Of a DNA stretch of 64,000 nucleotides, positions 1 to 64,000 are shown piece after piece (the stretch's first letter is position 1; each line of letters starts with the position of its first letter). Origin of the DNA: Scolanthus callimorphus (lineage: Eukaryota > Cnidaria > Anthozoa > Actiniaria > Edwardsiidae); assembly GCA_033964015.1 (NCBI GenBank), contig CM066912.1:9974015-10038014 (forward strand), written 5' to 3'. The position numbers and the translations under genes were made by a program. Under the pieces are notes generated by a model. That model saw nothing but the letters and a program-made list of their open reading frames with translations, ran no database searches and was not told the origin of the DNA.

Positions 1-714
1 AAACACTGGTTGGAGACAGGTAAATAAGGGCATGACTAAAGCGCGGGAGGTCTATTTGTTGAAAACTTAGTACATCATCATCAACATCTGGAAAAATGGG
101 GAGCTCGATTCTAATAGAATCAATCTTATTCTCGAAGAAACACGAAAAATTCTCGGTCAGTTCTTGAACGGAGGAGCTTGATGGAAATTGCTTTTCAACC
201 TTGCGGTGTAATAGACGGTCAATGGTGTTAAAAAGAACTTTTTGATTAGAAGCATTGTCTGAGATGATGTTAGAGTAAAAATTCATCTTTGCTTCTTTTA
301 CCATTGTTCTCACACGTTCACACTGTTCCAGGAACATTTCACGATCAACAGTGAGCTGGGATTTCCTCCAACGCCTCTCCAATCTACGACGGTGACATTT
401 CGCAGCTGCAATTTCATCCGAATACCAGGGAGCAGCAGGGCGAGATGTCAGAAGGCACCTTTTTACTGGCGCATGGGAGTCAACTAGCCGGGACAACTCA
501 GAGTGATACTGCTCACAAAGATCTTCTAAACAGTTAGCTGGTGATGTTATTAACGAAGATGATGCAAGATCACTTCGGAAAGAATCGACATCGGCAGAGC
601 GTAGTTTTCGAAAAGTTTTCTCGACTCTCACTGCCAGAGGTTTTAGCAAATTAAGATCACATTTGACAAAATAATGGTCAGAGAGGCAGGGGTCGAAAAC
701 ACTAGTGCCCACTA
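1..714 (-). pseudogene. Non-LTR retrotransposon ORF2 fragment (endonuclease end to RT linker)
   Basis: Reading the minus strand from about 714 downward gives the end of an AP-type endonuclease (the SDHYFVK block, whose His is a catalytic position in this family). A long basic linker follows, with the block APWYSDEIAAAKCHRRRLER and then EQCERVRTMVKEAKMNFYS. This linker lies between endonuclease and reverse transcriptase in many LINE-type elements. The RT itself would lie beyond position 1, outside the window. At about 715 the match stops abruptly against BEL/Pao protease sequence, so one element inserted next to or into the other. No intact reading frame was recognised. The family call rests on motif recognition, not on a database comparison. 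Confidence 0.6.
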
Positions 715-1495
715 TTATATCCTCTTCCTTTCTTCAGAGTGAAAGGTGCGTGTGAAATGAGAGCGCGACCGTCTGCGATGCTCTTCTACTAGCGTCGGAC
801 CAAAGCAAACCCACCCCAAATGAGTGAGTCTAGCTATTGGGTCTCCTTGTCGACTACCATGTACCTCCTTCAAGACATGGTGGAAAACTGGATGGTCACT
901 ACCTATCAACACATCTATTTGCCGTCTACGAGCCGTCTGGTTTATTGGTATGGTCACCAAGTGGGGCCACTTCGATTTTAGTTCTGCCCAGTTAAAGGCA
1001 GGTGTGTCTACAGTAATGTTATTTAAGACATTTGCCTTTAAGTTAGAGGAGAAGGAGTGATTCACACTTGAGACAATCAAATCAACTTTGTTTCTTAATT
1101 TCCAGTCCACCAGTGCCTGAAATAGTAAGATCCTGATCTTCACCTTGCAAATGGAGCTCTTCAGCAGCAATCTCTGTAATATAAGATCCTGTTGAACATG
1201 GGTCTAGCATGACATTGACTTTTAGTGAAACATGTTCAGTTCGCAGTGTCACGTGAGACCTGCTAGTTGTGTTACCGCTTGATGTCTGACTATAACTATC
1301 ACTGGATTGTGGTGTACTTGCAGTCTGTTGACTGAAATCCTGGGTAGCCTGTGGTGATGAAACCGTGTGGGGACTGGGTCTACTGGTCTGACCTTGACCT
1401 TGACCAGAAGGTTTGTGGAGTAACCTACTATGCTGTGTACTATCACAGCCATCAACTCCACAGCACCTAGCTCGACTACTATTCTTCAGCTCTCT
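715..1495 (-). pseudogene. BEL/Pao retrotransposon protease region (broken)
   Basis: On the minus strand, from high to low coordinates, there is a cysteine-rich segment CCGVDGCDSTQHSRLLH typical of the end of BEL/Pao gag, a Ser/Gln/Thr-rich spacer, and a retropepsin-like region with VNVMLDPCSTGSYI (active-site loop). The frame breaks after EIKKQS. It continues in another frame, which holds RRRQIDVLIGSDHP and PIARLTHLGWVCFGP, the conserved end of the DUF1758-type protease as it enters pol. Reverse transcriptase and integrase are not present in the window. The frameshift, the insertion at about 1496 and the abrupt end at 715 show a dead copy. It belongs to the same element as the gag at 2843-5287. 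Confidence 0.72.
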
Positions 1496-2842
1496 CTTTA
1501 ATTCATTTAATTAGTAAAATTGCGTCAGCTATTGATCGCCGCGAATTTACAGTTGGGGTTTTCCTCGATCTCTCTAAAGCGTTTGATACCTTGGATCATG
1601 TGATTCTTTTGAAAAAATGGAGCACTATGGTATTCGCGGCCCTGCGTTAGATTGGGTTAAGAGTTATTTTTTCAAATCGCAAACAATATGTTTTATTTGA
1701 CCAAACCTGTTCCGACCAGCAGATTATCAGATGCGGTGTCGCCCAGGGTTCAATACTAGGTCCACTGCTGTTCATACTATATATTAACGATCTTCCCAGA
1801 GTTGTTAATTTAGCAGAGTCTTTGCTTTTTGCAGATGATACCAGTATTTTTTATTCAAACTCTGACTTAGCAAATACGATATCTGTCCTAAATAACGAGC
1901 TCTCTGCTATTGATCTCTATACGAAAGCCAACAAACTTTCTGTAAATATTTCCAAAACAAATTACGTAATATTTAAATCCAATCAGAAGTCGATTCGGCA
2001 TTCAATCCCTTCATTAGTTTTTAATAATATTTCACTCAAACAAGAGAAGGCAGTCAAATTCTTGGTGTCTTCATAGATGAAAATCTCACCTGGAAGTACC
2101 ATATAAATCATATATGTAAAAAGATCGCAAAGTCTGTTGGCATCCTGTTCAGATCTCGTTTTTTTCTCTCACAGTCTACTAAATTATCACTATACTATAG
2201 CATAATTTACCCCTATCTATCCTATTGCACAACAGTATGGTCTTCAACTTATGCCTCCAATCTGAATAGAATTTTTTTTACTTCAAAAGAGAGCTGTACG
2301 AATTATTACAAATTCTGATTACCGAGCACATTCTACTCCTTTATTCCGACAACTAAATTTATTAGATATTTACAAAATTAATTCCTTCCATGTTGCGAAA
2401 TTTATGTTTTCTTATTACCACCAACTTTTGCCCCCAATCTTTTCAAATTTGTTTGTAACTAGCCGTCAGCTCCATGATTATAACACTAGAAACTCTGATC
2501 ATTATCGTTCCCACGCTTGTCGCACAAACATGAAAAAAATTACTATTCTTTTTCAAGGCCCCAAAATCTGGAACTCCCTACCATTATCTGTCGCGTCATC
2601 TGTTAACATTTCATCGTTTAAAAAGAAACTCACTGAATTTTTGCTTTCTCGCTCTTTTTCCTTGTAATCTTTATTTGTCCGTTTCGTGCTTGAATATTAA
2701 TATAATTATTTAACTGTAAAGAGGGGGGGCCTCCTCGCACAAGCCTGGTGGTTTTTTTAGGCCCTCTCGCCTCTATATTCTTCTGACCGACTGTAAGTTA
2801 ATCCTGATGATGGCAAATAAACTTGACTTGACTTGACTTGAC
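1496..2842 (+). pseudogene. 5'-truncated non-LTR retrotransposon inserted in BEL element (reverse transcriptase)
   Basis: The plus strand encodes a LINE-type reverse transcriptase in pieces. FTVGVFLDLSKAFDTLDH (palm motif A with its Asp) is followed after a frameshift near 1610-1680 by RCGVAQGSILGPLLFILYIN (motif B), LLFADDTSIF (catalytic FADD, near 1828) and a thumb region. The C-terminal block from 2404 holds HDYNTRNSDHYR and GPKIWNSLPLSV, the usual end of CR1/L2/Jockey-like ORF2 proteins. The 5' part (endonuclease) is missing, as expected for 5' truncation. The 3' end finishes in GCAAATAA followed by short tandem ACTTG units. The insertion splits the BEL zinc-knuckle region, so it is younger than the BEL copy. 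Confidence 0.8.
2820..2842 (+). repeat. (ACTTG)n tail of the non-LTR element
   Basis: Four tandem ACTTG units directly follow the AATAAACTTG end of the retroelement. Simple repeat tails of this kind mark the 3' ends of L2/CR1-like elements and set the right boundary of the insertion. Confidence 0.75.
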
Positions 2843-4300
2843 AGGCAGCAGCTTTGTGTCCTGCTGCTAGGCAACGAAACATCGCCTGGATTTTTCGATC
2901 AGACCTTTTCGCTGGGACACCGGTAGTCCCTTAAAAACATCACAAGCCCACGGAGGGTGATCTTTCTTACAAGATTGCACTATGCAGTTGGTGTCTTTGG
3001 ACAATGTGTTGAAACCTCTCTCCTTCTTTCTTTGGGGTCTGTGGTCACCCTGTGTACTCGTCCCCAGTCCACTTGTCTCTTCCTTGGCTTCTTCCATTAT
3101 CTGGACTCTGAGTTCAACCCATTCAACTAATGTTTCAAAAGAATCCTCTTTTGCATGTTCCAAAAGCCACGACTTATAACATTGAACATCCTCCTCGGGT
3201 AGCTTCTCTTTACTGATTAGACTTAAACTTGTACCCAATAAATCTCCCCGCCCCTCACTTGTATCTCTTAGAACAATAAGAGTTCTGTCCAACACATTTA
3301 GAAAACCTTCTAGATCCCCCAGATTTTTTGGACGTACTTTCTGCCAATTCTTGAGAGTGTTCAAGGTTTTAATTTGTAGCCTTTTATCTCCCTCATACTT
3401 CTTATCCAATTTCTCCTTTGCTCTTTCATATGCGTTGGAGGAAAAACCCAAGTCTTTAACTAACTTAAGTGCTTTACCACTCAAGCTACTCTGTAGTCTT
3501 AACATTTTCTCACTTACAAGTATTGCTGACTGGTCAACAGCTGTTGTAAATGCAGCTTTCCACTGTTCATACTCTGTTTTATCCTCACCATTGAATGTTG
3601 GCAAGTCTACACCCTTCAATTTGATGGGGGCTACCCTTTGTGGAGCCTGGGTACCAGAATTAGAAACTGAGGGTGTGTTTACTCATGTTTAAATCAGAGG
3701 CTTGTTGTCCCGGTAAATGGATGGGAACATTCTGAACAGTAGGTGATTGCATGTTCAAAACAGGATAATGCAAGGTCTGTTGCCATGGGGATGACTGGGA
3801 ATGGACACTCTGGGTTGTAGGCACTTGTTTACTGATACTGGGGCCAGTGGATATGTGTTGGGGGTGCCATGAGGTTGATGCGTGGGACTGTTGCCATGGT
3901 GATCGGGTAACTTGTTCATTCACACTTTGGGGTTTTTGTTGTGAATGAGCTGGGGTTTGCCAAACCGCTGTGTTATAATTACTTGGGAAGATTCCATTCT
4001 CTGGGCTGTGCTGCTGCACTGACTGTGCAAGAGGATCTTTTAACAATGGGTCAGGAGGGTCACTTATGTCAGAATCTGGGATGGGATGCGGGGGCATCTG
4101 TATTGGGGTTGCAGGACTACTGATGGGATCTGGGACAAATTGTATTGGCACCTGCACTGGGGTATTCTGGGCCATATTATTACTTGCAGCCATGATAGGG
4201 ACCTGGGGTGATGGGGAATTGGTATGTATCTCAGGGGTATCAGACCGAGATCTGGCATCAGTAATAGAAACGATTTATTGGCCCGACAATAAAAACATTT
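2843..4300 (-). pseudogene. BEL/Pao gag, central and C-terminal part
   Basis: The minus strand carries a Pro/Gln/Ser-rich disordered segment (about 4193-3660), then a DUF1759-type gag core starting LPTFNGEDKTEYEQWKAAF (about 3607) and running through SKEKLPEEDVQCYKSWLLEH. A zinc-binding stretch CIVQSCKKDHPPWACDVF follows. The next CCHC knuckle (CF-x-CLAAGHKAAAC) is interrupted by a small frameshift near 2870, just before the non-LTR insertion boundary. The segments at 4193-3660 and 3619-2867 are in different frames. This packages element RNA in active copies; this copy cannot make an intact protein. Confidence 0.75.
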
Positions 4301-4568
4301 ATGGCATTCCCGACTGATTTGTAAAGAGGCTAGGAGCACGGGATGGCACGTGCCAGGCACATGCTAGTTACATTCACGGGAGTGGCACGCGCGCGCCAGC
4401 TAGCCAACCATTCAATTGACACCCCTCTGGGGAACTCCACACGAGGTCCCAACCTGCGCCATCTTGGTCGTAAAGGAAAATTTTGCCGCCTCCATCCCCC
4501 ACCTCCTGGCCGTCTGTTTTTTATCAGATAGTCTTTGTTTCCCACCTTTACTCGCCAAATGTAGCTGT

Positions 4569-5287
4569 TCAATTTAAAGCGAATAAAACCGGCTTTGTGC
4601 AGGGGCACTCAGCCAATTTATCCCAGCTCTCGTATACTTTGGTATTTGTCTCGTAAACGGAGCTCAACAGCGCAGCGCACTTGTATTGAGAAAACCGATT
4701 GTCTCCGACTGTATCACTCGAGGGAATGCCATAAACAATTTTATGGGCCTCTTCAGTTCTCTGTTTTGCCAATTCAAATTCTACAGTTTTTTTCTGAAGT
4801 TCCCATTGTTTCTGTCTTTCTTCTGCTTGCATTTCCCTTAGCCTTTTATTGGCTTCTTATAACTCTGACCCTTGACCAATTTCGATAGGGTTGTACCTAA
4901 ACTTTCAGACTGATATAGGTGTTCAGATAGCGCAGCAGATTCGGCTTCCCCCATTTCTAATCTTTCATCCAAATGTGCCTCTGCTGCTTTTATAACATAA
5001 TCCGCCCCATTCCCTATTTCTTCAATTTCTTTATCCAAGGTCTCTATATCAATGTCAATGCCCTCACACGATTCAAAAATATAATGCTCTTTCAGAAGTC
5101 CTATGAGTCGTTCGATAATGTTAAGTTCCGATTTGATACTATTAATAACACATCTAATAGCATTCTTACTTGACAATTGATCAACTACTAAGTCATTTAG
5201 ACGTTTCTTTGCTTTCGTTAGCCTTGTTTTGGCGTTTTTCTTCTCCTTTTTTAACTTTTCTAGTCGAGCCATGGTCGAGTCCGCCAT
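4569..5287 (-). pseudogene. BEL/Pao gag N-terminal coiled-coil region
   Basis: A minus-strand frame starts at ATG 5287 (MADSTMARLEKLKKEKKNA) and is rich in Lys/Glu heptads, as in the N-terminal coiled coil of BEL/Pao gag. After a frameshift near 4850 it continues as EANKRLREMQAEERQKQWEL, still coiled-coil-like, and ends at a stop at 4569. Between 4569 and about 4300 the gag frame is lost in unrelated sequence, so an insertion or rearrangement probably splits this part from the downstream gag. The assignment rests on position directly upstream of clear gag and on composition. Confidence 0.55.
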
Positions 5288-6829
5288 CTTGATTGAATGA
5301 AACCTGAAAATGTACGAGCTTTCCTCGAGTCAAATGCTAAAATTTTACGAGTTTACCTTCATAAAACTGAATATCCGGCTGTCGAATGGACCAATTTGTT
5401 CCCACCAGCTGGGAACGAATGAGCGCTGGTTACAAAATGACTGAATCTCCAACAGATCAAACTGTACATTTCCCACTGAAATAACATGTGCTTACAAGCT
5501 AGTCTCTCGCCCGCGGTCCGTTCAGCGGGCATTATTACAAAACACAGGAATCCCGCAAATACAGTAAGTAATCAAACATTAATCCGTAACAGATATTGTA
5601 CATTAAAATGTCTAATAAGATATATTTATTGTCAAATGTGAAATCTCCCTTCTTCCAGTCTTCATCAGATACTTTGCCATCCTGTGAATGATATAGCCCT
5701 GGCATGTAATTGACTACATGACTACGTTGTGTGTAACGTTGAGATTTTGTGACAGTCCCCATGGCTCTTTTATTTTCGTCCATTAACATTCTCATCCAGG
5801 CAAGTTCGGGTTTGCCAATAAACCTACAAACCTACTAATGCGCTGATTGACTAACTTTTCAAATTTTCTAGCATTATTATTTCACACAGTAACTGAATAA
5901 GAATAAGGGTTGTCTTTCTGATGCAAGCTGGAACTGCACCAGAAGATCACAACATTGCACACCCGGCAATGAGTCAGTCATATGCTGTATTTAAGGCTCA
6001 ATAACATAATTTGCAAGGGTAGAAATTGCCTGGAATATCTCAAATCATGCCTAATTGCATGGTGTTCAACACGTTTTCTAAAAGAAACACTTTTATAAAG
6101 CAATTACGTCTCATCCCATCTGACCTACCACAGCTGATGTTCTTGGTGGTTAAAAGAGAAGAGAAAGTTGCTCTGGAGTTTTTCTTCTCTCTTGGCACCT
6201 TCCTTCCCATCAATAAGTTCCCCTCTGTAGACAAAGAGTAGCTCTTCTTTCTTGAATGCAGTAGTTGCAAAAACCCCTCTTCCTATACAAAGTAGAAATG
6301 AAAATGTGTGTCAAGTAATTACTCTGTAAATGAACATTAATTAAAAAAATATTAGAAAACGATTTCTGTAAAAAGATCGTGCGTCAGAGATTGACAAGTA
6401 CCACAGAGGAACCCCAAATCAACAGAGACTCTTTACAAAAAAGTGAGAAGTACCTCAGAGAAACCCCAAATCAACAAAGAATATTCACAAAAACTATAAC
6501 ATTTCGATGAAAAGAATTAAGAACCCCAATAAATGCACCATTATATTTTTTTAATTATCCTGAGGCTTGTGCTAGTAGATCTAGAGAGGGCATTAGTGAC
6601 ATCAAAGAAGTCTCACATTTAATTCAATTAATTCATGGGTAAAGGGTAAAATGTGGAAATTAAGGTTGTGTAAAAATTTGAATAGAAGTTACAAAGGACT
6701 AGCGGTAACACATGATAGCTATTTTGCTTATTTCTGAAGCAATAAACACAAATTGCTTCTCCTTTTTAAGACCAGGAAAGCTGCTTACCTATGTAAGTGT
6801 TCATAACCTGGCCTCCAGACCTGGTCTAT
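5288..6829. other. No gene seen; possible BEL leader/LTR remnant at its left edge
   Basis: Nothing coding is recognised. The first 250 bases lie where the leader and 5' LTR of the minus-strand BEL element should be. TTGGTCCATTCGAC on the minus strand (about 5381-5394) sits where a primer-binding site would be expected, but no matching second LTR is in the window. The rest is AT-rich unique-looking sequence. Confidence 0.3.
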
Positions 6830-7232
6830 CATTGCCAAGTTTCATATCGTGAGGGACTGTGTACGAATCCCTTAATATTACGATAGTCAAAACAAGACCC
6901 ACCTAGTAAGAAAGAGCACATCTACCTGTGCAAAATCCGAAAATTTGTTGTTAATCGAATCAATACTGACCAAGATACAACAATTTCAAAACTCAATTAG
7001 AAACGTATGGCGTCCGGACAAAATCGACAGAAATGTCCGCACACCGTACGTTTCTTATAACATTTTGGAGTTTTTAAATTGCTATATTTTTGTCAGTATT
7101 GACTCAATTACCATCAAATTTTCGGATTTTGCACAGGTCGATGTGTTTTTTTTACTAGGTGGGTCTTGTTTTGACAATGGTAATATTAAGGGATTCGTAC
7201 CCAGTCCCTCACGATATGAAACTCGGCAATGG
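6830..7232. repeat. Foldback element A (long inverted repeat)
   Basis: The left arm begins ATTGCCAAGTTTCATATCGT and the right arm ends with the near-complement ACGATATGAAACTCGGCAAT. The arms pair almost continuously through matching blocks such as CCTGTGCAAAATCCGAAAAT against ATTTTCGGATTTTGCACAGG, down to a short loop near 7020-7040. No ORF is supported inside. It shares its terminal sequence with the foldback at 25104-25443, so this is a non-autonomous repeat family. Confidence 0.85.
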
Positions 7233-7534
7233 TCAATCAGTTCACTTGGTTTCTCTTTTTTCTCTGCTAATTACAAATTACAAAATAGAAAAGAGAGAAA
7301 GATCATTGGCCATGGTATACATTGTATACTCGATACAGTTACTGATTCAGTTGAAGCTCAAGCTGTCTAAGGATCTTTTAACACAATTTGAATAACCAGC
7401 TAAACAGAAAGAAATTTGCTATCCCCGAGTCATGCATCTATACTATTATAATCGGGTTGTCTACGCAAACGTTTCTGATTGGCTAAATCGTTCGCACTCA
7501 CTCCGCTTAGGCCTGAAGCTGTGTCGGCAAAAGA

Positions 7535-8160
7535 AGTTCACAAACCTGCAGAGAAGGTGGAAATCTCGACAGTGAGCGTGTTTTGGTTGTAAAAGATTCA
7601 CCCTGGACTAAGTTCTAATTCAAGCGATTTCTTAAGCGTGGGACAAAGCTGCCATCGCCGCCATTTTGAAATCTCCCACAGAAACTAAAAAAGAACTCAG
7701 TTCGCACAGCCGAGAGCACCATAGTCATTCAGACCTAAATGGTTCTGTCGCAGATTACTGTCAGAAATGTGCAGGGATAATTGTTATTTGAAAGCTTTAA
7801 GTTGAGAAAAAATTTCATTCAGCTTGAACAAACGTACACCAGTGCCTTGCTTTCCTGTTCGCGCGCTAAGGCGCAAAGGGTGACAAATTTACAGAAAGCA
7901 AATCCATGAATAATATACTCAAAGTGTAAATTCTTACGCTGTATCGCAAAACGAAGGACACACACCCGAAGAGAAGAAGGAAATCTCTCAAGTGGGCGTT
8001 TTTGTTAGAAAAGATTCACCTTGGGCTAAGTTCTAATTGAAGCGATTTTTTTCGGCGAGGGACGAGGCCGCCATCGCGGCCATGTTGAAATGTCCCACAT
8101 AAACTAAAAAAGAACTCATTTCCCTCAGCCGAAAGCACCATAGACATTCAAAACCATAGA
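7535..8160. repeat. Diverged direct duplication, unit about 190 bp
   Basis: Two copies of one unit lie in direct orientation at about 7535-7735 and 7965-8155. Shared blocks in order are GAGAAG(G/A)xGGAAATCTC, AAAAGATTCACC, TAAGTTCTAATT, GCCGCCAT, TCCCACA, AACTAAAAAAGAACTCA and GCACCATAGxCATTCA. No coding content is seen. Confidence 0.8.
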
Positions 8161-8530
8161 CATTCAGATTACAAGTCGGTGGTCCAGCCCACGGCCTTCT
8201 TCGAGAACAAGTTCGGGATATTCATCGATCTCCGAAATAAAAGGCGAGAGACCACCTCGTGCACGGTGACGGTCACGCAGCCCTCGGTCCGGAGAAGAAC
8301 AATCAGTTCCAGATGATCGAACCGCCACCGGCTCGGGGAACTGCCACATATACCTGCTAGGTGACGCCGCATTCGAGCTCGATAGTCAGACCGCTTACTA
8401 TTGATATTAAGGCAGTTAAGTGCCATCATACTATACTGATGGACCGACTCTCTGACCTTATTCCAGGCCATCTGTTAATAGTGGGGCCTACCGGCTCGAG
8501 GAAGTCGCAACTAGTCGTCGACGCTCTTTG
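8161..8530 (+). other. GC-rich segment with P-loop-like and other protein remnants
   Basis: In a strongly GC-rich island, the plus strand reads SVVQPTAFFENKFGIFIDLR (about 8176-8235), then after frame changes GSGNCHIYLLGDAAFEL. In a third frame comes DRLSDLIPGHLLIVGPTGSR followed by KSQLVVDAL (about 8440-8529). GPTGSRKS resembles a Walker A motif with Arg in place of the last Gly. The pieces have the right order and strand to be one broken mobile-element protein region. Polinton/Maverick-like elements encode packaging ATPases with such loops, but that family assignment is only a guess. All pieces are broken by stops. Confidence 0.3.
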
Positions 8531-8734
8531 AGGGCCATTTCGGGGAAAGTTCCACGTAGTTCCACGGGAAGCGCAGCGGGGTGCGGCGCCGTTGCAAAGA
8601 CGCAAGCGTTTGCGCAAGCGTGTGCACAAGCGCACTTGCTGGGCGCTTGCTAGGGTGCTCCCATGTGCGCTTGCCGGGGCGGAAACCACGCTGATCAGCG
8701 CGGCGGGACGCGGCGCCGGCACCAAGCCGATTAG

Positions 8735-8965
8735 ACGCTGAGGTTCAGACCCGCCTGCGGCTAGGTGCCGGCGCCGGCGCGGCGGTGCTTAATGATCGGA
8801 AACTAAGCTGGAAGCCGCGGGGCGTCGGTGACGACACCAGGTTGCCGATTCCACGCTGAGGTTCAGACCCGCTTGCGGCTTGGTGCCGGCGCCGGCGCGG
8901 TGGTGCTCAATGATCGGAAACTAAACTGGAAGCCGGGTTGCGTCGACGACGGCACCAGGTTGCAA
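8735..8965. repeat. GC-rich tandem duplication, period 118 bp
   Basis: The block ACGCTGAGGTTCAGACCCGC is found at 8735 and again at 8853. Both copies continue through GTGCCGGCGCCGGCGCG, TGATCGGAAACTAA and CTGGAAGCCG. A short inverted copy of the core (GCGCCGGCACCAAGCCG) lies at 8712-8728, just before the first unit. The segment is far more GC-rich than its surroundings. Confidence 0.85.
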
Positions 8966-9500
8966 CTGGTCCATAACCCCCGGAATATACTACTTGATTG
9001 CATAAAAAATGTCCTCCTCAAAATTAGCATCGATTCAGGAGAAAAATTGCCGGCCACTTTTCTTTGATGGCGACCGAACTTCCCTATTTCGCGACCACGG
9101 ATATTTGTTTGCATTCGTGCGTGCCAATGGCAGCTCTTGAAAAAAGTTGATGTTTGGCCTTTATAATGTAGTAAGGTGTTCTACTAGGTAGGTATCCCAT
9201 TTTTGCAACAGTGTTCCCAAGTTATAAAGAAAAGATGCGAATATTTTATAGATAATTAGGCTAAAATTTGAACCAAGCACTTGAAAGGGTTCCCTGTAAT
9301 TGCTAAAATGGGCAAGCTGGATGGCAATTGTTTCAAAACTTGCGACGATATAGGCATGAAAACAAACGTGTTTTTTTATAGATAAGAGGTTGTATGTGAA
9401 AATGGCATGGGTAGCTTGCCAATTCTAAAAACAATCTATAACTTATCTATAACCTATAAACCTGAAACTTGGTATTCTTACTATTTTCTGGGCGCTCTAT
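8966..9500. other. No gene seen
   Basis: AT-rich sequence with short low-complexity motifs such as repeated TATAGATAA and CTATAAC. No frame or RNA gene is supported. Confidence 0.5.
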
Positions 9501-9801
9501 CTAGTGGCGTGAATTTTAGCTACAATGGCGGACAAAACTTGTTGGGACACTGCCCGTTATTCAGGGCCGAATGACGTGAAACGGAAGGCTCTAGAAAAAC
9601 TAACATGAAAATCCCCTCTCCACGGTCACAATGTTGAGAAATTAGCTCCGTACACTTTGTCATGCTCTAAAACAACATTGTACCGGGGAGGGGGCTGACA
9701 AACATATTTTACAATAAAGTATCATGAAATGAGGGTTAAAAGACACTAGTGTCCAAACATTTTTGTCCGCCATTGTCTGAGGCAAAAATTAGACAGCGTA
9801 C
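9501..9801. mobile_element. Short TIR element (MITE-like)
   Basis: Inverted arms of about 40 bases: TACAATGGCGGACAAAACTT near 9530 is complementary to the right-hand block around AAACATTTTTGTCCGCCATTG near 9755-9775, and AATTTTAGC pairs loosely with the AAAAATTAG block. The inside is non-coding. No target-site duplication was confirmed. Confidence 0.65.
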
Positions 9802-10027
9802 CTTCTATTAATGCTGTGTTTGCGTAATAAACAAACAACTGACTGGATTGTTTTAGTACTTTGATTAATAATAGAACAAGCAACGTGGGTGTGTAGCTTG
9901 TTATCGGATCTGCAACGTATTTGAGTAAAATTGCATTACAGAACGTACATTCGAGGGTCAGTTGGATTGTGACATAATAGAAATTAGAAGTGCTAAGCAG
10001 TGGTCATGGGTTTTCCCGGCCGTATTT

Positions 10028-10440
10028 CTCCGCTTAAAGGGGCATTCATTCTACTTAATGAATCTCTGAGACAACTACCGGTGACGAGGTTTAGTAAAAA
10101 GCTTAAAACTTCAAGGTGAAGCTATTATAGGCTGCGGAATTGTATCGATAAAGACAACTTAGAAGGTACGGAGAAGCACAAAGGTGGGCGGCCCAAAAAA
10201 CTTACGGTAGCACAGGAAAGAAAAATCATCCGTGTTTTTTAGAGAGTTCGTGCAGTGAACGCTAACATTTCTTGAAAAAGACTTATGGTGCATGCACATA
10301 TCTGAGAAGAAAAAAGGAAGCAATAGAACTGTAAGACCTTTGACTTATTCCGGTCTCATTTACATTGCAACGCGCACGTGTTGTGCAAATGTAGCCTCCA
10401 CCACAGGCAACCCAAATACGGAAAATAAACTCTCGCCTTA
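10028..10440 (+). pseudogene. Tc1/mariner-like transposase remnant
   Basis: The plus strand encodes, across stops, the N-terminal helix-turn-helix part of a Tc1-like transposase. GAFILLNESL leads to RPKKLTVAQERKIIRVF (about 10180-10240) and then, after a stop, RVRAVNANIS and KDLW-like pieces. The GRPKKLT followed by QERKIIR is the familiar linker between the two DNA-binding helices in this family. The DDE catalytic domain was not found downstream. In-frame stops show it is inactive. Confidence 0.6.
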
Positions 10441-10444
10441 CTGA

Positions 10445-13390
10445 AGCTAAAATACGATGGCGTTCTACAATTGAAACCCTTGATTATATCTAGACGTATT
10501 CTATACCTGCATGTACAAATCCGAGCATATGATCCTAAAAAAACAACGATTAACCATTGATAGCCGTAGAGAATATAAAATAGTTTCTTTTCTAAATGAG
10601 TGATGGTTAATCGTGGTTGACCGTGGTTAATCGTTAATATTTAAGGGTTTTTGCAAATTCAAAGAGCTACATATCTGAAGTTTATCTCACTAAGCATAGA
10701 TATCAAGAAAATAGATCAATCAAATCAAATTTCAGCTCGCAGCGAAGAAAAACAATTCATTCAGTCACACATCGCGTGACTTTCTTTGCGTGATTAACAA
10801 GGCAGAGCATCGCAGGGAAGGTGCAATCTCTCGCTGATCTCGTTGCTGAATTTGGTGATTTAGGCAGCTCCGAAATGCTCTCGTTGTTCTCGACTCGTAC
10901 TATTTTATCAAATCCATATGGAAACCGAACAAGAACGTGACACAAATATCGTAGATTGTTATTTTAAAACGTTAGAAATATAATTACGTTTTCCTAAAAC
11001 CGAATAGATTTTGCGGTATTGTAGCCATTATTCGACCTTTGGGCTTGAACCTCGTAAATATAATAATTTTGCTATTTGCTGTGTTATGGATAAATTTCGG
11101 CTAAAACGCTCGTATCAAAAGTAGAAATCTCATGGCGTCACGTTGCGGGGGAAGTGGAAATTTGCTAGATACGTAGGAATTTCGGACCTTTGGGTCATGC
11201 AGAACTTTTTTTATTGAAACCGCGACCTCTTCCCTTGTAATTTCCATTATCCGACCTACTATGGTACAAGGATGATTGCGTTCCTGCTTCTCTTATACAC
11301 GGATACGTGACTTGTACGGAAAGAAAGTAGACATAACACGGGACAGTTTCAAAGTTTTGTTGGGCGTCATTTTAATACAATAGGCAACTTATTTAAATCG
11401 GCAAGGGTTGTATAAAATCTCCCTTTTGTCTTTTTTAAATTTTTTGTACTTGTTTTATCTAATTTCTATTTAACTTAATTCTATACAAAATTAGCTTAAC
11501 ATTTTTAAAATGTTCTAAATCCTGGTAGGTTGAAAATTCAGAAATTAGGCTAGACTGTCCGAATGGGAGTAATAAATCTACCAATTGTGCAGATTCATGA
11601 GCGACCAGTAGTATGAGGTATTAGTCTAGGAAGGAAGGAGGTCAAAAAATTCGAAACGTAGCACATCTACTACACACTTTTTTAAATATGATAAAATGAT
11701 ACCCACATGACTAAGCTACATTTTTGGCCATGATGTACTAATGTCACGGTGGAACATCATAGTGCAAGGGGCTTAGATGAAACACCCATTATGGTCCCTC
11801 TCAAAACGCGCTTTTTTCACATAGCTTCCCTTTCTTCTAAACCTCCACTTTTACAATTTTAAATGTTTTCCATAAAAAAACATGCGTTTACAAGCGGGAG
11901 CTCACCCAACACTGATTTAGCGCTCGCTATATGAATCACGATCGAGCCACGCGACAACGCGTACCAGGAACCAACCAGCGACCAGATTTACACCCGGGAT
12001 TTCCCATGACGTCACAGGCCTCGCTTTTCGTCTTTGTTGAATGAGCTTCCCGCCCAACCGCCCTGTGTTATTGTATCATTTCTGTGTACCTAAGGTAGTC
12101 AGACAGTTGTTTAAAGATGTATAAATGGAGAGGGGAAAGTCCGGGCCCCAAGGTCGCACGCAAGCTTGAGATATGAACAGACTTGGGGCCCTGTCTTCGA
12201 CCTCTACCACATTGGCCCAACTCTTGTTTACTGCGTTTCTTCGTGCACGGCTGTTCTACAAGAGAGTCGCGGTTGTAAAACATAATTATTCTAATGGCCC
12301 TTTTGAGATATATTGTGCCATCACATGTCTACTATAGCTTCTAAATCTTCATGGCTAATGAATATAAAGGCCAAACACAAACGGGGCATGAAAGGGTTCC
12401 TAAAATAGTACGAGTTGGCCGTTCCATTATATTTCCTCCTATCGAGGAACCCTGGAATTTCCAAGGTGGACTTTGCGTTGAATTGCGATGTCGCTTAAAT
12501 TTCCATAGGGGTCGTTGTTTTTACAAGTTACTCAGGGGTCACAAGAATTGGAAATTTCCAGAGAGGGTGCTTCAAATTCAACAGGATTTTGAAAGAGCCT
12601 CGGAGAGAGTTTCTCAACAGGAGATAGCCATTCGAACAGCCAATTCTACCCTAGAATGCCTCTGAAAAATCCGTTTGGCTTGCATTACACTTGATTTTAT
12701 GAACAAAAGTAACGTAACGACCCCCCTTTTAACGTAACGTCACCTGTAGTTTTCACAAAAACATTTCTTGAGGTGTTTTTATTTTGTGTTTATGAGAATT
12801 ATAATTATTACAACTTTTTAACGTGATGGAGCTTATTCCGTACGTGTTTACGCACGTCGGCCTCTACGTCACAATGACATCTACTGTTTGAATTGACCAC
12901 ACGTTCCTGCAATTAAACAAAGAAAACCATTATGTTTACTCGGGGTCCCCTCAACAACTTGTCAACCTGCATAATAATGCGAATTGGGTTTCTAAGGGTC
13001 TGGATTTCTCAAATCGTTTGCATCCTCAGCTGCAAACAAATGCAAAGTGACTCTATCAATGTGCGTTCTACAAAATCGCAGTGACGTACTTCCGGTTAAC
13101 ATGAGATGCACACGTGCCGCCGTGAGTCAGTACAAAGTTGATCGCCGTGGTGTTCGGACGCGTAGGACAAGAGGTGCAGTATTTTGCGTTTTACTCTACC
13201 TCCGTCCATCCTTTCTAACTTTTTTCTGTATTTTAGGTACTCTCCGAAGAACGTCTGGGAGAAAAACTACAATTTGTGTCGATTTTCGACACGTTCAAGG
13301 TGAATATTGTGAACTTTGACTTGTGAGTTTGTAAAACTCATTATCGTTTGAGTGCTATCGGCCTCAAATAACTCCGTCTTTCGACGGAAA
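10445..13390. other. Long stretch without a recognised gene
   Basis: No convincing coding exon, RNA gene or large repeat was found. The open frame at 12351-12665 (plus, 104 codons) has a start codon but matches nothing I recognise, and it shows internal inverted motifs (GGAATTTCC against GGAAATTTCC). Short imperfect repeats of TGGTTAATCG lie at 10600-10640. The stretch is best read as intergenic. Confidence 0.4.
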
Positions 13391-13393
13391 GTA

Positions 13394-13520
13394 GGGAAAT
13401 AAGTGATAATTCCCTAGCCAGGCGTAGAATATGGGAAAGTAAGTGATAGTTTCCCGCTTGGTTAATGCGGCGTCTGTAAACCTTCAAAATTCCGCCTGGG
13501 AAAGAAAGTGTTAGTTTCCC
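13394..13520. repeat. Three iterated GGGAAA...TTTCCC hairpin units upstream of DIRS element
   Basis: Three similar short inverted repeats are found at 13394-13414, 13433-13455 and 13498-13520. Each has the form GGGAAA, then (T)AAGTGxTAxT, then TTTCCC (the first is slightly shorter). They lie 146 bases before the first ORF of the DIRS-like element and are probably part of its leader or terminal repeat region. Confidence 0.7.
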
Positions 13521-13665
13521 GACAATAATGCCCTAAAATGACTGGCTATAGGCCTCATAATAATAATAAGTTGAAAATTGGTAAATTTGCAAGCTCTGCA
13601 ATTACGGGCATTATTGTTTTATTCACGCTGAAGTCTTATTTGAATATTCTGGACTTCTTTACAGT

Positions 13666-14603
13666 GTGTTCATAATGGCGGAACGACTAGCAGCGGAACA
13701 AATTGCAAATGCCGCAACAACTAACAGCTCAGAAGACCTAAAGGAATCGTTAGCCAATATGTTTGCTAACATGAAATCCGACTTAATAAAACATGTTGAA
13801 GATTGTGTTGGAGCTGCAATGGGCTTTGGCGAGGATGAATATGGAGAAAGTGAACTCTCGGATGCCGCTTTTTCCAGTGATCAATTAGCATCCGATTTGG
13901 ACAAGATCACTGAAGCGGAAGCGACTGATATTATCAAAGATACTTCGAGCACGACAGATCTGTTATCGGGATTCTCAACCTCAGAAAAAACAGCTCCAGC
14001 CATTGACGATGCATTGGCCAAAATCATAAGTGGGCTGATAAATGATAAACTACCGAAATCCAAACTTGATGATTTGACAGATAAGTATGCACGGCCCGAA
14101 AACTGTGATTTTTTGGTGGCGCCTAAAGTAAATCGAGCAGTTTGGAATCAACTTAAAGATAACACCAGAAAAGCAGACCAGGGTCTTCAAAAATGTCAGA
14201 AACTCTTGATGTCCGGCATGTATGCCATTTTGGACGCATACAAGACTACAACCGGAAGTCCAAGGTCCAATCTAATTCATTTTCTGGTTCTGCTATTGTC
14301 AGGGAATAGAGAAATCAATCTCAAGCGCAGAGAAATATTGAAACCAATTTCAGTTACCAATACGGGGCATTGTGTGGTGCATCTACGCCAATCACAAAGG
14401 AGCTATTTGGAGATGATATTGGCAAGGAAATTGATGACGTTTCTAAGGCAAACAAGCTGGGAAGAAGATTGTCCACTGCTAAAAAGTCACGTGGGTCGCA
14501 ACGGCGTTTTCCCTATTCAGTCCAAGGAAGGGGATCAGGTGGATTTAGCCAGGCCAGAGGCCGTACTGCCGGCAGAGGTGCTTTAGGTCGCAGTCTTTAT
14601 TAG
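13666..14603 (+). pseudogene. DIRS-type retrotransposon gag-like ORF (degenerate)
   Basis: The frame starts with MFIMAERLAAEQIANAATT and runs acidic and helical (KESLANMFANMKSDLIKHVE). The motif DKYARPENCDFLVAPKVNRA (about 14080-14140) is characteristic of the gag-like ORF that precedes reverse transcriptase in animal DIRS elements. Near 14270 the frame shifts: the expected region continues in another frame up to the basic end RGSQRRFPYSVQGRGSGGF, stopping at 14603. It is followed directly by RT sequence on the same strand. It would bind element RNA in an active copy. Confidence 0.72.
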
Positions 14604-16674
14604 AGGACAGGACCGGGCGCCACAGGAGGCCCGGCAAGACCAACAACAGCAACATAACTCAGAATTGACGTCAAACAATCAGGTCAGATATTCAGAATTT
14701 ATATATGATTTGATAAGTACTCAGAAACCATTCAGATTAGACACTGTTTACCTGAATGGCAAGAACTTACTTCAGATCCATTTATGCTGGAGTGTGTAAG
14801 TCATTGTCCTATTGAATTTGACTGTGAACCAGCTCATGTCAAGAGTGTTGCAACTTATGAACACAGGTTTACCCCAGCCCAACAAGAGACCATTGATAAA
14901 GAAGTAGAAACTTTCTTGGAAAAACAGATCATTGAGTTTACAGTTTCAGAGTCAGGGGAAGTTATATCTCCCATCTTTGTCAGGCCAAAAAAGGAACTAG
15001 GGTCTTGTAGGGTCATATTCAACCTTAAAGCTCAATCAAGATTACGAAGAAAGGCTGTTTCATGTCGTCCATAGACTTACGCGATGCATATTACTCGGTG
15101 CCTATATCCCCTAACTTCAGGAAATACCTCAAATTTATTTGGAGGGGTAATTTGTTTCAATTTACTGCTTTACCTATGGGACTTTCTAGTAGCCCTAGAA
15201 TAGTAACCAAGGTTCTCAAGCCTGTGTTTGCAACCCTACGACCAAGATATGGGCATTCTTGTTTGGGCTACATCAATGATTCCTTCTATGTAGAAGATAG
15301 CTTCAATTTATGCGAGGAGGCAACCATGCATGCTGCTTGTTTGTTTACACAACTTGGATATTACAACCTACACAAAGATTAGAGTTTCTGGGTTTCATTC
15401 TTGACTCAGCTAAGATGACAGTTACGGTGACTGAAAAGAAAGTGTCCAAGATTGTTACTTTGTGCCAACGATTTTTGAAAAACAAACCATTTTCTATTCG
15501 AGAGGTTGCATCTCTTATTGGTACGTTGGTTTCTACATTCCCGGGAGTTGAGTTTGGACCATTACACTACAAGTCCCTAGAACGTCAGAAGACTTTGGCT
15601 TTGCCTAATGCGTTTGGAAATTTTGAAGAAATGATGTCATTGTCACCAGTAAGCATTTCAGAATTGACTTGGTGGATTCGTTCATTACCATCAGCATGTC
15701 GGAACATTGACCATGGAGTTCCACAATTAATCTTAACTACTGATGCGTCTCATACAGGATGGGGGGGGGGGGGGGGGGGGGGGGGCTACAACAGGAAACC
15801 ATCATACCCAGGGTTTGTGGTCACCCCAAGAAACAACTCTACATATCAATCTCTTGGAACTTTGGGCTGTTAAATTAGGTCTACAGGCCCTCCTTAGTGA
15901 AAGTCAGGATAAACATATTCGTGTTAATTAAGACAATGCAACTACAGTCGCATACATAAATAACATGGGGGGATGTAAAGCTCTAGAGTGTGATGCTATT
16001 GCAAGTGACATTTGGACATGGGCCACGGATAGACGAAATTGGTTATCTGCAGCATATATTGCTGGAACTGCTAACACGCTAGCAGGTAATTTGTCACGCA
16101 AGTTCAATTCCGATATTGAATGGGATCTGAGTCTTCATGTTTTTGCAACCATCACTACTCTTTTTGGTCACCCAGACATTGATCTGTTTGCACGTAGATT
16201 GAACCACAAAGTTCCATGTTATGCAGCATGGAAGCCAGACCCACATGCTTCTTTTGTGGATGCATTTACTGTTAATTGGGCTCAGTTTGCTAATGGATAT
16301 GCATTTCCTCCATTCTGTTTACTCAGCAGATGTTTACAGAAAGTAATCCAGGAACAAGCAACACTGTTCATTGTGGCACCAATGTGGTGCACACAGTCTT
16401 GGTTCACAATACTTCTCGGCTTACTGATCGACCATCCTTATGTAATCAGGGTCACCAGGGACATCCTCACCAACCCAATTCACGGCAAGGTTCATCCACT
16501 GAGCCCCAAGCTACGCCTAATGCTATGCAAATATCAGGAAAGAGCTCGCTAAACGAGACATTCCTACAGAAGTTGCCGATATCATTATGTGTTCATAAGT
16601 ACCACTGCGGATTTGGTAGAATTATCATCAAACTTCAACTTACAGGTAAGTCTAGTTTAATTTCAATTATATAA
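14604..16674 (+). pseudogene. DIRS-type reverse transcriptase and RNase H (degenerate)
   Basis: From about 14680 the plus strand encodes, with frameshifts, a DIRS RT: RFTPAQQETIDKEVETFLEK and ISPIFVRPKKELGSCRVIFN, then a short deletion, then SIDLRDAYYSVPI (motif A Asp), LPMGLSSSPRI (motif B) and GYINDSFYVED where active elements have YIDD. The connection and RNase H follow (LILTTDASHTGWGG, Asp present), interrupted by 25 G residues. The frame resumes as DNATTVAYINNMGG with a stop just before it, and ends at 16552 with HPDIDLFARRLNHKVPCYAAW. The tyrosine recombinase expected downstream is not seen. The deletion, frameshifts and the D-to-N change in the catalytic pair make it inactive. Confidence 0.85.
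15761..15785 (+). repeat. 25-base poly-G run inside RNase H region
   Basis: The codons for TGWGG in the RNase H domain run into 25 consecutive G residues, then CTACAACAGG. The run replaces a short Gly-rich turn. It may be replication slippage or an assembly artefact. Confidence 0.9.
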
Positions 16675-16679
16675 ACTTT

Positions 16680-17605
16680 TGGTTCTCGTTATAACACTAC
16701 ATAACCGAGTAAACCTGATTTATTTGTCGCATTGCACAAAATACACCCAATTAACTTTTCACAGGTGTAGATTCTTTACATCACGAAACTAGCCTCTTTT
16801 CCTCAAGGCAGATACCCTTGAGTTCAGTCTATTGAGAATGTATCCTTTTCATAAATGATAATGCGTTCCTTCAGACAGCTTTATCCAATAAACTTAGTGA
16901 CCTCTCTTGCAAACGTTTTCAGCCTTTAAGGACGTTTTCAATTGTTAGTCTGCTAATTTTTGTGAAAATAACGGATAATCCATTGATGTATTGGTGGTTG
17001 TCTCTTTCAGCCAATCACACACGTTTGCCTGACAAACGATAAGGATTTGAATGTTTCATATGCTAAGCTGAGCATGCCGCCGTTTGTGTCCCGATCTTTA
17101 GACGCCGTCTATTCCTCAGAAAATCAGAACCTGTATACACCTGTATAAAAAAGGTTGCATTTGGACATCGTCTTTGGTCGTCGACCGCCATTGTTTGTTG
17201 GTCACTCAAGGAAATTCCGCAAATTGATCAAAACATTCGTTTTTGAAATCGCTCGGCTAGAAAACCCACAGGGACCCATCGACACGTTTAGTTCTCTACC
17301 AGCGAGGAAAAAGTGAAACTCTATACGGTCAAAAAAGTTTTGTTATATCATGGATAGTTTTTGGGTTTACAATGAAAACGGCCTGAACACTTTACGGTGC
17401 TGTACAGCAAAGCTTTCATAAAAGTCACCGAGCGTGTGCTGGACGTCACTTGTACCAAAAGCTCCCTTACCACGAAAAGTCACAGAAAGAAAAGTCACAG
17501 AAAGCCGGATCCCCCGTAAAATTAGGGATTAATACACTCTTGAAATTAATTCCTAGTTTTACTCGGTCCCATGCGATAACCTATACAAGCAACACTGTAT
17601 TTACT
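16680..17605. other. No gene seen
   Basis: Non-coding sequence after the DIRS remnant. A short direct repeat AAAGTCACAGAAAG is found twice near 17476-17505. Nothing else is supported. Confidence 0.4.
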
Positions 17606-17775
17606 AAATAAACCCCTTTTGGTGGCTGTAATATCGGCGAATAATGTCCAAGGATGAAAAATGGACAGTTGGCCGAGAAGCGAAGCTTCGAGGGCAACAG
17701 CAAAACTTTGAGGACCATTTTTCATCCGCGGACATTATCCGCCGATATTACAGCAAGCCAAAAAGGGGTTTATTT
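17606..17775. mobile_element. Palindromic MITE, about 170 bp
   Basis: The left arm reads AAATAAACCCCTTTTGG then CTGTAATATCGGCG and AATAATGTCC, GATGAAAAATGG. The right arm is the near-complement CCATTTTTCATC, GGACATTATC, CGCCGATATTACAG, CCAAAAAGGGGTTTATTT. Arms are about 65 bases with a loop of about 40. Confidence 0.85.
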
Positions 17776-18109
17776 ATTTTATATCCCAGCGACTTCACTG
17801 AAAAACTCGAGAAAGAAAAAACATTGTGAACGCGAGAAAATCCCTAAACTGCAGTATGGCGCGAAAAGACAAATCGTAAGCGGTGATTGGCTAAGATATT
17901 TTATTCGAGATGTGATTGGTTGACACAAAAACTTTCAATCAAACCTAGCGTGGGGTTAGGAGCGAATTCACAAAACAATTTACAACGCACAAGTTATAGT
18001 GCTTTCCCGAGTGCTTTCCCGAGTGCCAGTTTTCTGGCTTTCAGGTCTGATTCATTGCCGGACTGTTAACTAATTGTTCATTTCATTTCTTTTCTTTTTT
18101 CCAGTTTTA

Positions 18110-18998
18110 TTGAGATATTTTTAAGTATAAAATAAATAAACGGACTGACCCACAGGTAGTACAAACTAATCGAGGCGGGCCAGTCTTACAAATTTTCAGA
18201 GTAATGAATTGTGATTAACAGATTTATATTTCATATAGCTTTAAAACTCAAATTCAAAAAAGACATTTCAATAAGGTAAGTAATTAAGTGAGGAAAAAGA
18301 AGAAATGAGAAAGTTAGCATAATCTATGTCTTCTTTGAAATCAATACAGATATTTCATCTGCATCAGTATTATACCGATTTTCAGACATTAGAATATCTA
18401 ACATAATTTCTCTTAATTTTCTTTTGAATCTTGTTTTGGGAAGATGCCTGAGGTTCAGGGGGATATCATTCCAAATTTTGACTCCAACATGTGAAAAAGC
18501 ATTTTTAGTTTATTCAATCGCGCATTTTGTCTGTTGAAATTTTGGGAGGACACAGAACGGGTGCGGTAATGGTGTCTGGATGATGTTCGAGAAAACAAGT
18601 TTAAGATATTTTTTTGGCGCAATATTTCGATCAACATCGTACATAAGATTCGCAACAGATTCATAATATAAGAAGTTAATTGGTAGAATTCCAGCATCAA
18701 CAAAAAGGGGGATAGCATGCTCTTTCCTATCAGTAAAGTGGATTAGTCGTAGAGCACGTTTTTGAAGTATGAGAAGTTTATCAATATAGGACTTGGCTGC
18801 GGTACCCCAAGTGATTAAGCCATAATTTAAGTAAGGTGCAATTAATGTATTATAAATATTCATAAGGATAGAAAAGGGTACGAAATGTCTTAATTTAGCC
18901 AGTATACCGACAGATCTACTTATCTTAGTTAGTACAGTATTAATATGGTCTCGAAAAGACCATATTCTGCTGTGAACTGAAGTGTAAATTACAGCCAT
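18110..18998 (-). pseudogene. 3' end of a non-LTR retrotransposon (RT thumb and C-terminus)
   Basis: A minus-strand frame from 18998 reads SRSVGILAKLRHFVPFSILM, then NIYNTLIAPYLNYGLITWG, LLILQKRALRLIHFTDRKEH and, after a frameshift near 18520-18600, NFNRQNARLNKLKMLFHMLE and SKFGMISP. These are the thumb region and terminal block of CR1/L2/Jockey-like RTs. The upstream part is missing, as in a 5'-truncated insertion. The segment 18110-18450 is its likely 3' untranslated tail. It lies downstream of the galaxin-like gene on the same strand but is unrelated to it. Confidence 0.8.
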
Positions 18999-18999
18999 G

Positions 19000-19598
19000 A
19001 AATGCAGAGTTGGAAAAATTTAGCGCTGCTGATCGAACTTCGAAGACGGCTTGCTGGACTACATTTGAAGTGGTTGAATTTTGGTTGAGCTGGTTCAAGT
19101 TGTTTTTCTATTTGGCAAAATGACAAAAATGGTAAGTTAAAAACAATTCTTTTATCGTCATTTTGCTTATTTTTGTTTAGTTCTTTCATTTTTTTCGCGA
19201 ATGTCAAAACGAATTAACTGCGATTGACACAACAACAAAAACTAACAACTTTCTAAATTGAAAACATTCACGGCCTGTTCAGTTGATTTTTTTTGTGTTT
19301 TCCGGTGTCGTCAGCCACCAATTTCCGTATTTCATCAATTCTTAGACAAAAGCTTGGTTGCTTGTTTTCCGTTATTTTTTAAACAGAAAATATCCAGTTT
19401 TCGCTTACAACATTTCTCTCAGGACGGATATCACTTCCGACGGACAATATCGTCTGATATCTGTCCTGTGAAAATGTACCGCGTGATACGTCTCGACCAA
19501 TGAGCGCGCGTTAAAATTGACCACTGGGATATAATGAGCTATACCCTGGTAATTGGCGCCTGGCTCCAAAAACAAAATTGGAGCAGACATTTGAAGTC
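19000..19598. other. Region downstream of the last visible exon; no gene seen
   Basis: If the galaxin-like gene ends at the stop at 19599 this is its 3' flank. If the donor at 19622 is used, further exons must lie here or lower. None was recognised. A short palindrome (GATATCACTTCCGACGGAC with GATATCTGTCC) lies near 19430-19470 and looks like transposon debris. Confidence 0.4.
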
Positions 19599-20349
19599 TT
19601 ATGCAAGGCAAGCAATCGTACCTTTATCTTTCACGCGATAACCGCCGCAACATTCTTTCTTTTGACAATTGAAAAGAACCCCAGCACAGCAGCCCATCTT
19701 GGCGGGATCGTAAAAACTACCACCTTGATTGTTGTTGTTGTTGTTGTTGTTGTTTTTGTTTCTGTTTTTGTTGTTGTTGTTGTTTTTGTTGTTGTTGTTG
19801 TTGTTGTTGTTTGAACGCTTGAAAACCATCTGTGGCTCTTCTTCATCTCCTGTGTTCACCTTGCCGCTAGACTTCTCTTTACTGTCAGAAATATCTCGCA
19901 TTCCATTTGAGTAAAAGCGACGCTTCCCCGATGGTAGCCTTTGAAATTATTGTGTGGAAGGTACCCTTTATTCCATCCCCACTTCCAGCCATTGTTTTGA
20001 TTATACCCCTTGTTCCATTGGTTTCGGCCGCCATGTCCAGGAAATGGATTGGCAGGTTTACGAGGATACCATCCAGGATATCCCTGGCGAGCACCATGAT
20101 AATACCTCCCTGGATAGTGGCCACCTGGGAATCTTTTGTGTGGAAGATACCCTTTATTCCATTCCCACTTCCAGCCATTGCCAGGATACCCTTTATAGAA
20201 AGGAGGTCGATGGAATGGATTTCCTGGTCGCTTAAAGGGATACCGTCCTGGACGACCTGGAAAGTACCACCCTGGAAAGTAGCCACCGTGGTAGCCTCCA
20301 TTCTGGCCCCAAGGATACCGATGGGGACACCATTTCAGGCATTTCTCTC
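19599..20349 (-). CDS. Exon 18: GYW-rich repeats, polyasparagine and last galaxin repeat (frame broken by one base)
   Basis: The acceptor TCATTGTAG precedes 20349. The exon begins GEKCLKWCPHRYPWGQ, then runs Gly/Tyr/Trp/Pro-rich with two copies of NGWKW(E/G)WNKGYLPH about 60 residues apart. Near 19930 the frame breaks at a CGGGGAAG run; the continuation in the next frame is KRRFYSNGMRDISDSKEKSS, an acidic EEEPQ segment, a tract of about 30 mostly Asn residues, and SFYDPAKMGCCAGVLF with ECCGGYRVKDKG. It either ends at the stop at 19599 or splices at AAAG|GTACGA (19622), which would match the phase-1 pattern. To that donor the exon is 728 nt, one short of a multiple of three. Confidence 0.8.
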
Positions 20350-23300
20350 CTACAATGAGAAACAAAGCGAAATAATATATTGTAAATAAAAAAGCAAAAA
20401 AATATAAATAACAATGAGGCCAAAACAACTCAGGTTACAATAGTTCGACCAAATTTCATTTCATTTGGCAAAATGATGACCGACGACGTATGGTATCAAC
20501 ATTTGCCCTGTTTTGTCCAGTGCAGTCGCAGCTGGCTTTCCCGTCGCGACGTTGTCTGGTTTTAGTTCAGCGGGAAGCCAATTGACTGCACTAGACGAAA
20601 GAGTTTCATTGGCTCAGATAGTTATGTTGGCGGAACAGCGAAGTCAAAATCAAAGCATAATTTCATGTGTTTGAAAAGGTTGGTCGTGATGCACCTGTTT
20701 TAGCTGTAAACGCCGATGCGTTTAAGTTAAGTTTTGGCGTTTTACCGTACCTTTGGCAAAGACGTGTTCACCGTAGCAGCATTTTTGTTTTTTGGGGTTA
20801 TACCATCCATAACCGCAAGGCTTGGCACATTTTCCACCTGAAAGTGAAGATTCAAGCAGCAATTAAAATAATACTAAAAGCGAGAAGTGAACAAGGAACC
20901 AACGAGTGATCGAAGAGAGAAAGAAAGTAAGAAAGGCAGCAAGGCAGGGAGGAAGGAACATTTATTAATTTTAATTTCTTAACAACATTACGTGAATCAG
21001 GAAACAGTTGGGTCGGAAGAAATATAAGTTAGTTGCAAAAATGAAGCGCGCAGATGCTACGACCTATTCGATACAAGGAATGACTTAATATTAAATGAGA
21101 ACCGGTAAGGAATCTACGCCTGTTACACGTTTCAACTGCCTAATATGTTTGTTGTTTTAGGTTATCAATTTGTAAAAGAAAAATTGTCATAGCTGGTTAT
21201 TTCAGCTACAATGGCGAATGTACAGTTGTAAAAATGCCTGCACTTCTTAGCATGAAGCGCGCACCTTTTCAGCTCAATTAAAATAAAACGTGCGCTTGTG
21301 AAAAGCTGGAATGTACCATTCAGACCCGGTGCGCTCTTTCCACGGTCAATTCTTTAAATAGCTTCCAATGAGAATTGATAACACTCATTTCGCACTATCC
21401 AAGCAAACTAGGCAAGATATCACGGGATGATAGAATTTATCAACATTTGTCAAGCGATTTTCAAATAATAATATTACAGTCAAAAGACATGAAGCGTGCC
21501 CCTAGAGTGGAATATTCAATTCATTATTCCATTATGAATTTCATTATTCAATCCAAAATTGCGATTTTTAATTCAATATTGAAAATTTTCTAATCTAAAT
21601 AATTACTCTGGATGAACAATAGCTTATTCAAAAATCAAAATTTGAGCATTTGACATTTTTAATATTGGTTAAAAAATACACTTTTGGATTGAATAATGGA
21701 ATAATGAATTGAATACTCCACTCTTCATGTCTTTTGACTGTAATGACATATATTACAAGCCACCATAACTGGTAATATGAGTAATGCATACGAATACAGA
21801 TTAATTCATTACATCATAGACATATTTTGCTGATAGTCCGTGCACTTGCTGGACATCAGTCTCTCATTACGTTTCAGCGCGCATAAGTTCTAGTGTTATC
21901 ATGTTGCTCTTCACGTATTAAATAGTGCACGAGCGGATGTGACGTCTAATGATGAAATACAAGATTAGAATTTTTAGAAAAAGACCCCACTCACCTCTTG
22001 CCCATATGAAGTTTCCGTAACAGCACTTTTGCCAGGATTTTTTGAAAATCCGTCCACGACAACATCCAAAGCGTTTAGGATTATACTTCACAGTACAGCA
22101 CTTCCTCAAACACGGTTTTCCTGAAAATAACAAGAACAACATTCGAGATCGTACTTTTTTACTACACTGAAAAATCCAAATAGAGTCCGTTTGCCCTAGT
22201 CTAATAACCAACTCGAATGCTGCACACAACTAAAACGAATCCGTTACGGAAAAAAAAATCATCTGCTTCAGCAACACTTCCCTCCGCAGATGTGCCCCAA
22301 GGCAGCACAGATCATGAGTGAAAACGTGATGATAAAGAAGGTTCACAATCCAGTTGCTATCGAAATGCACAGTTTATAGAGGGTGGTGGTTAGGTAACCA
22401 GATACCCCTGTTATTGTACTATATCTTTTCAAAGGAATCCTTTTGTTCGTGCAGGGCCAAGGTACATAAGTACCACAATTCAGCCAGTAAGATCCAGTGT
22501 ACAACCAGACATGCATATTAGATGTGCATGAAACAAAATATTGTGCAGGGTCAATATCACGTGATAGCCCCTCTCCACATCCTGCCGACGCTATTGCGTT
22601 CACCATGTGAAGTTTGCCAAATCATTCCACTCTATTAACTATGCGAAGGGTTACTTTTATTTGTGCTGCGTTGCTATGGTAATGGGGTTGCTACCTAACC
22701 GTTGCTTGCGCTGCGTGACTTTTGCAATCCTATCGCTGCCAAATCGTTACTTTTCCTTGCGTTGCGTTACTTTGGGAAATACGCAATTCAGTTCGCAATC
22801 TAAGGTAACGGAGTCTGAGATGGAAGGGTCTTAACAGGAAATGGTCACCGAAAACATCAACTTATAAAGATAATTACTCAGTTTTGTAAATAATGTATTT
22901 CACCAGAAACATATAAGTGAGTTGAAACGTGTAACACACATACATTGCTTTAGTGCCAAGCTGCGGAATATTCGCAGAATAAACAATTGAACTGATTTTG
23001 AAAATAATGTTGTTGAAAGACTTCAACATGTTAAATGTTAGTATATTATGACTTTCCACTGTTGCTCTACTTTATTTAAGCGAAAAATGAAATATTATGC
23101 AAAGAAAACCTGCTTGGGTTAGTAGTCGAGAGTTCATTTTTGACCAAATATGGTCATAAACTCGATACGAATAATCCGAAGCTTGGTTCACCGTTACATG
23201 TTTCAACTAAGTTATATGTTTCTGATTTCACTTGATATGGTGAATAGAAAAAAAGAAGAAACCGCATCGGCATCGAAAAGTAAGTAATTTTATTTTGTTT

Positions 23301-26300
23301 TCTTCCCCTGACCCATGTATTCAAATTTGAATTTGAATATATCGAAAGTGGTCTATCACAGCTTACATCATGAAATATGAATCACTCGAAATTGATTTAC
23401 CTCAATTCGCTCAAAATTTAGCAATCCTTTATCGTAATCCCCATGAAATTGTTTGTACTTAAGCTTCCTTTAAACTGACTCTTTCAATTCCAGAGAATAT
23501 TTTGTAATTTGCTTCAATAATCAAGGGCACCCAACGACACAACTGTGTAAAATATCTAAACATGTCATTATAGGTAAATGCTGAGTATACAAATGACCGT
23601 AAATTGGATATTTTGATCCCTAAAAGTTGTGTATCTGTTCGGATTTCGTAGTTATGGGATGCGAAAATCTTAGGGATTGAACTCAAATATTCCGATGTTA
23701 TTGGGACTACTTCATCTTAAATTTCTAGGTGACATTTTTAACGGCAAAAATACCCCCAAAACTAGTAACATTTCACCATATGAAACATCTGGGGATGTTA
23801 TAATCTACATACGAAAATTAAAGCTTGAATTTCTAAAGCGAACATTTTAGCTCTCGTAGCGCCATCCGAAAAGATATTTTACCGAAAATGATCGTTGGGT
23901 TTTCTCGGTGACCCTCAACCTGTCGGCCGATTATCGTGGTAAAGCGCATTATAGGTGAGTAACGCACAACACTCAACGGAACCAACGTCAATACTGTTTG
24001 GGCAAACACATACCTTTCCGAAAGATTTTTCGGCCATAACAGCACTTAAAGTGGTTCTTTTTATACGCTTTTCGGTCACAGCAACCTTGTTTGCTTGGCC
24101 GGATCCATACAACACCGCACCGCCTCCTGCATTCTCGATCTTTATTATTCTGGTCTAAAAATATCAAAAGAAACACACACTTAATGGGGCTGTGTCACGT
24201 TTGTTTCAACAAATTGTTATATAAAATGAGACCTATGGTGTACTTAAACACCAAAGAGGAACTCTCTCACTATCAAACTTGAAAACTGTTCAAACTGGTA
24301 AGAAATTAAGACAGGCAATTCGAATCTAATCGAATCCATCGCCTCCAAAAAGATTAAGTTCTAAGTCATCTAAAGAAATGGGATCCTCTTTTAAAAAATG
24401 TATAATTCCTGATAACCTTTTTCTGCTGTTAGTATGTGTTTTGAAATTGTTATATATCGGTATATGTATGTTGAAATTGGAATGTATATATGTTTTTTAT
24501 TTGTTAGGTGTGTCTGTAATTTTTATTAATATAATATATAAATAATAAAGATTAACAAAAAAAAACCTTGTTTTATAATTTATGTTTCGAGAAGTCGTAT
24601 CTATACTATAGCTGAAAAGACTGGAAACAAAGACAGAAACTGCAAATAAATGTCAATTTCAAAATTTGATAAACACAAATATCAGGAAATATATTGAAAG
24701 TATATAGTCGTATCAGTCGCCCAAGTCACGTCACTCAAGGAATGGCCGGTTTCTGTACTTTGGTGGATATTGGCAAGCAAACCATATGGATGATTGCTTT
24801 TCTGAGAACTGTTTTTCTCTTCTTCTATGTGCTTCAAAAACGTGAAATACTAAAAAACATTATTAAGTAAGAAATGGATAGAAGGATTTAATGGCTGCCG
24901 CTGTGTCGGAAAAGTGAAGCAAATAGTGACCAATGTGACGGTCAATCTGGTTTTCAAATTGTTGTGTTCTTTGAAATCCGAAATCCAGCTATTTGAATCC
25001 GGGATCAGGTCTCTGGTATAAAACTCGGTATCCAGCATCCAAATGCTGGAATGCCGGATTCCGAATAGATTGGATTCCCTTACATGGGGCGAAAATGGCA
25101 CATAATTGTCGGGTTTCATATCGTGCCTGGGGCGAATGAACATACGATATACATAACAGGAAAGAGCATGTTGAAGTATACAAAATGCTGAAGTTTGGCT
25201 TTAATCGGAATAGAAGTATCGATATTCAGCCCTTCAAAAACTCCAAAATTTAAAAACTTTTGTATGGTATGCCGGACGCCAAGTCCGGACTCTCATGGCA
25301 ATTCCTGTTAAATTTTGGAGATTTTGAATGGCAAGTATTTGACCGACTAGCATCAAACTCCGGCATTTTGTACTGGTCAGCCTGTTCTTTTTTTTTTTAT
25401 CATGATGATTGCCCAAGGCACTCACGATATGAAACCCGGCAATGAAGGGTGTACAAAAAGGACTGAGACATACGCACGGTTTAGCTATATCGTAAATTTT
25501 CGTTCGGAAATGGCTTCCAGCCAATCAGCAGTCGCGAACGACAGTTTTTTCACTGTGACGAAAACGATTCGTCCAATCAGAAGCCGCGAACGGCTTTTTT
25601 TTTTTACTGCAGCAACAACACGCGCTTGCGTTGTGTTTTGGCGGTAGTTCGCTCACTTTTCCAAGAATTCATTCACCGTCGTCTCAAAATCAGTCGCAGT
25701 TTTTGATTTCCCAAACAATCTTTACAACTCTGGAAGAAAGTCGACTTGAAAGACTTCGTTGATTGCCCGGAAAACAAAAACAAAGAAAAAGCTAGTGATC
25801 ATCCATTCAAACTGATCAAGAAAAGTTTGCAAACAAAACACGAAGAACGTGAAGTTCATGACATTTATCGGAAGTAAATTGTTCAAAACATGGTGGATTT
25901 TATCCAGCCTGTAAAAGAATGACGGTGGAGAATACGAGCCTTGAAGTCTGAGAAGCTAAATCGCTAGTTTTGAGAGATTTCTGAAGCTGAAATAATCCAA
26001 GTCAGTGCCACAAAATGACAACGAATTTGAACTGGAAAACTCACTCGAAAGTGCCACAGTCAAAGCAACAAAAACAAATTCAGGCAATGGAAACAGAAAG
26101 CTGCATCGTAATGGATAGTGAAGTCGAAATAATATACGCAAAATCATGACTTCAAGGTAACAACATAAATTACGAGCACATTGTCTTTGGTTATTTAAGT
26201 TATGCTTCGTGTTTTCTTATTACAGTAATAAAAGTACTGTGAAACGTTTTACTTTATTCATTTGACAGCATATTTGAGATAAATGGGTGTTGTTCTCTCC

Positions 26301-29300
26301 CTTTTTCTGCAAGATGTCTCAGTATGAATATAATAAAGTAAATACAACATGGAAAGTGCTTTGTACGGAATTTAAGCACTCGTTTGTTCGTATCAGAAAT
26401 CTCACGCGATCGCAAAGCCTCGCTCGTTCGATTTCTGACACGAACAAACTCGTGCGTAAATTCCGTACGCGCGCGCTTTCCATGTAGTATTCTCTACTTC
26501 CGTCTTACTGAATCGTCTTTGGACGGTGGATTCGTAGCAACACTTATGGGTCGCCAATGCATAGATCTTTCTCTTACAGCATCCTTGAGTACTTGGATCG
26601 TACATGGCACTTCCGCAATCCAGTTGACAGTCCTTGTCTAGAAAAAAATGGAGAAACATTGTTATGGGAAGTTTTTGCTTCATAAGTGCGATCTCAGATG
26701 AGTGTCAAAAACTAACGTAAACTAAAGACGCACAGCCGATGTGACACGAAACAAATTCAACATCCAACACATTATATTCGGGGTACCCGGGTACGACAAG
26801 CACACTTGGCGACTTGTACTGATAAGTCGTGACGAACAAATTCCTTGACATCGTATAGAGGCTATCGGCGGCTTAGTTCTGGTGCCATTTTGTTTCTTGC
26901 CTCGTTTAATTATTTAAAGGGAAGCGAGAGAACAAACACACAAACAAAACACAAATAGATATGCACTTGTATACCGCAAATTATCTTATGAATATGTACA
27001 AATGCAGTTTACAGGTGTGGATGCGACCTAAAAAAGGGTAATATCCTAAAGATTCTCGAAGATACCAGAAAAGGTAGCACTTGACATTATTTTTGAGCAA
27101 TTTGTTTTTCATTGCCTAGGAAACTGATTCCTATCTTTCTAGCTCCGGCTAAAGAATATGAAATCCACGGAAGAAAATGCACACATCCAGATGGACAGAA
27201 TAGGATTTGCCACCGGAATGCAAGCGCAGGACGCAAGTACAAGCCTAAATTCAAAGTTGATTAGTTGCCTGCGCTTGCGTTTACTAGGTTCAATTAGACG
27301 CAATCACAAGCGCGAGGGAATGCAATGTATCGATTTGTTTTGAGCTTGCGTTCTAGTGTGAACCACAAAAAGGAAATGTATGAGTTTGATATCCTTGCGC
27401 TTGCTCTCGCGTCCACTCTGTGCTTGTGTTTCAGTGAGCACCAGCATTTAGTGTTGATCTGCTTCTAAGTTTGCGGCTAACTCAGTCGAATAAGTGCAAA
27501 ATATAGAATAACTTTTCTTACGAAAACCCTTGTATTCTGTAATCAATGGAATAAAACTTGTCAATTTTCAAGGAGGTATTTTGTCTGTAGAACTCAAGCT
27601 ATTAAATTTATTTTATTTACGATAATAATTTAACATCGAAATTAATATTCTGTTGAAAAGAACAAAGAATTGGAATTCCACATAATCTACAGTGATAGTG
27701 GACAGTCCTAATATGCATATTTGTCACTCCTAGCTAATGGGTTCCTGGTCATTGTATGTTAACAATAGCGTAAGTTCTACAGAGCTGGCGGACAGTTCTA
27801 ATGTTAAAACTCCTGGTTTTCTGCCAAGTCTTACTTTTATCTTGGACAAATCTGTCAAAGCAGCACTTAGAAGAATCCTTCGCATACTCCATGTTAGCAC
27901 AGCAGCCATGCGTGGCGGTCACGTACACCTTGTTATTGCAGCAGCCCTGAGTATTTTTGTCGTATGTAACATTATAACAACATCCCTGGGTTGCTGGGTC
28001 GTAACATTGGCCACCACAGAAAGTGGTACAGGGGGCGGATCCTTGAAAAAAAAAATTACGTCAATATTAACAAAAGCTAGTTTGGCCCACATAGCACATG
28101 GGAAATTTGGCTTTTCATAGATTGGTTTCTGCAGTGAATTCCCTGTGATAGTACATAAGTGTGCTGCGTAGTTATCATCTACTTACCCTTCAGCAGACAG
28201 ACCCTCATCTTGTCAAGGCCTGGACATTCGGGCTCTGAAACGGGAATCAAATGCACTGGGTAAAAAGGGGAAAAACAGAAGTGAGTGTCTTCAGGGTTCC
28301 AAATGTTGCTTTATACGCCTAATTCCTGCCATTCGTTTTTTTTTTTTACTTCCGATTCCAGCGTTTCCTGCGAGAGAGGCTAAAAAGAAAACCAAGTTTT
28401 CAAACTACCACGATTTGATAGGCGGTTATTTGTTTACTCATTTGCATAAACAGGGTCTAACTTCAGAAGTTTAAAAACCTGGTTGATCATTAAAAAATCG
28501 TCAATATGAAAATCGTCAATGCGTTCTTCAGAATAGTAATTATTTGATCTTAAGCAATTTTATTTCATTTTTCAAGACTTGATTTTGTTGTGGGGCAGGA
28601 AGCTCATTAGCCCACATGTTTCTTGCAAATTGAGCTTCTCGCCATGCGCTCATAATTTGAGTTACGAACGTCAAACTTTCTTAGTACGCTTCATTCACCA
28701 GACGCTATTGAAATTCAGATCATTTCTTTATGTACCTCCGTTACGCTTGCTGATTTTCACTAATGCTTATGCAAATGAGAAAAATCGTAAACACTGACGT
28801 CACAATATAATCGCCTATTACTGAAGACTAATTCGTTTTAGCACGTGCTAATTTAAACGTCGTAGCAACGTCTCCTTTCGTGATCTCGAACCACAACTTT
28901 GTACACGCCCAAAGCAACCCCAAAAATATTTGTTGTCCGCGATTAAACTTAAATACCAGTATGCGCGCCACTGAGGTGCGTTGACATCAACATAAATCGC
29001 ATGCAAGGTTGAGGTCTAGGTTATACGTACCTACGCATCCATTAGTAACACTCTTTCCTTCAACCGCCAAATAAATAGGATCACAACTTGCAGCATCAAC
29101 GGCAGCTGGACAAACAGAAGAAATACACATTAAGGATAAGGTGTTTCGGGGAGCACGGTTGGTTCAGCGTTAAGGCTGGTTTTCATATGTTGCAGCTGTT
29201 GTGGACAAACTTGTTCTGCAACAGCTATTGTGTATAAAGCTTTTCTTCGGGTTCGACTCTGAGCCGGAGCAGACATCATAATCATGGGGGGTTGGTCTCA

Positions 29301-32300
29301 TTTAGGGGTGATCGTGATCTTTTAGGGAGATTGGTAACTTTTAGGGCCGAAATATGTGTCCAAATTGTTGGACGATCATCCCCGACAAAAAAACACGGGA
29401 GTCCCCAATCCCCCCCCCCCCCCCCCCCCCCCCCCCGGGGAGAAGCCCTACACTTTTTGAAGCTTAGGGATTCAAACTGGAAATGCTGGCTTGAAACGGG
29501 TCAGCTACTGTAGATCATGTAGCTCCTATTGTTTCGTATCAAAAACATGAGAAGAATTTCGAGGTAATATTTAACGTAGTAATGGTTCCAATTCTGATAT
29601 ATAAAAACCGGTATTACTGCCCTCCAAAGTTTGTTACATTCTTTTTGATGGAAAACGAGATTTCTATCTACAGTAACAGGGTTCTCAGCAAGCGGGGTTT
29701 ACGGCGGTCTTAAAGCTTCTTAACTGCTCGATAGAACCGGTGTTAGTATATGTATGTATAAATTATATTGTTATACTTCTTACCCCCACATGGATTTGCA
29801 AACGATAAGAGCACCACGTCAGAATTCGCATCTGGAAGAAACCCATGAAATGCTTGTCGTTAACGGAAGCTATTCATTGGCATTGTACGTAGGTCAATAA
29901 TCGACAAGAAATTTGTAGTATATTGACTTCCATGATTTTTTCTATAGTTTGCTTAATTTCTTGAACATGGTAGTCTGAAAATAGTTTATAAGCCGGCGAT
30001 AGAAAAATAATGTAAAACGTAAATAATGTACAAAATCCACATGTGGTTTGAAAAATATCAGGCGCAAATCTATTTCTCTCATTCACTTGGCGTCTAAGAC
30101 AACAATAGGCATTACCAGGAGCCTGATCAACCGGAGTGCCATCTAGCCATACATACAAGGCGGAAAGAAAGGAAGTCTATTTTTAGACTGTTGCTTTTGA
30201 ATTTTAATGGGAATAAGCACATCGAGAGTAAGTATATTGGGTTCAATGCATGCGGTGCGTGCGATTGCTGTACTGCCATTGCAGCCAAAAGCAAGAGATT
30301 TTGAGAGAGGGGACAATTTTTTGGGCAACCTTAACAACTAATTCTCGCGGGAATCAAACATCTACAATCTAAAACTAGATTTATATGCTCCTGTGCTTCG
30401 GCTGCCCACCGGCTACTATAGGTGATGTAGCCTCCTGTTGATGGGTTCCTGATACTGCATACCACAACCCAATGTTGTGATGAAAGGCCAAAACAAGACA
30501 CCTTGAATATACCCCTGTTTTTTCGCTTTAACAAAACATTTCTCTGCAAATCGACCTTAAAATTCCTTTAAAATCAAGTATGTTTGTTGCCGGGCCAGAG
30601 ACTTGATAATTATGAAAATCCAATAATAACAACCATAGATAACTTTGTTCGCAAATGTCAGCAAACGTTTATTACTTGAACATTTCTTGTTGCACTCCAA
30701 AAAATAAGTTAACAAATGTAACACACGGAACATTCACCGCGAAGTGTTTAAACCAAATTCCTTACTCAAGCGCGTGGTAACCTTTAAAAACAAACGGCTT
30801 ACGCTGGTTACAGTTCGAAACTCTTGACTTGTCGACCAGCCCATGAACTAAATCAACCCCAGCACTTACTCTTTTCAACCTTCTGGTCATAAGTGTTTGC
30901 GTTAGTTGGGTCGAGGTTCACATTCGTACGGGACGAGTAGACTGTAGCTACGCCATGTTTGAGCTGCGCCTGTAAAGACAAGAGACAAGTTTAGAAGGTT
31001 ATGCGATTAGTTCCTTCTGGACACGAGGTTCCTGTATACAGCGAGAGAGGCGGTAACGACCAGAAACGAAATGTTTAACATCAGAGTTTCTTTGACCAAA
31101 AGCCTTATTCCAAATTTATGAGATCGCAAAGTTTGCTAATTTCCAGATCCAAGTAATACGTTTCCCATAAAATGGCGTGTAAACCAAAGTTTGTAGCCTA
31201 ATATCTCATTTTTTGATAGTCTGTTCTTCAACACATAAGTAGTCTCATGTTTATCTGAGTTAACTTGACCTTACTATTTTAAATTTAATGATTTTAGCAG
31301 GTCATTCCGCTCTGTTGCATACAGATGTTTCAAGAAATGTTGTCGGAAGAGCGCTCAAAGTTTTCCTAGGGAATATGGGTCAAGTGCTAACGATGTAAAT
31401 TACTAAGGAAGTAATTGAAATATTTGTGGATATTCCAAAATACACGTATAGTACTTTATTCTTTAGTATTTGGTTTACACCATTTTCCCTGTAAACTGGT
31501 GCGTTGACCCTTATTTCTTGAGCTGTAAAAGCAGCGAGTAGCCCACTAACTTTGACGTCGGCAAGCAAGAGTGAACATGCAAAACATTGCTATTACTCCC
31601 ACTGCTACATTTAAAATATGATATTCAAAACGATCATATTTTATAATATAGACACGAGTGTTTTACTGGGAAATACGCCACTCGTAGATCTCATACGAAG
31701 CTACATCCGGGACCTGAGTGACATATTTTCCATGTCCTCACTAGTGAGGATATCGGTCAAAACAATAGTGCTTGGAAATCAATTTGGAATATTTTTTTCT
31801 GGTTCGTCTATATAATAAAAAGAAAATTACACGGTGTCACCGGGTGATCTCCCGCGCGAGAAAAAAAGTACGTTATTTCACCAGTGAAAATAACACTCTC
31901 GATTATAAAGTTTACTCAAATAAAATCAGAATTTGGTATTTCATCGAAGTTTTCGACCGCTTTGGCGACCATGCAATATCTTCTATATATTTTCTGCCTT
32001 TCCGCACCTTTTAAGGTTAAACAGTTTCTACTTCTCCTAATCTGTTTTTTTATTCCAAGCTGTGTGTCCTTATGAGCATGTAATAATAATTTATTTAGAT
32101 GAGTTATGTCGAAAGAGCGAAATTAAAAATAAATTGTACCGAAAACGTACAGGAAATAACTAATTCTCAGTTATCAACTCATAAATGCCTTTTTGCACAA
32201 ACAATTTAATTTTAACCAATTGATGCCAAGAGATAAGTGTAAAAACCTCTTTTACTTTTTTGTTCTTTACCACTGTATGCATTACTACGCGACCTCAAAA

Positions 32301-35300
32301 TTCAAAGTTGCGATGGGCGATTGGCGATTTTTAGCCGTCAATCAAACCAAAACGCTGGATTCGGCCACTTCACTGGGCCGACATTGATTGTAAAATAAAC
32401 CAAAATGGTTTTAAGCTATCCTTTAGCTTCCTTGTCTCGAATGTTTAACTTTCTGGTTCAAGAAAAGTGACAACAATTTTCTTGCGTAAAATCGCCAATC
32501 GCCCAACAATGAATTTTGAAGTCGCGTAGCAATGCATACGGTGGTAAAAATCTTATCATGCGGGATCCATGGCTAAGTTGAGCAGATTGTTACGGACATC
32601 GTTACGGTCGACGTTCTAGCGCTAGAAACGCAAAGGAAAGCGCAGGAAGCATATTATTGAAAACAAGAAACACACCCTGTTTAAATTTCCTGATTTTGGA
32701 GATTAATGGGGGAATTGCTACTATAAAGAAGAAAAAAAATAGATAATGTTTCCCTCATCATGTGCATACCTCAATATACAGTGTTCCTGCTCCAATATTA
32801 AAGAATTGTGTGGCAGGTATTGTGAAGTACTTGAGTTGACTTTTGCCAATGAAGAAGCACAAAGGGCCAGGCAGCGTCACGTCTGTAGAGCCTTTAGAAA
32901 AAAATCAAACAAGGACTCGCGATCGCAGAAAACTACAGCTATTTTTTTACACGAAGTTACTGAATAACTAGGCCAGCAGAGGCAGGATCCCATTGCCAAA
33001 GACCGTCCATTTACCCATCACAGTGTCGTATTGGAAGAATGAAGCTATTTTTAGTTTCAAATTTTCACGCAAAGGCTACGCCGCAAATTAGAATGCAGGT
33101 AGTGTTTGCTTTGTTCAGAGAAGTGTATTCGACTCATCTCCAGTGTAAGAACTCACCAGCTGCGTCACAAAGTTTTCTTTGTTTGGTAGAACGATGGTTG
33201 AACCAATCATGATTAAATAGTAACTAAACACAAAGGTGTCCTCAGGGAATTGTTCTCAAACTGGATATGGCCCGTTTATTCAAGCGGCAAATCTGTTCTT
33301 CTTCATTTTCCAACTCGCTGGTATACCTAGATGGAAGGTCCTAGGTAATGGGCTTCTGGTAGAGGTTAAATACGGTACACCTACAAATGCATATAGTGTG
33401 TTTTCTTCTAATTTGAAAAACAATGTCTCAGATAACAATAAATGCTAGCCGATTCCTGTTTATGCAATTTTAATAACATTTTGTAGGCTGTGAACAAAGT
33501 TTTCCTTCAGAAATTAAGATTTCAAGAAAAATAATTTTGAAATTAGGGAGTTTAGTTGCCCGTAATATTTACAGTTCAAATGCTGGTACTACTATTAATT
33601 CGCTTTCTGCATTTTCATAATTCTGCGAACTCTTTGTAACATAGTTTATAGAGGGGTATGGTTAGGAAACCTGACACCCTGTTACTGACACCCTGTACTA
33701 TGTCTTTGTTCACTTTTTCAGAGGAATCCCTTTGTTTTGTGCTGGGTCATGGTACATAAGTACCAAAATCCAGCTAGTAACATTCAGACCCCGTCCACAC
33801 TACACCGTTTTCAAACGAAAACGGATAGTTTTTGCTCCGTTTTCAAAAAGATTTGCGTCCACACTCATCGTTTTCGTATTGTTTTCGCCGTTTTCGGTGA
33901 TCGTTTTCGGCGTTGTAGTGTGGACGATAGCCGTATCCGGAGCAAAAAGTATCCGTTTTCGTTTGAAAACGGTGTTAGTGTGGACGGGGTCTCGGTGTAC
34001 ATCCAGACATGCATATTAGATGAGGGTGAAACAAAAGATTGTGCAGGGTCAATATCACGTGATAGCCCCTTTCAACATCCAGCCCACTCTATTGTGTTGG
34101 TCCTTTGAAGTTTGCCGGGGTTCCTAACCATTCCACTCCATTAACTATGTTTGCAACTATGAAACCGCGTTGGGCGTAATCCGTAAATCAACCCTTTGAA
34201 CAGCTCTAGGTGATTTCGGGCAGGCTTTGCGATTTTTTTAAACTTTAATAAAGACTAGTTAGAAACCATTTCAAAATGAAATGCGAACGAAACGCAGAAA
34301 ATTCAATGCGTCTGTTCTTACGGTTACTCACTCGAGATTCAAAATGCACTCAACGGTGATTCGAGCGCAGGTCTTAACTTCGGGTCCTAGAATCGCATTA
34401 AAACTCCCAGAAACGCCTCATAAACGGCAAAAAACGCTTTAGAATGCACTATATAGCCTTAACTAACGTATTAAAATGCCTAAAATTACCTTAAAACGCC
34501 TAAAAATGCCCCAAAATATAGCGTGCTGTACCCTCATGCCTCAATGTTGCCGTAAAAAGTGGTGATTTTAGGACCCGGAGTAAGCCTGAGCGCAAATTGC
34601 AAAGGCAAACTCAGCGTTATATAACTTTTGTGCCTTTTCCTCTTTCATAGCTTTCTTTGCAGTTCCGTTTTAATTGTTGTCTACATTGTAATTAAGTAAC
34701 AAAATACCGATTTTCGTAAACCTAGTTAAAAAAGCCACAATTTTTTTTTAAATTATAATTTTTGCGAGCCCCCAATTACGTATTCCGACCCTCCTAGAAA
34801 AACATTTTGCCGGTATTTGGCTCTCGCCCTCCGGCTGTACTTTTTCCGTACTGCCCTAGCGCTCGCATTGTAGAATTATACAATACTTACCATTGCAGAT
34901 CGTAGCTCTTAGATCCTCCAGTTTTTGCTGGAGCTCGTCGAAGTTATCAACACTGATAACAAGGTCATTCCTCGATGCGAATTTCTCTAGATTACTTGTG
35001 CTTATGGTTGGTCCCACTCCGATAGAAACTCTGGTGACACCTAGTAAAATAATCATTTCATAACGCATGCAGAAAAAGTTGGCAATGAACGTAGCTAGTA
35101 TGCTGAAACAAGCTTAACAACAATTGATTTTCAGTACATATCCGCAGGAGACTTCAGATATGTACATTTGCAATATTTTGGCTAAGATTCATTCTATATT
35201 CGGAAAAGAACTTTTACCTTGTCACAAGTCTAAATCTTTCACTCAGCTCATTGGGCTTGGAATGTTTAAAAACGTTCTCAAGTCCGACTCAATCCATTTA

Positions 35301-38300
35301 AAAATACAATCATTCCATGTAAAACGTTCACGAACGGAAAATGGCTTTTGCATGTGCCGCGTGAATTTTTAAACTATATTCATACAACTGAGTATCTACA
35401 CTTGGCGGTTTTTCTTGCCTATCAAAACCATAACCGTTAAGCGTGAAACCAGTATGAAAAAATGTCATTTGAGTGTACATTTGCGAGCGTGAAACTCTCG
35501 AACATTGAATCGGATGATGCGCCGAAAAGGGAACTCGGTAAAAAACTACTGAAAGCGAGATTACACTTCTGAAGTTACCAGCCACCCTCAGGAAATTGAC
35601 CCTCGCTGGCACGAACTAAATGTTCGTTATGGTCTGTCTCTTATCAGGAAAGGATTAGCCAATGTTTTAAAATAAAGTTGCAAACTCCACACCATCTACT
35701 CATTGATATTTCTGTACCGATTCATAATACAACAAAGTATTATTAGAGTGTTAAAACATGACGGCGGCGCTTCGTTGAAGTCGTGGGCCGTGATAAACAA
35801 CAGTTCTAAATAGAGTGTTTTATCGGCGCTTCGTTGAGATGCAATACTACGAGAAACCAATCACCAAACCTGTAAATTTCAGCACTACTGTTTTGGGACA
35901 GTAATTCATTACATGGCATTGTTGGTTATGATAAAGAATTTCACGTTTTGTTGTTAGTTGAATTATCTTGTGATAAGTAGTGACGTAGACTGATGACATG
36001 GTAGAATTACAAAATCAAGAGAGACTTACCTGTAATTCGAAGTTTGATTACAATTCTAACATGTCATCAGTCCGGAACGGAGGGATCACATGCCCATTCC
36101 CCTTCCATTCCTCCGTTCCGATTCCTGCACCATTCACCGTTGAATACTGAACTGCAATGCACACCCGCATCTCGTGTGATAAAAAATGGTTGTTTCCTCT
36201 TTTTTGATTGCTCTCGTATTTTTCTGGTCTAGTAACTTCTCTTTCTGTTAGCTGAATACAACATTTTGGTTTGGCAAAGTTATTGCAGAAAAACGTTATT
36301 TTTTGCTAATCAATATATCGCCTCGCCCCTCTTTTTTTTCAAAATTATATCTTTCAATTTGGCTCAAAGTTTCGATATTTCTTTTTCGTCACTAGAAGAG
36401 TGGGACATCAGGAAACTCGCATCTATAAAGACAGAATCTTGAAATGTTTTGGGTCCTTTCGTGGCCAACAAAAACAGAGAATACATTTATGTAGTTTATC
36501 TAGCAACGTTTCAACAAATTTCATCATATCGTTGAAGACATGTCCATCAGTAAAGAGCATATCACCCGATGATCAATGAACCAGCTTCGCAGAGGGAGCT
36601 GGACAAAGATCAATCAAGCTGCATGGTTCCCCGCTGATTTCCTTGCGCATTTATCACCCTTAGTAGTGGTGAAATCAAGATTTAATTCCATTTTAATACG
36701 GTTTTGTCCGTTAGGTGTTGAAAACGACGACAGTTGTTTGATATGCATGTTCCCATCAGCACCAATAGCAAACCAACCAATCATTTTCTTGATCACGAAT
36801 AAACGAAGGTTTTAGTGAAAAATTCACAATTCCCCTTATAACATCTTGATAGCACTACTAACAGAATCCTCGAATTTGTTTTGTTATTCAAAAGTTTGAG
36901 CTGTTTGGGAGCTGCAAGATAATGATGTTAATGAGGCAAACAAAAGGAACAACGAAAAGGATTCTGGGCGTAGTGATATCAAATGTAATAAAGGGACTGG
37001 AGAATTAGATTCTGTAAATAGCACAAAAGCTGTTGACGTGGCGAGTAGACTCTGAAGTGAATGACTCCCGGTAAATCCCAACTCGCTCTGCAAAGTCGCA
37101 AGAAGGCACTGCAAGGGTATTCCATTACCTGTAATATTCGCATTAAACGCTGTCATAGCGTCGTCGAATAATGACTGCTTTGTAGGATTACCATCTGTTA
37201 TTAAAATAGCCACCAGATCACGCTTAAAAGATTGGGCAAAGGTCAGTGCCCTTTGCATCTCTTCAACAACTATGTTAGTATAAGTGGTTCCACCTGAGAA
37301 AAAAAACAGAAAGAAACAATCATGTTTCAAGCAATTAAGAGTTCTTAAGAACTGCCGCAATAACATTTACTGTGTGGTTAATGAGATGCTTGTCATAAGG
37401 CGCAAACAACAAGCCTCAACGTGCAGTCACGATGCTCTATTCGAGCTAAAGTTTTATTTTCTAATTAGACTTTAACGTGACGGTATAACCTTTCCTGAAA
37501 CACACTTGCACTTTTGCCACGATGGTCCATGTTCACAAGTTGTAATTTCGTTGTTCAGAAAAAAAAGACCTCTATGCCATCTTGCTAACCTACTTTTAAG
37601 CTAAAGCCTTTGAACCCTAGTTGAAGACTGATACATTACAAAATAGAGTAAACATAGAGCACATTTTAGCCTAGAGAATCTCATTTCACGGATTTGCTGC
37701 TAAGCCGTGGTTAACAAAGGGAAATATGGCGGCTTAGCAATTTCCAGAGATTGCTGCTAATAAAACATTTTTATCGTGTTCTCTAGCAAAATAGCCCCCA
37801 ATGCTGTTATAGTGAGCTATAAAAGTAATGACTGACGTGATTACTCACGAGTCTGCAATAGTTGCGCTTAAATTTAGATTTTCCACGAGGACGGTTACCT
37901 AGAAGATGTCCCATTCGCCTATACTAAATACACTTACGCTTATAATGGAAGTTGGAGATGGCACACTTCATTCTATTTGGTGATTGGTAAGTCAGGAACG
38001 GAATCGACCTTTGGGTATCACGTGCATACTCCAATATGCTGACTTGGCTTTCTTTAGGACCGACGTTTAGTATATCTACAAGGTTACTAGAAAAAAAGGA
38101 GCATTCTAAGCTGTATTTCACAAGCTATTACACATACGGATCAATCTCGACGGACTTCCTAGAAGTGCTTCTCAAAAATGGGTCAATCCTACACCAGCAT
38201 CTTGCGAAAAAAGAACGTGAATTTGGAAAACGAAATTAATGAAATCAAGAAAGAACTTCATGAAAAGGTGCATCCGTATCGAGAGAAGATCCGTAATCTT

Positions 38301-41300
38301 GACTGTTTGGTTCTCGATAATACAATTCGTGAGACAACTGTTGGGCAACTGCGAGGGCATACCATCGAGAACAAATGGGCTATTTATGAACAGGTATGCG
38401 ATTACCAAGTCATGTTTAATATTTGTTATAGGGGGTTTAAAATGAGAGTAACTGAAAGTAAGCTTTGTACGCGCACGGTCCGTTGCGTGGCATTTTACAA
38501 CGAAGTTATGGCCTCGACAACCAACAATTCCTGCATTTATCACTGCTAACTTCTCGACAAACAATTATACTATATATCCGTCATCGGTGAACTCTTTATT
38601 ATATAATTCAACTTACATTTTAATAAATATATGCAGTTTTTTTCTTTATTCAATTTTCGCGACCAAGAATGCAATACATTGTATGTTAATTATTTTATTA
38701 TTTAGACATGAGTGTTTTACCTCCACTACTAATAAGAATATCGGTAGAAAAACGCGTTTCTATATCAGTTTTTTAGTTTGTCTAGCAATAAACAGAATAC
38801 GATCGTTCGTAAAACATCGTTCTTGCCAAAAAGTTGCCGCATAACATTTTCAAAACGCGCGAATTGTTTGAAGGAGGCGCGCCTTTTATTCTTATGACTT
38901 TCTCCAAACGAATATAATTTTCCTGGCCTTTTTGGGATGCTTTTAAGAGAAAAACGTAAGAACAATGGGGTTCAACTTTTCCATAGTGATGGATGGACCC
39001 CTGTCTGCTATAAAAAAAAAACACTTATATAAGACATAAACGATACTGCTACTCAACTGCACAGTATGTATGTATCCCGCTCAGTCTATTTTACTGCGGT
39101 TTTCGTAATTCTGCGAACTCTCGCTATTGATTTTTAACCGTAAAACCGCCTTCTGGCTTCCGTCAATCAAACTCCCGAGTCTTTTCGTCGTTACTCGTTG
39201 TGCTTTTTGATTGGCCAGCGCCTAAGCAGTGCTAAGTGGCTTCCTCTCGCGACAGCAACGTTACGTGTTGGCCAATCAAAAAGCACAAAAGAGTAACGAC
39301 GAAAAGACTCGGGAGTTTGATTGACGGAAGCCAGAAGGCGGTTTGACGGTTGGAAATCGTTAGCGAGAGTTTGCAGAATTATAAAAACCGCAGTAAATGA
39401 ATACCTGATTGTAGTTTAATCGTAACCTTGCTGTAAGAGAGGTCATTATTCATCATGGGTGGGGAAGAGGGCTACCATCTTTTTTAAGCAAGGCTAAAAA
39501 AATAATGACCCTCCCTTGAACCTAACAAAAAGCCCCCCCCCCCCCCTTGACACTACGCGCGTAAGGTGCTAGCAACAGCAGTTCAGAGTGTTCATCCTTC
39601 CTTGTTCATGGAGAGACCTGGTAGGTGGTACCTGGTAGGCATACTCCACTGACAATTAGTTTCAGTCGTGACACGTACCAGATTCGGGCGTGGTCCCGTT
39701 GCCATAAAGAAGCTGCGCAGCCTGTCGAAAGCCACACATCATCTTTCTTCCAGGTAACGATAACCCCAAACGTATCAGTCGATAGGTTTTTAATTACCTG
39801 GTAAAATTTTTCTCCTTTTCATAGTTCCCTACTTGAATACTTCCAGACTCATCCAGAGCAACAACAATACTGACGTTTAGAGAGCAAACTGGTAATTGTA
39901 AACAAAAAGAACATCAACACCTAAATAATGGGAACAGTTCTTAGAAGGACTAATAATAATAACTAGCTGATGCCCGTGAAAAAATCACGGAAATTTTAGC
40001 CTGCTAGCCGGCTCTCCAGTGTCTTTTTTTTATATTTGATTTTTTGGCGCGCGGGATTCTTCTTTCACACTTTATAAACATGATTTATAAACCTCCCCTC
40101 AACATTGACCCTCCTCGCTCCATGCTGAAATAAATCTGAGCCCCCCAATATTTTTTTCGCACTCTTCTGTCCGTCCCGTCCCGTTTTGGTGCGAAAATCA
40201 CGCGCATCTCTCTTATTGAAATCGGTCAAAGGGCCAACTAAATTTGAAAACGCAAGTCTGTTACATAAAAACCCTTACAATTTGGATTTTTTTCGTACGT
40301 GTAGCAAGGGTAGAGAAGAAACAGGTCAAGTAAAAATTGCTTTGTTTATTTAGGGCTAGGGCGCGCTCTGCGAATTAAGGCAGTGACAGAATTAAGGCAG
40401 CTTGAATGAATATGTTTCTCAGCTCAAAACTTTCGATTCAAAATTATCCCTAACTGAAAGTAATCTGTAAGAACCATTAAGGTCTAGATGTCTATGGTGC
40501 TTTCGTCTGAGCGAACTGAGTTTTTTTTTTTTAGTTTTTGTGGGAGAGGTAAACAGCGGCTTTGTCTCTCGCTTAAGAAATCGCTTGAATTAGAACTTTG
40601 CCCAGGGGGAATCTTTTCCAACAAAAACACGCCCACGGTCCAGATTTGCAGCTTCTCGTCAGGTTTTGCGAACTTCTTTTGGCGGCACAGCTTCAGGACT
40701 AAGCGGAGTGAGTGCGGACACGATTTCTCTTACGGTATTAATATATAGATAATAATAATCGTAAACTCCACGAGCAAACCATCAACTGCTCAACGAAGCA
40801 ATGTTTTGCGCACGTAACCAACACATTATTGAAGATTTGGCTAACCACTTGTTCAAGAGTCTGTAGGTTCCTTGTAGGTTGTGCGATTCTCAAACTGAAA
40901 CGCACCCTTTAAGCCAATCAGATTCAACGTTCCGTGATCGGCGCAGGGACGTGTATGTCGCATTTTTGTTGATGCTGGTCCTAATGTATTGACATCGAGT
41001 CTTTTAGATGAGTAATTGCAAGGGAAAAGTGAAAAAATGCCCAGTGATAGTAGAGCGGCAAGCCCTTAGAAAACAAGTCTTTTCCTTCATTGTTTAGGGT
41101 TCTACAATCCCGAGGAAACGAATTAAAAGGTTTGTTACAAACACAAATATAAATTACATTAACCGATTGATGGGGACAACCAATACTAAGCTACCCTGCG
41201 AGCGGTGATTTCCTTCATTTCCTTCTCTCTTCACCGGTCTAAGAGAGAAGGAAATGCCCCCCCCCCCCCCCCCCTCGAGGACTTTTGCTAGGGTAGTCCA

Positions 41301-44300
41301 AAACCGGTTGTTTGCACTTTTGAAGTGGGGGCGTTTAGGAGTTACGGCGCATTTTACATTGAGCTTCAAAACCACAGGGTACCCACGTCCTGGTGTTGCG
41401 AAAAATACGAAAAAAAACTAACCTGTTTTACATCAAAAACACTGGATATGGCACCATTTGTATAGGTAATCATACGACTTCGAGTTCAATTATGGATTAA
41501 TTGCACGAGTGAGTTTTTAAAAAGTATCGAAATTGCACGAGCCCGTCATATCATATTACAAAACCCTTAACCAATCAGGAGTGTAAGCCATCCAACAAGA
41601 AACCAATAAAGAGGCGAATTCAGACTTGTGTTTCATCATAACGTGAGCGAAGGCGCGTTTCGATTTAGTTCGCAATTGGCTGAAAGACGATTGACTTTGC
41701 TCTCGATCAACGCTGATTAACACTGATTAAACGCAAGTATGGCTTACTTTCGGCGGTCATTTGTGGCAAGCCAAACATGACAAAAGTGTCCAAAACAAGG
41801 AAAAAGCCTCTGAGAATAGAAATCATTCTATGAAAAGTGGAATCGATCCATGAGAGTGGAAATCGCTGTGCGAGAATAGGAATCGAAGCACCCGAAAACG
41901 GAAATCGTGTGACGAGAATAAAGAAATCGTGAAAACAAAATGTGTTAGATGAAATAGAAATCGTGTGCTGAAAACGGAAATCGTAGTTCGAGAATATCGA
42001 CTACCAGTGATAATATCGATTATCAACCGAAAATATCGATTATCATCTGAGAATATCGATTAAACGAGAATATTGATTGGCAAACCATAGGCCTCACAGG
42101 CTACTGGAAAACGTTTGAAAAATAGCCGAATTGTTTAAAAAATGTCTTGAATATCTATAGAAACAAATAAATAATACTGACTTTATGATCTCGTGTGTAT
42201 AATATAATATAATTCGTCTCCTACAACTCAGTCGGTTGAGGAAGAGGTCCGTGGCTTCCTTGAAGATGTCTGGTTGGTCTTATCACACCCCGTTCTATGG
42301 GCTGGAGGAAGAAATCGGGACACATACCCGTATAGCTCTATTGTAAGGAAGTACCTCCCCCCTCCCGGGGACATAGATGCTCAGTGATGATAGTCGATAT
42401 TCTCGTTTGTTAATCGATATTCTCGGTTGATAATCGATATTCTCACTGGTAGTCGATATTCTCGAACTACGATTTCCATTCGCGCCACACGATTTCCATT
42501 CTCGCCACACGATTTCTCTTTCATCTAACAAATTTTATTTTCGTGTAACGATTTCTTTATTCTCGCTGAGTGATTTCCGTTCTCGGATGCTTCGATTCCT
42601 ATTCTCGCACAGCGATTTCCACTCTCATGGAAAGATTCCACTTTTCATAGAACGACTTCTATTCTCAGAGACTTTTCCTTGTTTTGTCACGTTTGGCTTG
42701 CCATAGTCATTAAAATCGGCTATTTTGATCGTTTTGCAAGGTTGCGGTAATTATAAAACCGTATAAATTTGGCGGGTGCAAGAGGTCTGCGTGATAACCA
42801 AAGTTGTGTGGGTGACAAAGGGAGCGTACAAAAACACGCAAGCCACGCAAAACGTGAGCACCGGGAGCGCTGGTTTTAGGCTGGCGTCGAGATTTATTAA
42901 CTTACCTGGTGCGTTAGCGCTGGGACAAGCACAACCTACGTCACTATCCCCTGAAACAAAACAAGTGCAAGTTCATCGGTATTAGCGTCTAAGAACTATT
43001 TTTAAGAAGGTAATGAAAGTATATCGGGAAATTTTCAATACTCTTTATTCGCTGTAATAGGGTTGCGCAAAATAGTTGTAGACGTTGTTCGTGAGCGATA
43101 TGTATACATAAGCCACTGAAGGGTATAACATTTGGATGTGCTTCAGGGCCTAAATGACATAGGGTGCGAGTCGACCTCTGTATTTCGAGCAGACGAAGCG
43201 GGTCACTTTTCAGTGCAATAGACCTCTTTACCTTGGGCGTAATTTTGTCCCATTTCAGATGAAGTGGCATTCCCATGATTATTCTTTCTTTGTTTTTCTT
43301 CTACGCACCAGGGATATATAAATTTATACCACAACGCGCGCGTTTCTCGAATTCTGATTGGCTCTCAGCCGTGGGTACATAAAAGTATATACCACGGAAC
43401 GCGCCATCATCAGCGCGCGCGCTATAAAAGAACCAACGAAAACACCGAGCGCGCGCGCTGTTTTGTATTTATTTTTGCCTTTTTGTTGTGGTATAAAACA
43501 AATGTCCTCTGATTTTCCGTGGTATGTCCTCTTATATACCACGGAATGACGTAATAAAGTGGTCAAAATGTACTGCGGACCCACTCGGCTGCGCCTCGTG
43601 AGTCCACAACATTTTGACCACTTTATTACGTCATTCCGTGGTATATAAGAGGACATACCACGCAAAATCAGAGGACATTTGTTAAATGGAACATGGAAGC
43701 GATCCAAACAAAGAAAGATTATTCAAATGAATGCCACGTGATCTGACATGGGACAGCATTACACGCCAAGGTAAAGAGGTATATTCACCGACCCCACGTT
43801 GGAGATTAATCAAGCGCAGACAGGATCGGTCTTTTGAGCTCTATTGACATAGCTTGTGCACGGTTCTTAGGAGAAGTCATGCCTCTGCAGAAAATTGAAT
43901 TGTTTCCCTATGAGGGCTCATGTGTCGCTAGATCGAAAAGGCGATCCGAGGGGAGTTCAAGAAGTAGATAGAAGATTAACGTCGATAGAAGATTAAAATG
44001 AGGTTAATCAGAGAGCTAGATTCCTCAGCCTAAGAGCAGTTCTTTTTTTTTATTTTACTACCTAAAGTAGTGACATGAAGTTAAAGCGGGAGTGTCACGG
44101 TACGCGCATGCTCGAGCAAAGACCGCCGATCCCATAACTATCATTCAAAACGGGGATTCCCTGTTTAAATAAACCAATCACGGGACACTTCGTTATCGCG
44201 GGAAAGTACCCACGCCCCGCGCCACGTCGCCTCAGGGAAAACATAATTTGGAGTTCATTCGTCAGGAGGCGACATTATGGAACGGTTTTTAGGGGTTTTT

Positions 44301-47300
44301 AGGCAAATGAGCTGCAAAATCGTTGTCTGAGGTGAAGATACCGTAGCCCTTGAACAATTTCCATGTCTCGTGGACCCTTTTCGATATCCAGATCCTGCTT
44401 TTATTGTGTTCCCAAGCCATTTTGGCGTAAGGATGACCTCGATTAGGCCTTTCTTGTCGGGCAGCCATCAGTGAAAATGACGCTCGAGTCTCATTCAATT
44501 TAAAACGACAAACAATATTGCATCGACTCCAAATTTGGTCACGATACTAAGGAGATCTCAGGAGAGAATACCCGTTAAGAATTAAGGGTAGATGGACCCC
44601 GAAACAACAAGATTTGAACGGATTCTACCAGCGTAATTCCTCCCTCTCACAGCCATCGTTCCGGCCCGGACTAAAGTGATCAAAATTCGCACATGCGCGT
44701 ACCGTGACAGTCCCGCTTTAAATACTAGAACGTTTATAGAATACAGGGTCTTTCTGTGGGTACCGGAGACTATTGTATTCTGTGTTAGCTTCGTTCTTTG
44801 TGTTACTTGGAGTCCTTTGTCTCGGGTCCTTTGTCTCTATTGAATTACGTATACTGTGCTCCGGTCAGCCCCGGTACCTACAGAACGAGCCAGAATACAA
44901 GCAAGACTCACAGAAGTGGGGACCGAGTTCTGCCAAGGTTCTAGGCTGAGCATTAATCTAGTTCTCCTGAAAGACGACAGATATCGTCTGAAACATAGAC
45001 TGAGACTTCTTTCGAATAATGACCAGTTTAAGGTTTTTAAATTTATTTGTGAAAATATTTTATTTTCCGCAAGTCTAACACTATCTATAGTATTAAAATT
45101 ATGAGCGTCATTTCGCACAAGCAGTGTGATAAGATTGGCTGTGTTATCCTTAGCACCAGTGTTCATGATTCTGTTTGGTATACCTAGTTGCTCCAATGAC
45201 GCCATGTATAACAGACAGTTGCGACGGTTCATCCTTTTTGAATAGGCGTATAACAAACTCAATTTAATATATTAATTTAGCCACTGGCTAACAGCGGAGC
45301 TCCCGGTTACATATTTTTTTAACGAGACAAAAAGATTGCCATTGTACATGAATAGATAGCCTTGCACCGTTATACCACGTGACTAAGCACTTGTTCATCC
45401 AAGTGTGGTTATCTAAGGTTCATCCCTCCAACGATGTAAACCATTTCACGTTTGATGACGTCATCAATGACGTCATACCACGTGACCATGCAGTCCCCCC
45501 CTGCCACTTAGACAACTTCACCCAAGTTTGGTTGTCTGAGGTTTATCCCTTCTTGAGATATATCATGTTTCTGCTATGATGACGTCATCAATAATTTCAC
45601 CCAAGTTTGGTTGTCTGAGGTTCATCCCTTCTTGAGATATATCATTTTTCTCCTATGATGACGTCAACGATGACGTCATACCACGCGACCATGCAGTTTC
45701 ACCCCCCCCCCCCCCTTGCCACTTAGATAACTTCACCCAAGTTTGGTTGTCTGAGGTCCATCCCTTCCCGAGATTTGTTAATTTTCTTAGTATACCACAG
45801 GGTTCCCATGAGTTTCCGCGTACGGCGGACAGACGGACGGACGTACGCTATACCTTTTATTCAGGAAGAAAGAAGAGAACCACCTATGGCAACCAAACTT
45901 GGACACATTCATCTTTTTGGCGATACCTTTTTAACACCCTAGTCATTTGACTTGGCGTCTTCAAAAACGTGAGCAGAATGAGCGAGAAAGTCCATGACGT
46001 TTGAAAATCAACTCCATACCTATGCCTGGACGTTATTTCCTTAGGTGTGGTGCCTTCGGCCCGCGCAGGAGCTCCGCTAAAAATGCCGCTTAAAATTTAA
46101 AATTCATATCAATGAATCCTGTCAATTTTGCTTAATGCAATTTGGAGGATTGGTTCGAGTCGTGCGCAGGCGAGCTGTGTAGTATTCTAGCGTGGTTACC
46201 AAGCCAATATTAGTTGTGGACAGATCAAACACTCAAGTCTGTTTAATTCCTGCGAGTTTTCATTCAAAATTTCGCCGTTTTATGGTAAATTATTCCAAAT
46301 ATGGTTTTGGCCGTCGGGGATTGTTTGATATGCAATGTGACTCTGAAAACAAATCCTGTAAAATCAGTTGTTTTATGTCATGTGAAAATGTTGCTAAGGA
46401 CAAATCCTAAATCACCAAATCCTGAAAATTTGCTTTTATGTATACATTGATTTATATTTTAAATGTAACTATTTAGTAGGGCTTGAAGCTTATTTATTTT
46501 CGAACAGAAGGCATACTTCGATATCGTATCAAAACACCCGTCGTTTACCTTTTTATCTGAATTTCTATGCATTACAAGTCTTTTTTAAAGAAATATCAAC
46601 TAGCATTGCAAGGCAGGCCTTTGCTACGGTTGTAACCTGCTAGCAGGCGTTGGTTGGCTGTTTTTAGGTCGTTGTACGTAAAGAATCGAGCGAGAATTTT
46701 CCCGATGCAGGCGTCATCTTGGACGTGTTTTGTCACTCGCCCCAGACCGAATTTTGACCCGTCCAAGATGGCGCCCGCATCGGGATTCTCGCTCGATTCT
46801 TGCCGTAAAATGACCTAATAACAGCCCACAAACACCTGCTACCAGGCTACACGAATGTTGTTTCACGCGCTTTTTTGACACCTCAAACATAAGGAAACAA
46901 AAGAAAACAGTGAATAGACTGCCTCGTCCCTAGGCGTCTCTATTTAGTAGAAACAGAGAGAAAAGCCTCTTGCGAGTGTTCTGGTAGCGAGCGCGCAATG
47001 CATCTTGGGAATGGTTCGATTTCGCAATGCATCATGGGAAGGCTCAAACCAGAGAAAGAGACGCCTCGCAGATTATACACGATTTCTGGGTCAAAAATCC
47101 CGATTTCTGGACCTGGACCAATATAGCCGCTTTCTTTACGAATCTTCAGGGAAAATGGCTTGTTTCGTTTGCAGATGTAATCAATAAGTATCACTGCATC
47201 GTTTTTTGGCAAGAAAGCGTATCAGAATGTAGTTAAAAACTGGAATTAGTCGTTGAATATGACCGATGAGTGGAAACATGGCGGAGAGCGATATCGATGA

Positions 47301-50300
47301 ACTTGATGTGTACTTACAAGAACTTCATTTAGAAGGTAAAAAAAAGCGTTTTATCATTGAAGTTTTCAGGGTGTATGCAGGTTCTGGAAGTCCTTGAAAA
47401 GTACTTGAATAAGAAATACCATTTTAACTCCTTTGAAACGGGAAAATATCCTTGCTTGAACCCGGTTCTTGTTCGGTTCTTGTTTTCCTTGAATAAGCTT
47501 ATACTTCTCGAAAGAAAAACCTATGAAAAGCCGGCCTGCACAAAACCCTGATCTCCCGATCTGCCGCGAACACGCTGCTGTCAGAATACGATTTACCTTT
47601 TCAGCTTATTTGAAGTAGAATGATGGAAATATTGCAATGTTTTTGTTTTTATTTGTTAGACAAGTTTCCTTTTGCAATAAAATAATGCAATAGAAATGTC
47701 AAGCCAAAATCCCAGACCCAAGGGCTAGTAGGTGCAGGGAAGCATATTTTCCTCACATCTGAGTCAAGAACAGCCCAGTCGAAAGCAAAGCGAGTATTTT
47801 GCACCTAATTTTGCTTGACTCTCAATATATCAACTGTCTATGACCACATATCAATCATTTGCTTGAACTTTGGAGTGATGTAGTAAGAGTTTGAAATGGC
47901 ATTAGTTCATCAATCAAACATTATTTTGACTTTTACAGCATTCACTTAAGGGAGATATGACTGTTGTTAGATGGGAGCAGCTGTGTGCCCAACTGAAGGA
48001 AAACCCTTGAACCTCTGGATGCCCCATGCAATAGAAGCATTCCACAAGCACTTCTCCTAGAGGTTACATGCATTAAACCTGGACAAAAAAAGTTGTCTCT
48101 CCCATGCCACTCAGCAATAATTTCCCCAGTCAACAAATAAGAAGGTGCTAGGTTCTTATTTTGGAAATGAATGTTGAGGAGAATTTAAGCCTCCTGTCAC
48201 ATGCCTTTTCACACTCCAAAAAGAAGAAGGTGTCTGTTAAAGATGACAAGCAGTATCCTTAATAATAATTATTTTTTCTGTTGCCTCTTTAGGTACATTA
48301 TCACTGTTTTCTTGTATGTTTGACCAACATATTTGCAGTGATAGGAAATAAATCAACAACAGTTTTACTGAGCTCATTATTGACAGAGCAATGCAATCAA
48401 AACAGAGAGATATTCGGATGAAACACATAGAGGAAAATAACAGGGTGGCACGAAGATATGAATTTTATTTTTGCATGGCAAGAACAATATTTTACAAACG
48501 AGTGTAGCAAATATAGATAATCTTCAAGCCACCCTGTAATTCTCTTTTTATTATATGGACAAACCAGAAATAATTATTCGAAATTGATTTCTGAGCACTT
48601 TTGCTTTGACCGATATCCTCACTACTCTGAAGTTCTGAATGATAGTACATGTTGTATTTGTTTCTTTTTGTTCAGAAATTTTTCCACTCTATACAGTCTT
48701 GTTCGGGTTTCTACGTTTGTTGATTTCAGCCATGTCGATTCTATACAAACCTTATTCATTCCTGTACATTAATTAACAATAGAAATTTTGGCAGAACTCA
48801 TTGTGTTTTTCTGCATTTTAGTGGCACAATTTTTTAACAATTAAACAGCATTGCCTGCAAATGCATGGTCAGCAGATTTGCTTACGAATAGCATGAAAAT
48901 GGTGAAAATAGAGAAATGTTGCCACTCTATACAGCCTTATTCAGGCCTGTATGTTTATTGATTTCAGCCATGTCGACTCTATACGAACCTTATTCAGTCC
49001 TGTACATTAATTAACAATAGAAATTTTGTCAGAACTCATTGTTTTTTTCTGCGTTTTAGTGGCACAATTTTCTAACAATTAAACAGCATTGCCTGAGAAT
49101 GCATAGTGAGCAGATTTGCTCATGAATAGCATGAAAATGGTGTTTTCTCCACTGTATACAGCATTATTCCACTCTATCCTAGGGTGTGCAGTTTTTATGT
49201 TATCACTTGTGGAATTTAACTTGAGAGCATGTTGTTTGACAGCTGCATCAACACCTATTGCTTGATATTTTTTTCCTGCACCAAGTGTAGTGAAATAGCA
49301 AATCTCTATACAATTTTTGGCTTGAAAGAACATTTTATTTTTAGATTTTATTGCTTTAGTTTCTTGGCCCTAATTGGCTGGTTTAATTGAAGCCTTTCCT
49401 GGGTTATGGGGTCATACTGCTGACTAAATGGAATTGCTGTATTTCCTTCACTATTAACCAGAAAATTCTTTACCCCAGGCTGAAGCAAATGGCAGTGCTT
49501 TGCTTTAATTGCAGACATATTGCCATAAATACAGCATGATATAGAAGGTATAAGAGTACAGCCTGGAAGAAAATGAGTGGGATACACTTTTAATTGAAGG
49601 CTATAAGAGGGAGCCAGCAGCTCTGATCTTGCACTACAGGATGTTTTTCAGCAGGCACCAAGAACTGCAACTTTGATACAGCAGTATCAGGCTGTGTTGA
49701 ACATGCTGGAAAAATTTCAGGAGATCATGGCAACAACAATACTGTATATCATCCCAAAAAGAGAAAATTAATGAGTAAATAAAAGAGCTTGAGAAATCTA
49801 TGATATTATTTTTCCTGTACTCTAATGGGAGGAGGTGGATATTATCTGGAATCACACAATCTAATAAGAACTTGCCTACAGTGAATATTAGCACAAACCC
49901 TTAAGAAAGAAATAGGGAATGGGTTGACTTTGGGCCTGTAGCCCCCTTTCACGGGAGATTTTCCCAAACATCTACTGTATTCGATGAAGGAAATTTGCTC
50001 ATTTTTGTACCATGTTTTCACTATCTGCCCCCCCCCCCCCCCCCCAACTTCTGAAATTCCTGGATCATTCAACCCCTGTGCTTACATGATTATACTATAA
50101 ATCTGTTCTTGCAGAGTAGGTGTTTTTCCCACTTGCATGACATTTTTTTTGGTTGGAATCGGTAGTGAGCAATGAGTGTGCTCCATCTGCTGTAATCATG
50201 GCCGCAGCTAGAAATGGGTTGACTTCCATTCCTAAGGCATTGGTGAATTTACCAAGACTAATCATTTTGAATGTTTTTTTTTGCTTGATTTCGTAACAAA

Positions 50301-53300
50301 AACACACCAAATTATAGCAGACAGATCCCATTTTCCCTGTTGAATAATTACTGACAATGAATGGAGCTCTCTCTATTATAATATTCAGTAGTCTGTTCAG
50401 TTGCAACTGTGACAGCAATAGGAAAGTGGACTCACCATCCACAAGTCATATTGTATTAAAATTAAAATTCACCCATCCACAAGCATCCAATGGTCATCTT
50501 CACACAATATTGTTTATATTATTGTTTTATTCTGCCATGATTTTGTTACATCCTGATTTGCTGAACAAATTGTCTCATTCATTATTTTGATACATCATCA
50601 GATACTATGGAAATCAGTGGCATGGTAAATCGACCCTTCAAGATCCAGTCCCAGGCCAATGGTTTTATGTACCATGTGATCATTGTTTTGATGTACCACA
50701 TGATTGTCTTTTCAAGTAGCATTGAACCCAATGAGTTTCTCCTAGGCGATCCAAGGAATTCAGCTGGAAATTCCACTTTCCTGTCTCTTCATCTCACAGT
50801 TATTTATATTCTGTGCTTGGGAGGCCTTGCTAGGAGAAAAGAGAAAGTATTCTTGTTTTGTTTTTTGGTGAGTTACTGCTTGATAAGCATCAAAAAGTAG
50901 GTGAGCAATCTCAAGTTTGTTACCAAACAATATAGAAAATCATTAGCCTGGGGACTGGATCTCAAAGCATTGTTTTACCACTCTAGTGGTTTTCATAGTG
51001 TCTGGATTACACGTTATTAGATTTGTCACCAATTTCTTTTTTCCACTCTGGGGAGAGGATTAATAATGGATTTCTTGCCGAAATTGCCTGGATGAGTGTG
51101 GACAAAAGCCATATCCAGAAAGAAAAACTGGTGGATTCAAAATAATGTGGCAAAGGGGGAGGTAACATCTTTAAATACCAAAAGCATGGAACACCAACCT
51201 TTAAGTGATCCTGATAGCACCTCCTACAAGGGTAGAAATCTATCTCCTGATTCCCCATTTTACTGATAAAAATTTTCCTGATCCTGCCTCCCTCTACTAT
51301 TCATTATGAATGTAGCCTTAGTGAAGAAATACTTGAATAGTAAAGAACAACTGGCTAGTCAAAATTAAACTGGCTATTAACAAAATTACTATTATTTTTA
51401 GAACTAATATTGTTTCAACGTTCCTATAAAGGGTGCTAAGCTTTATCGAAGTCATTCATGATATGTGGTAAACAATATCCATTGTGTGTCAGTTTTCTAG
51501 TGTACTATCTCCGAGCAGCTGTGCTTTGTTCCCAAGAGTGAAGTAAGGGGTAAAGCAGATGTATAGGCACTGTAGATTTTCCACAGGGACTCCTTGAATA
51601 CTGTCAGTTTATGTATGAATTTCATTACATCAGCATCATTCCTGGATCGACCGTGGCCTATTCGGGCTTAACCTGGTGCAAAAACAAAATCATTCCTAGA
51701 GGACATCTTTGTGTTCAGTTTTTATTTCATCATGAATTCTTCTAAACAATAGACGTATTGCAATTGTGACAACTCGTGAACAACATACACCGGGAAGAGA
51801 ATGGTAAATTCACGGAATCCCTTGTCCTTGTTTTAACTCCTCGCTTGAACCTCGACGCTTTGAAGGTCAGGGCTATTTGTTTGACAGAGATTTTATTGAG
51901 CCTCTGTTATTCTTACAGAGCTGTCACTAAAATATTGAAGAGTAGGTTCCCTGTGGCACTTTATAAGCATGCAGAAGGATACTACAACGTGTAGAGCCGC
52001 CTTTTGATGACTCGTCGCCTTTAATCTCATGTAGAGGATGCAAAAACCAAGCTCTGGTGAGTTTACTGTGATCTTCAACTGTTACACTCATTCTCAGTCA
52101 ACTGTGCGTTCGCGAATTTGTTTCACGTGCCGCGACTGGTTTTTTGTGGACGTCAATCAAACTCGCTTGGTGATTCCCCGCCGTATCGGCCGCATTGAAA
52201 GAAAATTATTTCGTACACCGTCAATAATAAAATGCGTAGAGGTTTCCCTTATGGCTTCAGATGAAGAGTTATTTATCTGAGGGAAAGAGGCTGTTCACAC
52301 AAAGAGATAACGGACATTTTAAGTGTTTGCAAGCCGACGATTCGTCTCTATGCAAACACAAAACACCAAACATATATATGAGCCTACGAAAATCGATTCA
52401 GCAAATAATTCAACTGGTAAATCCTTGTTCACGTTTCCTTTCCTATGCAAACTTTCATAGATACAGTTCTCACTTGAATTTGAAGTTTTCACCACGAAAT
52501 ACAGAGATAAGAGGCCTCTGAGCAGGGTAAAAATGATTTGCAGAAAAGTGGCTGTTGTTATTCTCTAACTTTCAGACACATAATTACTCCAGGATTCAGG
52601 TCGAAGGTTACGGTTTCTCTCAGAAAAATTCTCAAGCTTCCACGCGGCGCAAGGGAAGACAAGTTTTCCTCCTCTTGTCTTATTTGAATGAAAATGAATG
52701 TTTTCAAAAATTAGCCACCGTAGCAAGCCTTTCCCTTTCAAAGATCAGTGAAATCGTACGAGCGAAGTCAAATGGCTTGTTGACAAGATTTGTTTAGAAT
52801 GTCATAGAAACGGAGTTTGATTGACGTCCACTAAAAACCAGTCGCGGCACGTGAAACAAATTCGCGAACGCACAGTTGACTGAGAATGAGTGTAAAAGTT
52901 GTCTTGATCTTGTAAATCACACAAGACTCTTGAGCGACCGTTGACGTTCCTAATAAAAGTCGGTTATTTCTTCGCCCTAGTTGTGAGGAAAATATATCTT
53001 GTCCATTTTGAAGAATTCGTGAGCTTTCTGAGTGTCAGAAAGCCTTGTAATAGCTCGTTTTCTTTGCTCCATGTCCTTGCATAAATTAATTTCCGCCATT
53101 TTGAAAACGTAATCTGCCAGGCGCGTTATTTTCTTCGCCCTTCCCATGATGCCTTTCGCGCTAGCTCGCTCCCAGTCGCTCTCGCCTCGAAAATCACTAG
53201 AACGCGCCTGGGTACGAGGCAGGTGAATAGAAAGCTTCGGAGACCTACGCATGCCTGTTTACCGCCTCAGTGGCATTAAGGCATGACTCTAAAACGAGGT

Positions 53301-56300
53301 CCTGCTTTTTTGTAACTTCGTTATTTTTCAACTTGGCCCACATACACGTTTTGAAATTCTGATTTCGATTAAGTTGTTGTTGCCATGGTAACGATGTCAC
53401 GTGACTCACCATCTGCCATTTTGGATGAAATTTTTAGCGCCCGTGCAGGTATGTAGAGAAGATGAAAAATAGAAATTTCTTTTCAGCATAATCTTTCTAT
53501 CATTAGTCTTTCTTTAAACCTAATTGGATATCGTGGATCATGTTTTAATAAAGACGTTTTTTCGCAATATCATATATTTCAAAAGCACGGAAAATTTAAT
53601 AATTTCTTTTTTCTTGAGAAATTCCAAGATATCCAATTAGTTTCATTTGAAGGAAGTTGTCCTGTATCTAAATATGTGTTTACCTTTCAATTTCACCTTT
53701 TTCTGTGTATCTTCAGAGAGTCTAAATAAAAAATCCAAGATGGCCGCCACCGAGTCACGTGATAACCGTTTCCATGGTAACGAAATATGTCAAAATAAAG
53801 CTCTTGTTAAAATTATTGTACTGACCAATTTTGATGATGATCCAGACAATAGAACACGAGATATAAAAAATAATCCCTTTTTTCAGGCAAATGGTTAACG
53901 CCACTGAGGCTAAGCAAATTGTCCTTTTTTTATTTTATGGCTCACTAAAACGCGTATAATTACAGTTGTTTTTCTATTTGCTTCACATCATAATCGATCC
54001 ATAGCGATAGACCAACTCCGTTTCAAAATTGATCTTGCCCATACACAACTGCCACTATATTGTTTCCTTCTAATAATATCTACTGTAGTAACATTTGTAG
54101 CTAATTTCACCAGAGGTTTAAAACTTGACGAGAGTGCGAACGCACTATCATTCATTGGAATTGAAAGAAAGCACGGAAATCTTCAACGTCAAACATAAGA
54201 TGAGATTATATGCTACAGTTATCTGGCAAGACTCTATTCTATTTTTTTTTTTTTGTTGTTGTTGTTGTTGTTGTTGTTTCCTTCTATTTTTTCTCACAAA
54301 AACTGTACGCTGATTGGCTGAAATGACACCGTCATGGTTTTGGGCTTTCGCGAATCAAAGGTTCAAAGCTGTGTTTCCTCTAGGAGAATAAGTAGTCTCT
54401 GAGGGGTGATTTAGGGTTTATCATTTGACAAGGGCTGGGATTTGCCTTGGACTTGGACTCAGATTTGACTCGGGGTATGGATGGAATCAAGACGAAACTA
54501 ACAGCCTCTTTGTGTTTAGAGCAGATTTTAGTTGTTGGTCGAAAGGTAAAAGAAAATACACCAATCACAAGCGAAATAAATTCAACAATCAGAGGACAAA
54601 GTAAATACGACTTGCGTTTAGTCGTTGCCCAAAAAACGAAATTCGCTGTGTTTTGTTTTTTTTCGTTCAAGCCTCATTAGCTGACCTAAATATCTTAACC
54701 AATAGGAACTCCAGTTAGAAAATACAAGTATACTACTTTCGACATTGATTTCAAATCTACTCTGCTGTCGAAAAAAAAGTTAATTTCAATAATTGCAAAT
54801 CCCAGCGTCTTACCTATTTGTTGATAGATGTCCATCATCACGCTATCATCAACATAAGTATCAACGTTATTTATGTCCATGTCGTCAAGCTCGTTCACGA
54901 TGAGGTGCTCTGCGTACCCACGCAGTTGGTCTTTTAAATCGGAACTTATGAGAACGGAGTTGAGGGCCACACCTCTTTTGCACGCAGTGATTTCAGGATA
55001 GTTTGGTAGTCCGTGCGTGTAATATGCCTTCAAGTATTGGCTGAGCTTTATCTGGCCTCCTGTAGCAGTCAAAACGTCTTCTACTGCCTCACCGAGCACA
55101 TATCCATCGATCATTCCACGCAACTCGGCGATCGTTACCGTTGGAGTTTGCCACACTTCACTTGTTTGGTATTCTTTGGGGCACTTGTCGTTGGGAAAAA
55201 AACTTCCAGTACCTCCGAACACTGGATAATCATAATTGACATTCTGTTTGAAAAAAAAAAGTTGTTGGACAACAAGATCACACCAGATGGTTTATTTACA
55301 AAGACCAGTAGCCGTTGTATCAAAATAAATGACCAGCCAACAATTTAAGAAAAAACAGAATGAAGGATAATCTGAGATGGGTCAGTTTCATGGCGAAAAT
55401 CACCAGTGAGTAGACAATGTAAAATGTCATTTGACGTGGAATACCTGTTCACAAATTTCCACAATCTTTTGGCGCTTTAAAATTTATCTTGTATTTTTCT
55501 ATTTTTTTCGCCCTTGATTACTAGACATACATACATAAACTTTATTAAAGTGTAAATGTATTTAGCTATAAAGCTAACTGTGGACACTATAAATAAAATT
55601 GAAAATAAATATATTATAAAAACTTACCTAAGTATATGTAGAGATTAAAAATATGTATTATTATTAAAAAATTGATAACGTTATTATTTGCCTAAATCGA
55701 GATATATTTAACAATTAGACCTCGAGCCCGAAAGGGCTATTGGCCAATAGCCCATGAAGCCGCAGGCCGAATGGGCTATTGACCCTGGCCCTTAGGGCGA
55801 GAGGTCTAATTGTTTTAGTATCACCCAACTAGTTGGACAAAAAAATGAAAAAGTGCGTTAAAAACCTCGGCAAAACGAGAAGCGGCCGCCATTCTTTACA
55901 TGTTCAAAATCGGCGCTTTCGCTACTAGAGGTCTATTGATAATAGTACCCTAGTAGCGTAGCCAATCAGAATGCAGCATTGGCAACAGTCCACTAGTTGG
56001 GTGATACTAAATATAAATATGTGATATTATAACAGACAGACAGACAGGGACAGATAAACATACAGAAGCAAAACATACGGCCAGATTGACAACAGAAAAA
56101 CATAAGTACAAATAAAAATAAATAAATAAATAAAAAATGCATAAATTAAATGGAGGATAGAGGTGCACACTCCCAATGCACCAGACAGCCAGACAGCAGA
56201 TGGAGCCACCCTACATACCCACCCCACTAAGATGAGCATGCACTCAACATGTGCCGTCCATGTGCGAAGCATATCAACAGCGCACACCGCTCTCCTGAAT

Positions 56301-59300
56301 GCCTGAAGGCTGGTCTTACTACGTAGTTCTTGGCTTATCTTGCCCCAAATATATGGACCTAAATAGCTAAATATTGTGCAGTATTATATCTTGGAACAGG
56401 AAAATCACTTCGTAAATTATAGTGCCTAGCTTGCTGAAAACATATGTTACAAATATGCTCCGGTGCTAGTGATTTTTTATTGTTCTTGAAGAGTAAGTAT
56501 ATATATACAAACTTTATTGGTCGAGGGCAGAAATTGAACATTCACGGAGTGCAAGGGGAAAATTTATCTGCTTATATTATTCTATTAAAATAACCGGAAA
56601 AAAGAAAAACACACAACGGACATATAATGTTATTTGCTTTGTCGTAAAAATGTGTCCTTTTATTTAACGAGCGCTCTGCAAAGAAAGGCATTGGTGTCCG
56701 TTTGTTGAAACTTGAATGAAAATTTTTCTGAAGTCAAAGCTATTGAACTAGTCAAGAGAACATGATCCCAAGAGAATGCAAACCCAACACACGGATCTCT
56801 TTTCATGACAGTGTCAGAAGAGCGTGACACTTTTATTTTTAGAAAAGGGAGCTATTTTAGTGGCGCTTTCTGCTTGGACGTGTACTAGCAAAAGACATCA
56901 CTTTGAAGACGGCGAAGATCAGTGACTGGAGGCCGAGGAAGCAGTGTCAAAGTCAGAGCTCTCTAAAACAAGAACAAAGAACAAATCGGCAAGAACAAAT
57001 CGAGCAAATCAGTGTATTTGGCAGTGAACACGAACAAGACTCCTGCCAACAGCCTGAAAAAAGCAAATCAGACGGCGAACAAAAAGAAAGTTAGAGCAGC
57101 GCTATTAGTCACGTGGTCGAGCCTGCGAAAAATAGTCCGGAAATCTATTTTTAAATTACTGCCACTCAGATGGGTCAGTGGGTTGCGTTCTCTGGGATAA
57201 TGTTTTCTTGAATTAGTAAAATCCATGCACATAAGCAATCTGTAACAGAACCATTTAAGGTGGATCGACCCAGTAATTTTGCAGCCATGCCAACCAATTG
57301 TGAACCTCTCATATAAAAACAGGTTGAATTCTATCGCGCAGCCGATATAACACACATACTACAAATAGACTGAAATATATGTCATTACAAAAGTTGGGAA
57401 GATCGGAGCTAGTATCAGATGACAATCAGGCCACGCTTATTTTACTCTCACCCCAGTTTCAGGCTGTACCGACATTTTTTCGATAAATGCTCTACGGTAC
57501 CTCGAGATTGACTGATTGCCTACGTGTAACTGAAGTTTCACTAAATTCTACAAGCCCGATCTGAACATTTTATCAGGATATATAAATCAGGGCTATAATT
57601 CATGTAAAATTCAGTGTAGTGAATAAATATGCCAGAGTTTGGTACTTCATGGTTATAAATTGAAGTTTTTTTTATAGCTCATTCTATTTGTAATTGTTCA
57701 AGGAAGGTCATGCTTTTGAATAAAATTAAATATTATTTTACGATTTCGAAAAATATAGAAATGTAAGTATCAACATAATTGCCCCACGCATCAGCTTAAC
57801 GCGAAATTTGGGCCTACTCTCACGAAATTTGGTCTGATTTAAAAAAAATCGTAGTTATTTTCGCTCCAAAATTTTGGACGATTCCAATCGATCAATGTAA
57901 AGTTTGTCTCCAACGTTTCATATCAATTGAAATCTGCTTAGGCTGTCAACGGGGAACGCAAAGATCGGTAAATATTGGATCGATTTTTGTAGTTTCTACT
58001 CTGGGATTTGCTATTGTTCCCCGTTCGGCACAAAGTCGAATTCCAATGGAGCGCACGACGTGGGCTTGTCCTTGCTTGACTAGTCTCCGATGTATGATCA
58101 TTTTCTTAGGTTTTTCGGTCTTTTGTTATGCATTTAATTACCATATGTCGGGGACGATTCGGAGAGCAGTCACGCGCGAATATCAACGTGTGCCCCATTG
58201 GAATTCGATTTTGTGCCGAACGAAGAACAAGAGCTAGTCCCTGAGCAGAAACTACACGAATTCATCCAATATTTATCGATCTTTGCGTCAATAGTTGATA
58301 ACCATAGAGGATTTCAATTAATATGAAACTTTGGAGACAAAATTTACATTGATCATTCGGAGTCGTCCAAAAATTTGAAGTGAAAAAAACTACGATTTTT
58401 CAAATCAGTGCAAACTTTGTGAAAGTAGGCCCGAATTTCGCAGTAAGCTGATGCGTGGGGCCATTATGTTGATACTTACATTTGTATCCTTTCCGAAATC
58501 GCAAAGAAATATTTAATTTTAATAAAAAGCATTCGCCCTGTGCTGTTTGTAGCGGGCATATCGAGCGTGTTTCATTTTCTTTCGAGTGCGTTGGCTCCCT
58601 TGTTGGTGGACAGCTTGGTCTGACTCATAAAACCAAACATTTTATGACTTAAAAATGGCTTCAAGGAAAGAACAACATTGAAGTTGGATTGGAAATTTCA
58701 TGTCGAACACATTTGCCGGTAAGTTTGTGTGATTTGGCGTTAAGAAAGTATTTCTTTCGGTCTACTTGTTGTTAGTACAACAGTCAGCGGACAATGTGGT
58801 CTGTAGGTTTAAATGTTCGTGCCGTTGCTAAACGGGATTTCCCGGGCGATCAAAAAATCTCGCAATGAAAAGAGCACCACATGTCGGTTCTAAGGGACGT
58901 GTCATTATTTAGCGGGGGGGGGGGGGGAGGGCTCCTATTTTTGTGGGGAGGGTCCTAATTTTTTTCGCGTGTCTAAAGGGAGGGTCCAAATTTTTTTCAC
59001 TCCTGTTTGGGGGAGGGTCATAATATTTTTCAGCAACATTTGGACGATCAAGAGGGTAAAAGAAATAGCGATAGTGGTTATTTCAGCAACTTCTCCATAA
59101 AAATTTCGGTGCGCTTCGCGCGCATAAACAATGACATCTAAAATACTCTTTGAGCAATGAGGACTTCCGTTCACAAGAACAAGTTATCTTGACGAGGAAA
59201 ATCAAACTCTCCCAAAATTTCCCTGCAAATGATAGGCCTGGAGGTCATGTCACTATATGTTTGAAAGAAGACCCCTTAGGTAAGCGTGAGTTTTCGACGT

Positions 59301-62300
59301 TACAAGCATAGAAATTCGTCCGTTGGGCCGTGCTTCGCGCACATGAATATTAATAACTTCATTTGCGGAGCGCAGCTGTGCGCATGAATAATATAACCTA
59401 ACCTATATAGTTGAGGTAGTGTACTTCCTGATCTCCTGACAGGCTTTGTTTACTATGCCGTACACAAAACATGTTCATCTACCCTTTCTCTGAGGCTTGA
59501 TGAAATGCGATGAACAAACAAAAAACGATGAACAAACAAACAAACGTTTATCAAATTTGGCCGCGCTTCGCGCGCAACGAAGGATATGCGAACCCGTTTT
59601 TCTGTAAAATGTCTACAGTACTAGGTCAAATAGGGGACGGGAGATGTGGGATTACGTTAATCATTGTACTTGGAGGGAGGATCACTGCATTTTACCCGTG
59701 TATTACCAAACATTTTCACGTAAATAATCGAGGCGATGAAAAATAACCGCGGTTCCTTATGCACCAGTCAATTGACACCCCGGCCCCCACCCCGGGACAA
59801 GGCGGGAAAGTAACGCAGTCAGGCCGGGGATATAACACATTAATCTACGGAAGGGAAGGGAATTTAACACGGACCTTCTATAGCGGGGATATTCAGCGGG
59901 GCATTAACGGGGAATTAACGCTGAACCAGAAGTTCGATTATCGTGCGAAAATATAATGGTTTAAGGACCGAAGTCGGAAGATTTTGGGAGGGATCACTTC
60001 ATTTTTGGGAGAGTGAAAGGGGAGGATCTCTCGAAACCTGAAGCCTTGAAAGAGAGATTCCAGCAACGAGTTCTATATCATTTTCTAGTTTTATTTTACT
60101 CATTATGTTGAAAATTTCGGCGCGCTTTGCGCGCATAAGGAATGCCATCCCCAATGCGTACGAATGTCGCTACAAGCATGTGTATCTTTGGCAAGGACAA
60201 ATGAAAACCCCAAAAGCCCTCCAGTGATACGCCTGGTTGGCAGTCAATATGTTCGAAAGAAGTGAGTTCGACGTTACAAGCTGCATAGAAATTCGTTTTT
60301 GGGCTGCGCTTCACGCACATGAATAATAATAATTTGTAGCGCGTGAAGAATAAAACCAACCGGCTTTTTTACTACACGCAGAAAATAAAACGTTTATCTT
60401 TTCTCTGGAGGCTTGATGAAATGCGTTTCGGCATTTGCAAAAGTGTCCCCGGGGCCTGGAGCTTTAACAACGACCATGTCCCTGGTGACAGGGAAAATAG
60501 TAACATTTAACACACATAGTGAATGTAAAATCGGGGGACCGTGATGTCAATTGACTGGTGCATGACAGAAGTCACAATAGTCTATCTAACAGGTTTTTCA
60601 GAAATTAATTGCATGGGGGAGGGTCCCAATTTTTTTACCTACGACTGGGGGAGGGTCATATTTTTTTTGTTATGTTCAAGGGGAGGGTCCTAATTTTTTT
60701 TAGCCTTGTTTGAAAAAAATTGGAGCCCTCCCCCCCCGGTAAATAATGACACGTCCCTAAAAAGCATAAAAACGTAAGATAAAGCAAAGACAGTCTTTTG
60801 TAATTTAGTAGTTTTGGAGTCGAAATGTTAACAATGTTACGCCATATGCGAGTCATTTAAGATACTTAACCATTCCAGCTCACAATAATCGCTAAATTTC
60901 TTATACTGGTACACAAATAATGTATAGCAAGAACGTGTATAACCTTTTATCATTAATATTATCCAAATTGTGAAAGTTATAGAACTATATTTTTAAGAAA
61001 ATGACTTATTATTAGTCACGCTACGCCACTTGTGCCTTTGGGTGTCAACACCGTGCACATAGCCATTAACTTCCTTAAGGTGACTCATTCGAAATTCAAA
61101 ATGCACCCAACTGTGTCTAGAGCGCAAATCTGCGTCGCCAAACTCAAGGCTATAACTTTTGTTATAGCCTTTTGTTATACAACACATTTTAACGCGACAT
61201 TCTTGTAATAAGTTCATTGCGCTTTCACGATTTCTTTCCTCGGTAAATAATTTTCCAACACTTTAGTAGTTCATCGTATTTACAATCTGACCTTCCGCAA
61301 AGTTTAATACATTACTATACAATATAGTGCCGAAGGAAGAGCCCCAAATAATGAGTTTTCGGAGCACTATTAAAATTCAATTGAAGCCGAGCAGAATCAG
61401 CCTTCTAATTTGGCCAAAGTTGACGGCATTTTTATTACCGCGTTTCTGCTCCGACGAATTTTCTGTAACTTAGCTCGATTTGAGATTACTTCAACTGGAA
61501 TCGATTCCTGGAGTTTGAGCAAAAAAAACCGGCATTTTTTTTTTCTAGTACGACCTGAATATGAAATTAGGGCCTCGCAAAAATTTAGATTGTGACTTCT
61601 AAAAATGTTTCCAAGAAGATCGGTTATTAATAACTGATTTATACATCATTAAAGTATGATTTGAAAAAAGAATTATAACAATAGGGGAAAAGACACAAAA
61701 GTTATAGCCTTGAGTTTGGCGACGCAGATTTGCGCTCTAGACACAGTTGGGTGCATTTTGAATTTCGAATGAGTCACCTTCAACATACACAAATAGAATG
61801 AGCTATAAAAACTTTCAATGTATAACCTTGAAGTACCAAACTCTGCCATGTTAATTCATAACACTTGATTTTACATAAATTATAGCCCTGATTTATCAGT
61901 CAAAAAATGTCGGTACAGCATGAAACTAGGGTGAGAGTAAAAATAGGCATGTCCCGATTGTCACGTGATACTAACTCCAATCTCCCCAACTAATTTTTAC
62001 TGACATGTATTTCAGTCTATTGGTAGTAGTGCGTTTTATTGGCTCCACTATATAAATCAAACTGTTTTTATATGAGCGTGTTCGGGTGGTATGACGTTAA
62101 ATGACGTTATGACATTAAACGAGAAGAACAGTCGCTTTTAATTAGCGTATTATATATAAGATAAATTTCTGTAAGGAACTCCGCATTGTTGTTAACAAAT
62201 AAAGCTGTTACCTCTTCGAGGGGGTTATGGGGGCATGCTCCCCCTGAAAATGATTTTCAGGCTTTTAAATTCCTGCAAGATAGCTGGAAAACAAAATCTA

Positions 62301-63146
62301 GTGGAATTTACTTCTAAAAGAAAATTACTAGCTTCCCCCTCTCATTCTTTGGAAAGATTTTGCGATCCCCTTATTTTACATGGAAAATTTTGAGACCCCC
62401 CTGAATTTCACGTGGCCACTCCACGTGGCCAACACCGAAAAGTGAATTGAAGATCCTTCACCATCGGACAGCACTAACATGATTAGAATAAGCTAGGGAC
62501 CACAATTTGGAAATCGAAAGATGGCGTTACACGAGACCCTACGCCGAACCAAATCTAAGGAAGTGCCAAAATTGCCAAATAATGGAAGACGAACGACATT
62601 TTTTTGTCACTTACCCTCTCTATTCAGAGCTACGCGCAAACATATCAAAAAAGATTTTAAAAAAGCCACATTAAATTTCTCCGAGTTGATAGCACCTTGG
62701 AAGCATACCGAGGTTATAGCAAAATTTGCATTTGACTGCTTTCTCCTTTTATATCAAGTCCCCCAGATCAGTGACAAATACGTCTATGTCTATGCCCCCC
62801 TCCCCCTCCGACATACATAATGAACAAAGTCTAAGGTTATTGTATTCAGGAGACCGACGAGAAAGACTCTTGTACTTCACCTTTTTGTAAAGAATGGCTC
62901 GAGCAAGTGGTCCAAACGTAGCTAGGAACAGGTTATCTCCACTTCCCGCATTATCTAATGGCACGGATGTGTCTCTTTGAGCACCTGCGCAGACACCCCA
63001 TAACACGCTGCTTAGATTGACAGGCTTGCACGGAGTACTGACAATGCCAAGTAACGTTTCATTGTCCCGACCGATCATTTTTATTAGGGCTTCTCTTTCT
63101 GTAGCCGAGAGGGGATCAACTGCTAAATTGGTTGGATAACCCATAT
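19599..63146 (-). CDS. Large split gene: unknown N-terminal region, vWA domain, beta module, galaxin-like repeats, GYW-rich tail (5' incomplete)
   Basis: Eighteen minus-strand exons with AG acceptors and GT donors join with fully consistent phases: 62881-63146, 54814-55243, 42906-42950, 39798-39888, 37938-38086, 37129-37293, 34891-35040, 32770-32882, 30870-30969, 29784-29831, 29031-29105, 28187-28234, 27835-28041, 26509-26637, 24014-24154, 21995-22120, 20751-20837 and 19622-20349. They total about 3.1 kb of coding sequence, roughly 1,030 codons. Order: a Cys-containing region I do not recognise, a vWA domain with DESGS MIDAS, a beta-rich module, 14 di-cysteines in galaxin-like repeats, and a Gly/Tyr/Trp/Pro-rich tail with polyasparagine. 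vWA domains bind ligands through metal ions; galaxins are extracellular matrix proteins of corals. I infer a secreted matrix or adhesion protein. The signal-peptide exon is not seen, small exons may be missed, and exon 18 carries a one-base frame break. Confidence 0.8.
19728..19812 (-). repeat. Coding (AAC)n microsatellite
   Basis: GTT/TTG triplets on the plus strand (AAC on the minus) with a few interruptions (AAA, AGA) fill about 85 bases inside exon 18. They encode Asn with occasional Lys and Arg. Triplet periodicity keeps the frame. Confidence 0.9.
20511..20600. repeat. Short hairpin in intron 17
   Basis: GTCCAGTGCAGTC with CTGGCTTTCCCG at 20515-20543 pairs with CGGGAAGCC and GACTGCACTAGAC at 20570-20596. 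It is a small inverted-repeat element. Confidence 0.7.
20751..20837 (-). CDS. Exon 17: short galaxin-like repeat
   Basis: 87 nt, phase 1 on both sides; acceptor CACTTTCAG, donor AAAG|GTACGG. It encodes GGKCAKPCGYGWYNPKKQKC then CYGEHVFAK. One of the two di-cysteine steps is missing compared with exons 14-16, so this looks like a contracted unit. Confidence 0.88.
21472..21744. mobile_element. AT-rich MITE with a perfect 22-bp terminus
   Basis: The left end ATTACAGTCAAAAGACATGA and the right end TCATGTCTTTTGACTGTAAT are exact complements. Inside them the arms continue as GAGTGGAATATTCAATTCAT against TGAATTGAATACTCCACTC, and further with TTATTCAATCCAAAA against TTTTGGATTGAATAA. It is 273 bp, lies in intron 16-17 and has no ORF. 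Confidence 0.88.
21995..22120 (-). CDS. Exon 16: galaxin-like repeat
   Basis: 126 nt, phase 1 on both sides; acceptor GTTATTTTCAG, donor AGAG|GTGAGT. It encodes GKPCLRKCCTVKYNPKRFGC, then CRGRIFKKSWQKCC and YGNFIWAR. Here the usual CG of the lead is CC, so the exon has three di-cysteines. It is basic. Confidence 0.9.
22370..22641. repeat. Interspersed repeat, copy 1
   Basis: It shares with 33641-34149 a long series of blocks: AGTTTATAGAGGG, GGTACATAAGTACCA, CAGACATGCATATTAGATG, TTGTGCAGGGTCAATATCAC, GTGATAGCCCC and the end ATTAACTATG. This copy is uninterrupted and so shows the empty site of the insertion in copy 2. The family is unknown. Confidence 0.85.
22642..24013. other. Intron 15 remainder; nothing recognised
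   Basis: Besides short GTTGC-rich iterations (22650-22780), no exon, RNA gene or foldback is supported. Confidence 0.4.
24014..24154 (-). CDS. Exon 15: galaxin-like repeat
   Basis: 141 nt, phase 1 on both sides; acceptor ATATTTTTAG, donor AAAG|GTATGT. It encodes NQNNKDRECRRRCGVVWIRP, then SKQGCCDRKAYKKNHFKCC and YGRKIFRK. It has the same CxxxCG...CC...CC plan as exon 14 and is strongly basic, with many Lys and Arg. Confidence 0.88.
24155..25103. other. Intron 14 left part; nothing recognised
   Basis: AT-rich, with TATATA stretches and AATAAAGATTAACAAAAAAAA near 24541-24565, which may be the A-rich tail of an old retroelement. No coding evidence. Confidence 0.35.
25104..25443. repeat. Foldback element B, same family as 6830-7232
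   Basis: The left arm begins ATTGTCGGGTTTCATATCGT and the right arm ends ACGATATGAAACCCGGCAAT. Inner blocks CTCCAAAATTTAA and TTAAATTTTGGAG pair around a small GCCGGACGCCAAGTCCGG loop near 25272. It lies in intron 14. Confidence 0.85.
26347..26485. mobile_element. 139-bp inverted-repeat element beside exon 14
   Basis: ACATGGAAAG, TACGGAATTT and ACTCGTTTGTTCGT on the left pair with ACGAACAAACTCGT, AAATTCCGTAC and CTTTCCATGT on the right. The loop contains GATCGCAAAGCCTCGCTCG. It starts 23 bp beyond the exon 14 donor. Confidence 0.85.
26509..26637 (-). CDS. Exon 14: galaxin-like repeat
   Basis: 129 nt, phase 1 on both sides; acceptor TTTTTTCTAG, donor TTCA|GTAAGA. It encodes NKDCQLDCGSAMYDPSTQGC, then CKRKIYALATHKCC and YESTVQRRF. 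It is a CxxxCG lead followed by two di-cysteines. An inverted-repeat element lies 23 bp after its donor. Confidence 0.9.
27180..27470. repeat. GCAAGCGCAAG-type repeat cluster
   Basis: Several CAAGCGC / GCGCTTG motifs occur in both orientations (AAGCGCAGGACGCAAG, CTGCGCTTGCG, CACAAGCGCGAG, CTTGCGCTTGC), ending near TAGTGTGAACCA. It looks like pieces of a small TIR element family. Borders are uncertain. Confidence 0.45.
27835..28041 (-). CDS. Exon 13: galaxin-like repeats, densest block
   Basis: 207 nt, phase 1 on both sides; acceptor TTTTTTCAAG, donor AAAA|GTAAGA. It encodes SAPCTTFCGGQCYDPATQGC, then a Cys, YNVTYDKNTQGCC, NNKVYVTATHGCC, ANMEYAKDSSKCC and FDRFVQDK. Four di-cysteines occur at about 14-residue spacing with the consensus YDxxTQGCC, which is the galaxin repeat. 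Each pair probably forms disulfides in a compact extracellular rod. The open frame seen on the opposite strand here is only a shadow. Confidence 0.9.
28187..28234 (-). CDS. Exon 12: short Cys linker to the galaxin repeats
   Basis: 48 nt, phase 1 on both sides; acceptor CCGTTTCAG, donor AAGG|GTAAGT. It encodes EPECPGLDKMRVCLLKG with two Cys residues. It lies only 145 bp upstream of the next exon. Confidence 0.68.
29031..29105 (-). CDS. Exon 11: beta-rich module, part 4
   Basis: 75 nt, phase 1 on both sides; acceptor TTTGTCCAG, donor GTAG|GTACGT. It encodes AAVDAASCDPIYLAVEGKSV then TNGCV. YLAVEG fits the last strand of the module begun in exon 8, and the two Cys residues probably close it. 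Confidence 0.75.
   Translation of the reverse strand: MPLMLQVVILFIWRLKERVLLMDA
29410..29436 (+). repeat. 27-base poly-C run
   Basis: The longest homopolymer in the window, in the intron between exons 10 and 11, ending in GGGG. Confidence 0.95.
29784..29831 (-). CDS. Exon 10: beta-rich module, part 3
   Basis: 48 nt, phase 1 on both sides; acceptor TTTCTTCCAG, donor GGGG|GTAAGA. It encodes NANSDVVLLSFANPCG. It is short, but its phase and splice sites are good and it carries one Cys. Confidence 0.65.
29832..30869. other. Intron 9; nothing recognised
   Basis: No exon or structured repeat was found between exons 9 and 10. Confidence 0.4.
30870..30969 (-). CDS. Exon 9: beta-rich module, part 2
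   Basis: The acceptor GTCTTTACAG precedes 30969 and the donor AAAAGA|GTAAGT follows 30870; 100 nt, phase 0 in and phase 1 out. It encodes AQLKHGVATVYSSRTNVNLD then PTNANTYDQKVEK. The run TLYIEAQLKHGVATVYSSRT across exons 8 and 9, then TYDQKV, recalls small jelly-roll modules of the pre-peptidase C-terminal type, in which a strand GxVTLYxS precedes a Pro/Asn loop and YDxK. This similarity is from memory and unproven. Confidence 0.78.
30970..32262. other. Intron 8 right part; no exon found
   Basis: AT-rich. A segment at about 31640-31910 with CGAGTGTTTTACTGGGAAAT and short palindromes (CTCACTAGTGAG) looks like transposon debris. No coding evidence. Confidence 0.35.
32263..32551. mobile_element. 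TIR element in intron 8
   Basis: TCTTTACCACTGTATGCATT, ACTACGCGAC, TTCAAAGTTG and GGGCGATTGGCGATTTT on the left pair with AAAATCGCCAATCGCCC, CAATGAATTTTGAA, GTCGCGTAG and AATGCATACGGTGGTAAA on the right. Arms are about 75 bases. Confidence 0.88.
32770..32882 (-). CDS. Exon 8: beta-rich module, part 1
   Basis: The acceptor GGCTCTACAG precedes 32882 and the donor GAG|GTATGC follows 32770; 113 nt, phase 1 in and phase 0 out. It encodes DVTLPGPLCFFIGKSQLKYF then TIPATQFFNIGAGTLYIE. The alternating hydrophobic pattern suggests beta strands. It joins in frame to exon 9, the only other phase-0 boundary in this part of the gene. Confidence 0.78.
33641..34149. repeat. Interspersed repeat, copy 2 (interrupted)
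   Basis: The same family as 22370-22641, in the same orientation, with all the shared blocks listed there. It is split at 33786 by a 207-bp inverted-repeat element that copy 1 lacks. Confidence 0.85.
33786..33992. mobile_element. MITE with AGACCCCGTCCACAC termini, nested
   Basis: The left end AGACCCCGTCCACACTACAC and the right end GTGTGGACGGGGTCT are complementary. The arms continue through CCGTTTTCAAACGAAAACGG against CCGTTTTCGTTTGAAAACGG. The sequence is filled with CGTTTTCG iterations. It is inserted in the repeat at 33641-34149. Confidence 0.9.
34326..34640. mobile_element. Diverged relative of the 61077-61780 TIR element
   Basis: The left end ACTCACTCGAGATTCAAAATGC then ACTCAACxGTG and CGAGCGCA resembles the terminus of the element at 61077. 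The right end has GAGCGCAAATTGC and ATATAACTTTTGTGCC. The arms no longer match well. The interior holds AACGCCTAAAA-like iterations. Confidence 0.5.
34891..35040 (-). CDS. Exon 7: vWA domain C-terminus
   Basis: The acceptor TTTTACTAG precedes 35040 and the donor AATG|GTAAGT follows 34891; 150 nt, phase 1 on both sides. It encodes GVTRVSIGVGPTISTSNLEK, FASRNDLVISVDNFDELQ and QKLEDLRATICN. IGVG is the usual fifth strand of vWA domains. The final ICN places a Cys at the domain end, likely paired with the Cys in exon 3 or 4. Confidence 0.92.
35987..36073. repeat. Short inverted repeat
   Basis: GACTGATGACATG and TAGAATTAC pair with GTAATTC-like sequence and ACATGTCATCAGTCC around a centre with ACTTACCTGTAATTCGAAG. 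Probably a small foldback. Confidence 0.6.
36074..37128. other. Intron 6 part; nothing recognised
   Basis: No exon or long inverted repeat is seen. The minus-strand frame that continues beyond the exon 6 donor is read-through into the intron. Confidence 0.4.
37129..37293 (-). CDS. Exon 6: vWA domain, MIDAS Thr loop and central strand
   Basis: The acceptor TTTTTTTTCTCAG precedes 37293 and the donor TTACAG|GTAATG follows 37129; 165 nt, phase 1 on both sides. It encodes RGTTYTNIVVEEMQRALTFA and then RDLVAILITDGNPTKQSLFD. The GTTYT supplies the conserved MIDAS threonine and ITDGNP the conserved Asp after the fourth strand, so all three metal-binding elements of an active vWA are present. Confidence 0.92.
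37938..38086 (-). CDS. Exon 5: vWA domain, helix 1 to strand 3
   Basis: The acceptor TTTTTTTCTAG precedes 38086 and the donor AAGC|GTAAGT follows 37938; 149 nt, phase 2 in and phase 1 out. The split codon makes Ser, then NLVDILNVGPKESQVSILEY, ARDTQRSIPFLTYQSPNRM and KCAISNFHYK. The pattern matches the middle of a vWA domain, with VSILEYA in the second strand position. Confidence 0.85.
38178..38393 (+). CDS. Possible first exon of an HMGL-like TIM-barrel protein, or its remnant
   Basis: A plus-strand frame opens with MGQSYTSILRKKNVNLENEI in a fair context (AAAATGG), continues as a Lys/Glu-rich helix and ends NLDCLVLDNTIRETTVGQLR, GHTIENKWAIYEQ at a good donor (CAG|GTATGC). DNTIRETT followed by TIENKWAIYEQ resembles strand 1 and helix 1 of HMGL-like barrels (DTTLRxGxQ, then EEKLxIxxxL), though a metal-binding Asp pattern is changed. 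Gly2 and Thr6 would fit N-myristoylation. It lies in intron 4 of the large gene, on the opposite strand. No further exons were found downstream, so it may be an exon fragment. 72 codons. Confidence 0.45.
39089..39398. repeat. Foldback, 310 bp, arms about 140 bp
   Basis: TTTACTGCGGTTTT, GAACTCTCGC, CGCCTTCTGGCTTCCGTCAA and AGTCTTTTCGTCGTTACTC on the left pair with GAGTAACGACGAAAAGACT, TTGACGGAAGCCAGAAGGCG, GCGAGAGTTTGC and AAAACCGCAGTAAA on the right. TTTTGATTGGCCA is also mirrored. It lies in intron 3. Confidence 0.92.
39798..39888 (-). CDS. Exon 4: vWA domain, first strand and MIDAS
   Basis: The acceptor TTACCAG precedes 39888 and the donor ACCAG|GTAATT follows 39798; 91 nt, phase 1 in and phase 2 out. 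It encodes CSLNVSIVVALDESGSIQVG then NYEKEKNFT. DESGS is a DxSxS metal-ion-dependent adhesion site at the end of the first beta strand, as in integrin and matrilin-type vWA domains. Confidence 0.88.
39960..41256. other. Intron 3 part; transposon-like debris, no exon
   Basis: ACTAGCTGATGCCCGTG at 39962 and TATTAATATATAGAT at 40736 look like the two ends of a retroelement-type insertion of about 790 bp; no protein motif was recognised inside. The rest is featureless. Confidence 0.3.
41257..41274 (+). repeat. 18-base poly-C run
   Basis: A homopolymer flanked by a local inverted motif (CTTCTCTCTTCACCGGTC / AAGAGAGAAGG). Confidence 0.95.
41765..42703. repeat. Large foldback whose arms are arrays of short tandem units
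   Basis: The outer ends GGCAAGCCAAACATGACAAA and TTTGTCACGTTTGGCTTGCC are complementary. The left arm (to about 42078) repeats a unit of about 20-25 bases built on GAATxGxAATCG, e.g. GAGAATAGGAATCG and GAAAACGGAAATCG, then GAGAATATCGATTATC. The right arm (from about 42391) repeats the complements ATTCTCGxxCGATTTCC and GATAATCGATATTCTC in mirror order. The loop (42080-42390) is unrelated sequence. It lies in intron 3, next to exon 3. Confidence 0.92.
42906..42950 (-). CDS. Exon 3: 45-nt linker before the vWA domain
   Basis: A small exon with acceptor TTTGTTTCAG and donor CCAG|GTAAGT. It is phase 1 on both sides and encodes GDSDVGCACPSANAP. Joined to exon 4 it gives ...CACPSANAPVCSLNVSIVVA, a natural Cys-bearing lead-in to the first vWA strand. 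It could be skipped without a frame change, since it is a multiple of three. Confidence 0.65.
43499..43682. repeat. Near-perfect palindrome, 184 bp
   Basis: AAATGTCCTCTGATTTTCCG, TGGTATGTCCTCTTATATAC and CACGGAATGACGTAATAAAG on the left are mirrored exactly or nearly so by CTTTATTACGTCATTCCGTG, GTATATAAGAGGACATACCA and CAGAGGACATTT. The loop of about 45 bases holds GACCCACTCGGCTGCGCCTC. Confidence 0.93.
44081..44722. mobile_element. Non-autonomous DNA transposon, 642 bp, 30-bp TIRs
   Basis: The left end TTAAAGCGGGAGTGTCACGG then TACGCGCATG is the complement of the right end CATGCGCGTA then CCGTGACAGTCCCGCTTTAA, with one mismatch. The interior has no convincing transposase. It lies in intron 2. 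Confidence 0.88.
45380..45790. repeat. Tandem repeat array with five TGACGTCA palindromes
   Basis: Repeated units contain CACCCAAGTTTGGTTGTCTG, AGGTTCATCCCTTC, TTGAGATATATCAT and (A/C)TATGATGACGTCA. TGACGTCA occurs at 45456, 45468, 45580, 45659 and 45671. TACCACGTGACCATGCAGT and TACCACGCGACCATGCAGT are also repeated. TGACGTCA is the CREB/ATF-type consensus; function is not shown. Confidence 0.85.
46632..46847. repeat. Foldback, 216 bp
   Basis: AGAATCGAGCGAGAATTTTC, CCGATGCAGGCG and ATCTTGGACG pair with CGTCCAAGAT, CGCCCGCATCGGG and ATTCTCGCTCGATTCTT. The outer parts CCTGCTAGCAGG and TTAGGTCGTT / AATGACCTAA extend the stem. Confidence 0.88.
46992..47042 (-). promoter_or_regulatory. Paired TTCCCA(A/T)GATGCATTGCG motifs upstream of a possible plus-strand first exon
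   Basis: On the minus strand TTCCCATGATGCATTGCG (about 47022-47039) and TTCCCAAGATGCATTGCG (about 46996-47013) lie 26 bases apart. They resemble the ZNF143/THAP11-type promoter element (core TTCCCA, then ATGCATTGC-like). They lie about 240-280 bp upstream of the ATG at 47278. Factor binding in this animal is only inferred. Confidence 0.35.
47278..47335 (+). CDS. Possible first coding exon of an unidentified plus-strand gene
   Basis: ATG in a good context (AAACATGGCG) opens MAESDIDELDVYLQELHLE, acidic and leucine-patterned, and reaches a donor GAAG|GTAAAA in phase 1. The GC-richer upstream stretch and the paired promoter-like motifs at 46992-47042 fit a host promoter. No acceptor with a convincing second exon was found in the next 6 kb, so the gene may be split by long transposon-filled introns, or the exon may be fortuitous. 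It lies in intron 2 of the large gene on the other strand. Confidence 0.4.
47936..51260. other. Repeat-like region with decayed minus-strand coding segments
   Basis: Several minus-strand frames read like old protein: LLTGEIIAEWHGRDNFF near 48110, then in higher coordinates CCIYGNMSAIKAKHCHLLQP (about 49540) and GKFTNALGMEVNPFLAAAMI (about 50230). They are not in one frame and I do not recognise them. A dead DNA transposon or processed pseudogene is possible. An 18-base poly-C run lies at 50028-50045. Confidence 0.3.
48684..49140. repeat. Two-copy tandem duplication, period 238 bp
   Basis: CCACTCTATACAG at 48684 and 48922 each start a unit. Each unit continues with GATTTCAGCCATGTCGA, TGTACATTAATTAACAATAG, CAGAACTCATTGT, TTTTAGTGGCACAATTTT and AATAGCATGAAAATGG. 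The copies are very similar, so the duplication looks recent. Confidence 0.92.
51270..52060. other. Intron 2 part; nothing recognised
   Basis: No supported exon, RNA gene or large inverted repeat. Confidence 0.35.
52070..52909. mobile_element. DNA transposon-like element, about 840 bp, with TIRs of about 95 bp
   Basis: GATCTTCAACTGTTACACTC, ATTCTCAGTCAACTGTGCGT, TCGCGAATTTGTTTCACGTG and CCGCGACTGG on the left are mirrored by CCAGTCGCGG, CACGTGAAACAAATTCGCGA, ACGCACAGTTGACTGAGAAT and GAGTGTAAAAGTTGTC on the right. GACGTCAATCAAACTC / GAGTTTGATTGACGTC extends the arms. The inside has an open plus frame (52555-52797, LSYLNENECFQKLATVASLS) with a possible acceptor before it, which might be a relic of a transposase or a captured exon. 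No motif is recognised. Confidence 0.85.
53330..53860. repeat. Foldback with CCATGGTAACG arms
   Basis: TTGCCATGGTAACGATGTCA, CGTGACTCACC and CTGCCATTTTGGAT on the left pair with ATCCAAGATGGCCG, CGAGTCACGTGA and GTTTCCATGGTAACGAAA on the right. Inner blocks CCTAATTGGATATC and GATATCCAATTAG also pair. No intact ORF. Confidence 0.82.
54253..54280 (+). repeat. (TTG)n microsatellite
   Basis: A T-run followed by eight or more TTG triplets, non-coding, in intron 2. Confidence 0.9.
54814..55243 (-). CDS. Exon 2: unknown N-terminal region, part 2
   Basis: The acceptor TTTCAAACAG precedes 55243 and the donor ATAG|GTAAGA follows 54814; 430 nt, phase 0 in and phase 1 out, matching exon 1 before and exon 3 after. 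It encodes NVNYDYPVFGGTGSFFPNDK, CPKEYQTSEVWQTPTVTIAE, LRGMIDGYVLGEAVEDVL and an acidic C-terminal part (NELDDMDINNVDTYVDD). It looks like a folded, mostly helical extracellular region with a few Cys. It is the longest exon without a recognised domain and the best query for a family search. Confidence 0.75.
55710..55814. repeat. Hairpin with nested GGGCTATTGGCCAATAGCCC core
   Basis: AACAATTAGACCTCGAGCCC pairs with GGGCGAGAGGTCTAATTGTT. Inside lie the palindrome GGGCTATTGGCCAATAGCCC and a further GGGCTATTG copy after GCCGCAGGC. Confidence 0.9.
55815..56010. mobile_element. MITE with TTAGTATCACCCAACTAGT termini
   Basis: TTAGTATCACCCAACTAGTT at the left and AACTAGTTGGGTGATACTAA-like sequence at the right form the TIRs, directly abutting the hairpin at 55710-55814. 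The interior contains CGCCATTCTTTAC and ACTAGAGGTCTATTG. Confidence 0.88.
57300..57695. repeat. Dispersed repeat, copy 1 (inverted relative to 61795-62087)
   Basis: Blocks CTCATATAAAAACAG, AGACTGAAATATATGTCA, TTGGGAAGATCGGAGCTAGT, ACTCTCACCC, TGTACCGACATTTTTTCG, ATAAATCAGGGCTATAATT and CCAGAGTTTGGTACTTCA are found as reverse complements at 61795-62087. This copy is longer by an insertion around 57490-57560. Confidence 0.85.
57709..58533. repeat. 825-bp palindrome, arms about 340 bp
   Basis: The outer block ATGCTTTTGAATAAAATTAA pairs with TTAATTTTAATAAAAAGCAT. Then ATGTAAGTATCAACATAAT, CCCCACGCATCAGCTTA, TTTTGGACGATTCC, GATCGGTAAATATTGGAT and CGGCACAAAGTCGAATTCCA are mirrored in turn down to TGGAATTCGATTTTGTGCCG. 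The loop is roughly 58050-58195. No coding frame is supported. It lies in intron 1. Confidence 0.92.
58893..60758. mobile_element. 1.87-kb TIR element with G-run termini
   Basis: The left end AGGGACGTGTCATTATTTAG then a run of 14 G and GAGGGCTCC matches the complement of the right end GGAGCCCTCC, C-run, GGTAAATAATGACACGTCCCT. Just inside both ends lie iterations of GGGGGAGGGTCxTAATTTTTTT. Subterminal blocks TTCGGTGCGCTTCGCGCGCA (59105) and TTCGGCGCGCTTTGCGCGCA (60116) are in direct orientation. No transposase was recognised; it contains a nested element at 59759-60563. Confidence 0.85.
59759..60563. mobile_element. Nested TIR element with ATGCACCAGTCAATTGACA ends
   Basis: The left end ATGCACCAGTCAATTGACAC and the right end TGTCAATTGACTGGTGCAT are exact complements over 19 bases, followed on the left by CCCGGCCCCCACCCCGGG. 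It sits wholly inside 58893-60758. Confidence 0.85.
61077..61780. mobile_element. Young-looking TIR element, 704 bp, 86-bp near-perfect TIRs
   Basis: AAGGTGACTCATTCGAAATT, CAAAATGCACCCAACTGTGT, CTAGAGCGCAAATCTGCGTC, GCCAAACTCAAGGCTATAAC and TTTTGT on the left are mirrored with no mismatch I can see from 61695 to 61780. The interior is AT-rich without a recognised transposase. It lies in intron 1. Confidence 0.93.
61795..62087. repeat. Dispersed repeat, copy 2
   Basis: The reverse complement of 57300-57695 by the blocks given there. It starts next to the TIR element ending at 61780. Confidence 0.85.
62200..62520. other. No gene seen
   Basis: Contains GAGGGGGTTATGGGGGCATG and paired CCCCCTGAAAATGATTTTCAGG. 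Probably old transposon sequence. Confidence 0.3.
62522..62690 (+). pseudogene. C-terminal zinc-knuckle fragment of a LINE-type ORF2
   Basis: The plus strand in the frame of about 62525 reads RYTRPYAEPNLRKCQNCQIM then EDERHFFVTYPLYSELRANI. Cys-x2-Cys followed by EDExHFxxxxPLYxxLR is the usual C-terminal motif of many non-LTR polyproteins. The second-last Cys position is Tyr here. It ends at a stop near 62670. It lies about 200 bp from exon 1 of the large gene, on the opposite strand. Confidence 0.68.
62881..63146 (-). CDS. Exon 1 (first visible): unknown N-terminal region, part 1
   Basis: The acceptor (CTTTTCAG) precedes 63146 and the donor AAG|GTGAAG follows 62881; 266 nt, entering in phase 1 and leaving in phase 0. 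It encodes an 88-residue stretch beginning MGYPTNLAVDPLSATEREAL and containing STPCKPVNLSSVLWGVCAG and DNAGSGDNLFLATFGPLARA. Two Cys residues could pair. Because it enters in phase 1, at least one more upstream exon is required. The ATG near its start is probably not the initiator. No family is recognised. Confidence 0.7.
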
Positions 63147-63297
63147 CTGAAAAGGAAAGTGAGCAGGTGACTGTCAGTATAATGCTTGAGTATCCAGACC
63201 TGCTTCTTTCCGGCTGCTAAACAAAGTGAAAATATCAAGTGCCAAGTGTCAGTGTTGATAACAGGTTGTTTTCTCAATCTGATAGAGAAGTCTACCT

Positions 63298-63332
63298 GCC
63301 TGTCCGTCTGTCTGTCTGTCTGTCTGTCTGTC
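63298..63332 (+). repeat. (TCTG)n microsatellite
   Basis: About eight TCTG/TCCG tetranucleotides. The TDRQ-repeat frames across it are not genes. Confidence 0.92.
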
Positions 63333-63511
63333 CGCTTGTTTTCATTTAATCCGATTTTTTTTTGCTTCACTGCGTCGTATTTCAGATCCGAAGACTTTCT
63401 GCCAGTTCCGATGCTCGCACGGAGTCACTGTCGTCCTTTCGGAAATACTTCGACGAAAGCTTATTGACAGAAATTGCCAATGCTCGCTGCCAAACGAATA
63501 TGGTGCTTATT

Positions 63512-63766
63512 AGAGCGGATTTCACATGACCATCGTGAAAACAATCGCAATTGAGCAATCGCTAGCCAATCAGAATCGACAGAAATCACAACTTGCACCT
63601 GAATGGCTTTTTTCTCAGCAAATTACAAACCGAACCAATTGCTAAGTAATTACACAATTGTATTTGCTGCAGAATTTAATTGGCTGAGAAAAATGAGTAG
63701 CCAATGAGAACGCAAAGCAATCACAATTACACATTAAATCTCGACCGTCATGTGAAATCCGCTCTA
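63512..63766. mobile_element. MITE with AGAGCGGATTTCACATGA ends
   Basis: AGAGCGGATTTCACATGAC at the left pairs with GTCATGTGAAATCCGCTCT at the right. The inner parts contain several AATCACAA and TTGAGCAAT motifs and CCAATCAGAA / CCAATGAGAA. Confidence 0.88.
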
Positions 63767-64000
63767 TCTGTAGGCAATAGAGCTCTTTGCCTTCGTATGT
63801 CACAAGATTTTGAAGCCTGTCACCCGCATAATGATTGCGAAAATATTCCTACATTTACTGTATTTCACCCGAATTCTCACTCTTCCGGGATTTTTTCATA
63901 TATGTTCTGTATTTACATGGCACTTTATTTTCTACCAGGGGCTCCGATCTCCCTTTAACTTAAGGTGTCGTGAAAGGTAAAAATGTAAAAATTCATTAAA
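63767..64000. other. Window end; no exon found
   Basis: No upstream exon of the minus-strand gene was identified here, so its 5' exon(s) probably lie beyond the window. Confidence 0.4.

Follow-up and report, generated by a model that had tools for sequence, protein, structure and literature searches.

A von Willebrand factor A (vWA) domain ahead of galaxin repeats in a predicted gene of Scolanthus callimorphus

Galaxin was the first protein to be sequenced from coral skeleton, and its function is still unknown (PMC4878875). The galaxins described to date consist mostly of a signal peptide and repeats, with an overall cysteine content of 12.4% and 13.4% in two of them (PMC2726143). Related literature covers galaxins with an acidic domain, the sponge protein Cal16 with its Reeler domain, other sponge di-cysteine proteins, coral proteins with vWA and TSP-1 domains, and vWA proteins with expression at the site of origin of the skeleton-forming layer (PMC4890752, PMC12419799, PMC7853314, PMC6824150, PMC4878875, PMC2726143, PMC3204972, PMC9768464, PMC7115838, PMC9532382). 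Here, we describe a predicted gene of Scolanthus callimorphus in which a vWA domain precedes galaxin repeats. The window analyzed is a stretch of 64,000 nucleotides from contig CM066912.1 (assembly GCA_033964015.1, positions 9,974,015 to 10,038,014), and positions below are those of the window.

On the minus strand, 16 exons were assembled by hand between 63146 and 19622 (Table 1). All 15 introns are of the GT-AG type, and the spliced open product comprises 925 residues. An earlier sequence-only reading had counted 18 exons, a number that was not reproduced, joined without any phase conflict. It was noted that the phases do agree at all 15 junctions of the 16-exon model, but not down to 19599, as the two halves of 20349-19600 differ in frame. 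Because the exons were hand-picked and partly chosen by phase, this agreement is not an independent test. Splice sites were scored with hand-set weights, without training. On this scale, 14 of the 15 acceptors and 14 of the 15 donors fall within the top 3.7% of all minus-strand AG or GT, the exceptions being acceptor 35040 and donor 26509, and the summed scores of the accepted junctions range from 5.1 to 11.9. Exon 7 was included because phase 1 had to become phase 0, and it has the top donor score among the six rows listed for filling the gap between 34891 and 30969 with a single exon. The N-terminal, vWA and linker modules and galaxin exons 11-15 each show phase 1 at both ends, which is the pattern expected for shuffled modules. 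The model is open at its 5' end, where exon 1 begins mid-codon without a signal peptide; as this exon is entered in phase 1, at least one further exon should lie upstream. It is likewise open at the 3' end, where exon 16 finishes at a good donor.

Table 1. Exons of the predicted vWA-galaxin gene, with the content of each and the evidence for it.
Exon	Position	Strand	Content and evidence
1	62881..63146	-	Residues 1-88, N-terminal region; splice sites and phase
2	54814..55243	-	Residues 89-231, remainder of N-terminal region; splice sites and phase
3	39798..39888	-	vWA start; DESGS at 39853-39839
4	37938..38086	-	vWA; splice sites/phase and Pfam
5	37129..37293	-	vWA; GTTYT at 37291-37277, ITDG at 37201-37190
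6	34891..35040	-	vWA end; lowest-scoring acceptor in the model (within the top 10.8% of AG)
7	32770..32891	-	Start of linker ("beta") module; AAG acceptor; takes phase 1 to phase 0
8	30870..30969	-	Linker ("beta") module; entered in phase 0
9	29784..29831	-	Linker ("beta") module
10	29031..29105	-	End of linker ("beta") module; phase 1 into first galaxin exon
11	27835..28041	-	Galaxin, 4 di-cysteines; splice sites/phase, Pfam, unit profile
12	26509..26637	-	Galaxin, 2 di-cysteines; lowest-scoring donor in the model (within the top 8.8% of GT)
13	24014..24154	-	Galaxin, 2 di-cysteines; splice sites/phase, unit profile
14	21995..22120	-	Galaxin, 3 di-cysteines; splice sites/phase, unit profile
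15	20751..20837	-	Galaxin, 1 di-cysteine; E 2.5e-6 with profile built without exon 15
16	19622..20349	-	728 nt; C-x3-C opening, GYW-rich insertion, (AAC)n, galaxin half unit in other frame, phase-1 donor

The surroundings of the exons were also inspected. Nested inverted repeats occupy 41793-42685 in intron 2, with arms of up to 149 nt that are 86% complementary, and resemble a small mobile element. Downstream of the gene, three ORFs were named transposon-like by eye (715-4274, minus; 13585-16552, plus; 18510-19019, minus). Pfam returned a sub-cutoff Asp_protease_2 match at 1085-1510 (E 0.00055) and no match for 18510-19019, and Rfam gave no matches.

Searches of the spliced product with Pfam models found both a vWA domain and galaxin repeats above their curated cutoffs. 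The VWA family (PF00092) matches residues 239-405 with E 6.9e-23 and 82.2 bits, against a cutoff of 23.8. The metal ion-dependent adhesion site (MIDAS) of such domains is made up of a DxSxS motif, a TxT loop and an Asp loop. All three are complete here, with DESGS at residue 244, GTTYT at 313 and ITDG at 343, as the earlier reading had proposed. Among the best 60 of 89 PDB sequence matches to this part (pI 5.22), collagen VI alpha 3 (9han, 1.5e-19) and mussel proximal thread matrix protein 1 (4cn8, 8e-17) lead, both of which are extracellular matrix proteins. No TSP-1 domain was found in the product by Pfam at E up to 1. In a search of bacterial and archaeal genomes, the sole match was a vWA-like stretch of 33 residues with 48% identity in a Chitinophagaceae MAG (L001, 5001-5099).

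Between the vWA domain and the galaxin repeats lies a linker of residues 418-532 (pI 5.07), which owes its name "beta module" to the earlier reading. A separate module does stand at this place, but its family found no match: Pfam gave nothing above cutoff (best E 0.27), NCBIfam no match, and the PDB nothing up to E 10. Its likeness to a bacterial PPC-type beta domain was an impression gained by eye and was dropped.

The galaxin part has a pI of 9.36 and contains 14.8% cysteine. Pfam Galaxin_repeat (PF24748) matches two stretches of the product, of which the best covers residues 539-642 (E 1.3e-13; 51.5 bits against a curated cutoff of 28). The open product holds 12 di-cysteines, and of the 11 gaps between successive ones six measure 11 residues, one measures 10 and the rest 15-33; the lengths of exons 11-15 are divisible by three. 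A profile of four units was run against the six-frame ORFs of the window (at least 15 residues), and six ORFs scored above threshold; every one lies on the minus strand, and they follow each other in order. Four of these contain the building units, and the other two are independent, with exon 16 at E 3.6e-6 joining the exon 15 match. The next ORF, on the plus strand, reached E 0.016, and five shuffled sets gave E 0.036 at best. The series of galaxin units is more than chance. Against the PDB, the best E for this part was 1.1.

Ahead of the vWA domain, residues 1-231 have a pI of 4.50 with only 12.6% Asp+Glu, and had been described as having no known family. This held in our searches, with no Pfam match above cutoff (best E 0.053), no NCBIfam match, a best E of 0.42 against the PDB and no protein database matches at E up to 10. 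A single-sequence structure model of exon 2, made without an alignment, had a mean pLDDT of 34 and was discarded as useless. On the minus strand, 2.7% of sampled positions have an open frame of 264 nt and 0.8% have one of 429 nt, so exons 1 and 2 are no strong evidence from their length alone. What ties these residues to the vWA domain is phase and splice scores, and to this extent the assignment is uncertain. They could instead belong to another gene (63146-54814), with the gene for vWA, linker and galaxin starting inside intron 2, which at 14.9 kb is longer than intron 1 (7.6 kb). A scan for first exons that resemble a signal peptide and offer a phase-1 donor covered nine intervals (upstream of exon 1 and introns 1, 2, 6, 7, 8, 9, 10 and 11). 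Eight of the nine were empty, and intron 2, before the vWA domain, holds three signal-peptide-like ATG candidates served by two donors: 50265 and 50229 on one, and 41826 on the other. These candidates would suit a separate N-terminal gene. However, the one at 41826 overlaps an inverted-repeat arm (41793-41941), the donor common to 50265 and 50229 has a score of 1.4, lower than all but one of the 15 accepted donors, and exon 2 closes with the phase 1 that exon 3 requires. We consider a separate N-terminal gene unlikely, and the N-terminal region probably belongs to the vWA gene. Within the window, no signal peptide was found for the 16-exon model.

The other end of the model raises a different question. 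Exon 16 begins with a galaxin-like opening around C-x3-C, followed by a Gly/Tyr/Trp-rich stretch, an (AAC)n array at 19729-19811 (3-base period, 27.7 copies, poly-Asn in one frame) and then the remaining half of a galaxin unit in the other frame. The first half of the exon is open to about 19858 and the second from 19946, and the frames differ. The resumed half unit has 2 di-cysteines with 11 residues between them, and alone it matches Pfam Galaxin_repeat at E 0.0026, under the curated cutoff. The exon ends at a phase-1 donor scoring 4.6, and read-through stops at 19600. No acceptable intron bridges the two frames, as the best summed score is -1.1 compared to the range of the accepted junctions. 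The 14 di-cysteines reported earlier are thus present in total, but as 12 and 2 in two frames, and at 728 nt the exon does not hold them in one open frame. The supposed GYW-rich C-terminal tail (pI 10.21, no Pfam matches) proved to be an insertion inside one more galaxin unit, which resumes past (AAC)n.

Exon 16 is broken or misread. Its frame break may be genuine in the animal or may stem from an assembly error next to a simple repeat. It is conceivable that the gene is a decaying copy whose frame break and (AAC)n expansion mark a non-working 3' end, with intact copies possibly elsewhere. The lack of an acceptable intron joining the two frames, the repeat expansion within the exon and the transposon-like ORFs downstream would fit such decay. 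Yet all 15 other exons have open frames and usable splice sites, the resumed half unit retains both its 11-residue spacing and its donor, and an assembly error next to the simple repeat is an equally simple cause. Decay of the gene is thus doubtful in our assessment.

The claim that vWA stands before galaxin in one gene draws on the order of the exons, the 15 agreeing phases, Pfam, the unit profile and the start-exon scan, all of them read from genomic DNA, and it applies to a model that is open at both ends. None of the five introns between the vWA domain and the galaxin repeats contains a signal-peptide-like start exon, which makes one gene the simplest reading; as the scan was limited to phase-1 donors, a phase-0 start feeding exon 8 would be missed. 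That the vWA-linker exons and the galaxin exons are two adjacent genes joined on paper only, as the DNA-level nature of the join and the usual make-up of described galaxins (mostly signal peptide and repeats; PMC2726143) might suggest, is improbable given introns of only about 0.7-2 kb between them, phases that agree across the join and the absence of phase-1 starts in all five introns. We are confident that vWA and galaxin are joined in one gene.

We also assessed whether such a domain order has been described. No protein with both vWA and galaxin repeats was found in the accessible text of the open-licence literature, among the matches listed, and in this sense the earlier claim of an apparently undescribed order stands. 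It is a statement about the literature, as no coral galaxin came up in the protein database. For 762 residues of the product, this database gave four matches, three of them to vWA proteins of turtles and one to a metagenomic protein with galaxin repeats, with no coral galaxin; for the galaxin part it gave three candidates and no matches, and known coral galaxins were not among the candidates. Absence of relatives there consequently says little. Viral contigs held no relatives of the product. Metagenomic protein P0001 (1298 aa; longest contig 24.7 kb) has many galaxin-type di-cysteine repeats N-terminally and a different C-terminal part. The core of the model is sound, and its pairing of two known domains, vWA and galaxin, is real, new and apparently not reported before.

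The preferred reading, to which we give a probability of about 0.55, is that the exons form one gene for a secreted multi-domain matrix protein built from phase 1-1 modules, in which a vWA head binds a ligand and the galaxin part anchors. The product would run from an acidic N-terminal region through a vWA domain with metal-site residues and a small module to basic galaxin units, one of them with a GYW-rich insertion. It was noted that charge divides along this order, with pI values of 4.50-5.22 in the N-terminal, vWA and linker parts compared to 9.36 and 10.21 in the galaxin and GYW-rich parts. By analogy with matrix proteins that carry vWA domains, the head would use a divalent cation to bind its ligand, either in the matrix or on the cell surface. 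The cationic and presumably disulfide-bonded galaxin part would anchor the protein in the skeletal organic matrix or in an attachment layer. As no signal peptide was seen, secretion is an assumption; the splicing, too, is predicted. The exon order, phases, domain matches, metal-site motifs and charge split can be read from the sequence; an adhesive matrix role is plausible and, like the tissue, inferred. The metal-dependent adhesion and the capsule-wall function put forward in the earlier reading are likewise conjectural. More tentatively, and at somewhat less than even odds, the gene could represent a new class of matrix protein in which exon shuffling set a metal-dependent vWA head on a galaxin rod, fixing the repeats to a specific ligand, be it in the skeleton or in the attachment layer; the N-terminal domain may then be a second binding site. 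Galaxin repeats coupled to a binding domain suggest anchoring or cross-linking as the job of these repeats. A vWA-galaxin protein would offer a handle on galaxin function through the ligand of its vWA head and the location of the protein at settlement.

Several described proteins share parts of this architecture. Mussel proximal thread matrix protein 1 (4cn8) and collagen VI alpha 3 (9han) are the closest vWA sequences among the best 60 of the 89 PDB matches; to our knowledge, neither carries galaxin repeats. The coral skeletal protein with TSP-1 and VWA domains likewise places vWA in a matrix protein, whereas galaxin repeats take the place of TSP-1 here. Calcarin Cal16 and large di-cysteine proteins of other sponges also join a galaxin-like region to another domain, which in Cal16 is a Reeler domain, and vWA has no occurrences in the main text of that report (PMC12419799). 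Amgalaxin-like 1 and 2 similarly have an extra domain before the di-cysteine repeats, and Amgalaxin-like 1 shows an acidic/basic split, but the extra domain is an acidic stretch in these proteins and a vWA domain here (PMC2726143). Galaxin in the narrow sense has little besides a signal peptide and the repeats behind it, and the gene model departs from this plan. The repeats of such galaxins are about 30 residues long and carry two di-cysteines apiece. Stony coral galaxin, such as Amgalaxin, shares with the model the di-cysteine repeats (PF24748) and is comparable in cysteine content, with 14.8% in the galaxin part here compared to 12.4% and 13.4% overall in the two described galaxins. In contrast to the described signal peptide and repeats, the Scolanthus callimorphus model puts a vWA domain and two modules of no known family first and carries a long GYW-rich insertion within one galaxin unit (PMC2726143).
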